From positions 1 to 29,366 of IMG/VR virus record IMGVR_UViG_3300042301_000259: a DNA stretch of 29,366 bases. One strand, given 5' to 3'. The position numbers and the translations under genes were made by a program. This document shows positions 1 through 29,366 of the stretch, one piece after another. The DNA is from a virus. Below the pieces are notes generated by a model. It ran no database searches, was not told the origin of the DNA, and saw only the letters and a list, made by a program, of their open reading frames with translations. How positions within the stretch are numbered: position 1 is the first letter of the stretch; every line of letters starts with the position of its first letter.

Positions 1-252
1 AGCCTCTCAGCCATCTGTATCTCAATCTCCTTATCTCTTTCAAATCGAATCGATGTGATACGCTTAGATGGCTCAATATGCTCAACATAATGAATGGATG
101 CATTCTCATACTCACCTAATAGCTCAGGTGAAGTGGAAACCATCACATATGATAGTTCGAAATAAGGTCTATCATATAACCACATATAAGCACGTCCTTG
201 CCATTCATAATCTGATATGTCTTTTAGCTCATAGCTAGTCGCAGGAAATGTG
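1..252. repeat. Terminal overlap of a circular assembly, left copy
   Basis: Bases 1-252 align without gaps to 29115-29366. Bases 126-252 are identical to 29240-29366 (127 bases); bases 1-125 differ from 29115-29239 at six positions (18, 26, 27, 30, 84 and 125). An exact overlap of 127 is a common maximum k-mer of de Bruijn assemblers, so this is most simply a circular contig whose start follows a strain-variant path. The unit genome would be about 29,114 bp. A true terminal redundancy is less likely because the outer half is diverged. Confidence 0.85.
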
Positions 253-569
253 TCTAAGGACCATGATGTCTTGATATCTATGATTAGCGTATCAGTGATA
301 ATATCACAGCACCCGGTTAGCCATTGATTCTCTACTCTCTCCTCATTCTTAGTGTAGCTTTCAACTCTCACTAGATTGAGAAGGTCAATCGAATCCTGCT
401 CCTGTGCTAGTCCTTTGGTGATATACTTGCTGTTGAGCTCACTCCTATACTCAAAGAAATCTTCTTTGGCTTGTTGGATGATGTAGCTCTTAGCTGTTTG
501 GCTCAATGCCTCCCCCTTAGTACGGGAGGAGGTCATTAGCTTACCTAATGATGATGCTCTGAACTTCAT
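1..569 (-). CDS. RecB/YqaJ-like PD-(D/E)XK exonuclease, N-terminal part (gene cut by the window edge)
   Basis: This is the first 189 codons of a gene that continues across the circular join to 29060, giving 207 aa in all. It starts at 569 in a 4-base ATGA overlap with the end of the ERF gene. Visible nuclease residues are E57 (KGLAQEQ), D89 (GCCDI), the D98-I-K100 core (IIDIKTS) and Q124 in YEWQGRAYM, the order expected of RecB/YqaJ/Cas4-type PD-(D/E)XK exonucleases. Next to an ERF annealing protein it should form a two-component recombination system like lambda Exo/Beta, with the nuclease resecting double-strand ends and ERF annealing the strands. The fold assignment is strong; whether it is processive or an endonuclease is not visible. 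Confidence 0.82.
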   Translation of the reverse strand, partial: MKFRASSLGKLMTSSRTKGEALSQTAKSYIIQQAKEDFFEYRSELNSKYITKGLAQEQDSIDLLNLVRVESYTKNEERVENQWLTGCCDIITDTLIIDIKTSWSLDTFPATSYELKDISDYEWQGRAYMWLYDRPYFELSYVMVSTSPELLGEYENASIHYVEHIEPSKRITSIRFERDKEIEIQMAER

Positions 570-1108
570 AGTTGTGCCTCCTGTTCTTTTGTTAGGTTGT
601 ACATCTCTTTAATCTGCTCAGGAGTAAACTTACCACTCTTCACTGCATTCAATGCCTTATCCCATCTCTCCCCGTCTAAGGTAGGTTTAGCCTTAGGTGC
701 CTTGCTTGCAGTCTCACCATCATCATCTATAGCCTGCAGTGAAAGTAAACTAACTAGTGTACCTCTACGAAAGTAAGTAATACAGCTAAGTAGCTTCTGC
801 GGATCTAAAATAGCAGGTAATTCTAATGCACTCTCTACACTCTCCCCATTTTCTACATCAATTATCCTAGTAATGACCTTACCATGTAGTACCGGCTGCA
901 TTAGGATTAATCCACAGTCCATTAGGATAGGCTCAACGGTCTCAATGATGCTATTAATATCAGCGTAACTGCGCTTGAAATGGGGATTAGTAGCATTCTT
1001 AATCACCTTACCCATTGACTGCTTAGCTAGGTGCAGTTTCTGATAGATGTTGAGGGTAACCACCTCAGGTGCTGTTTGCTCAGCTGCTTGTTTTCTTACT
1101 GTTGCCAT
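566..1108 (-). CDS. ERF-family single-strand annealing protein
   Basis: A 180-aa protein with ERF landmarks: an N-terminal helix (NIYQKLHLAKQSMGKVIK, residues 20-37), the segment NPHFKRSYADINSI (41-54), and LDPQKLLSCITYFRRGTL (101-118) followed by LLSLQAIDDDGE, matching the family's Q..(G/S)..TY.RR....L......DDDG block. ERF proteins form rings on single-stranded DNA and anneal complementary strands during phage recombination and repair. The C-terminal 45 residues after the acidic turn look like a separate flexible or helical tail (LDGERW..AL.AVKSGK). The gene follows a Bacteroidota-type promoter at 1132-1163 and is translationally coupled by ATGA to the exonuclease gene. The recombinase role is well supported. 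Confidence 0.88.
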   Translation of the reverse strand: MATVRKQAAEQTAPEVVTLNIYQKLHLAKQSMGKVIKNATNPHFKRSYADINSIIETVEPILMDCGLILMQPVLHGKVITRIIDVENGESVESALELPAILDPQKLLSCITYFRRGTLVSLLSLQAIDDDGETASKAPKAKPTLDGERWDKALNAVKSGKFTPEQIKEMYNLTKEQEAQL

Positions 1109-1131
1109 AATTTTAAGGTATTAAATTTCTA

Positions 1132-1163
1132 CAAATATACAAATTAATTGTACTTATTTACAA
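1132..1163 (-). promoter_or_regulatory. Bacteroidota-type housekeeping promoter for the ERF/exonuclease operon
   Basis: On the minus strand TATATTTG (1132-1139) matches the -7 consensus TAnnTTTG exactly. A TTG at 1161-1163 lies 21 nt upstream, inside the known 17-23 nt spacing to the -33 box. It sits in the 35-bp gap before the ERF start, with the -33 box inside the 3' end of the preceding nuclease gene. It probably drives the ERF-exonuclease-SSB-sigma early run. Confidence 0.6.
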
Positions 1164-1602
1164 AATCATTAAAAAATTCTACAAAATCATCAAAGTTTCT
1201 AGCTATGTAATAGATACCTCCTGCTTTCTCTATGTTCTCCTGGTACCTCTTCTGAGCCTCTGACTGCCTATCCTTACCTATCTTTACCTCTATCTTAACT
1301 GAGCGGCCCTTTATGGTAGCAGATATATCAGCACTCCCTGCTGTAGATGTTCCTTTGGTCCAGGTTACCCCGATCACCTTGCCTGCTGTGGTTTTTTTTT
1401 CTCTTGCTGTTCCCATTGTGTTAATGCGTTCAGCTTGGTATCCTTGGTAGTTAATAAAATCACAGATTGCCTTGGTCAATCCGTTTGCTGTTAAGTCTTT
1501 GTACATAGTCTTAGGTATATAATCTTGTGGGTAATTAGGGTGAGTAATGGCATAGCGTTGAAGCTTCAGCTCATGGAGCAATGCCTTATATTCTTTTTTC
1601 AT
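1144..1602 (-). CDS. VRR-NUC-like PD-(D/E)XK nuclease
   Basis: A 152-aa protein. The C-terminal half carries a compact nuclease core: GSADI (D92), then KIEVKIGKDRQS with E105 and K107, followed by EAQKRYQENIEKAGG and YYIARNFDDF. The pattern G-x-x-D ... E-V-K ... RQS..Q......GG.Y is typical of VRR-NUC and Holliday-junction-resolvase-like phage nucleases, which cut branched or flapped DNA. The N-terminal helix around GLTKAICDFINYQGYQAERI (41-60) is the usual first element of the fold. It sits between the primase-helicase and the recombination genes, so a role in resolving replication or recombination intermediates is likely but inferred. The start at 1602 forms an ATGA overlap with the lipoprotein gene upstream. 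Confidence 0.78.
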   Translation of the reverse strand: MKKEYKALLHELKLQRYAITHPNYPQDYIPKTMYKDLTANGLTKAICDFINYQGYQAERINTMGTAREKKTTAGKVIGVTWTKGTSTAGSADISATIKGRSVKIEVKIGKDRQSEAQKRYQENIEKAGGIYYIARNFDDFVEFFNDFVNKYN

Positions 1603-1835
1603 AGTTTGACATTCAATATATACTCCTGTTTATCTTTCCATGCTTTCACCTGGTATTCACCCTTAGGTAATTGCATCCATGTCTCGCCAAAGGTAGGTAC
1701 AGTATCAGTGTAACCTACTACCTGAATGTAGTCGTATTGATTTAACTTTATGTATCCGTATGCATCACATTTCTGTGAGCTCTTGCACCCTGTTAGTATA
1801 CTAACTAACAAGAGTAATTTCAAAATATCTGCCAT
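1599..1835 (-). CDS. Small phage lipoprotein
   Basis: A 78-aa protein starting at MADILKLLLLVSILTGC. It has a short hydrophobic stretch and the lipobox L-T-G-C17, so it should be exported and lipid-anchored. The remaining 60 residues are polar and beta-like (YDYIQVVGYTDTVPTF, GEYQVKAWKDKQEYILNVKL). A longer reading from 2060 is open, but it runs inside the primase-helicase gene and would bury the signal peptide, so I chose the start at 1835, which overlaps the primase gene by 35 bp. A lipoprotein made with replication genes, away from the lysis cassette, suggests envelope modification such as superinfection exclusion; that function is inference. Confidence 0.65.
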   Translation of the reverse strand: MADILKLLLLVSILTGCKSSQKCDAYGYIKLNQYDYIQVVGYTDTVPTFGETWMQLPKGEYQVKAWKDKQEYILNVKL

Positions 1836-4116
1836 GTTGGTCTCGGTTTTTAGTGAATTTATAATTTTTATAGCTTGCATAGGCTTGCACCCATTTAATG
1901 TACTTCCTGCTGTCAAGGTCTTTGAACCCATTGGTATCAGCTTGGAATGCCTCAAATGATGCTTTGTTGTAGTGTCTAACATCCAATGAGATATTCCCAT
2001 CATGTACAAAGTCATAGAATTCCTTACAGGTGTTCTGTATAAAACGCTTAGCATCTGCATTGATGGATATACTTCTCACCAATCCATTCTGCAGGTACAT
2101 CTGCAGGTTAGATAGCATGTAGTTATCAAATGCACTCCATTCATCCTTTGTCCATTCATCAAACAATAGTTTGCCATACTCATCCTGTGGGTTACGTTGG
2201 CTATTGAAATACTGAAAGAACTCTATCTCATGTCTTCTACGGTCATGTGAGGTACCGGCACCACTGATAACATAGTTGGTAGTGATAACTATCTTAGGTG
2301 AACGTTCAAATGGGATGTATATCTCATCCTTATTCTTTCGGTTGACCGGTATCCCCTCAGTGATTAGGGAGAACAGCTGTTCAAAGTCAAAGTGCTTTTT
2401 TACATCATCAAATGCTAGCACCTGAGTATCCATGTTAACACGTTGGTACACAAAGTCATTCTTACTTGGGTTGTAGGCCTTACCATCTATCTTGATTATT
2501 TTACGGATATTGCCGATGGCTGTCAACATCAAGCTCTTACCACTACCTCCGTTGGGGTTATCATCAATCTCCTGGTCATTGAATATGATTGCCTTTTGGT
2601 CAGTCTTATCTTTGAACGTATGGATGAGGTAGCCAAGTGTTGACTCCATTGCTTTAATACGTTGCTCATCCTGTGCAGATACCTTATGTACAAAATCTTG
2701 GAAATTATTATCGTGAATCGCGATTCGGGTATAATTTCTTTTAATGATTTGCTCCCTCCATATGTAGCCATCTATATCAATGTAGCTCATGAGCTCCACC
2801 TTGTCCTTTGATACCTTTGCCACTCCGTTAAGGAATGGAATGTAAGATGAGTAGCGATCATCCTGCAGGATACGCATGTCAATGGACTCTAGCATGTTCA
2901 GGTGTGACTCAGTAAACAAATTTGCTGACTTAGCACAGTGATTGTAGACGTCAAGTTCACCCTTGGCTAGGCAGTACTTGAGCACAAAGTCCTTTATTAA
3001 CTCTACTGAGCTTTCACTAACCTTGTTTTCCTCAATGTACACATAGGTAGGTTTGTTACTTCGTTCCGGATAGTACTTAGCAAAGCCATGTTTTTGCAGA
3101 AACTTAGCATAGTCATGCGGCACGATAGTAATTTTCTTACCATCTGCCTGCCAAAACACATCATCTGAGTTCTGCACCTCCTCTTTTACTGACTCAATAA
3201 TGGTACTGCTAACACCTAGCTGTTTTTGGATGTCCTCATCCTTGAGGCCCTCTTTTAATTTTAGCTTGACCTTGTTAACGGTGTTTGCATCCTCAAAGTA
3301 CCTGGTATTGAAGTTGCTACTTTTGTATGCATTGGCCACAGTGTTATTAATTTCACTCGCTGTAAAGTCCTCCTGTACATATTGCAGGAGGTAATTCTTA
3401 GCAGCATACTGATCTACCCCATACTCACACATACAGCAGGCCACCTTGAATGTCCAATTATTACGGCCCTGTTCAAACACCCCATGATTAAACTTCATGA
3501 TGAGGTCAATGATACGGTCCTCATTCGCAATGGGGAGCACTGCTATCTTTTCTGCCTTGTGGTATCCTTTATCCTGGGTAATTCCTTGGAACACCTCGCA
3601 GAACTCATTGAGGTATGCATCAGGGTCATAGCTTTCAAAGCAAACCCTAGACACATTGCTGTTAGCTACGTCAAAATAATCACTATTGATGTATTCCTTG
3701 TATGCTTCAAACCTCCGTTTGTGTTCAAACTTATTGCTTTCAGGTGTACGGATAACTACCTTGAGCCCATTTCCTGAGGGTGAAGTGAACATCATGTACA
3801 CATAGGGGCATTCCTTAAGCCTGTTCCGTTCAGCTTTCAATGTCTTAGCATCGGGGTACTTATCAAAGTCTAGGACACAAAGTCCTGAGTGTTGGATGAG
3901 TCCATCATCCTTGCGTTCAGAGAATGTGCCATTAAACATGATTGCCATGAGTTGCATCTTGCTGTCACTATCTCCAGCTCGCAGTTTCTTAATCTTACTA
4001 ATTAGCTCGGGGTTACCTTGCTTAATTCTATTGTACACTTCTATTGCCTCAAGTGTGAAAGGTGTTTCTTTGGAGTTAAACAAGCTCCTGAAAACTGATA
4101 TTTTTGGGTTATACAT
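1801..4116 (-). CDS. Primase-helicase (BT4734/VirE-like N-terminus plus SF3-type ATPase)
   Basis: A 771-aa replication protein. Residues 1-175 resemble the BT4734/VirE_N primase-like domain of Bacteroidota elements: LCVLDFDKYPD (D83, D85), FTSPSGNGLKVVIR (110-123) and SRVCFESYDPDAY (156-168). A helical linker (about 190-310) contains a PriCT-like segment, GRNNWTFKVACCMCEYG. The C-terminal ATPase has Walker A NPNGGSGKS (to S528), Walker B VLAFDD (566-571), sensor ITTN (611-614) and arginines at DRRRHE (625-630), the layout of D5/SF3 helicases. The last 70 residues look like a winged helix. It probably primes and unwinds at the phage origin, which may be the repeat-rich spacer just upstream (4117-4320). 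Confidence 0.86.
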   Translation of the reverse strand: MYNPKISVFRSLFNSKETPFTLEAIEVYNRIKQGNPELISKIKKLRAGDSDSKMQLMAIMFNGTFSERKDDGLIQHSGLCVLDFDKYPDAKTLKAERNRLKECPYVYMMFTSPSGNGLKVVIRTPESNKFEHKRRFEAYKEYINSDYFDVANSNVSRVCFESYDPDAYLNEFCEVFQGITQDKGYHKAEKIAVLPIANEDRIIDLIMKFNHGVFEQGRNNWTFKVACCMCEYGVDQYAAKNYLLQYVQEDFTASEINNTVANAYKSSNFNTRYFEDANTVNKVKLKLKEGLKDEDIQKQLGVSSTIIESVKEEVQNSDDVFWQADGKKITIVPHDYAKFLQKHGFAKYYPERSNKPTYVYIEENKVSESSVELIKDFVLKYCLAKGELDVYNHCAKSANLFTESHLNMLESIDMRILQDDRYSSYIPFLNGVAKVSKDKVELMSYIDIDGYIWREQIIKRNYTRIAIHDNNFQDFVHKVSAQDEQRIKAMESTLGYLIHTFKDKTDQKAIIFNDQEIDDNPNGGSGKSLMLTAIGNIRKIIKIDGKAYNPSKNDFVYQRVNMDTQVLAFDDVKKHFDFEQLFSLITEGIPVNRKNKDEIYIPFERSPKIVITTNYVISGAGTSHDRRRHEIEFFQYFNSQRNPQDEYGKLLFDEWTKDEWSAFDNYMLSNLQMYLQNGLVRSISINADAKRFIQNTCKEFYDFVHDGNISLDVRHYNKASFEAFQADTNGFKDLDSRKYIKWVQAYASYKNYKFTKNRDQHGRYFEITLVS

Positions 4117-4121
4117 GGTTG

Positions 4122-4151
4122 TAAATATAATTAATGACGATAAATTGACAA
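4122..4151 (-). promoter_or_regulatory. Likely promoter of the primase-helicase operon
   Basis: On the minus strand TATATTTA (4122-4129) differs from the TAnnTTTG -7 consensus only in its last base. A TTG at 4149-4151 lies 19 nt upstream. The box ends five bases before the ATG codon. One ATGACGAT site (4134-4141) sits in the spacer between the boxes, so a protein bound there should affect transcription. A new promoter is needed here because a terminator closes the preceding operon at 4319-4343. Confidence 0.5.
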
Positions 4152-4319
4152 TTTATGACGATAAAATAAAAACATCGTCATGGATATAAACCAATGCAGG
4201 CTTATGTTTCAGTGATTTCATGACGATATGACGATAAATTTTCCAAAGTACAAAGTTTTTTAGTGGTGTATTTTATAAGTACCCTATATAAGAGAACTGT
4301 CACATCGTCATACGGTCAT
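4134..4319. repeat. ATGACGAT repeat cluster (candidate origin or operator array)
   Basis: The 8-mer ATGACGAT occurs six times in this spacer: forward at 4134-4141, 4155-4162, 4220-4227 and 4228-4235; inverted at 4174-4181 and 4304-4311. A decayed inverted copy (ACGGTCAT) is at 4312-4319. Copies 1 and 2 are 21 bp apart (two helical turns) and flank a 7-1-7 palindrome (4141-4155). Copies 4 and 5 abut head to tail, and the inverted pair 4304/4312 repeats that arrangement. Copies 1 and 5 extend identically to ATGACGATAAATT. The array lies between a DnaA-domain-IV-like gene and the primase-helicase gene, as iterons or DnaA-box analogues would. No other exact copy was found in the window. Confidence 0.72.
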
Positions 4320-4343
4320 AAAAAAGAGGAGCCGAAGCCCCTC
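4319..4343 (-). terminator. Intrinsic terminator with TTCG tetraloop
   Basis: Read on the minus strand, a 7-bp GC-rich stem (4337-4343 with 4326-4332, one G-U pair) closes a TTCG loop and is followed by six T residues (4325-4320). It lies 22 bp beyond the stop of the DnaA-like gene and ends that operon before the repeat cluster. Confidence 0.85.
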
Positions 4344-4365
4344 CTTAGTATTAACCCTTAAAAAA

Positions 4366-4818
4366 TTATGATAGCTCAAATGTAGATACAATCTCATTCT
4401 TAGTCATTCTCTCTTGAAAACTTTTTAACAATTTAGTAGGGAAGTTACCTGTGATTGTTACCCTAGTTTCTTCGTCATCTATTGGCATAACATCGACATC
4501 AAAGATATTAATGTCTGACCTTTTTGGCCTAATGAGTTCTGGAATGGGGTATATCATTTTGAGGTAGTTTTGGTCTTTTCTATGGTACCAATACTTGTGC
4601 TCCTGTATACCATGGACCACTGTACTATGATCACGATTAAAGTACTGACCAATCAGTGTAGTGGTCATGTGCCTGTTCTCATACATGTAGTTGTACAGGT
4701 AGTACCTCTTGCTAACTATCTCCTGCTTTCTGCTCGGAGTATCTAGCTGATATGCCCTAATGATATCCACTATATCCTCATTCAGGACTTGGCTAAGTTT
4801 TAATAGTTCCTCATTCAT
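4366..4818 (-). CDS. DnaA domain IV-like DNA-binding protein
   Basis: A 150-aa protein without an ATPase domain. Residues 52-74 (TTTLIGQYFNRDHSTVVHGI and following) match the DnaA signature for DnaA-box binding, in which the R-D-H-(S/T)-T-V triplet region contacts DNA (here R62-D63-H64-S65-T66-V67). Upstream helices (residues 5-50) resemble the start of domain IV. The C-terminal 70 residues are unassigned and rich in D/E and I/V. It is the last gene before a terminator and faces a cluster of ATGACGAT sites, so it is the best candidate to bind them, either to start replication or to control the primase promoter. Binding to those sites is inference. Confidence 0.72.
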   Translation of the reverse strand: MNEELLKLSQVLNEDIVDIIRAYQLDTPSRKQEIVSKRYYLYNYMYENRHMTTTLIGQYFNRDHSTVVHGIQEHKYWYHRKDQNYLKMIYPIPELIRPKRSDINIFDVDVMPIDDEETRVTITGNFPTKLLKSFQERMTKNEIVSTFELS

Positions 4819-5003
4819 ATCTCTTGAATTTTATAGCCCCATTGCAGGTACTGCTCTAAGGTCTCAGGTTGTTCATTCTCTTTATAATAGAAATTTAGTT
4901 GATAAAGAAAGTTTTTCTCATCAGCTCCCATATAGCACCAGAATCCACCTTCTGGCTCTACTTTATCTTCTATCCACATTTTGTAGTACTTTGTGTATTT
5001 CAT
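4815..5003 (-). CDS. Small hypothetical protein
   Basis: A 62-aa acidic, aromatic-rich protein (MKYTKYYKMWIEDKVEPEGG, later YQLNFYYKENEQ and LEQYLQWGYKIQ). I recognise no domain and see no signal or membrane segment. It is tightly packed, overlapping the DnaA-like gene by ATGA at 4815-4818 and sharing TAATG with the gene upstream at 5003, so it is co-translated with the replication genes. Confidence 0.6.
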   Translation of the reverse strand: MKYTKYYKMWIEDKVEPEGGFWCYMGADEKNFLYQLNFYYKENEQPETLEQYLQWGYKIQEI

Positions 5004-5248
5004 TAGTCTAATCTTTTAGGGTCATTAACTCCTTTGAACAGGTTGCTTGTAGTAGCTATCATGCCGGTAGCTTTCATAAAGTCAACCTCAGCCTTAGCAC
5101 TGTTTATCACTGAGTTAGACAGGTTAGAAATTGCCTGAGCCTTTTCTACCTCAGTAGATAGTTGTTCAGGTGTTAGCTCATCATCATTTAATCTCTCTAG
5201 AGCTGCAAAGAGGTGATCTCTAAGATCGTTCATTCCGTTTCTTGCCAT
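5003..5248 (-). CDS. Small helical phage protein of unknown function
   Basis: An 81-aa protein, nearly all helical. It has an N-terminal block MNDLRDHLFAALERL followed by ELTPEQLSTEVEKAQAISNL and INSAKAEVDFMKATG. The pattern of MN-LR-HLF--LE then a repeat of AK/INSAK-EV-F-K is one I associate with a widespread unknown phage family found in replication regions. Met6 (5233) may be the true start because the family-like block begins there. It overlaps the HNH gene by 29 bp upstream and shares TAATG with the next gene. Confidence 0.65.
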   Translation of the reverse strand: MARNGMNDLRDHLFAALERLNDDELTPEQLSTEVEKAQAISNLSNSVINSAKAEVDFMKATGMIATTSNLFKGVNDPKRLD

Positions 5249-5840
5249 TTTTTATTGTTTTATTTAGTTTACTTTTTAATTTCATGACCTGTTGCAGCTC
5301 CATTGGGAATCTTTGGATGGTATTCTTAGTCATGTTTTGATTCATTGGGATGCATTCCAGGTTACTCAGTTCTAAGTTCATGGTGTTACCATCAATAAAC
5401 CTCACTATGTGCTTAGGAGGGATTGGTCCATTAGCCTGCTCCCATGTCAACCTGTGGGTTAATGCCCATTTGCTATCTGCTAATTTTGTGTAGTGATACA
5501 ATCTACCTGTTGAGTCCTTACGTATGCTAGTAGCATTGTCCTCCCTAGTATTGAATGGCTTATTGCCTTTCTTAAACATCGTAGCAGCTGCATTAGTTAG
5601 CAGCAGGTTAGGACATTTAGTACCTTTGTTGAATGGTACATGACCTTTATCATACCTGGTGTGCTTACCTGCGTTTAATATCAGGGCCCTGTTTATTGCT
5701 TTCTTTGTCTTAGGGTCTTTCTTTATGCCTCTGTTGTACGTTCTATTGTACACTTGGGATGCAGTCAACCCTAGGTATTCACCTAATATCTTAGCAGGAA
5801 TGTATGGGTACAGTATTTTTAGTATCTTATCTTGTCGCAT
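5220..5840 (-). CDS. HNH endonuclease, homing type
   Basis: A 206-aa protein. The N-terminus (residues 1-45) looks like a helix-turn-helix (ILGEYLGLTASQVYNRTYNR), typical of a DNA-recognition module. The HNH core is ALTHRLTWEQANGPI (127-140) with H129, then PPKHIVRFIDGNTMN (H144, D150) and LELSNLECIP (N160). This H...H...N...NLE pattern is that of group-I-intron or free-standing homing nucleases (HNH_3). The middle (60-110) is rich in K, G and N and resembles NUMOD-type linkers. It is free-standing here, with no sign of a split host gene around it, so it may be a selfish insertion. It ends inside the next gene start. Confidence 0.8.
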   Translation of the reverse strand: MRQDKILKILYPYIPAKILGEYLGLTASQVYNRTYNRGIKKDPKTKKAINRALILNAGKHTRYDKGHVPFNKGTKCPNLLLTNAAATMFKKGNKPFNTREDNATSIRKDSTGRLYHYTKLADSKWALTHRLTWEQANGPIPPKHIVRFIDGNTMNLELSNLECIPMNQNMTKNTIQRFPMELQQVMKLKSKLNKTIKNGKKRNERS

Positions 5841-5980
5841 ACCTTTTCAATTACAAAGTGTCCGTAAACATGAGTTCCTGCTGCCCTGAACTGTTGGAGT
5901 TTCCAATTGCAGAGTGCTTTGGTAGGGAACTCATAGCTTTCTGCGAGCTTGCTTTCATAGAAGTATAGTAATCGGTACAT
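5819..5980 (-). CDS. Possible 53-aa protein overlapping the HNH gene start
   Basis: A short frame from ATG at 5980 to TAA at 5819, beginning MYRLLYFYESKLAES and containing KALCNWKLQQFRAAG and HVYGHFVIEKV. Its composition (aromatic, leucine, lysine, no low-complexity run) looks more like a real protein than the competing frame over the same bases. A stop codon lies 9 nt before its ATG, so this start is forced. It overlaps the HNH gene by 22 bp. I have moderate confidence that it is translated. Confidence 0.5.
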   Translation of the reverse strand: MYRLLYFYESKLAESYEFPTKALCNWKLQQFRAAGTHVYGHFVIEKVCDKIRY

Positions 5981-6099
5981 GTGTTCTTACATTTAAGGTA
6001 TTCTAAATATAGGGAGGTATTAAAGGAGCCTCCCTTATCTCCTGCAAATGACTGCTTGGTCCACCATCTAGCCATTTCGGATATATCTCTATGCATCAT
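5851..6099 (-). CDS. Small hypothetical protein, C-terminal half doubtful
   Basis: An 82-aa frame from the ATG at 6099 (or 6096: MHRDISEMARWW), preceded by GGAGG, one of the few Shine-Dalgarno-like sequences in the window. The first 45 residues (WWTKQSFAGDKGGSFNTS, LYLEYLKC) look protein-like. After residue 48 the frame turns into a Ser/Gln/Asn-rich tail (SSQKAMSSLP, NSNSSGQQ) exactly where the overlapping 53-aa frame looks better. Either both genes overlap, or the tail is a shadow and the real product ends early or changes frame. Nothing identifies a function. Confidence 0.4.
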   Translation of the reverse strand: MMHRDISEMARWWTKQSFAGDKGGSFNTSLYLEYLKCKNTCTDYYTSMKASSQKAMSSLPKHSAIGNSNSSGQQELMFTDTL

Positions 6100-6379
6100 A
6101 CCTCCACTCATCCTCATCAAAGTAATTCATAGGGTCCTGCATGTCTCTAATCATGTCAGTATCCTGGATGCACCAAATAATCTCTTCGTTGAGTTGGTCA
6201 AGTTGTGTATCCGTTAGGATGTAGTCAAGCTCCACCTCACCAATCACCTGAGTAGCTGATACATTGCTCAGCTCCACCTCATAGCTCTCCTCATTTATGT
6301 TAGTTATTTTAAACTCACAGTTACCATGCACATCATCAAAGTCAAAATAAGCTACTTCAATTCCTATTGTTACTTGCAT
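6089..6379 (-). CDS. Acidic hypothetical protein
   Basis: A 96-aa, strongly acidic protein. The N-terminal half is beta-like (VTIGIEVAYFDFDDVHG, CEFKITNINEESYEVEL) and the C-terminal half helical (LTDTQLDQLNEEIIW), ending in an acidic tail (DEDEWRYDA). No family is recognised. Small acidic early phage proteins are often inhibitors or DNA mimics, but nothing here proves that. Its start lies inside the end of the 32-aa membrane peptide gene. Confidence 0.6.
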   Translation of the reverse strand: MQVTIGIEVAYFDFDDVHGNCEFKITNINEESYEVELSNVSATQVIGEVELDYILTDTQLDQLNEEIIWCIQDTDMIRDMQDPMNYFDEDEWRYDA

Positions 6380-6468
6380 ATCATAAAGATTAAAACGTTA
6401 TACATTGCCACCATGGTACCCACGACCACAGCAAAGCTTGCTACTACATTCAATAGTTCTTTTTTCAT
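6370..6468 (-). CDS. 32-residue membrane peptide
   Basis: A short frame, MKKELLNVVASFAVVVG continuing as TMVAMYNVLIFMICK, which is one transmembrane segment with a positively charged N-terminus. Its ATG at 6468 forms an ATGA overlap with the preceding gene's stop, and its TAA overlaps the next gene's start, so the spacing supports real translation. Function unknown. Confidence 0.55.
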   Translation of the reverse strand: MKKELLNVVASFAVVVGTMVAMYNVLIFMICK

Positions 6469-6632
6469 CGGTTAGCGTTTAGGATGGTTAAAAAATCTTC
6501 GGTGTTATCTAATGCTGTCTGAGTCATTTCCTCAGTAGCTTCAACAAGCAGCTGCTCTAGGAATAAAGCAAGTACCTCTGCATTGTTTTCATGTGTCTTG
6601 ATAAAGTCAAGGGCTCTTTCAAACTGTTTCAT
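6465..6632 (-). CDS. Small helical hypothetical protein
   Basis: A 55-aa acidic helical protein (MKQFERALDFIKTHENN, then EVLALFLEQLLVEATEEM and NTEDFLTILNANR). It is the first gene after the promoter at 6660-6688 and so heads the operon that runs down through the HNH and DnaA-like genes to the terminator at 4319. It overlaps the next gene by ATGA. No domain is recognised. Confidence 0.6.
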   Translation of the reverse strand: MKQFERALDFIKTHENNAEVLALFLEQLLVEATEEMTQTALDNTEDFLTILNANR

Positions 6633-6659
6633 ATATCATTTTTAAGTGTTAATACCTTA

Positions 6660-6688
6660 CAAAGATATATAAAGTTTCATATATGCAA
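6660..6688 (-). promoter_or_regulatory. Bacteroidota-type promoter of the 6.6-4.3 kb operon
   Basis: On the minus strand TATCTTTG (6660-6667) matches TAnnTTTG exactly, with a TTG (6686-6688) 18 nt upstream. The 137-bp gap 6633-6769 holds this promoter, a 7-3-7 inverted repeat over the -33 box and a 9-1-9 palindrome further upstream. The transcript start should fall about 25 nt before the ATG at 6632. Confidence 0.65.
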
Positions 6689-6699
6689 ACATTTTGCAT
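6683..6699. promoter_or_regulatory. Inverted repeat over the -33 box, candidate operator
   Basis: ATGCAAA (6683-6689) and TTTGCAT (6693-6699) form a 7-3-7 inverted repeat. The -33 TTG of the adjoining promoter lies inside the left arm, so a dimeric repressor bound here would block RNA polymerase. Confidence 0.5.
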
Positions 6700-6711
6700 A
6701 ATTTTCCACAA

Positions 6712-6730
6712 ATTTAGAATGATTCTAAAT
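6712..6730. promoter_or_regulatory. 19-bp perfect palindrome, candidate operator
   Basis: ATTTAGAAT-G-ATTCTAAAT is a perfect 9-1-9 palindrome just upstream of the promoter at 6660-6688 and 39 bp beyond the end of the exonuclease gene. It lacks a T run and GC-rich stem, so a dimeric protein site is more likely than a terminator. A TTTTCCACA (6702-6710), one base from a DnaA box, lies between the two palindromes. Confidence 0.5.
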
Positions 6731-6769
6731 AAGCAATCAGTTGATAAGCTTAAATAATCTCCGCAAAAA

Positions 6770-7543
6770 TCAGGCTATAGACTTACGCTTGTATAGATAT
6801 TCCTGATACTTAGTGAACACCAGGTGATTTATTTTGTAGTGTTTTTTGCAGTCCTTGCATAGTATCCAATGGTGTACAGTGCCTGCAGCTGTAACTACTT
6901 TCTTATTGTACTTAACATTTATTCCTGCACATTCAGGGCACTCATACTTTTCACCTCCGTATTGGATGGCATAGTTATGGTTTACAGTGGCATAGCTGTT
7001 AAGTTTTTCAAATACTGACTCAAGTACCTCAACATCCATCTTACAATAGGCCACCATCTTATCAAGTGCCTCCTGGTCTTTGCGAAATACTATATCTTTC
7101 CATAGGTCAAGGCCACCTGTATCCATCTTAGCACCTACCTTGAGTAGCTTAGCTATGTAGTCAAGCTTGTTGCTATTAAAATTAAAGTACTTTTTAGCCC
7201 ATTTAAGAGTGTCTATGGTCTTAGGTGACGGCATAAATTGAATGCCATGGAATAAAGCTCTTGTGCGTATCCATTTGAGGTCAAATCTATCCCCATTGTG
7301 AGCTACAATCTCATCTGCTTGAGCTAGAACCTTGACAAATTTCTCAATCATTTGCTTATCACTCTGACTTTTGGACCATGTTAGGCTGTGTATCTCATCC
7401 TCACCCTCCCATTTGTAGCAGATGCATATGATTGCACGTTCATGAATGATATCACCTGGGTTAATTGTTAGGTTGTATCCTGTCCTCCAGAATACTCCGA
7501 CATTGAAAGAGGTCTCAATGTCATAAAATAGACGTTTTCTCAT
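6770..7543 (-). CDS. DEDD-type 3'-5' exonuclease with zinc ribbon
   Basis: A 257-aa protein. The RNase H-like exonuclease motifs are Exo I YDIET (D8, E10), Exo II VAHNGDRFDLKWI (80-92, D85 or D88) and Exo III YCKMDVEVL (166-174, D170), as in DnaQ/YprB-like nucleases. A C-terminal zinc ribbon follows, with C202-x2-C205 and C229-x2-C232 and basic residues between. It overlaps the spanin candidate by ATGA (7540-7543), so it is the last gene of the portal-lysis transcription unit. A nuclease made late might degrade host DNA or trim ends during packaging; that is inference. The catalytic class is well supported. Confidence 0.8.
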   Translation of the reverse strand: MRKRLFYDIETSFNVGVFWRTGYNLTINPGDIIHERAIICICYKWEGEDEIHSLTWSKSQSDKQMIEKFVKVLAQADEIVAHNGDRFDLKWIRTRALFHGIQFMPSPKTIDTLKWAKKYFNFNSNKLDYIAKLLKVGAKMDTGGLDLWKDIVFRKDQEALDKMVAYCKMDVEVLESVFEKLNSYATVNHNYAIQYGGEKYECPECAGINVKYNKKVVTAAGTVHHWILCKDCKKHYKINHLVFTKYQEYLYKRKSIA

Positions 7544-7986
7544 AGCTTAAATAGCAGAGCTATCCTATCTAGTAGCCCTTTTTGTATTAGAAATCTTAGG
7601 AGTATCCCTAGAATAAACGCAACAATCATAGGCCACCATAGTATTTTATACTTTACTACCTCTTTAGCTTGAGCAGTTTTATAGATAGTCTTACCTCGTA
7701 TCCTTTCAACCCTGGTCTTGTATCTATATTCTATCCTAGTCTGAAATCTAGTCTTAGGAATTATGATATTCTTAAAAAACACAATAGTATCCTTGGTGGT
7801 GTAGAATTTCTCCCATACAATAGTATCATTGTGTATCACTGGGATGCTGTCAACTGTAGTGATACGGATGGTGTCACTATCCTGTACTACTTGCAGGCCA
7901 TTCTTTAATGCTTTCTTGTAGTGCCATTGAGCTCGCTTAGGAGCTGAGCATGATATCAGGATGAGTATAGGTATTAAATATCTCAT
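7540..7986 (-). CDS. Candidate unimolecular spanin (lipoprotein with C-terminal membrane anchor)
   Basis: A 148-aa protein with two membrane anchors of different kind. The N-terminus MRYLIPILILISC is a short signal peptide with lipobox L-I-S-C13, giving a lipidated outer-membrane end. Residues 115-134 (ILWWPMIVAFILGILLRFLI) form a transmembrane segment near the C-terminus. About 100 residues between are beta-prone, with repeated T-I-V segments, and then basic. This is the layout of u-spanins such as phage T1 gp11, which link the two membranes and fuse them at lysis. It follows the holin and endolysin and overlaps the endolysin by ATGA. I have seen no sequence motif beyond topology and context. 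Confidence 0.68.
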   Translation of the reverse strand: MRYLIPILILISCSAPKRAQWHYKKALKNGLQVVQDSDTIRITTVDSIPVIHNDTIVWEKFYTTKDTIVFFKNIIIPKTRFQTRIEYRYKTRVERIRGKTIYKTAQAKEVVKYKILWWPMIVAFILGILLRFLIQKGLLDRIALLFKL

Positions 7987-8630
7987 AGGCTTTGTAGCAT
8001 CTTAATCATTCTAGGGCATGGATAGATATCTGCCTTATCTTTTCTCACACTGTTATGCGTGTAGATCCCTGCAGTTCCTTTGAATGCCTCTTTATCAATG
8101 GCAAATATCTCGGACCGGTAAGCCTTGGGAATGTCATAGGTCTCGCATAGATACTCCACCAACTGCCGAGTGCTTTCAATCTGTTCATCCGTATATTTGT
8201 ACCAATACTTATTGCCCTTGTATGGAGTTTCTAAGGTAGTTACCATGGACGGGTCAACAACTCCCTTAACATAATTGTAGTACTTACCATCCTTTAGCTT
8301 CAATGGTCCCCAATTACACACCTCAATACCTACACTTAGCTTGTTTAAGTTTTGATACTTGAGTCCATGAGCTGAGAAATCTTGGCTATCTATCCCCAGG
8401 TGATAAGCCCAATGCTTAGAGCTGAAGCACTGTACTATTGTACCTCTTTCACCTATTACAAATGCAGTAGCAATCCTATCTGAGTTGCTGTTCCACCAAC
8501 GTGATACAGCTACAGCATTACCATTGCCTGCAGTATGGTGTAAATAGATTTGTTTTTTATCAGACTCCTCATGGAAGTACTGAGCATTAGATAGGCGTTC
8601 CTGTAATATCTTGCTTGTGTCTAATTTCAT
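7983..8630 (-). CDS. N-acetylmuramoyl-L-alanine amidase (endolysin)
   Basis: A 215-aa Amidase_2/PGRP-type endolysin that would cleave the amide bond between muramic acid and the stem peptide. Zinc ligands are visible at H31 (IYLHHTAGNG), H192 (IYTHNSVRKDKADIYPCP) and C205, with the substrate-side block KLSVGIEVCN (E103). No signal peptide is present, so release needs the holin encoded just upstream. Its start lies 44 bp inside the holin gene and its end overlaps the spanin candidate by ATGA. The central insert (GPLKLKDGKYYNYVKG) is common in amidases of Bacteroidota phages and prophages. Confidence 0.88.
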   Translation of the reverse strand: MKLDTSKILQERLSNAQYFHEESDKKQIYLHHTAGNGNAVAVSRWWNSNSDRIATAFVIGERGTIVQCFSSKHWAYHLGIDSQDFSAHGLKYQNLNKLSVGIEVCNWGPLKLKDGKYYNYVKGVVDPSMVTTLETPYKGNKYWYKYTDEQIESTRQLVEYLCETYDIPKAYRSEIFAIDKEAFKGTAGIYTHNSVRKDKADIYPCPRMIKMLQSL

Positions 8631-9078
8631 CCACCTCTTTTTTAATATCCTTAGCTCTAGCGAAAAGATTTTTCATTGACTGCCATAGGTCAAGCCCTTT
8701 CACTGCTTTATAGTTCTCATTGATACTCATAACTTCGATTGATACCAGGATAAGTGCAAGTACCTTAGTAAGTAGTAACTCTACTGAGAAAAACTGCAGG
8801 ATTATATGGTTAAGAATGAATTGGTCAATCATGTAGAACATGATAACAGTTACCTCATAGAGTAACATCTTGCTAATGATTGCAGATAGGCCCCTGCTTG
8901 TGATTGGCACCTTGCGTTTAATGCTCTTCCATACCCCTGTGATAGTATCAAGTACAATCACAAAGCCTACTAAAAACAATAGCCCTGAAATAGGCATTAA
9001 GAATGCACTAATAGTAGCCAATAGTTTTATCCAATTGGCTTTCATTGTAGCTAATAGTATGGATAGCTGTGATTTCAT
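8587..9078 (-). CDS. Holin (phage_holin_4-like)
   Basis: A 163-aa membrane protein with about three hydrophobic segments (roughly residues 17-46, 68-88 and 101-120) and a charged cytoplasmic tail (LFARAKDIKKEVDEI). The segment VIVLDTITGVWKSIKRK, with an Asp before a TGV turn, and SRGLSAIISKMLLYE are features of the phage_holin_4/toxin-secretion holin family. Holins open the inner membrane and time lysis. It shares TAATG with the connector gene upstream and overlaps the amidase by 44 bp, completing a holin-amidase-spanin cassette. Confidence 0.78.
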   Translation of the reverse strand: MKSQLSILLATMKANWIKLLATISAFLMPISGLLFLVGFVIVLDTITGVWKSIKRKVPITSRGLSAIISKMLLYEVTVIMFYMIDQFILNHIILQFFSVELLLTKVLALILVSIEVMSINENYKAVKGLDLWQSMKNLFARAKDIKKEVDEIRHKQDITGTPI

Positions 9079-9644
9079 TACAAGATTAGGATGCTGTTAT
9101 TGTACCCATTCTCAAGGAAGTTACCACACATACCTGTGCAGGTTAACTGATATTGAGTAATACATGAGCAATGGTTAAACATTGGTCGTAGATCAGTATC
9201 CATGTTGGTAGTGGATATAAAAATAGGGAACAGGTTACGGTTAGCAAGTAGCCATCTGATTAAACGTTGCTCAAAGAAACTAGCTTTCTGTGCATAGTGC
9301 TCCATCCCAAATGCTACCTCACTGCGTGATACACTTGCTGAATAATCACCATTCTGAGTCTGAAGACCCTTATTTTTTAACTGATACGTCAATCCAAATA
9401 CAGCATCCTCTGCACTTCTCCATGCAATGACCGGCTGAATGAACTCAACTAGGTCAATCTCATCGGGTGTAAGTGTCTGAGCATTGTATGCTGTTAGCAT
9501 GTGATTGTAGAACGTAGTGCCTAAGATAGGCTGTATTCTTAATGCTGCCTGAGTAGCTATGTATGGGGTCACATCCGTTACATCAACATTGGCTGTTATC
9601 GGAGTGTTAGTCTTAAGGTAGGTTTCAGTGATAAAATATAACAT
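9078..9644 (-). CDS. Putative head-tail connector
   Basis: A 188-aa protein directly after the portal gene (shared TGATG at 9644). The N-terminus (FITETYLKTNTPITANVDVT) and the stretch PYIATQAALRIQPILGTTFY resemble gp6-like/DUF6712 head-tail adaptors, which add a ring below the portal. WRSAEDAVFGLTYQLKNKG fits the helical bundle. The C-terminus has an unusual cysteine cluster (HCSCITQYQLTCTGMCG), which could bind metal or form a knot. The function comes mostly from position and a weak family resemblance. Confidence 0.55.
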   Translation of the reverse strand: MLYFITETYLKTNTPITANVDVTDVTPYIATQAALRIQPILGTTFYNHMLTAYNAQTLTPDEIDLVEFIQPVIAWRSAEDAVFGLTYQLKNKGLQTQNGDYSASVSRSEVAFGMEHYAQKASFFEQRLIRWLLANRNLFPIFISTTNMDTDLRPMFNHCSCITQYQLTCTGMCGNFLENGYNNSILIL

Positions 9645-10972
9645 CAGATTGCAGGTGTTTGTGCCGCTGCAGTTGCAGCTGCTTGTGTAACATCTCCACC
9701 CTCTACAGGAGGCAATGAAGCAAGTGCTCTAATCTCATTGATGGTCATGGTCTCAAGTACTTTGGTAGCTACTAATGGACTCAATGTGTTCAATGCATCA
9801 TTAGTCTTAGAGCTGTCACCCTCAAGCTCCACGATGGTCTCATTAATGATTTGAAAGTTATTGATTGTGAAATCAGCAGGGATGCGAGCAATGGTTAGTA
9901 TCTCCTGAAAGATAGTAGTCACCTGTTGACGTAGTTCCATAACCACATTCTTTTCAAATATCACATAGGCCTGCTTGATATCACTACCATTACCCAAGCT
10001 TCCAGTGGTACGGATACCCATTAGGATAGGGTCAATGGTATGTGAGAAACAAATCTGCTCAGTGTTCAATGCAGATGCCTCATGGAATAGCTTATCATTG
10101 CCATTAGTTGGTAGGCTTTCAATCTTAGGTAGTTGGTCCGCTGAGTTAGCAAAGAATGCAACTGCCTTACCGGCATTGGCTGCACCTTTAAGTCGGTCAA
10201 TAGTTTCCTTGATCATGTGTTTTTCCTCCTCAGACTGTGGTCTTTTTGGAAACATCATAGCAAAGGATGGGAACACACTATTTTGAATGTTACTTTTTGC
10301 AAAGTAAGATAGCTCACCACTAAGAAAAGCAAAGTTTAATGCACTTGTATAGGTAGGTAGTGGGTAATAATCTTGACCAACTGACTTAACCTCATAGCAA
10401 TATAGCTGACATTCATCCGTACAGGTGATGTGATAAGGCTTAATGACCTCAGTATCTATCCTGGTACTCCAATCATCTGACAAATAGTAGTACTTTTTAC
10501 ATGGTGATACCCTTACTTTCTCAGGGGATACATTCTCAATCTTGATTAGCTTTCTTTTATCACCAAAATATAGCTTGAAGTACACACGATTGTGGATGAT
10601 TAACTGCTTTGTAACTGCCTTAACAGTGTGCTTGAGGTTGGCTTTCTTTTCAAAGCTAAACATCTCTAGCTTTTCTTGTGGTGTAAGCTTGTCAGTTGTA
10701 AGGTTAAAACCTCCACCAATCACAGCATTGGTCTTAAAGTCAACAATGGCACCATGTAAAGGTGAGCTGTAGTACATTTGATTGAGCATCTCAGGGTAAA
10801 GGTTACCCTCACCAAATCTAACCCATGACTCCTGCACATATCTACCATTGACATAGGGCAGTGTCAAGTTACCTCTTCCTACCGGTAGGAATGGGGTGCT
10901 AAATGATTGATACCCCTCTACTACTTCAGGGCCTTTCTTATTGTTGTTAATAAATCTATCGTACCAAGCCAT
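9644..10972 (-). CDS. Portal protein
   Basis: A 442-aa protein of usual portal length. Features include YSSPLHGAIVDFKTNAVIGG (a typical early portal segment), AVTKQLIIHNRVYFKLYFG, a wing-like part with VSPEKVRVSP, and a helical region ending FQEILTIARIP. It would form the dodecameric ring at one capsid vertex through which DNA passes. It lies between a small structural gene and the connector, far from the terminase genes, which is unusual. The Q/A-rich C-terminus (VTQAAATAAAQTPA) looks disordered. Confidence 0.8.
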   Translation of the reverse strand: MAWYDRFINNNKKGPEVVEGYQSFSTPFLPVGRGNLTLPYVNGRYVQESWVRFGEGNLYPEMLNQMYYSSPLHGAIVDFKTNAVIGGGFNLTTDKLTPQEKLEMFSFEKKANLKHTVKAVTKQLIIHNRVYFKLYFGDKRKLIKIENVSPEKVRVSPCKKYYYLSDDWSTRIDTEVIKPYHITCTDECQLYCYEVKSVGQDYYPLPTYTSALNFAFLSGELSYFAKSNIQNSVFPSFAMMFPKRPQSEEEKHMIKETIDRLKGAANAGKAVAFFANSADQLPKIESLPTNGNDKLFHEASALNTEQICFSHTIDPILMGIRTTGSLGNGSDIKQAYVIFEKNVVMELRQQVTTIFQEILTIARIPADFTINNFQIINETIVELEGDSSKTNDALNTLSPLVATKVLETMTINEIRALASLPPVEGGDVTQAAATAAAQTPAI

Positions 10973-10974
10973 AG

Positions 10975-11325
10975 TTAATCGTATATTGAGTTACCTGCAG
11001 GACCACTTACTACCATCCTACCCTCCTCAATTACTACTCCTGTAGTCTGAGCTATTGTAAGGGGCAAAACAAAAGGTGTAGAGCTTTCATAAACCTGGTA
11101 ATTGTACTGCCCTTTCTTTAGTATGATATCTGTAGGCTCATCTAGAGTAAACAGGTTGTATCTTTCGGGCCATGCACTTGTATCAGCAGATGTGAAGAGC
11201 TGTGGTGTGCTAGTGGTATTCATTTCATTAGTGAATACAAACAAATAGTGTGGTGTACTAACCGTAGTTACCTCACTAAGAGTTAACACGAACTGATTAA
11301 TAACACCTTGATCTAAGTAAATCAC
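10975..11325 (-). CDS. Small structural-module protein, GTG start
   Basis: A 116-aa beta-rich protein (TPHYLFVFTNEM, YNLFTLDEPTDIILKKGQYNYQVYE) resembling small virion proteins in Bacteroidota siphophage head-tail regions; no domain is named. The start is GTG at 11325, placed directly after the late promoter motif AATATAGGT, where other copies have ATG. It heads the transcription unit portal-connector-lysis. The C-terminal VVIEEGRMVVSGP is strand-like. Confidence 0.62.
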   Translation of the reverse strand: MIYLDQGVINQFVLTLSEVTTVSTPHYLFVFTNEMNTTSTPQLFTSADTSAWPERYNLFTLDEPTDIILKKGQYNYQVYESSTPFVLPLTIAQTTGVVIEEGRMVVSGPAGNSIYD

Positions 11326-11356
11326 ACCTATATTAATTTAGCTTTGTCAAATGTTC
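11326..11356 (-). promoter_or_regulatory. Late promoter motif, copy 1 (portal-lysis unit)
   Basis: On the minus strand GAACA (11352-11356), 17 nt, then AATATAGGT (11326-11334) abutting the GTG start. A terminator ends two bases upstream (11359), so one unit closes and the next opens here. Confidence 0.7.
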
Positions 11357-11358
11357 AT

Positions 11359-11386
11359 AAAAAAAGCCCCACCATGTGGCAGGGCT
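11359..11386 (-). terminator. Intrinsic terminator after the tail-tube gene
   Basis: On the minus strand a hairpin with AGCCC/GGGCT base and an inner CAC/GTG stem around an ATG loop is followed by seven T residues (11365-11359). It lies 24 bp beyond the stop of the gene at 11410 and directly before a late promoter. Confidence 0.8.
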
Positions 11387-11409
11387 CTAATATAGAGAGG
11401 TAGAATTGC

Positions 11410-11961
11410 TTATATAACTCCGATTGTTTGAAGTGCATTAGCTGTCATATCAATGTTGTAAGCTAAGTAAGGGTTCTCAGCTACCAAAGTAACTGTATAT
11501 TTTGAACCATCCGCTCTAGCTGTACCTGAACCCTCACCTGTAGCAGATAACTGCAAGTATGGGAAGTACCAATATAAGCCATTAGCATCTAAGATGATAG
11601 CTGTTAAGAATTGCTGTCCTGTTCCTAGGATTTTAATAGCACGTGACTTATCAGCATCTCTTCTATGGAATACTAAATTGATTGTTTGAGTTACAAAAGA
11701 GCTACCATTAACTAAGTCAATAGTGCTATCCTCTGTATAGTTGGATGTGTTTCGGCGTACCTCAAATGCTTTGAATAAATCACCACCCGGTTGTAAGGTG
11801 ATACCTGTAATTTGCCAGGCACCTGTACCAACAACTGTAGATGGGTCAGCAGGAGTGATAGAAGCTATCTCATCCTGTGTATTTATCCAAACACCATAGA
11901 TACCACCAATGTTGTTATCGCATGGTTTTACGATAGTCTCTAATGATTGACATGTAGCCAT
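11410..11961 (-). CDS. Putative major tail (tube) protein
   Basis: A 183-aa beta-rich protein of tail-tube size, between the major capsid gene and a strong terminator. It has GIYGVWINTQDEI near the N-terminus, a central FKAFEVRRNTSNYTEDSTID block, FVTQTINLVFHRRD, and a C-terminal GSKYTVTLVAENPYLAYNI. The alternating strands with a TxTINLVF segment fit a tail-tube fold, and its expression should be high. I assign it from size, composition and position. It could instead be a capsid decoration protein. Confidence 0.55.
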   Translation of the reverse strand: MATCQSLETIVKPCDNNIGGIYGVWINTQDEIASITPADPSTVVGTGAWQITGITLQPGGDLFKAFEVRRNTSNYTEDSTIDLVNGSSFVTQTINLVFHRRDADKSRAIKILGTGQQFLTAIILDANGLYWYFPYLQLSATGEGSGTARADGSKYTVTLVAENPYLAYNIDMTANALQTIGVI

Positions 11962-11977
11962 TGTGTTAAGTATTAAA

Positions 11978-11999
11978 GAGCCCCCTTGGTAGAGGGCTC
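11978..11999 (-). terminator. Hairpin between capsid and tail-tube genes, possible partial terminator
   Basis: On the minus strand GAGCCC (11999-11994) pairs with GGGCTC (11983-11978) around a 10-nt loop, followed by TTTAAT. The T run is short, so it probably terminates only partly or protects the capsid mRNA 3' end, allowing the capsid gene to be expressed above its downstream neighbour. Confidence 0.55.
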
Positions 12000-12009
12000 A
12001 TGATTATTA

Positions 12010-12948
12010 TTATGCGTAGAAAACGATTTCTTGAGGATTAACAAAGTTAAATCCTACTTTCATGTTAGCACGTGTACGGATGTACGGCTCAGCTACAGTA
12101 TCAGCTAAGTTAACAGCACGTAGGTCAGAAGAGTCACCCTCAGCATCAAATGCGTAGATAAGGTTGTCTTTCAAAGTCCACACGAATGTGTTGTTTGACA
12201 TACCTGGACATACTACAATCTTAACACCTAAGAAAGTCAAAGACAAATCTTGAGTAATGTATGCTTGAGTGTTACCTGAAGCTACTCCTAATCGGTAGAT
12301 ATTAACCAATTGAGTAGGCATGTACAAACGTAAATCAGCTGTACGTGTAGCAATAGTTGCAGGAAGTAAAGCAAATGCAGTAGACAAAGCAGCCTCTAAT
12401 GCAGTAAAGTTAGCAATTGAACCTGAACCACCATTGATAACTGGAAGTGTTCCTGGAGGAGGAGTCAAACCTGCAGTCAATGCTTTCTCATAACCATCAC
12501 ACAAAGCAAGTGTAGGGTTTAATGAAGTTGTATCACCTTGCCAACGGATAAGCTCGATATCTCCGTTAATTTTGTTAGCCATCTCACCCCAATAGAATGA
12601 CATGAAAGATGCAACAGAGAAATCTCCGTTAGATCCTTTTGACATTTGAAGAGCTAAGAAAGATTGCTCTAAGTCAAACTGACAAATCTGAGCCATTGCA
12701 GAAAGTGCACATACGTCAATTTCTTTAGCATCTAGGTCATCAGATGGTGCAGTAAATGCACAAGTAGATGGTTGTAAGATGTTACCGAAAGTAACACTAG
12801 CTAATTTAGTTTTGTACTTTACTCCTGGCAAAGAACGGTAGTTATCAGCAGTATCCTCAGACAAGTAAGCCTTAGAATAGAATGCCTCAGGGTTAGCTGC
12901 TAATAAAGCAGTTGGGTCAACTTGTAAGTCGAATTTTAATTTACGCAT
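12010..12948 (-). CDS. Major capsid protein
   Basis: A 312-aa protein of HK97-fold size, directly downstream of the protease/scaffold gene. Features are an N-terminal helix (LLAANPEAFYSKAYLSED), a central FDLEQSFLALQMSKGSNGD, the loop ATIATRTADLRLYMP and a C-terminal beta part (NMKVGFNFVNPQEIVFYA), which resemble capsid proteins of Bacteroidota siphophages. The codon use is biased to a few codons, as for a highly expressed gene. It has no leader motif of its own and is expressed from the upstream late promoter. Confidence 0.75.
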   Translation of the reverse strand: MRKLKFDLQVDPTALLAANPEAFYSKAYLSEDTADNYRSLPGVKYKTKLASVTFGNILQPSTCAFTAPSDDLDAKEIDVCALSAMAQICQFDLEQSFLALQMSKGSNGDFSVASFMSFYWGEMANKINGDIELIRWQGDTTSLNPTLALCDGYEKALTAGLTPPPGTLPVINGGSGSIANFTALEAALSTAFALLPATIATRTADLRLYMPTQLVNIYRLGVASGNTQAYITQDLSLTFLGVKIVVCPGMSNNTFVWTLKDNLIYAFDAEGDSSDLRAVNLADTVAEPYIRTRANMKVGFNFVNPQEIVFYA

Positions 12949-12949
12949 T

Positions 12950-13933
12950 TTATTTGTTGTTTATGAATTTGTTTACACTTGAAAATCTTTGATGTGCACT
13001 TAAAGTCACACCCTCACTCATCACCTCTTCCTCTACTTCTACAGATAGAGCCTCTTCCAATTGGTTTTTAAGGTCAGCTATCATAGCAAGTAGAGCATTC
13101 ATTTGCTCATCCATCGCAGGCTTAACAATAGCAAGGATTGCCTCTGCATCAACTACAGGGTCAATTGCCATTGTTGTTTCCTCTGCAGGAACTTCTGCTG
13201 TTACTTCCTCTTCGATAACAGTATCTTCTAGAGCTACTTCCTCAGAAGCCTCTACTTTTTCAACATCTTTTACTTCAACTACTTTACCATCTTTTACGAT
13301 GTAGATTTTTTCGTTGATGATGTGCTCGCCGTCCGGCAACATTAACTCATTCATTTGTGTATTTATTTGGGATTGTTTTTGCTCGTTTAATTTCATGCCT
13401 AAGTACCCCTCAATACTGAAACCTATCTGCTCCTGTGCTACAAGCTCAGCATAGTATTCTTTGTCAGTTACCTGAGCCGTTACCATTAGTGTACCCTCAG
13501 GTACTTCAATACCAAATGATGAGTAAGCTTTGTCCTCTTTTGGGTTATCTACTATCCATGCCTCAAGTACATAGGCAGGAACGGTCTTAGATTGGTCATG
13601 CTCCAGGTTAAATAGGTCTCGGTTGACCATCTGCTGCATGAACTTGCCATGAATTTTCTCTATCTCTTCCTTGCTAAACTTGACATTGTACTCTTCTTTG
13701 CTATCCTCATCAAAGCGATAAATCTCCATAGGTATCAAAGCAGGTGCAGTGATACGGTACTTGAGCTCATCCGAAAAGAATAAAGGCTTAGCTTGAGCAC
13801 TGAATGCCATCCCCTTAACTTTGATTGCAGGAGTAGCTGTAAAAGCTATCTGCTCAATGCCAAGGTCCTCACCATTTTCAGCGTATGCTGGGTCAATGGT
13901 AATCTGATAGGTAGGGATATTGTCTTTTGCCAT
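12950..13933 (-). CDS. Prohead protease/scaffold fusion (XkdF-like, Peptidase_S78_2)
   Basis: A 327-aa protein with an N-terminal protease and a C-terminal scaffold-like part. The protease carries a likely catalytic His in LFNLEHDQSK and Ser in IGFSIEGYLGM, the spacing of XkdF-type S78_2 maturation proteases. Residues from about 190 are acidic and low complexity (VEVKDVEKVEASEEVALED and similar), followed by a helix MDEQMNALLAMIADLKNQLE, as in capsid delta/scaffold domains. It should guide capsid assembly and then cut scaffold and capsid. It opens the capsid unit under a late promoter two bases further from its ATG than in the other copies. Confidence 0.75.
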   Translation of the reverse strand: MAKDNIPTYQITIDPAYAENGEDLGIEQIAFTATPAIKVKGMAFSAQAKPLFFSDELKYRITAPALIPMEIYRFDEDSKEEYNVKFSKEEIEKIHGKFMQQMVNRDLFNLEHDQSKTVPAYVLEAWIVDNPKEDKAYSSFGIEVPEGTLMVTAQVTDKEYYAELVAQEQIGFSIEGYLGMKLNEQKQSQINTQMNELMLPDGEHIINEKIYIVKDGKVVEVKDVEKVEASEEVALEDTVIEEEVTAEVPAEETTMAIDPVVDAEAILAIVKPAMDEQMNALLAMIADLKNQLEEALSVEVEEEVMSEGVTLSAHQRFSSVNKFINNK

Positions 13934-13935
13934 CT

Positions 13936-13965
13936 ACCTATATTAAAAAAAACGTATATTTGTTC
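13936..13965 (-). promoter_or_regulatory. Late promoter motif, copy 2 (capsid unit)
   Basis: On the minus strand GAACA (13961-13965), 16 nt, then AATATAGGT (13936-13944), followed by AG and the ATG at 13933. It is the one copy with a 16-nt spacer and a 2-nt gap to the start. Its -35-like part overlaps the -7 box of the divergent plus-strand promoter. Confidence 0.65.
13955..13962 (+). promoter_or_regulatory. Host-type -7 box for the plus-strand gene pair
   Basis: TATATTTG matches TAnnTTTG exactly and ends 15 bases before the ATG at 13978. The nearest upstream TTG (13927-13929) is 25 nt away, slightly too far, so the -33 box is uncertain. The box shares bases with the -35-like part of the opposing late promoter. 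Confidence 0.45.
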
Positions 13966-13977
13966 AAAAATTATAAC

Positions 13978-14526
13978 ATGATAACTATCTTAAACAAGGA
14001 AATTCCTAACCAAATTGAAGAGCTCAACATTGAGCAATTCGAGGCAATTACTGAAATCAATAACAATCAGGAACTTGACCCCATTGATAAGCACCTCCAG
14101 GTGTTTGCTTACCTTGGCATCCCTGAGTCTGAGTTCTGGGACTATGATGTGGCTGATTTTGTGGGGATGGTAAAAGAATTTAACTCAGCAGAACGCAAAG
14201 AATATCCAACTATTGAGGAGCTTGAGATTGAGGGCTACATCTACAAAGCACAAATGAAGTTAACTGTACGTGATACTAAGATGATTGAGAAAGTAGCACT
14301 AAGAAAAGAGAAAGGATATATCTCTGAGATGTTAGCCATCATGTTCAAACGTGAAGACCTTACACCCACTGAGCACTACACCGATGCACACATCAAGCAG
14401 AAAGCAAAGCTCATCCGTAAATTGAATGCTGGTATCTCTATTCCATACATGATGTTTATTGCACAAAAAATAGGACAACAAGCTAATGATCAAGCTACCC
14501 AAGCAGTGGAGCCAAGTAACGCTTGA
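13978..14526 (+). CDS. Putative assembly chaperone-like protein, first of a paralogous plus-strand pair
   Basis: A 182-aa protein starting MITILNKEIPNQIEEL. Its layout parallels the next gene: a P-x(4)-L-x-x-EQF opening (NIEQFEAITEI), a DVADFVGMVKEF block matching that protein's DVDELAELVNE, then a K-rich strand before an AIMFKRED segment (AILYRQT in the partner). This pair sits beside capsid and tail genes and resembles tail-assembly-chaperone pairs, but I see no decisive motif. The upstream in-frame Met at 13927 would overlap the divergent late promoter, so I chose 13978, just after the promoter. With its partner it is the only gene read on the plus strand. Confidence 0.55.
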   Translation: MITILNKEIPNQIEELNIEQFEAITEINNNQELDPIDKHLQVFAYLGIPESEFWDYDVADFVGMVKEFNSAERKEYPTIEELEIEGYIYKAQMKLTVRDTKMIEKVALRKEKGYISEMLAIMFKREDLTPTEHYTDAHIKQKAKLIRKLNAGISIPYMMFIAQKIGQQANDQATQAVEPSNA

Positions 14527-15226
14527 GCAGTTCATTGAGTTTAGTCAGATAGATAAAGAGCAGGGAGCCTACCACTACAACAGTGAGGCTCTTTCTATTT
14601 TATCGGATGAGCCTATTGATGTCATTGAGGACCTTGACGTGGATGAGTTAGCAGAACTTGTTAACGAGTCTAGATGGTGTACCTCTGAGCCATCCAAAAG
14701 ATACAAGCATGAGGTGTTGGGGATGAAGTTCAAGCCATTCAGCAAGCTAACCCTTTACGAATATATTGACCTTGACTATTTTTTTAGTAATAACTACATC
14801 ATAAATCTTGATAAAGTATGTGCTATCCTGTACCGTCAAACTAAACTAAATGAATGGGGTGATGAAATCATGGAGCCTTATGACTTTGACTGCAACATTA
14901 GAGCTGAGAAATTCCATGACCTACCAATCACCGATGTGTATGGTATTGTTCATGAGTTCCTGAAGTTTAGAGATAACTTTCTCAAGACCTATGAAAACTT
15001 ATTTACCGGTGACCTAGATACTCCACTCACCGATGAAGAGAAAGCTAACATGGACCCTGAAGAAATTAAAGAAATAGAGAAAGAACAGACTCAAGTAAAG
15101 TGGTCATGGGAGCAAACCATCTACGGCTTGACTAATGGGGACATAACAAAGAGTGATAAGATAGGTGTCCTACCACTCGTCTATGTTTTCAATATCTTGT
15201 CTATGAAGAAAGAGTTAGACATCTAA
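14486..15226 (+). CDS. Putative assembly chaperone-like protein, second of the pair
   Basis: A 246-aa protein (MIKLPKQWSQVTLEQFIEF) paralogous to the preceding gene: both have EQF, a DVDELAEL-type block and a CAILYR-type segment. It adds an acidic linker (EEKANMDPEEIKEIEKEQ) and a C-terminal block KWSWEQTIYGLTNGDITKSD. Its ATG lies 41 bp inside the first gene in the +1 frame, and a TAG at 14471 closes the frame upstream, so a programmed frameshift could only occur within 14474-14526, where I see no slippery heptamer. Translational coupling is more likely. It ends 12 bp inside the opposing gene at 15215. Confidence 0.55.
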   Translation: MIKLPKQWSQVTLEQFIEFSQIDKEQGAYHYNSEALSILSDEPIDVIEDLDVDELAELVNESRWCTSEPSKRYKHEVLGMKFKPFSKLTLYEYIDLDYFFSNNYIINLDKVCAILYRQTKLNEWGDEIMEPYDFDCNIRAEKFHDLPITDVYGIVHEFLKFRDNFLKTYENLFTGDLDTPLTDEEKANMDPEEIKEIEKEQTQVKWSWEQTIYGLTNGDITKSDKIGVLPLVYVFNILSMKKELDI

Positions 15227-15670
15227 TGGGAACCCAGGAGTAAATCCTGCAGGAGGGTCAAGTGCCTCAAATGTGTATACAATTTTCTGCTGTTTTTCAA
15301 GTACCTCAACAGCCTGTACTAATGGGTACTTTTTAGTTAACCATTCAGTGTACTGTCTATAAATTTCAGCTGTGATACCTCTACTATTTAATTCATCCGT
15401 AAATTCTGCTACGAAATCACGAGGGGTGATCACTCCACCATTCACTAAATACGCACCATTGTTAAGGAATATAAAGTAGTACATGGCTACTATTTGTATC
15501 TCTAATTTTTGGAAGCCTGTTATCTTAGCATTGATACGGATACTATCTACCAACGTACCCTCACTATACTCACCTAGTTTACTGTCAACTATCCTTTTAA
15601 GTATAGTAGCCATCTTTCTCCTAGTAGGATATAGCACATTAAACTCCCCTGTGTTTGCGTATCTAGCCAT
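15215..15670 (-). CDS. Putative neck/tail-completion protein (gp10-like)
   Basis: A 151-aa protein. The segment MYYFIFLNNGAYLVNGG followed by VITPRDFVAEFTDEL recalls HK97 gp10-like neck proteins, where an aromatic-rich strand with an NGA/GT turn precedes a P-R-x-F helix. The N-terminal helix (RRKMATILKRIVDSKLG) fits. It is the last gene of the tail-fibre unit and its end overlaps the plus-strand gene tail-to-tail by 12 bp, with no terminator between them. The assignment rests on this pattern and position. Confidence 0.45.
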   Translation of the reverse strand: MARYANTGEFNVLYPTRRKMATILKRIVDSKLGEYSEGTLVDSIRINAKITGFQKLEIQIVAMYYFIFLNNGAYLVNGGVITPRDFVAEFTDELNSRGITAEIYRQYTEWLTKKYPLVQAVEVLEKQQKIVYTFEALDPPAGFTPGFPLDV

Positions 15671-15785
15671 TTTGCTCTTCTTTTAATTTCTCTAAGTACT
15701 GCAATAGAGGTAGGGCATACTTCATCGGTAGCTCATTCAAGTAAGCCTTAATCTCTTCTAATTGTTTTTCGTCTAATTCTATCAT
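15663..15785 (-). CDS. 40-residue helical protein
   Basis: A short frame, MIELDEKQLEEIKAYLNELP, then MKYALPLLQYLEKLKEEQNG, forming two amphipathic helices. It fits the operon exactly: an ATGA overlap with the upstream gene at 15782-15785, and its stop lies inside the start of the next gene at 15670. Unknown function; perhaps a small partner of the neck protein. Confidence 0.6.
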   Translation of the reverse strand: MIELDEKQLEEIKAYLNELPMKYALPLLQYLEKLKEEQNG

Positions 15786-16030
15786 GATATTATTGTTACT
15801 CCTATAGCATCTGCTACATATTCATTAACTACGTTATTGTCAGTACCCCAGGTTGCGAACTGCTCATCAGTCATGGTGTAGTTACCATCCAATAGTCCTA
15901 TACCTTGCTCATCATATAGTTGCCAATAGGTTTGAGCTGTGGTAGCATTAGTTGCGAAGTTAAGTACAAGCACTGACATCTGAGATGCTATGCCTTTTGT
16001 TGGTATGTTAAGTGGTTGTATCTGTATCAT
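15782..16030 (-). CDS. Small virion-associated hypothetical protein
   Basis: An 82-aa protein starting MIQIQPLNIPTKGIA. It is beta-rich at first (MSVLVLNFATNATTAQ, YWQLYDEQG) and ends with TMTDEQFATWGTDNNVV. A slightly earlier Met at 16054 is open, but the ATG at 16030 shares TAATG with the stop of the tail-fibre gene, so I chose that. The fold may be a small tail-fibre-associated or neck domain; I recognise no family by name. Confidence 0.6.
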   Translation of the reverse strand: MIQIQPLNIPTKGIASQMSVLVLNFATNATTAQTYWQLYDEQGIGLLDGNYTMTDEQFATWGTDNNVVNEYVADAIGVTIIS

Positions 16031-17169
16031 TATAGTGATGTTATTGTTTCCCAAGCTGATGCAGTTCTAACACATAGCTTGTTTAATGTTGTATCATATA
16101 CCACTAAGCCTGCAGCAGGTGAAGCTATTGCATTCTTTTGTACTGTTGTCATTCGTGGAGGTAGGAATCCTTTTGTAGTTGAATCAATGGCTAATTGTGC
16201 GGATGCATAATATGTACTTGCACCAAAAGTTATGTTTGTTGTATCTCTATCACGTACATAATAAATATCCCCTGTCCTATTAAATAATTTTAAATTATAA
16301 TAAGTTCCATCATTAAAAACAGAGTGCCAAAAAAAAGTTGAATTACCAACTCTCCAAGTAAAACCAATAGAACCACCCGTTCCTTGACCATTTGTTCTAG
16401 CCGTAAACCCGTTCACAGTATTAGTTCCCGAAGTGGCATTAGCCATGTGTCCAATGGCTTCCGCAGTAGTTGTAGTCATCAAAGTACCAACACTATTGTT
16501 TTGCAATGTGCCTTGTATTCCTATTGCACCGTATGCAATCCCCGTGCTACTTAATGAACCTAATAAAACTAAAGCCCTTGTTCCCGTGTCCGTTGTGGAT
16601 ATACCATTTAATAAAATTGAATAGGTACTTGTTGGCGTACTATTTGTAAATTGTGCTTGACCTGTAATTTGCCCACTAACCCTCGCAGTGCCATTCACAT
16701 CTAACTTAAAGCCTGCATTAGTTGTAGTACCTATCCCTACATTTCCATTAGAAAAGAAACGGCTTGATGTAGTGCCTGCTATGGTTAAATCAAACCCACC
16801 TTGAGTTAATGTTCTCGCAGCAGTCAGTGTGCCATTTGCAGTGTAGATGTTACTGCCTGATACAGTCAAATCTCCACTACCTAGTATTGAGCTACCATTG
16901 ATTGTCTTAATGTTGGTAGCACTAACAAGAGTATCCTGCTTAGCATTCAAGGCACTCTGTAAGTCTGTTTGACTAGATAGTGTTCCTGTGATACTCCCCC
17001 AGGTTGCACCACCCGATGCTGCTGCAATTATCTGAGCACCTGTAATGGCTGTGTTAACAGGTAAGCCACCCACTATAGAAGTACATTCTAGTAAGTCAGT
17101 AGGCTGTAGGTTTCCGGTATGCGGTGTGAGGATAGGTCTCCAATCTCCCCACCAATTTGGTGCACTCAT
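16030..17169 (-). CDS. Tail fibre / receptor-binding protein
   Basis: A 379-aa fibre-like protein. Residues 56-82 contain the fibre repeat WGSITGTLSSQTDLQSALNA; a TINGSSILGSGDLTV strand follows (89-103); residues 143-164 hold NVGIGTTT and KLDVNGTARV, the trimeric-fibre motif common in Bacteroidota phages and surface proteins. Residues 165-320 are Gly/Thr/Asn-rich and look like a receptor-binding part. The end (GFLPPRMTTVQKNAI, GLVVYDTTLNKLCV) is a conserved C-terminal cap. There is no S74 autocleaving chaperone. The middle of the gene uses codons less like its neighbours, as expected for an exchanged host-range segment. It heads a late unit. Confidence 0.75.
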   Translation of the reverse strand: MSAPNWWGDWRPILTPHTGNLQPTDLLECTSIVGGLPVNTAITGAQIIAAASGGATWGSITGTLSSQTDLQSALNAKQDTLVSATNIKTINGSSILGSGDLTVSGSNIYTANGTLTAARTLTQGGFDLTIAGTTSSRFFSNGNVGIGTTTNAGFKLDVNGTARVSGQITGQAQFTNSTPTSTYSILLNGISTTDTGTRALVLLGSLSSTGIAYGAIGIQGTLQNNSVGTLMTTTTAEAIGHMANATSGTNTVNGFTARTNGQGTGGSIGFTWRVGNSTFFWHSVFNDGTYYNLKLFNRTGDIYYVRDRDTTNITFGASTYYASAQLAIDSTTKGFLPPRMTTVQKNAIASPAAGLVVYDTTLNKLCVRTASAWETITSL

Positions 17170-17200
17170 ACCTATATTAGTTTAAGCCTCCGAAATGTTT
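17170..17200 (-). promoter_or_regulatory. Late promoter motif, copy 3 (tail-fibre unit)
   Basis: On the minus strand AAACA (17196-17200), 17 nt, then AATATAGGT (17170-17178) abutting the ATG at 17169. The -35-like part overlaps the stop codon of the tail terminator gene. Confidence 0.7.
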
Positions 17201-17636
17201 ATTGTAAAGGCACTGCACAGTTAGTCCAATCATTAACCGTTAATGTTATGTTCATAACATAGCCTGCAGCGTAGTCAAGTAGATCGTTGTTCAAAGGTTG
17301 GAAGTTAGGTATACCAATCACATCAAAGCTATAGTCATTGCTATAGGTGAAGTAAACATAAAGGTCATTGAGTATCTGCTGTGTATCGCTTAGGATTGTT
17401 ATGATGTTAGCCCTATCTTTTTGAATAATATCAAAGCAGTAGATGTCAAAGTTAAACTCTGAGGTGTTATCTGCAGGGTTAACAGTTACCGGCACAATAA
17501 AAACAATGGGGTACTTCTCATCCTGAGTAGCGAAGTTAAATAGCTGTTCCTTAAAGTCACTACCCACCTTTTTAACCTGGAGGTGATTGTTGTAGAACTG
17601 CTCAATGTGGTCGATGATTGCTTGTAGTGAGTTCAT
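17199..17636 (-). CDS. Putative tail terminator/completion protein
   Basis: A 145-aa alpha/beta protein: an N-terminal helix (SLQAIIDHIEQFYNN), strands KYPIVFIVPVTVNP and FNFDIYCFDII, a helix with RANIITILSDTQQILNDLY, and terminal strands (YVMNITLTVNDWTN). This strand-helix order and size match tail terminators of siphophages, which cap the tail tube and join the head. It overlaps the tape measure gene by TAATG at 17636. The similarity is structural and by position; no motif is diagnostic. Confidence 0.5.
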   Translation of the reverse strand: MNSLQAIIDHIEQFYNNHLQVKKVGSDFKEQLFNFATQDEKYPIVFIVPVTVNPADNTSEFNFDIYCFDIIQKDRANIITILSDTQQILNDLYVYFTYSNDYSFDVIGIPNFQPLNNDLLDYAAGYVMNITLTVNDWTNCAVPLQ

Positions 17637-19831
17637 TAGAGTTCAGCGTTTTTGTTAATCTTAGTTATCTTATTTTGTACGTTGGTTATTTGTGTCTCAG
17701 ATACTACAGCTGTGACGGTCATAGAGCTGTTATTGCTATCACCTCCTGCACTCATCACATTGCCTGTGTTAGCTGAGCCAAACAACTGAGCTGCTTGAGG
17801 TACTTGCTGTGCTACGTTAGCACCACCACCCTCAGCACCACCGCCTCCACCTCCTGATGTTGGAGTACCACCTGAGGTAAGTATCTGCTTAGCCTTGGCT
17901 ATGTTGGTAGCAATCTGGATGATACCTGTAGCGAACTGAGCAATACCTGCAGCACCTGCTGATACTGAGTTCAACGGGTTAGCTTGTGATGCAGCAACTA
18001 ATGAAGAGATAGCCTTGGCTGTATCAATACCAATCTGTATCAATGCATTGGCCTTATTGAACTTCTCTAGTTTCTTTTGGTCCTTGATGAATGCACCACC
18101 TACCTCATTAATACCATTAGCTATATCGGATGCTAGCTGTAGCCTTGCATCTCTTTCTTTTTGTGCGTTCTCAATAGATGTTTTCCTAGCATCATCCTCA
18201 ATCTTTTGCTTATCATCTTTCAGCTTTTCAGCAAGAGCTAACTGTAAAGCAGCATTACCCTCTGCTAGTTTATAGTCCTCTTCATACTTAAGCTGTAGTG
18301 CTTGAAATTTTCTTTGGTCCTCAGTGAGCTCTGCATCTGCCAATGTCTTAGCTAACGTTTGCTGTTGCTTCAGCTTAGCATCTGCTCTCTTCTGATTTTC
18401 TGCCTCCTCCTGTTTATTGTATAATTCAGTTAACGTTTTCTTTTGCTCCTCAGTTAGTGTGGTATCTGCCAACGTTTGAGCTCGTAGCTTGTCATACTTA
18501 GCCTTAGTCATGGCTAGCTCTTTAGCTGTTCCCTCCTCCATCATCTGTAGCTGTAAATCAGCTATAATCTCATTACCTTTCTTGAGGTTATCTGCCTCAG
18601 TCTTAGCCTTGTCCTCTGCAAGCTTATTGATCTCCTGCTGCTGTTGAGCTAGATACATCTCATTAAACTTAGCTTTCTCTGCTGCTGTTTTATTGGCATC
18701 ATTTTTAAGGTCATTCATTAACCTAGCATACTTCTCATTTACTATAGCTATCTCCCTCTCATTAACATCCTTGATTTGTGATAGCTCAAAGTCTCTCAAT
18801 GTCCTAGCGTTATCCAATCTATTCTTAGCTGCTTGCTTAGCTCTCTCCCTAGCTTTCTCTGCTGCTGCTGCTGCCTCATCTCCTGCTTTCTTATCTGCCT
18901 CTTTTTGGTCTTGTATCTCCTGAGCCTTGATGCGTTTACGTTCATTGACTCCTGTTTGGATGATTTTACTTTCAGCCTCAATCTGCTTTCTTAACTCTTG
19001 TCGTTTCTTAGTAGCCTCTTCACCCTCTTGATGTCTCATTGCCTCAAGGGCTTTCTTAGCTGCAGTCTTTCGCTTAATAGCCTCTTTCTCCTGTGCTCTT
19101 GATTTGTCTAGCTCAAGCTGAGTGGTATCCTTACCGGATATCTTAGCCATGGCAATCTCCTGGTCATAGCTCTCACCTATTTTCTCACTACGTTTCTTTG
19201 AACTTTCTGCTACTTTCTCATTGGCCTTAGCCATCTTTTCAGCGTTCTCATCTGCTGCATAACTACTCAATCCTAGCCAATCACTCAAAGACTTGAGGCC
19301 CTCAATCAATGCATTGATAGGTATCATTAAAAAGTCAAGTACTTTCTGTAGCACCCCTATCTTGTGTAGGAATATCACAATGGCTGCCACAATAGCAATG
19401 ATAACAGCTATTAATAAAAAGATAGGGTTAGCTAGAATGGTAGCACCTAATGAAACAAATGCACTACCAACAGTCATGATAACGGATGTCAGTGATTTGA
19501 ATGCACCACCAATAGCCTTAGGGTCAATGTTACCTAGAGTACTTTTGAATACATTAGCCTTTTGACTAGCCTCCTCAAAGTCAAGACTAAGCAAGCTATC
19601 CTTAATACCTCCTAAGCTGTTGGATACCTGCTCAAACTTGGAACCTGTCGCAAAGGTATTCACTGCCTCATTGGCATCTGCTAGTTGGTCCTTAAGTTCT
19701 CCTGCCTTTGCCGCTAACCTGGCAATATCCTCGGGGTCAGTTGCCTCAGCAATAGCACCCTTTAATGATTTTAATTCCGCCTTAATGGCGCCAATGCCGC
19801 CGAGCTTTAATGGTATTTCTACTTCATTCAT
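17636..19831 (-). CDS. Tail tape measure protein
   Basis: A 731-aa protein. Residues 1-100 are helical, with Ala/Lys/Asp-rich coiled coil (LKDQLADANEAVNTF). Residues 116-156 are strongly hydrophobic (NPIFLLIAVIIAIVAAIVIF), the membrane-active part typical of tape measures. Residues 190-560 are a long Lys/Glu/Ala/Gln coiled coil with repeats of the type KYD.L......T.EQK. The C-terminal quarter has a Gly-rich stretch (TSGGGGGGAEGGG) and VTAVVSETQITNVQ. At the usual 0.15 nm per residue the tail would be about 110 nm, an estimate that supports a siphovirus. It lies next to the distal tail proteins. Confidence 0.88.
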   Translation of the reverse strand: MNEVEIPLKLGGIGAIKAELKSLKGAIAEATDPEDIARLAAKAGELKDQLADANEAVNTFATGSKFEQVSNSLGGIKDSLLSLDFEEASQKANVFKSTLGNIDPKAIGGAFKSLTSVIMTVGSAFVSLGATILANPIFLLIAVIIAIVAAIVIFLHKIGVLQKVLDFLMIPINALIEGLKSLSDWLGLSSYAADENAEKMAKANEKVAESSKKRSEKIGESYDQEIAMAKISGKDTTQLELDKSRAQEKEAIKRKTAAKKALEAMRHQEGEEATKKRQELRKQIEAESKIIQTGVNERKRIKAQEIQDQKEADKKAGDEAAAAAEKARERAKQAAKNRLDNARTLRDFELSQIKDVNEREIAIVNEKYARLMNDLKNDANKTAAEKAKFNEMYLAQQQQEINKLAEDKAKTEADNLKKGNEIIADLQLQMMEEGTAKELAMTKAKYDKLRAQTLADTTLTEEQKKTLTELYNKQEEAENQKRADAKLKQQQTLAKTLADAELTEDQRKFQALQLKYEEDYKLAEGNAALQLALAEKLKDDKQKIEDDARKTSIENAQKERDARLQLASDIANGINEVGGAFIKDQKKLEKFNKANALIQIGIDTAKAISSLVAASQANPLNSVSAGAAGIAQFATGIIQIATNIAKAKQILTSGGTPTSGGGGGGAEGGGANVAQQVPQAAQLFGSANTGNVMSAGGDSNNSSMTVTAVVSETQITNVQNKITKINKNAEL

Positions 19832-19832
19832 G

Positions 19833-22679
19833 TTATGGCTTGTAATATCTTATCTCAAGTGTGGTATAGTTAAGGTAGTTATCTACATACCCCACACCTA
19901 TCTGAGTTGTTAATATATAAATGCTATTGTTACTTGGGATGTACTGAGCACTGATCACCCCGTCATAGTTTACGTTGTTAATCATGACAGTCATCTCACT
20001 TGATAGGATGGTTCCTATCTCCCAATTTTGTATGAACCCCTCATACTCACCTTGGTTATTTCTAACCCATAGGATATCTCCAAAGCTACCCTCTTTCACA
20101 TCGGCTACAGGGTCACTTGTTCCTGATTGTGTGAGCAATGCTGTGTACTTGTAATAAGATGGGTCAACAGGTATGCCATTCATTCTACCTCTTACCACGA
20201 GGTTGTCAGTTACTATACCATCATCCTCAACGGAGTAGCCCTCAGTAGCCACCATGACTCTGAGTCCACCCGGTACAATGTTACCCCTGTTGACTACTTC
20301 ACCAACTATACCACCACCTGTAAGCACGTTGCTGTTCATGCTCTTTGTCTTAACAATAGTGCTATTAGCTACCTGCTGAATTCCTGAGATGTTAGGTAGT
20401 CCAACACCTGGTGTTCCGAATGGGTTAATGAATGGCATGAAGTTCACCTCACTATCTATACTGATGAGCTCTACCTGTGTGAGCTGATTAGCATTAGCAT
20501 TGTAATCAATAACCTTGTTAATGTTCCACCATGAGTTATCAATGCGTATCTTATCATTGAGCTCTAATGGTTGAATGTCTGACTCCTTGAGATTAAAGAA
20601 TGCAGTCAACATCTTACCACTATTAATCTGACCCATGGTACGTCTCCAATACCTATTGTAAAGGTTGTTATCGGTTAGGCTTAATGGTTGGTAGTAGTAG
20701 AATGAACACACTGAGAAGTTCAAATCCCAAGTAGGGTTGAGTGGGTTATCGAAGTGACCTACATACGGGTAAGTAGTAACACCTGTCATACCCGTTGTGC
20801 CATAGTCATAGATGTGGTATGGTGAACAGGTACTCAATCCTATCTCAGCTGTACTGTCGTACATGATACGCAAGTTAGTCTTAGGTGCTTGTCCTGCAAT
20901 CATTCCAACGTATGCACCAAATGGGGTACGGATGATTGGTGTAGGACCAAAGAGAACAGGCTTAGTGGTTACATCCTTTACATACTCATTGTCAAAGACT
21001 ACCTCTGCTTGTCCATAGATCTGATTGGTGGCATCCGTATACGTTTGGTTAGGGCTATCCTTATCAGGTGTATAGGTGAGTATTACTTTCTTACTTGTTA
21101 GCTCAGGTAGGAATGACAATGACTGCTCTTTATCCTTGGCTAGCTTGTAGGTCCAATCTACCTCTTTACCTGCATCATAGTAATCATCCCTATGGATTAG
21201 GTTAAGTTGATTAGGCTGAGTCTTATCTACATCTGCATAGAGATTGTACATGTTGAAGATAGCCTTAACAAAGTCATTCTGCTTAATCTTTTTAGGCACG
21301 TAGTCATTCACATCAATAGTACCACCGATGGCCACAATGTTATTGGATGGGGTAATGCTGATATCAATGCTAGTCACTACATACTGCAGCTTGATTTGAC
21401 CTGAGGCACAAGGAGTTCCTGTAGCTGAGCCTATTCTCCATTGAGGGTTTAGGGCTGTTTGATTGGGTTGTGCATATGCCTCCTTAGGACATCTTACTGC
21501 TAGCCTACCTTGAGATAACTGTGGTAAGTTCTGTGCAGTCAAAGCCATAGTACATATAGCTGTTTGACTCAAGATAGTTGTGGTACCATTAGGTATTGAA
21601 GCAGGACTCTGAACTGCATAGGTAACAGCAGGGCTACCATTTAATGGTGCAGGATTGGTGTATAGGTTTACAGCAGATGATACCACACCATTGCGAGTGA
21701 GGTACAGCTGTGGCCTGTAGAATGTTGGAGTGGCTTGAGTAGTGGTTCCTGAGTACAGCGTAACACCTGATGTATTAACTAGCCTCAGCTCATACTGTAT
21801 GGTGATGTTGTAGTCATACTGCTGTGAGTTGTTACTGCTGATGTTGAATGGGGTGCTGTACACACCCGTAACAGGATTGTAAATGTTTTGAGGGTCCTCA
21901 GTCTCAGTCCATGCTGTGATTGTTTGAGGCAATGACATCTCACTATTACCTGCCCAAAACTGACCGGTAAAAGTAGTTGGTCCTGCATTAGCCTTGACAG
22001 TGTAATCTGCATAGTCGAAGTTATCCGTATCCCCATTGTAAGGAATGACTAGCTTGTCAAACTTATCATCTACTAAATCAGGCCAACTGTATGTAAACCC
22101 TGCACCTTGGAATATACGGTCAAAGTAAGTCTTAGCAAAGATGGCAGGCTTGAACTCCTGAGTGCTGTAGAACGCATCACCACTACCAGGGAGGAAGTAC
22201 TTGAAGCCATCCACCTCAGTGTTGGTAAACCTGTTCACCACATTGAACGCATCGTATGTATGGTTGAGGTCACTGAAATCTATATCGGTTAGCTCAAGGT
22301 TATTGATGGCTGTAAAGAAATCTGCTTTGCTTTCTTTAATCAATACCTCATACTCCACATGCTCCTCATACTGCTCAGTGAGCTGTACCTTTTTAATGGC
22401 TGTGAGTTGTAGGCTAGCATTCTCCATGACAGGTATTCCATCCTGAATAACTGAGCAGGTAGTCACTGCATTGATGTCAAAGGTACCGGCTTGGATGTTA
22501 ACATCGTAGTAGTGGTTAAGTAGGTTATTGTTATTCTTACTGCCTACCAATACAATGGTCTTAGAAAAGTTACCTTTCCTTTGACTTATATCTCTGATGT
22601 CTCCTACCTGAAATGTCAAAGGGAATGAAGTACCCTCCTTAACATCAAGGTAGCCTGTTGCTAGTTGTATCCTAACCAT
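19833..22679 (-). CDS. Large distal tail protein
   Basis: A 948-aa, mostly beta protein upstream of the tape measure. The N-terminus (VRIQLATGYLDVKEGTSFPL) and DISQRKGNFSKTIVLVGSKN resemble the opening of large tail proteins of Bacteroidota siphophages, where a Dit/Tal-like hub is fused to other modules. The middle has carbohydrate-binding or Ig-like strands and LNLIHRDDYYDAGKEVDWTY. The C-terminal 150 residues contain a VVRGRMNGIPVDPSYYKY segment and a small terminal domain. Its role in a tail tip or host recognition is inferred from position and size. It overlaps the next tail gene by 8 bp. Confidence 0.6.
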   Translation of the reverse strand: MVRIQLATGYLDVKEGTSFPLTFQVGDIRDISQRKGNFSKTIVLVGSKNNNNLLNHYYDVNIQAGTFDINAVTTCSVIQDGIPVMENASLQLTAIKKVQLTEQYEEHVEYEVLIKESKADFFTAINNLELTDIDFSDLNHTYDAFNVVNRFTNTEVDGFKYFLPGSGDAFYSTQEFKPAIFAKTYFDRIFQGAGFTYSWPDLVDDKFDKLVIPYNGDTDNFDYADYTVKANAGPTTFTGQFWAGNSEMSLPQTITAWTETEDPQNIYNPVTGVYSTPFNISSNNSQQYDYNITIQYELRLVNTSGVTLYSGTTTQATPTFYRPQLYLTRNGVVSSAVNLYTNPAPLNGSPAVTYAVQSPASIPNGTTTILSQTAICTMALTAQNLPQLSQGRLAVRCPKEAYAQPNQTALNPQWRIGSATGTPCASGQIKLQYVVTSIDISITPSNNIVAIGGTIDVNDYVPKKIKQNDFVKAIFNMYNLYADVDKTQPNQLNLIHRDDYYDAGKEVDWTYKLAKDKEQSLSFLPELTSKKVILTYTPDKDSPNQTYTDATNQIYGQAEVVFDNEYVKDVTTKPVLFGPTPIIRTPFGAYVGMIAGQAPKTNLRIMYDSTAEIGLSTCSPYHIYDYGTTGMTGVTTYPYVGHFDNPLNPTWDLNFSVCSFYYYQPLSLTDNNLYNRYWRRTMGQINSGKMLTAFFNLKESDIQPLELNDKIRIDNSWWNINKVIDYNANANQLTQVELISIDSEVNFMPFINPFGTPGVGLPNISGIQQVANSTIVKTKSMNSNVLTGGGIVGEVVNRGNIVPGGLRVMVATEGYSVEDDGIVTDNLVVRGRMNGIPVDPSYYKYTALLTQSGTSDPVADVKEGSFGDILWVRNNQGEYEGFIQNWEIGTILSSEMTVMINNVNYDGVISAQYIPSNNSIYILTTQIGVGYVDNYLNYTTLEIRYYKP

Positions 22680-24138
22680 TGACCATGTCGTTATTAGCTA
22701 GCTTAATAGTAATGCTTTGCTTGATTAAGTTCTTATTCCGTTGCTTGTAGTACTCATAGGTAGAGTTCACTATGTTGCAGCTGATATACTCAGTGCTTGC
22801 TGGGATGTCACAGCTCTCATCGTAGTTACTTATCTTAAAGTAAGTGTATGGTGAGCTGATTAACTCAGTAAAGTAGGTAGCCATCTCCTGAGTCATCCAA
22901 TCAGTATTCAGGTCAATAGTTTCCTCCACTGTTACATAGCTGTTGATGTACCCTCTATCTATTAGGTCATAGGTCCACTCAGTGCTAGCTATCTTGCCGA
23001 GCACATCCATGTTGTACTGTTCACGCTGAACGTTACCCCTTTGGTATGCTCTACCTGTGAATGCAAAGCTACCCCATGAGCCATAGCGGTCTAGGAATAT
23101 AATGCTGTACTCCTGCATCTGTGTTCTGCGATCTATGTTCACTCGGTAGGACTGTGTTACCTGTGAGCCATTGTGCTCATAGTAGTACTCATACCACTGA
23201 GTGGTAGGCTTAATCAATGGCAGTGAGCCTGAGACTACAGTCAAGGTGCCTGCGTTGTTAGGACCTACTGCGTTACCTGTTATGTGGTCAGTGGCTCCAA
23301 CACTCTTTCTCAACACATCACCCCCATCATTGGTAAATACTATCCTGTGCGTTCCTCCAGGTATAGCACCATAGACTGCGTTCATCCATAGGTCCTGAGA
23401 TAAGGTAGCGTAGAAGTTGGTAGCAGGAATGGAGGTAAGGAACTTGTCAGTGTTACTGCTTAAGTCATAGTTATTCTCATCCCATGATGGCCATTGAGTC
23501 CAAGGAAGTGCACCATTGAATACAAAATTATTCAGGTCATTGATGATATTGTACGTAGTAGTTTTTCTCCCATCTGCATAGGTGATGGCCACATCCTTGT
23601 TAGCATTCGTTATGGAGCTCCATAGGAAGTTAATCACAATGTATGTACTGGTAGCTACTAGCACAGTGTACAGTCCGTCAAAGTTAGCATTGGCTGTACC
23701 TGCTCCTGTTTGAGTTAAGACTATCTGATCACCCACCACAAATGAGTTAGTGCCATTCAGCTGTACTTTACCTGCATAGGGTGCAGTCACATACTGAGTC
23801 ATGGCTGAGGTGAATGTGGTAGTAGTTAGATATTCCTCACCTACCTTAAGGTCATACTTGTAATGGCTATTAGGTGCATCGTACACTGTGGTGTTGGTAG
23901 GGAATAGGTCATAGCTTACATAGGCTTGAAGTAGCTTAGTTAAATCTATCTCACCATACCCTGTAGAGTAAACAGGTAGCACCCTGTACTCAGCTATCTG
24001 AGTGGCAGTGCCTGACTCATACACCTCAAAGATATACTTAAACCCTGCTAGGTTTTTGTTGGTGCTGTCGTAGATATACTTGACAGGGTTGTATGCTGGA
24101 GTGAGTCGCTGAGGTGCAGCCTTTAATGTCATTGCCAT
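22672..24138 (-). CDS. Tail/baseplate protein
   Basis: A 488-aa protein, beta-rich and aromatic, heading a late transcription unit. The N-terminus MAMTLKAAPQRLTPAYNPVK, then FKYIFEVYESGTATQIAEY, is characteristic of tail proteins next to terminase in Bacteroidota siphophages, and GRAYQRGNVQREQYNMDV is another marker segment. The short repeat VGDQIVLTQTGAGTANANFD resembles a small beta-barrel insertion. Two Met codons (1 and 3) are near the promoter motif, and the second would suit a start shifted downstream. Function is inferred from context. Confidence 0.55.
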   Translation of the reverse strand: MAMTLKAAPQRLTPAYNPVKYIYDSTNKNLAGFKYIFEVYESGTATQIAEYRVLPVYSTGYGEIDLTKLLQAYVSYDLFPTNTTVYDAPNSHYKYDLKVGEEYLTTTTFTSAMTQYVTAPYAGKVQLNGTNSFVVGDQIVLTQTGAGTANANFDGLYTVLVATSTYIVINFLWSSITNANKDVAITYADGRKTTTYNIINDLNNFVFNGALPWTQWPSWDENNYDLSSNTDKFLTSIPATNFYATLSQDLWMNAVYGAIPGGTHRIVFTNDGGDVLRKSVGATDHITGNAVGPNNAGTLTVVSGSLPLIKPTTQWYEYYYEHNGSQVTQSYRVNIDRRTQMQEYSIIFLDRYGSWGSFAFTGRAYQRGNVQREQYNMDVLGKIASTEWTYDLIDRGYINSYVTVEETIDLNTDWMTQEMATYFTELISSPYTYFKISNYDESCDIPASTEYISCNIVNSTYEYYKQRNKNLIKQSITIKLANNDMVNG

Positions 24139-24169
24139 ACCTATATTATTCTATGCAGGCAAAGTGTTT
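24139..24169 (-). promoter_or_regulatory. Late promoter motif, copy 4 (tail unit)
   Basis: On the minus strand AAACA (24165-24169), 17 nt, then AATATAGGT (24139-24147) abutting the ATG at 24138. It fills the 31-bp gap after the large terminase gene. Confidence 0.7.
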
Positions 24170-25321
24170 CTAAAATGCGTAGTAGCTATCATCCGTATAG
24201 TACTCCTGTCGGATGTGAGTAGTGGCATACCTGATGGCATCCATGGCATCATCCCACATCTTGACCGGCTCGTCAGTAATCATGTCCCCTACTTTTTTCC
24301 ACTTGTAATTCTCATATTCTTTCTTGATTGCCTTATCATCTTGGCATAGCACCCCGAATGTCTTGATATTGTCAATCCCTTTCTTTACCACCTTGTTTGC
24401 GTTCTGCACGTCATACCCTGCATTGTTGAGCTCAGCAATAATCTCAGGCCTTGCATAGTCTGCTACTATGGTCACAGTCTTCTCTACGTTGAAGCTCTGC
24501 ATCTTGTCAATCAGCATTGGTGTAGTTAGGTAGCTTTCATATATCACAGGCTCAATGTAGATGTCATTGTCACACCAATAGACTCGCATGAGTGCAGTGG
24601 GGTGATTGTATCCAAAGTCTAAGCCATAGACGTAGTTGACAAACCTAGCAGGCCGATGAGGTATAAATGACCAATTGCTGTAGATGTTACTCTTGCTGAT
24701 TGCTTTCTCACCTAGGGCATAGATTTGATACAGTGCCTCATCCGTTCTCTTTAAGTCCTCTATCTGAGTCCTGATACTCTGAGGTAGGAATGGGTTATCT
24801 TTGTACGTTGACTTGATGAGTATGCTTTCCTCCTGTGGTAGATCATACAGCCATGAGGTTGACTCACTTGGGTTGTAGTCAAAGATTAGCTTAGACTCAG
24901 TCCTCATGTTCAGCTGAGTGAAGTCATCGAAGTACAGCTCATTGGCTTCGTTACACCATGCTATGTCTCTTTTCCTACCCCTTATCTTCTGCTCATCATC
25001 CACACTAAAGAACTCCACTATGCTACCATTAGGGAACGTGTAGATGTGCTCACTCTTGTTGTGGTCCTCCACTGAATAGATATTGAGTTCCTTGAGTATT
25101 TCAATGAAGTCTCTTAGCACTGTAGCCCTCAAAGCAGGGAATGTCTTACGGATGATACTTACTACCTTGTTGTTGTTCTGCAGGCAGTAGATGATAACTA
25201 ACTGACAAAGGCTGTAAGTCTTAGATGAACGGGAGCCTCCCTCATTAATCACAAACCTAATGCCCTGGTCATTGAGTGCCTCGTAGTTTTTCTCAAAGAT
25301 TACTGTGCTCTTTATCTCCAT
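24170..25321 (-). CDS. Terminase large subunit
   Basis: A 383-aa packaging motor of the PBSX/Terminase_3 type. The ATPase has Walker A EGGSRSSKTYS (27-37), adenine-side RKTFPALRATVLRDF (58-72) and Walker B DIAWCNEANE (119-128, catalytic E). The nuclease domain has D235 in YGLDFGYNHPTAL, D288 in VADYARPEI and D358/D361 in DDAMDAIRYA, an RNase H-like set. It cuts concatemers and drives DNA through the portal. It sits directly after the small subunit and a 55-aa gene. Its start overlaps the 55-aa gene by 29 bp. Confidence 0.92.
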   Translation of the reverse strand: MEIKSTVIFEKNYEALNDQGIRFVINEGGSRSSKTYSLCQLVIIYCLQNNNKVVSIIRKTFPALRATVLRDFIEILKELNIYSVEDHNKSEHIYTFPNGSIVEFFSVDDEQKIRGRKRDIAWCNEANELYFDDFTQLNMRTESKLIFDYNPSESTSWLYDLPQEESILIKSTYKDNPFLPQSIRTQIEDLKRTDEALYQIYALGEKAISKSNIYSNWSFIPHRPARFVNYVYGLDFGYNHPTALMRVYWCDNDIYIEPVIYESYLTTPMLIDKMQSFNVEKTVTIVADYARPEIIAELNNAGYDVQNANKVVKKGIDNIKTFGVLCQDDKAIKKEYENYKWKKVGDMITDEPVKMWDDAMDAIRYATTHIRQEYYTDDSYYAF

Positions 25322-25460
25322 TAGCTATTTGGTATGCATTCATTAACATAGCCATCTGCCTGCCATCGCTAGCTACTGCTCTTCTATCTATCCTAACCTG
25401 TACCCCTTTCATCCTGTAGATGTAATCCTCTACCACTGCACACATGAACTCAATCTGCAT
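25293..25460 (-). CDS. Small hypothetical protein between terminase subunits
   Basis: A 55-aa frame, MQIEFMCAVVEDYIYRMKG, then VQVRIDRRAVASDGRQMAM and a polar end. It covers the otherwise empty 128-bp gap between the terminase genes and overlaps both (11 bp and 29 bp), as other genes here do. The residues look coding, with a helical hydrophobic start and basic middle. Function unknown; it may help the packaging complex. Confidence 0.6.
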   Translation of the reverse strand: MQIEFMCAVVEDYIYRMKGVQVRIDRRAVASDGRQMAMLMNAYQIANGDKEHSNL

Positions 25461-25872
25461 CCGGTCTTACAATGGTTACCTTGATGCTGTCTATCTTTTC
25501 TCCCTTGGTGGTAGTGTCCACACGTTCGGTTAGGTTGTTTAATCTCTGAGTAATGGATGCATTGTACTGCCCGGTCATACCTCCCTCGATTTGGTCCATT
25601 CGAATTGCCTCCTCTATACGCGAGCAGATTGTGGCATATTCAGAATATCTATCTCCCTTGTTACAAAAATAATCATTCACTGTTTGCCCTTTCTCTGCAG
25701 CAAAAGTCCTGAAACCCACTTGAGTAAGCGGTCTTTCTAATGGCACTGCTGTAGCCTCTCCTGTCTTTGTGGATAGGGAATAGGAGTACCTTGGGTTTTC
25801 TTTACACCAACGTTTGTAGGCCTCGAATAAGTCCCACATTGCTTCAGGTGTTTCTATGTGCTTAGGCCTCAT
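25450..25872 (-). CDS. Terminase small subunit
   Basis: A 140-aa protein beginning MRPKHIETPEAMWDLFEAYK. Residues PLTQVGFRTFAAEKGQTVND form a helix-turn-helix. YATICSRIEEAIRMDQIEGG and MTGQYNASITQRLNNLTERV are typical of small terminase subunits (gp3/Terminase_6-like), where the second helps oligomer formation. It should recognise phage DNA for packaging and pass it to the large subunit. It precedes the large subunit and overlaps the previous small gene by 11 bp. Confidence 0.8.
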   Translation of the reverse strand: MRPKHIETPEAMWDLFEAYKRWCKENPRYSYSLSTKTGEATAVPLERPLTQVGFRTFAAEKGQTVNDYFCNKGDRYSEYATICSRIEEAIRMDQIEGGMTGQYNASITQRLNNLTERVDTTTKGEKIDSIKVTIVRPDAD

Positions 25873-26065
25873 CTGACTCAGGTTCTACCCCTTTGAATTT
25901 CTTACTCTTAGGCTCTACCTCTTCAAAGATATGGCCTATACCTTTCTCAATCCAGAACTCAGCCTCATTAGCTGTCTCTTCAGCAATGGTGAAAGATACC
26001 TCTCTCCCATTTAGATATACGGTAATGTACTTACCGATAAATTCACTCTTTACTTTCTTTGTCAT
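25862..26065 (-). CDS. Small acidic hypothetical protein
   Basis: A 67-aa protein starting MTKKVKSEFIGKYITVYLNG, followed by REVSFTIAEETANEAEFWIE, which is a beta-hairpin and helix, ending in a charged tail (KKFKGVEPESDEA). An earlier Met at 26119 would extend it into the membrane protein gene; I prefer 26065, which overlaps that gene's stop by 23 bp. A similar small protein often precedes small terminase in related phages, but I cannot name it. Confidence 0.6.
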   Translation of the reverse strand: MTKKVKSEFIGKYITVYLNGREVSFTIAEETANEAEFWIEKGIGHIFEEVEPKSKKFKGVEPESDEA

Positions 26066-26219
26066 ATTCGTATTCTTGTGTAAATAACCATGCATAGTAT
26101 AATACAATCCATAGGCCAAAAGCTTTCATTGCCATTGCAGTGTTCTCCCTGACTAGAAAGAATGCACCTGTTAATGCAGTGAATGTAGCAATGATGCTAA
26201 TTATTTGAGAAAGTCTCAT
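26043..26219 (-). CDS. 58-residue membrane protein, first late gene
   Basis: A short protein with two transmembrane segments: SQIISIIATFTALTGAFFLV (4-23) and AFGLWIVLYYAWLF (33-46), then an acidic tail (EYEYDKESKE). Its ATG directly follows late promoter copy 5, within the 3' end of the sigma-factor gene, making it the first gene of the terminase unit. Function unknown; it could be an accessory holin-like protein. Confidence 0.6.
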   Translation of the reverse strand: MRLSQIISIIATFTALTGAFFLVRENTAMAMKAFGLWIVLYYAWLFTQEYEYDKESKE

Positions 26220-26742
26220 ACCTATATTGTAGATTGCGTAAATTTTGTTTAATTTCAGTTATCAGGTAGTGAGCTGAGGTAACCGGTATCCCAAAGTACT
26301 TAGCCATCCCTCTTGCTGTGGTGTATCCTTTGTCAATGTATGCCTCAAATACTATCCTGTGCACGTTATCACTTATTTGTGATCTATATATTTCAATCAT
26401 CCCCTTGTGAGTGCTGTATATCTTATCCTCAAGTATCTTAGCCTGTAGGTCCTGCTCATCATCTGCCTCATCATTGGGCTCATACTCCATGGATGTGACC
26501 CTGTCATCCCTATGGCTCAATGATGTGTTCCATAGTATCTGATATTTGATGGTGTTTAGCAGGTAACTCTTCACCTGGTCTTCTGTATCAGCATCCTCAT
26601 TGATGGTTAACACATGCAGGTAACTGTTATTAATTACCGTATCTGCCTCAATCTTACTCCCTAGCTTAGTTAGAAAGTACAGCGTGTAAGCCCTTACCTC
26701 ATGGTAATGGTTATTGATGTACTTGTCTAAGAGCTTTTTCAT
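26197..26742 (-). CDS. ECF-like phage sigma factor (putative late-gene regulator)
   Basis: A 181-aa protein with the two-domain shape of an ECF sigma factor. Region 2: DKYINNHYHEVRAYTLYFL (6-24) and EADTVINNSYLHVLTI (32-47), then EDQVKSYLLNTIKYQILW (54-71). Region 4: a helix-turn-helix around YTTARGMAKYFGIPVTSAHYL (140-160). It has an acidic linker between them. It would recruit host RNA polymerase to phage promoters. I chose 26742 (MKKLLDKYIN) because the upstream part of the longer frame overlaps a neighbour and lacks sigma character. It ends an early run of small genes and is immediately followed by a late promoter copy. Low sequence similarity makes this a good but not certain assignment. 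Confidence 0.65.
   Translation of the reverse strand: MKKLLDKYINNHYHEVRAYTLYFLTKLGSKIEADTVINNSYLHVLTINEDADTEDQVKSYLLNTIKYQILWNTSLSHRDDRVTSMEYEPNDEADDEQDLQAKILEDKIYSTHKGMIEIYRSQISDNVHRIVFEAYIDKGYTTARGMAKYFGIPVTSAHYLITEIKQNLRNLQYRYETFSNN
26220..26250 (-). promoter_or_regulatory. Late promoter motif, copy 5 (terminase unit), inside the sigma-factor gene
   Basis: On the minus strand AAACA (26246-26250), 17 nt, then AATATAGGT (26220-26228) abutting the ATG at 26219. It lies in the last codons of the sigma-factor gene, where it also encodes part of LQYRYE, so the sequence serves two roles. Confidence 0.65.
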
Positions 26743-26929
26743 ACCATACCATAAAATCTTTGTACCATACCTTTCGCCTAACCGATGCACAGAAGCATTC
26801 CCTAGGCTGTGGACCATCGTACTTTTGACGTATCTTGTAGAGCTGCACGCATGAGTGCTTGGAGTACTTTACAGCATCCGCAGTAGCATCTATCTTATCT
26901 ACTATCTCTATGTCAGTTTGTTCAAACAT
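26711..26929 (-). CDS. Small hypothetical protein
   Basis: A 72-aa basic protein (MFEQTDIEIVDKIDATADAV, HSCVQLYKIRQKYD, ECFCASVRRKVWYKDFMVWY). It has three cysteines and aromatic-rich C-terminal segments. I chose the Met at 26929 because the longer frame overlaps the membrane gene upstream. It overlaps the sigma factor start by 32 bp. No domain is recognised. Confidence 0.6.
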   Translation of the reverse strand: MFEQTDIEIVDKIDATADAVKYSKHSCVQLYKIRQKYDGPQPRECFCASVRRKVWYKDFMVWYEKALRQVHQ

Positions 26930-27156
26930 AATTCTAAAATGTAGGCACCCAAGGCTGCTTGACATGCTAGGATAAAATCTTGATGCCATGCCAATGTAAG
27001 CCAAAAGGCCACACACTTACTACAGCTCAACGCATCTAGTAGTTGTATGGCCCATGTGCCAGGTATAAAGGACATGTAAATCCTAGTAATAGTTGCTTGC
27101 AGTGGTTCAAAATTGCACCACCACCAAGCTATAGGTATGATAAGTAAGAGTTCCAT
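26908..27156 (-). CDS. Small membrane protein
   Basis: An 82-aa hydrophobic protein. It has an N-terminal membrane segment MELLLIIPIAWWW and two further ones (AFWLTLAWHQDFILACQAAL region), with a C-x-x-C (CSKC) between. It may be an envelope-modifying protein. A TATATTTG box (27162-27169) lies six bases before its start inside the HTH gene, so separate transcription is possible. Confidence 0.55.
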   Translation of the reverse strand: MELLLIIPIAWWWCNFEPLQATITRIYMSFIPGTWAIQLLDALSCSKCVAFWLTLAWHQDFILACQAALGAYILELCLNKLT

Positions 27157-27365
27157 TTAGACAAATATACTCTAAAAAATGAGTCATATATCTCAGTGGT
27201 CACATTTCTGCCCTGCATGAAGCGGTATAGCTTAGCATAGTTCACCCCCATATCCTCAGATAGATGGGTTAGTTTATATCTCTTGGATAGCTTGCCCCGT
27301 ATCTCTTTACGCATCCATTCGGATAGCTGTTGGTCCTCAGAAAGGTAAATCGTCACTGCTCTCAT
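27129..27365 (-). CDS. Small helix-turn-helix protein
   Basis: A 78-aa protein starting MRAVTIYLSEDQQLSEWMR. Residues 31-62 (KLTHLSEDMGVNYAKLYRF, then MQGRNVTTEIYD) have a Cro/XRE-like helix-turn-helix, with the recognition helix around VNYAKLYRF. It is a candidate regulator of early promoters such as the palindromic sites at 6683-6730. The Met at 27365 is preferred over 27404 because it begins the conserved-looking region and overlaps only the acidic tail of the SSB gene. Confidence 0.6.
   Translation of the reverse strand: MRAVTIYLSEDQQLSEWMRKEIRGKLSKRYKLTHLSEDMGVNYAKLYRFMQGRNVTTEIYDSFFRVYLSKWNSYLSYL
27162..27169 (-). promoter_or_regulatory. Possible internal -7 box
   Basis: On the minus strand TATATTTG matches TAnnTTTG and ends five bases before the ATG of the membrane-protein gene. 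No TTG lies 17-23 nt upstream, and the box is within the coding region of the HTH gene, so this is only a weak promoter candidate. Confidence 0.25.
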
Positions 27366-27693
27366 CGGTAGTATCAAAAGTTTTACGTAATTTATCAACA
27401 GCACTATTCTCAGTACTTGAGCTCAAGCTCATAGTCCATGCTTCAATTGAGTTGAAGTACTTAATGGTACCATCCTGTGCCTCCCATCTTCGACCTCTTA
27501 GGTTGTATTGCACCTCTACCACCTCACCTGTTTTAAGGTTGTTTGCTAGGTCACATTTGTCCTGGGTTAATTGGAACGTAACGTACTGAGGGTACTCATC
27601 TTGAGACTTCAGGGTTACTTCTCTTTTCTTGAATTTGTCAGAAACTGACGTTGTTGGTGTGATGAACACTACCTCTCCTTTGAATTTACTCAT
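27337..27693 (-). CDS. Single-stranded DNA-binding protein, DUF3127 family
   Basis: A 118-aa OB-fold-like protein. MSKFKGEVVFITPTTSVSD, then FKKREVTLKS, EYPQYVTFQLTQDKCDL, VQYNLRGRRWEAQDG and IKYFNSIEAW follow the DUF3127 pattern seen throughout Bacteroidota. The C-terminus ends in an acidic tip (ESSDDLPF) like the DDDIPF tip of bacterial SSB, which binds partner proteins. It therefore probably coats single-stranded DNA for the replication and ERF/exonuclease systems. DUF3127 is formally uncharacterised; the SSB role is strongly suggested by fold, tip and context. Confidence 0.8.
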   Translation of the reverse strand: MSKFKGEVVFITPTTSVSDKFKKREVTLKSQDEYPQYVTFQLTQDKCDLANNLKTGEVVEVQYNLRGRRWEAQDGTIKYFNSIEAWTMSLSSSTENSAVDKLRKTFDTTDESSDDLPF

Positions 27694-27781
27694 GGTTGTT
27701 TATGTATTTGATATAGTTTATTGTTGAAATCCACCCCCACACTATTGCAGGGGCTAATAAAATTGATGCTAATATAATCAT
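27686..27781 (-). CDS. 31-residue membrane peptide
   Basis: A short frame, MIILASILLAPAIVWGW, then ISTINYIKYINNHE: one membrane segment and a short polar tail. It overlaps both neighbours (ATGA with the upstream gene, and its TAA inside the SSB start), which favours translation. Function unknown. Confidence 0.5.
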   Translation of the reverse strand: MIILASILLAPAIVWGWISTINYIKYINNHE

Positions 27782-28026
27782 TGTATTAAAGTTATTACGA
27801 TTATTGTACCTACTATGTACCCGAAAGACAGTGCAACTGCATTGAGTATTCTTTCATTCCAGTTAGTAGCCTCAATCATGTAGCCTAGGAATGGGAGCCC
27901 AAGGAATGGACCAATGGCTGCAAAGAATATCATACCAGGTGCATTGCCCTCGGACACAAATCTAATGTAAAATGTAGAGCATATCTCTATGACTAGAGCT
28001 GATAAGAAAATTATAGGGTATCTCAT
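27778..28026 (-). CDS. Small multi-pass membrane protein
   Basis: An 82-aa protein with about three hydrophobic segments: IIFLSALVIEICSTFYI, MIFFAAIGPFLGLPFLGYM and ALSFGYIVGTIIVITLI. The Pro-Phe-Leu-Gly repeat suggests a helical hairpin. It lies among tiny early genes and shares ATGA overlaps on both sides. A membrane-acting early phage protein may block superinfection or alter host transport; nothing here shows which. Confidence 0.6.
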   Translation of the reverse strand: MRYPIIFLSALVIEICSTFYIRFVSEGNAPGMIFFAAIGPFLGLPFLGYMIEATNWNERILNAVALSFGYIVGTIIVITLIQ

Positions 28027-28244
28027 TTGTCTAGGTTTACTTCGTTATCATTTAGGCTACTGATTAGGAAGTCCTGTATCTTCTCCACTATCTCATATTG
28101 CTGTTCAGGTAGGTCTCCATACTTCAACATACTACGGAGCTCTGATTTGAGCTCCCATAGTACATTTAGCATATCCTGTCCTTTGATGGCACAGTAGTGT
28201 TCTGCCTGATCATCAGGTAGATTGAATTCAAGTGTTGCTTTCAT
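28023..28244 (-). CDS. Small hypothetical protein
   Basis: A 73-aa helical protein (MKATLEFNLPDDQAEHYCAI, then KGQDMLNVLWELKSELRSM) with acidic and hydrophobic faces. The block LEFNLPDDQAEHYCAIKGQ is one I associate with small unknown phage proteins. An earlier Met at 28274 exists; I prefer 28244, which overlaps the upstream gene by 17 bp in the way its duplicated neighbour does. Confidence 0.6.
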   Translation of the reverse strand: MKATLEFNLPDDQAEHYCAIKGQDMLNVLWELKSELRSMLKYGDLPEQQYEIVEKIQDFLISSLNDNEVNLDK

Positions 28245-28434
28245 AGGTTTCTTTATAGTATTGTTCTCCATCATCTTTTATTTTATCACAATTTGGGTCA
28301 TAATAATAAGCCTCTATAACTTGCTCTTTCTCCATCTCTTTGGCTTGTTCAAATATCTCATTAAATTCTTTCAATCCCATTAGGGAGTTATGGCCTACCT
28401 GGGCTTCAAACCATTCTACTGCTGTCTGTTTCAT
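28228..28434 (-). CDS. Small unknown protein, paralogue A
   Basis: A 68-aa protein: MKQTAVEWFEAQVGHN, IFEQAKEMEKEQVIEAYYY, EQYYKETYESNT. It is a copy of the gene at 28633-28851: the N-terminal octapeptide, the QAKEMEKEQ block and the EQYYK..YESN end are shared. This is a widespread small family in phages of unknown function, rich in helix and charge. It overlaps the next gene start in the same way as its copy. Confidence 0.7.
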   Translation of the reverse strand: MKQTAVEWFEAQVGHNSLMGLKEFNEIFEQAKEMEKEQVIEAYYYDPNCDKIKDDGEQYYKETYESNT

Positions 28435-28649
28435 TGTTCTTGTTGTTTATCAATGTGTATTAAAAAACTTATCTTCCTTTTCAATGTAGGATACTTACTC
28501 AATAACCACAAGGTTAACTCATCTTGTTCTGAGTCATCTATATGAAACTCAGCATATGTATGCAGCTTGTGCCCTTGTAACACTTCATTTTGCTGTAAAT
28601 GCTGTGGAATCTCAGACAGCATAATTACTGATTTAGTTATTGCTTTCAT
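28431..28649 (-). CDS. Small hypothetical protein
   Basis: A 72-aa protein starting MKAITKSVIMLSEIPQHL, with EVLQGHKLHTYAEFHIDD and a C-terminal LSKYPTLKRKISFLIHIDK. It lies between the two members of a duplicated family. Its first codons overlap the end of paralogue B, and the same MKA-type start follows paralogue A. No domain is recognised. Confidence 0.6.
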   Translation of the reverse strand: MKAITKSVIMLSEIPQHLQQNEVLQGHKLHTYAEFHIDDSEQDELTLWLLSKYPTLKRKISFLIHIDKQQEQ

Positions 28650-28851
28650 AGGTTTGTTTATAGTATTGTTCTGCTGTTCTATTGTCGGTATACGTTAATA
28701 CTCCATCAATTTTTGCTCTAATGTTCCAAGCCTCAATTATCTGCTCTTTCTCCATCTCTTTGGCTTGTTTAATCCATTCAGTTGTTGGTATTGACATCCA
28801 ATTGGGCTGTCTCATTTTTTCAACTAACCACTCTACTGCTGTCTGTTTCAT
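28633..28851 (-). CDS. Small unknown protein, paralogue B
   Basis: A 72-aa protein: MKQTAVEWLVEKMRQPNWM, WIKQAKEMEKEQIIEAWN, AEQYYKQTYESNN. It is paralogous to the gene at 28228-28434. The different middle (RAKIDGVLTYTDNRT) shows divergence after duplication. No catalytic motif is visible; the charged helical block suggests a protein or nucleic-acid binding role. Confidence 0.7.
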   Translation of the reverse strand: MKQTAVEWLVEKMRQPNWMSIPTTEWIKQAKEMEKEQIIEAWNIRAKIDGVLTYTDNRTAEQYYKQTYESNN

Positions 28852-29063
28852 AGTTCTTTCTTTATTTTCTCAATATATAGCGTTGCATCCATTAGCTCCT
28901 CCTGTAGATGGTTAAGCCATCCATGCAGATCTACATCTTTCCTATCCAGGTTAGTACCATATTTAGCCTGCCCCCTCTTACTCCTCTCATAGTACTTAGA
29001 CATCACTGCCAATAGGATGCTATCCTCTTGTTTAATTGTGTCTTGTTCGTGTGTTATGTTCAT
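28848..29063 (-). CDS. Small helical protein (weakly MazG-like)
   Basis: A 71-aa protein. The C-terminal helix LQEELMDATLYIEKI resembles the EE-x(2)-D helix of MazG/dUTPase-like all-alpha NTP pyrophosphohydrolases, and RGQAKYGTNLDRKDVDLHGW fits a related phage family. It lacks the full four-helix set and other acidic motif, so an active enzyme is uncertain. It overlaps the exonuclease end by ATGA. Confidence 0.5.
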   Translation of the reverse strand: MNITHEQDTIKQEDSILLAVMSKYYERSKRGQAKYGTNLDRKDVDLHGWLNHLQEELMDATLYIEKIKKEL

Positions 29064-29366
29064 TTATTCTTTAATTGTGTTAATACTTCGTTGTAAAATT
29101 CAGTAGCCAAGATAAGCCTCTCAGCCATCTGAATCTCAAGTTCGTTATCTCTTTCAAATCGAATCGATGTGATACGCTTAGATGGCTCAATATGCTCTAC
29201 ATAATGAATGGATGCATTCTCATACTCACCTAATAGCTTAGGTGAAGTGGAAACCATCACATATGATAGTTCGAAATAAGGTCTATCATATAACCACATA
29301 TAAGCACGTCCTTGCCATTCATAATCTGATATGTCTTTTAGCTCATAGCTAGTCGCAGGAAATGTG
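29060..29366 (-). CDS. RecB/YqaJ-like PD-(D/E)XK exonuclease, C-terminal part
   Basis: This is the C-terminal part of the nuclease whose N-terminal part is at 1-569. The last 252 bases of the window repeat its middle, and joining them gives one continuous frame ending here with LATEFYNEVLTQLKNK. The Met at 29299 is internal (residue 129), not a start. Relative to the other copy this version changes three residues (E to K, K to N, I to L) in the region after the catalytic core. It overlaps the following gene by ATGA (29060-29063). Confidence 0.8.
   Translation of the reverse strand, partial: TFPATSYELKDISDYEWQGRAYMWLYDRPYFELSYVMVSTSPKLLGEYENASIHYVEHIEPSKRITSIRFERDNELEIQMAERLILATEFYNEVLTQLKNK
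29115..29366. repeat. Terminal overlap of a circular assembly, right copy
   Basis: This is the partner of bases 1-252. The last 127 bases are exact; the first 125 carry 6 substitutions, three of which change the nuclease protein. The gene reads through unbroken when the copies are merged. Confidence 0.85.

Follow-up and report, generated by a model that had tools for sequence, protein, structure and literature searches.

The five late transcription units of the phage described here each begin at a copy of one bipartite motif, RAACA followed after 16 or 17 nt by AATATAGGT. This motif is genuine and conserved, and a phage late promoter explains it well; leaderless transcription of the late genes is at once the most interesting and the least proven part of the explanation. 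We regard it as nearly certain that the motif is the late promoter of the phage family to which the window belongs. That the five sites are read by a 181-aa ECF-like sigma factor of the phage is, from its predicted fold and its gene linkage, very probable, and the explanation taken as a whole (a late promoter, a phage ECF-like sigma factor and mRNAs with no leader or almost none) is on balance probable. In the mechanism that we propose, RAACA would be the upstream (-35 type) element and AATATA with the next three bases the downstream (-10 / -7 type) element, the two lying 16-18 bp apart; host core RNA polymerase carrying the phage ECF-like sigma factor would read them, and every late unit would start at one such site. 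The sigma-like gene, at the end of the early block, would itself be expressed from host-type sigma-A promoters. The result is a late-gene switch, open to testing, for a large family of uncultivated phages that is represented in IMG/VR by at least 561 terminase loci and whose regulation was previously not known, and it picks out a candidate sigma factor that sequence searches had missed.

Five motif copies at the starts of the late units

The window, that is, the whole stretch of phage DNA analysed, comprises 29,366 bases of IMG/VR record IMGVR_UViG_3300042301_000259. Its late genes, which lie on the minus strand between 26219 and 6770, include those for the small and large terminase, tail proteins, a protease-like protein, a probable capsid protein, portal, holin and endolysin. 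The early genes seem to occupy 6632 down to the window start and, on the assumption of a circular molecule, 29299 to 26197 as well. The host probably belongs to the Bacteroidota, as suggested by a DUF3127 protein and by host-type TAnnTTTG promoters. A genome collection scanned with the alignment of the sigma-like protein as query returned no match, and with the terminase it returned one MAG contig (L249), too weak a basis for naming the host; this contig, the sole cellular record, may simply be the phage itself. Among cultured phages none has detectable similarity to the sigma-like gene or to the capsid gene, and our literature searches found no description of the late motif or of the phage family.

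A preliminary description of the window had claimed five minus-strand copies of RAACA-N16/17-AATATAGGT at the starts of the late units. All five were recovered, 0-2 nt before a start codon:

26220..26250, minus strand: site 1, AAACA-N17-AATATAGGT, abutting the ATG at 26219 and lying within the 3' end of the sigma-like open reading frame.
24139..24169, minus strand: site 2, AAACA-N17-AATATAGGT, abutting the ATG at 24138 and filling the gap past the terminase stop codon.
17170..17200, minus strand: site 3, AAACA-N17-AATATAGGT, abutting the ATG at 17169, its first bases overlapping the upstream stop codon.
13936..13965, minus strand: site 4, GAACA-N16-AATATAGGT, followed after 2 nt by the ATG at 13933 and overlapping head to head with a plus-strand host-type promoter.
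11326..11356, minus strand: site 5, GAACA-N17-AATATAGGT, abutting the GTG at 11325.

The first genes of the five late units are the following:

26043..26219, minus strand: unit 1, a small protein of 58 aa, probably a membrane protein; the small and large terminase genes come next.
22672..24138, minus strand: unit 2, a protein of 488 aa; the tape measure gene (17636-19831) comes after it.
16030..17169, minus strand: unit 3, a protein of 379 aa, tail-fibre-like by eye.
12950..13933, minus strand: unit 4, a protease-like protein; the probable major capsid gene (12010-12948) comes next and lacks the motif.
10975..11325, minus strand: unit 5, a protein of 116 aa; the portal, holin and endolysin genes come after it.

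The same description had found no further copy by eye, had judged a chance origin very unlikely and had proposed a weight-matrix search of the window and of related genomes, and it is borne out on each point. The plus strand holds no copy, and with a matrix trained on relatives only, the window loci being left out, the five sites score 24.3-29.3 bits against 2.9 bits for the next-best site in the window. When the window is simulated 1000 times with a first-order Markov model, the bipartite motif arises 0.008 times on average and once at most, the bare 9-mer 0.56 times on average and five times at most. A chance origin is ruled out by these simulations, by the matrix scores and by a reversed-pattern control in the relatives.

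The early genes carry promoters of the Bacteroidota sigma-A kind, with a TAnnTTTG -7 box and TTTG near -33. These boxes are absent at the five late sites, and a host-type promoter there was ruled out on this ground. Three boxes of this host type are placed as follows:

6660..6689, minus strand: sigma-A-like promoter of the first early gene, TTTG-N18-TATCTTTG, some 27 nt ahead of its ATG (6632).
1132..1164, minus strand: host-type promoter, TTTG...TATATTTG, 23 nt before the ERF-like gene (ATG at 1108).
13955..13962, plus strand: -7 box of host type, TATATTTG, belonging to the plus-strand genes and lying within the -35/spacer portion of site 4.

Host-type boxes are conserved at the early genes and leave ordinary leaders of about 20-27 nt, and the box of the plus-strand gene pair, likewise conserved, lies about 15 nt before the start codon. 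Since site 4 and this plus-strand promoter overlap head to head, the two may be mutually exclusive.

Conservation and concerted change

Homologues of the protein encoded at 26197-26742 were identified at 42 IMG/VR loci, and a scan with its alignment gave 233. The motif is kept in dozens of these IMG/VR relatives, at the same five genes in nearly all those sampled. The 22 related whole records examined contain the exact motif two to five times each, always on the coding strand apart from one stray opposite-strand match in a single record, and the reversed control pattern has zero matches in them. A blind scan of IMG/VR for the motif followed by ATG yielded 120 stretches, 111 of which encode proteins of this phage family, the other nine being consistent with chance; these motif-selected loci (L005-L124) are biased and were excluded wherever unbiased counts matter.

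Over 167 distinct orthologous sites, a set in which a core match at 8 of 9 positions was required, AATATAG is invariant and AACA nearly so, and the spacer measures 17 nt in 141 sites, 16 in 19 and 18 in 7. Throughout these comparisons, many of the sequences are close relatives of one another and do not represent independent observations. Loci anchored on the terminase, and so chosen without the motif, keep AACA-N17-AATATA with last three bases that vary by lineage (GGT, AGC, TAT, AGA, GTA and others). The part invariant across the family is AACA-N16-18-AATATA, GGT being specific to the lineage of the window. Directly after the terminase the motif is missing from 30 of the 73 terminase-anchored loci, mostly of one clade with an intervening gene or an extended frame, in which the site lies further on.

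A divergent phage, represented by L249 and G023, has all five sites altered, with AATATAAGT at three sites, AATATAAAC at site 4, where a GTG follows directly, and AATATACTT at site 5, and it keeps AACA, AATATA, their spacing and their position. At site 1 this change turns an Arg codon (AGG) into a Lys codon (AAG), at a residue otherwise conserved in the close members of the sigma-like family. The joint change at five sites, together with host-type early boxes that keep the host form, suggests a reader borne by the phage. Furthermore, the lineage with the changed GGT at five sites provides a natural pair for mapping residues of the sigma factor against bases of the promoter.

Site 1 overlaps the coding sequence of the sigma-like gene, and there synonymous positions hardly vary in either box but vary freely in the spacer. 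Among 73 distinct sequences, the six motif codons have a synonymous diversity of 0.018, as against 0.51 for the four spacer codons that could be scored and 0.41 for the remainder of the gene, and no other run of four scorable codons in the gene is as frozen as codons 172-175. Site 5, for its part, is preceded by a transcription terminator:

11359..11388, minus strand: intrinsic terminator (hairpin and T run) ending 2 nt before site 5 and conserved in relatives.

With this terminator before site 5, and with opposite-strand genes upstream of site 4, little room is left for another promoter at these two sites. The late-promoter reading already put forward in the preliminary description thus has strong support: the motif is conserved, its copies changed in concert, its distance from the start codon varies (see below), its synonymous codons are constrained, a terminator abuts one site and an ECF-like sigma gene is linked to it.

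The candidate sigma factor and competing explanations

The proposed reader is encoded immediately before the first late promoter:

26197..26742, minus strand: ECF-like sigma factor of 181 aa, encoded at the end of the early block and proposed to read the five sites.

The true start of this open reading frame is 26742 and not 26817, which gives 181 and not 206 aa, because relatives carry stop codons in the extra 25 codons. An AlphaFold2 model built with 23 relatives (45-92% identical) has a mean pLDDT of 78 and two helical domains, with helices at residues 2-27, 33-46 and 54-83 and at 95-122, 126-136, 143-150 and 154-180; with a pTM of 0.39, the placement of one domain relative to the other is unreliable. 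In size and predicted domain content the protein resembles an ECF sigma factor, which has about 180 aa and only the sigma2 and sigma4 helical domains. A Foldseek comparison of this better model with the PDB places sigma factors in nearly all of the top 49 matches (best match 9n9q_C, E 5e-4), among them SigL, SigH, AlgU and sigma-E, with a few entries for PhyR/NepR sigma mimics; E-values are near 1e-3 to 1e-2, and the sigma assignment is one of predicted fold. Against viral models (BFVD), phage sigma-70/ECF proteins dominate the named matches, and the GAP52 sigma factor is a weak fold match (E 0.033). A first model from a shallower alignment gave the same fold picture, weakly. Sequence profiles returned no sigma match: sigma-70 region 2 and 4 profiles found no sigma-family Pfam domain in the 22 members tested, and a profile search of PDB sequences with the 181-aa protein found no sigma chain.

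In 66 of the 73 terminase-anchored loci the sigma-like gene is present in the sequence fetched around the terminase; of the seven others, several start less than about 2 kb upstream of the terminase and may have the gene cut off. In phages of the phiEco32 type the sigma gene belongs to the early or middle block and its motif precedes structural gene units; in agreement with this, the sigma-like gene is the last of the early block here, with the five sites before the late units. The AACA box and its spacer of 16-18 agree with ECF promoters, in which an AAC-type upstream element lies 16-18 bp from the downstream element, the assignment of the sites to the 181-aa protein being by linkage only. 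An ECF-like AAC element had been pointed out in the preliminary description, and both the spacing of AACA and the linked ECF-like sigma gene speak for it.

The late promoter could instead be read by an alternative (ECF) sigma factor of the host, or by the host holoenzyme with a phage activator, the sigma-like protein then doing something else. Bacteroidota do carry many ECF sigma factors with motifs of their own (PMC9723704, PMC7366714), and the fold evidence for the phage protein is moderate. However, the motif and the sigma-like gene co-occur across the family, the gene stands directly before the first late promoter, and the five sites changed jointly in one lineage whose early boxes kept the host form; we therefore consider a host reader unlikely.

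It is highly improbable that the motif is an operator at which a phage repressor or activator acts on overlapping conventional host promoters. Repeated conserved sites at unit starts would be expected in that case too, but the motif is strictly directional and without dyad symmetry, its spacing of 16-18 bp is promoter-like, and on the coding strand no host-type TAnnTTTG box is found near sites 1, 2, 3 and 5.

The preliminary description had also left a translational role open, and this part of it now appears unlikely, since the motif stands at varying distances from the start codon, internal late genes lack it and GGT drifts between lineages. Such an element would be an unusual ribosome-binding sequence at selected late genes, as the position of most copies directly at a start codon might suggest. 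The gap between motif and start codon is nevertheless 0, 1, 2 or 11 nt in close relatives and 7-16 nt in some distant clades, and in the clade with 11 nt the motif falls within a lengthened terminase reading frame yet remains intact. Furthermore, the remote AACA box is constrained at a fixed spacing, the three bases adjoining the start codon vary more than the rest of the core, a terminator stands directly upstream of site 5, and the motif is present only at unit starts and absent from internal late genes, including the capsid gene. On the variable distance and this absence we rejected a translation element, which we find scarcely credible.

A promoter for a single-subunit (T7/mitochondrial type) or phage multisubunit RNA polymerase, with the start in GGT or the following A, is barely conceivable and was ruled out, since no polymerase subunit was recognised among the predicted proteins, the larger of which match tail, terminase, portal or helicase families or nothing; AATATAGGT and its variant AATATAAGT resemble TATAGGG-type and yeast mitochondrial initiators, but an AACA box 17 nt upstream is ill-suited to a compact T7-type promoter.

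Leader length and comparison with known systems

Since the promoter element directly adjoins the start codon, little or no leader is predicted for the late mRNAs. The preliminary description had raised the concern that transcription might start near codon 2. Indirect evidence does not support this: start codons pile up 3 nt past AATATA, and two genes have conserved N-termini without usable downstream starts. Of 181 contexts in the unbiased set, 130 have the start codon 3 nt past AATATA, 11 have it at 4-5 nt, 20 at 14 nt and a few further on; 3 of the 181 have it closer than 3 nt, and at least one of these is plainly unrelated. Such a wall at 3 nt would arise if the RNA began at the start codon or at most 3 nt before it. 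At site 5, 21 sequences start with ATG and 13 with GTG, the N-terminus behind either codon is strongly conserved, and in nearly all of them no further in-frame ATG appears until codon 34; site 4 offers no other in-frame start, whatever the codon, before codon 23, and at site 2 a third-codon ATG exists in part of the family only. Judged by the alternation of ATG and GTG, the conserved N-termini and the distant next starts, translation does begin at the codon beside the motif. Downstream alternative starts, by which a transcription start inside the gene might be rescued, are unavailable at site 4 or, as ATG, at site 5. We favour a transcription start at or just before the A of ATG, and from the terminator at site 5 and the missing downstream starts we infer that the late mRNAs are likely to have no leader, or one of at most 3 nt. 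The leader of 7-16 nt expected in some clades implies that leaderlessness is not obligatory.

With the A of ATG taken as +1, AACA occupies -30 to -27 and AATATA -9 to -4, which centres the latter on the -7 region usual in Bacteroidota. This geometry is 1-4 nt tighter than that of phiEco32, whose motif lies 6-8 nt upstream of the start (PMC4281155), and that of Flavobacterium psychrophilum sigma-A, whose box spans -12 to -5 (PMC9723704); applied here, the published geometries would put the first transcribed base about 1-4 nt into the gene. In Bacteroidota leaderless mRNAs form a minority, amounting to 3.7% in B. thetaiotaomicron (leaders under 10 nt) and 5.5% in F. psychrophilum (PMC7366714, PMC9723704). 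Leaderless or near-leaderless mRNAs are predicted for every late unit, in bacteria with ribosomes that ignore Shine-Dalgarno sequences. In its strongest form, the late programme of the whole family would run through a dedicated, highly divergent sigma factor, with mRNAs beginning exactly at AUG, leaderless initiation of all late units and a downstream box closer to the start site than for known sigma factors; to this tentative form we give slightly less than even credence. If the exact-AUG reading is true, leaderless initiation would extend across the late units in a phylum without Shine-Dalgarno use and with few leaderless genes.

The closest known system is that of phiEco32, which follows the same logic. 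In phiEco32, SU10 and 7-11, the phage ECF sigma factor gp36 serves middle/late promoters of the form tAATGTATAtA (PMC4281155, PMC4331800). Both systems would have a phage ECF-like sigma factor made before the late genes, and both have a short, highly conserved, low-copy motif before structural units and host-type promoters at early genes. While the phiEco32 motif is one block 6-8 nt upstream of the start site, the one described here has two boxes, the downstream one touching the start codon, and its leader is predicted to be lost. The host is here probably in the Bacteroidota, and the likeness to the gp36 system is one of regulatory logic.

A survey of leaderless genes used a box next to the start codon to call them (PMC3160421). 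The TA-led genes of that survey share with the late units a downstream box a few nt before the start codon, which implies no leader or a minimal one, but they are scattered, chromosomal and served by the housekeeping sigma factor, whereas here every late phage unit is concerned, with an apparently dedicated factor and a box a few nt closer to the start codon. Bacteroidota sigma-A (sigma-ABfr) promoters, TTTG / TAnnTTTG, which the early genes of the phage use, likewise have two boxes with the downstream one centred near -7 (PMC7366714, PMC9723704); unlike them, the late motif has neither TTTG nor TAnnTTTG, a nearly fixed spacer and no leader of 20-27 nt. Finally, the TATG of phiKZ overlaps the start site and the late motif of AR9 contains AACA (PMC4666361, PMC5312081), two points in common with the present motif. 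These promoters are, on the other hand, read by phage multisubunit RNA polymerases, of which none is recognised here, and AACA lies 6 nt before the initiator element in AR9 and 17 nt before the downstream box in the phage described here.

Overlapping promoters at the fourth late site

The fourth of the minus-strand late promoters overlaps a promoter of the Bacteroidota sigma-A-like, host type belonging to a pair of plus-strand genes.

13936-13980: late site 4 and host-type promoter of the gene pair, overlapping head to head
13978-15226 (+): two genes, 182 and 246 aa

This overlap, which reads GAACAAATATA in one direction and TATATTTGTTC in the opposite, is kept in nearly all relatives. The two genes, placed between late units of the opposite strand, are themselves kept family-wide, and their products are without match in Pfam or PHROG.

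Late promoter and late genes in relatives

One clade of related phages, with loci such as L227, L163 and L160, has a large terminase-side reading frame that is extended across the late promoter, the AATATAGGT of which is translated as Asn-Ile-Gly, and stops at the start of the homologue of the 488-aa gene (TAATG); the late promoter is intact despite this extension. The divergent family member L249, which has an altered late promoter, is a complete-looking 29.6 kb contig (JAIXRY010000011.1) binned in a bacterial MAG, and may be a co-binned free phage rather than a prophage.

26197-26817 (-): mechanical ORF of the sigma-like gene

Position 26817 is wrong as the start of this gene, given the stops found within the first 25 codons in relatives; conservation of the extra 25-codon stretch is due to overlap with the preceding gene.

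Upstream region of the helicase/primase gene

1801-4116 (-): VirE-like helicase/primase gene
4114-4237 (-): its upstream region

Repeated TTATCGTCAT elements lie 5' of this gene (4134-4143, 4155-4164 and 4228-4237). Since a host-type -7-like box ends in relatives just 4-6 nt 5' of the ATG, the helicase/primase mRNA may be almost leaderless, as is predicted for the late mRNAs, but made from a host-type promoter.

Follow-up and report, generated by a model that had tools for sequence, protein, structure and literature searches.

The window analysed here, a virus record of 29,366 bases, probably encodes a small early-to-late switch in which an ECF-type sigma factor, made early, directs the host core RNA polymerase to five late promoters (P1 to P5), with P1 located in the last codons of the sigma gene itself. 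In the proposed relay, host RNA polymerase carrying sigmaA would transcribe the early genes, including the sigma gene, from host-type promoters. The phage sigma would then join the host core enzyme and direct it to late promoters of the form RAACA-N16..18-YAATATAGGT. P1 to P5 would thereby open the units for terminase, tail and tape measure, tail fibre, protease/capsid, and portal/lysis, respectively. Binding of the sigma to RNA polymerase, the temporal order, the start sites and the relay as a whole are predictions, and recognition of the motif by the sigma protein is suggested by their co-occurrence and position. One sigma and five promoters form a complete predicted switch that can be tested in vitro.

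The window ends in a repeat of 252 bases at 98% identity, so the map is probably circular, at about 29.1 kb. The repeated ends (1–252 and 29115–29366) differ by six mismatches, which suggests that this circular map was assembled from a strain mixture. The minus strand carries nearly all genes, in the order small early genes, sigma, terminase, tail, fibre, protease/capsid, portal, lysis and replication, and round again. The terminase unit 3' of the sigma gene contains, in this order, two small genes, TerS (phrog_606, E=1e-15) and TerL (phrog_2, E=1.5e-40). No DNA match to the window was found among 50,697 phage records, and the phage collection contained no true relative of the sigma. TerL relatives in this collection reached only about 33% identity, with Parabacteroides, Flavobacterium and Bacteroides phages at the top of the list, and the primase-helicase of the window has a BT4734-like domain. 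From these gene likenesses, a Bacteroidota host is likely. A scan of bacterial genomes found no relatives and therefore gave no clue to the host or to a prophage. Site conservation was determined by reading 21 near-complete relative genomes in full; these relatives are not independent samples.

The 181-aa protein is very probably a diverged ECF-type sigma factor with sigma2 and sigma4 regions, as the initial annotation had proposed. Its ORF is exact, from the ATG at 26742 to the stop at 26199–26197, and the start codon is common to 29 aligned relatives of at least 64% identity. An NCBIfam search aligned residues 12–169 with positions 6–159 of the 162 in TIGR02985, the Bacteroidota ECF sigma profile (E=3.5e-4), and genome-wide the protein was the only TIGR02985 match (E=7.3e-6). 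ECF models also matched up to 19 of the 29 relatives, and in the sigma2 half they align to residues 12–109 and beyond. The profile search thus returned a full-length ECF match, but no model reached its curated cut-off (20.8 bits for TIGR02985, against 126.4), and Pfam and PHROGs gave no match. These scores were not treated as disqualifying because gp36 of phiEco32 fails its cut-offs too, with similar profile scores of 23.3 and 19.6 bits. Profile-profile comparison by hhalign with a small 13-member ECF alignment was in register and scored 17.3 against a shuffled maximum of 12.9, but at a probability of only about 1%. Searches against the sequences of solved structures, with one protein or profiles as query, gave chance matches only. 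With 181 aa in two helical domains, the protein has the size of an ECF sigma (about 160–200 aa, no sigma1.1 or sigma3).

Structure prediction for regions 2 and 4 pointed in the same direction. In the AlphaFold model of the whole protein (mean pLDDT 74, pTM 0.42), a low-confidence linker at residues 77–93 joins the two helical domains. The top Foldseek matches in the PDB were nearly all sigma factors, mostly of the ECF type, led by 9n9q_C from an RNA-guided transcription complex (E=1.3e-3) and by 6dv9_F, Mtb sigma L (E=5.7e-3). Phage ECF sigmas were among the matches in BFVD. When the N-terminal 85 residues were modelled alone (pLDDT 88), three helices superposed on sigma2, with a TMq of 0.61 and an rmsd of 2.0 to 9n9q_C at a Foldseek E-value of 2.0, which is not significant, and a value of 0.54 to sigmaE region 2, likewise with E-values that are not significant. 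The sigma4 part forms a predicted helix-turn-helix (helices 126–136, 143–150 and 154–179) and resembles region 4 of sigma L (3hug; TMt about 0.6, prob 0.98).

Table 1. Predicted features of the early-to-late switch and neighbouring elements in the window.
Feature	Position	Strand	Basis
Predicted ECF-type sigma factor gene, 181 aa	26197..26742	-	TIGR02985 match, Foldseek, 20/20 relatives scanned
Small Cys-containing gene overlapping the sigma start	26711..26926	-	20/20 relatives; ATG about 26926 chosen by eye; longest ORF from GTG 27016
82-aa gene, first of the sigma unit	26908..27156	-	20/20 relatives
Host-type -7 box (TATATTTG) of the sigma unit g26908-g26711-sigma, 5 nt before ATG	27162..27169	-	relatives
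Predicted late promoter P1, in last sigma codons, reads into terminase unit	26220..26249	-	motif match, frozen codons
Predicted late promoter P2, before 488-aa virion/tail gene at 24138	24139..24168	-	motif, conservation
Predicted late promoter P3, before tail-protein-like gene at 17169	17170..17199	-	motif, conservation
Predicted late promoter P4, before protease/capsid genes	13936..13964	-	motif; Peptidase_S78_2 E=1.2e-8
Host-type -7 box TATATTTG for two plus-strand genes, inside P4	13955..13962	+	relatives
Predicted late promoter P5, before portal and lysis genes	11326..11355	-	motif, conservation
Intrinsic terminator directly upstream of P5	11363..11388	-	11-bp stem and T tract
Host-type early promoter, TTTG then TATCTTTG	6660..6689	-	same sequence in about a dozen relatives
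Strong intrinsic terminator between two early units	4327..4342	-	5/8 genomes scanned
Host-type -7 box before Erf-like recombinase gene	1132..1139	-	conserved in most relatives

The five copies of the late motif are two-part sites, AACA-N16..18-AATATAGGT, all on the minus (late) strand and at transcription-unit starts. The search pattern in the window was AACA-N{15,18}-AATATAGGT, for which the chance expectation was 0 and 300 shuffles gave 0 matches. The units 3' of P1 to P5 are those of the terminase, the 488-aa virion protein and tape measure, the tail-fibre-like gene, the protease/capsid genes and the portal/lysis genes. All five of the late-gene motifs reported earlier were present in 21/21 near-complete relatives. 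Among the 23 records scanned, the motif occurred in every one, mostly as 4–5 copies on one strand, and the reversed control pattern gave 0. Across 58 distinct sites, a pyrimidine always precedes AATATAGGT and a purine always precedes AACA, and most positions of the spacer are near random.

A pattern scan of IMG/VR gave at least 80 loci. Among the matches listed, 67 of 80 carry genes of this phage family, and the remaining 13 are single matches, 11 of which do not have the conserved pyrimidine. As far as seen among the matches listed, the motif appears confined to this phage family. Some of the matches belong to a clade in which the sigma is only about 49–50% identical and the spacing is 18. 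The predicted switch belongs to a widely sampled uncultured phage family that has no close match in the cultured phage collection.

We predict that the two-box motif is a late promoter because its distance to the start codon varies, its internal spacing is fixed and P5 directly follows a conserved terminator. Among 97 sites, the gap between motif and start codon was 0 nt in 73, 1–2 nt in 18 and 11 nt in 6, while the internal box spacing remained at 16–18. All 21 relatives have the hairpin and T run upstream of P5, and their arms differ by compensating changes; the motif immediately after a terminator marks where one transcription unit gives way to the next. Since the motif ends at, or 1–2 nt before, the start codon, the late mRNAs should be leaderless or nearly so. 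In Flavobacterium psychrophilum, just 5.5% of the mRNAs mapped are leaderless (PMC9723704). With the motif ending at -1, the distance from its -10-like box to the start would be about 2 nt shorter than that of the host sigmaA box. A scan for sigma70-type promoters gave no excess over shuffles. TATAGG resembles the T7 promoter, and a T7-like polymerase was also considered; this candidate was rejected, as none of the large proteins scanned matched an RNA polymerase family.

P4 overlaps a divergent host-type box on the plus strand (13936–13978). This TATATTTG box inside P4 was found in 20/21 genomes, and in the other one (G012) the same bases were seen on the other strand. In a distant clade, the late -35 of P4 reads TACA, not AACA, with AATATAGGT and the host box both kept. 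P4 and the divergent host-type promoter may form a mutually exclusive switch, in which use of one should hinder the other.

The final sigma codons contain the whole of P1 (26249–26220), and the next start codon, at 26219, follows it immediately. The description of a late promoter copy overlapping the final codons of the sigma gene, directly before the terminase unit, was confirmed, and every relative with at least 64% identity has kept P1. The further claim that coding and promoter roles share the same bases is supported by synonymous constraint. In 69 representative sigma genes, the motif-box codons 165, 166 and 172–175 are near-invariant (6/6 at 95% or more), compared with 1/78 frozen codons for conserved residues elsewhere in the gene when the upstream gene overlap is set aside (p=2e-8). 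The codons between the P1 boxes vary more freely.

The overlap of sigma gene and promoter, although common, is not obligatory. The clade of about 50% identity still has P1, although its -35 is weakened in some members; in most of them the -10 half is still within the sigma gene, and in some (e.g., L198) both halves are. In L136 and L203, the promoter is located about 43 nt after the sigma stop codon, and the otherwise nearly invariant QYRYE tail is gone. Thus, what stays constant is where the promoter lies with respect to the terminase, and the sigma C-terminus takes its sequence from the promoter. Judged from these genomes, the sigma/P1 overlap appears frequent but dispensable. It offers a clear case in which regulatory bases fix the C-terminal sequence of a protein, together with a natural lineage where the two are separate. 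P1 had been called the downstream promoter of the sigma gene's own; it would in fact drive the terminase unit 3' of the sigma, and it points away from the sigma gene, which leaves no direct self-activation. In L136 and L203, the sigma is 49% identical to that of the window but TerL is 83% identical, and the core of the late motif is nearly unchanged. The sigma in this lineage would have either evolved much faster or been exchanged. The combined proposition, that the whole late programme runs on leaderless mRNAs from private sigma promoters, that the bases of P1 dictate QYRYE and that the P4 overlap could shut off the opposite genes, is one to which we give an even chance.

On the early side, eleven small same-strand ORFs precede the sigma gene, from 29299, in agreement with its description as the last of about a dozen small early genes. 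The gene also has a conserved host-type promoter of its own two genes upstream, which the initial annotation had missed. Each of the 21 relatives has a TAnnTTTG box (TATATTTG or TACATTTG) ahead of the second gene upstream of the sigma, at 4–5 nt from its ATG (8 nt in one genome), so the sigma need not depend on the long early run. The mRNA of the sigma unit should be leaderless too, because start sites in F. johnsoniae lie 4–5 nt after the host -7 box (PMC6847099). The two genes that are always upstream next to the sigma gene (26711–26926 and 26908–27156) are candidates for a sigma co-factor or a host polymerase modifier. Similar host-type boxes were found before the primase-helicase in many relatives and before the small early gene at 6632.

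Other explanations were considered for both the protein and the motif. The protein could be a late activator of the RinA/ArpU kind, which would recruit the host holoenzyme through a sigma4-like DNA-binding end and would not itself be a sigma. RinA-type genes tend to sit just before the terminase, and region 4 of the relatives of about 50% identity matches the RinA model TIGR01636 phage_rinA at E=0.0015–0.088. However, the window protein has no match to this model. The ECF models cover residues 12–169, with the sigma2 half included, and it is this half that superposes on sigma2 when modelled alone. Furthermore, the two boxes of the motif are spaced as for a sigma factor, and a host -7 box is absent from it. 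An activator of this kind is unlikely, and an ECF-type sigma remains the preferred reading of the protein.

With co-occurrence and position as the evidence for recognition by the sigma protein, the promoter might instead be read by another factor, either a host ECF sigma or another phage protein; the conserved small gene at 26711–26926 beside the sigma is also a candidate. We consider this quite improbable, as the ECF motif mapped in F. psychrophilum contains a CGT box (PMC9723704) and differs from the late motif, the proteins scanned matched no further sigma or RNA polymerase model, and nearly all IMG/VR matches listed are phages of this family. Least probable of all is that the motif is a translation-initiation signal. 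The start codon follows within 0–2 nt in 91/97 sites, as such a signal would, but of about 40 genes only 5, each the first of a unit, are preceded by the motif, which has a G at -3 where the Flavobacterium start context has A (PMC6847099). This interpretation was rejected on the six sites with an 11-nt gap to the ATG, the AACA box held at a fixed 16–18 nt upstream across an unconserved spacer, and the terminator that P5 abuts.

The closest known parallel to the proposed sigma-directed switch is phiEco32. Binding of its gp36 to E. coli RNA polymerase has been demonstrated (PMC7881722), and the phiEco32-type ECF sigma redirects the host enzyme to phage promoters of the middle and late classes (PMC4281155, PMC4331800). 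Like the window sigma, gp36 and its relatives in SU10, 7-11 and GAP52 (Kuravirus-type) are phage ECF-type sigmas far from the curated families. The two proteins have no recognisable similarity (BLASTP E=0.1); the window sigma is thus proposed to work like gp36, and membership in its family is not claimed. The window phage shares with the phiEco32 type a common motif upstream of late genes, in 21/21 relatives. The phiEco32 motif, tAATGTATAtA, is a single box located 6–8 nt before the start (PMC4281155), whereas that of the window phage is built of two boxes next to start codons, with one copy inside the end of the sigma gene and directed away from it. In phiEco32, a copy of the motif upstream of gene 40 is directed towards gene 36, which itself contains no copy.

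CrAss-like phages (e.g., cr50_1 and cr124_1) are likewise attributed to Bacteroidota hosts and carry an ECF-type sigma gene. In contrast to the window sigma, the sigmas of these two exceed the TIGR02937 cut-off, with 108 and 90 bits, and their genomes are of about 100 kb. The Bacteroidota ECF sigmas of TIGR02985 are the best-matching sequence family, with a full-length collinear match, but a true member scores 159 bits against 20.8 for the window sigma, and no anti-sigma gene was identified in the window. The late or middle sigmas T4 gp55 and SPO1 gp28/gp34 also switch the host polymerase to later phage genes, with sigma types and promoter motifs that differ from those of the window phage.

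Phage ECF sigmas with late promoters (phiEco32 type) and ECF-like sigmas in crAss-like phages are already known. In the literature searched, no papers on phage ECF sigmas in Bacteroidota phages and no link of a crAss-like ECF sigma to a late motif were found. Not seen described there were three features: a motif of two boxes next to start codons, a promoter within the sigma gene, and a late promoter that overlaps a divergent host-type one. The sigma/motif pair could serve as an orthogonal expression tool for laboratory strains of Bacteroidota.

Two further features were noted in the early region. A small gene of 91 aa (27129–27404) had the look of a helix-turn-helix protein by eye, without a family match. 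The stretch 27337–27693 showed a weak match to the single-stranded DNA-binding protein model TIGR00621 (E=3.8e-4).
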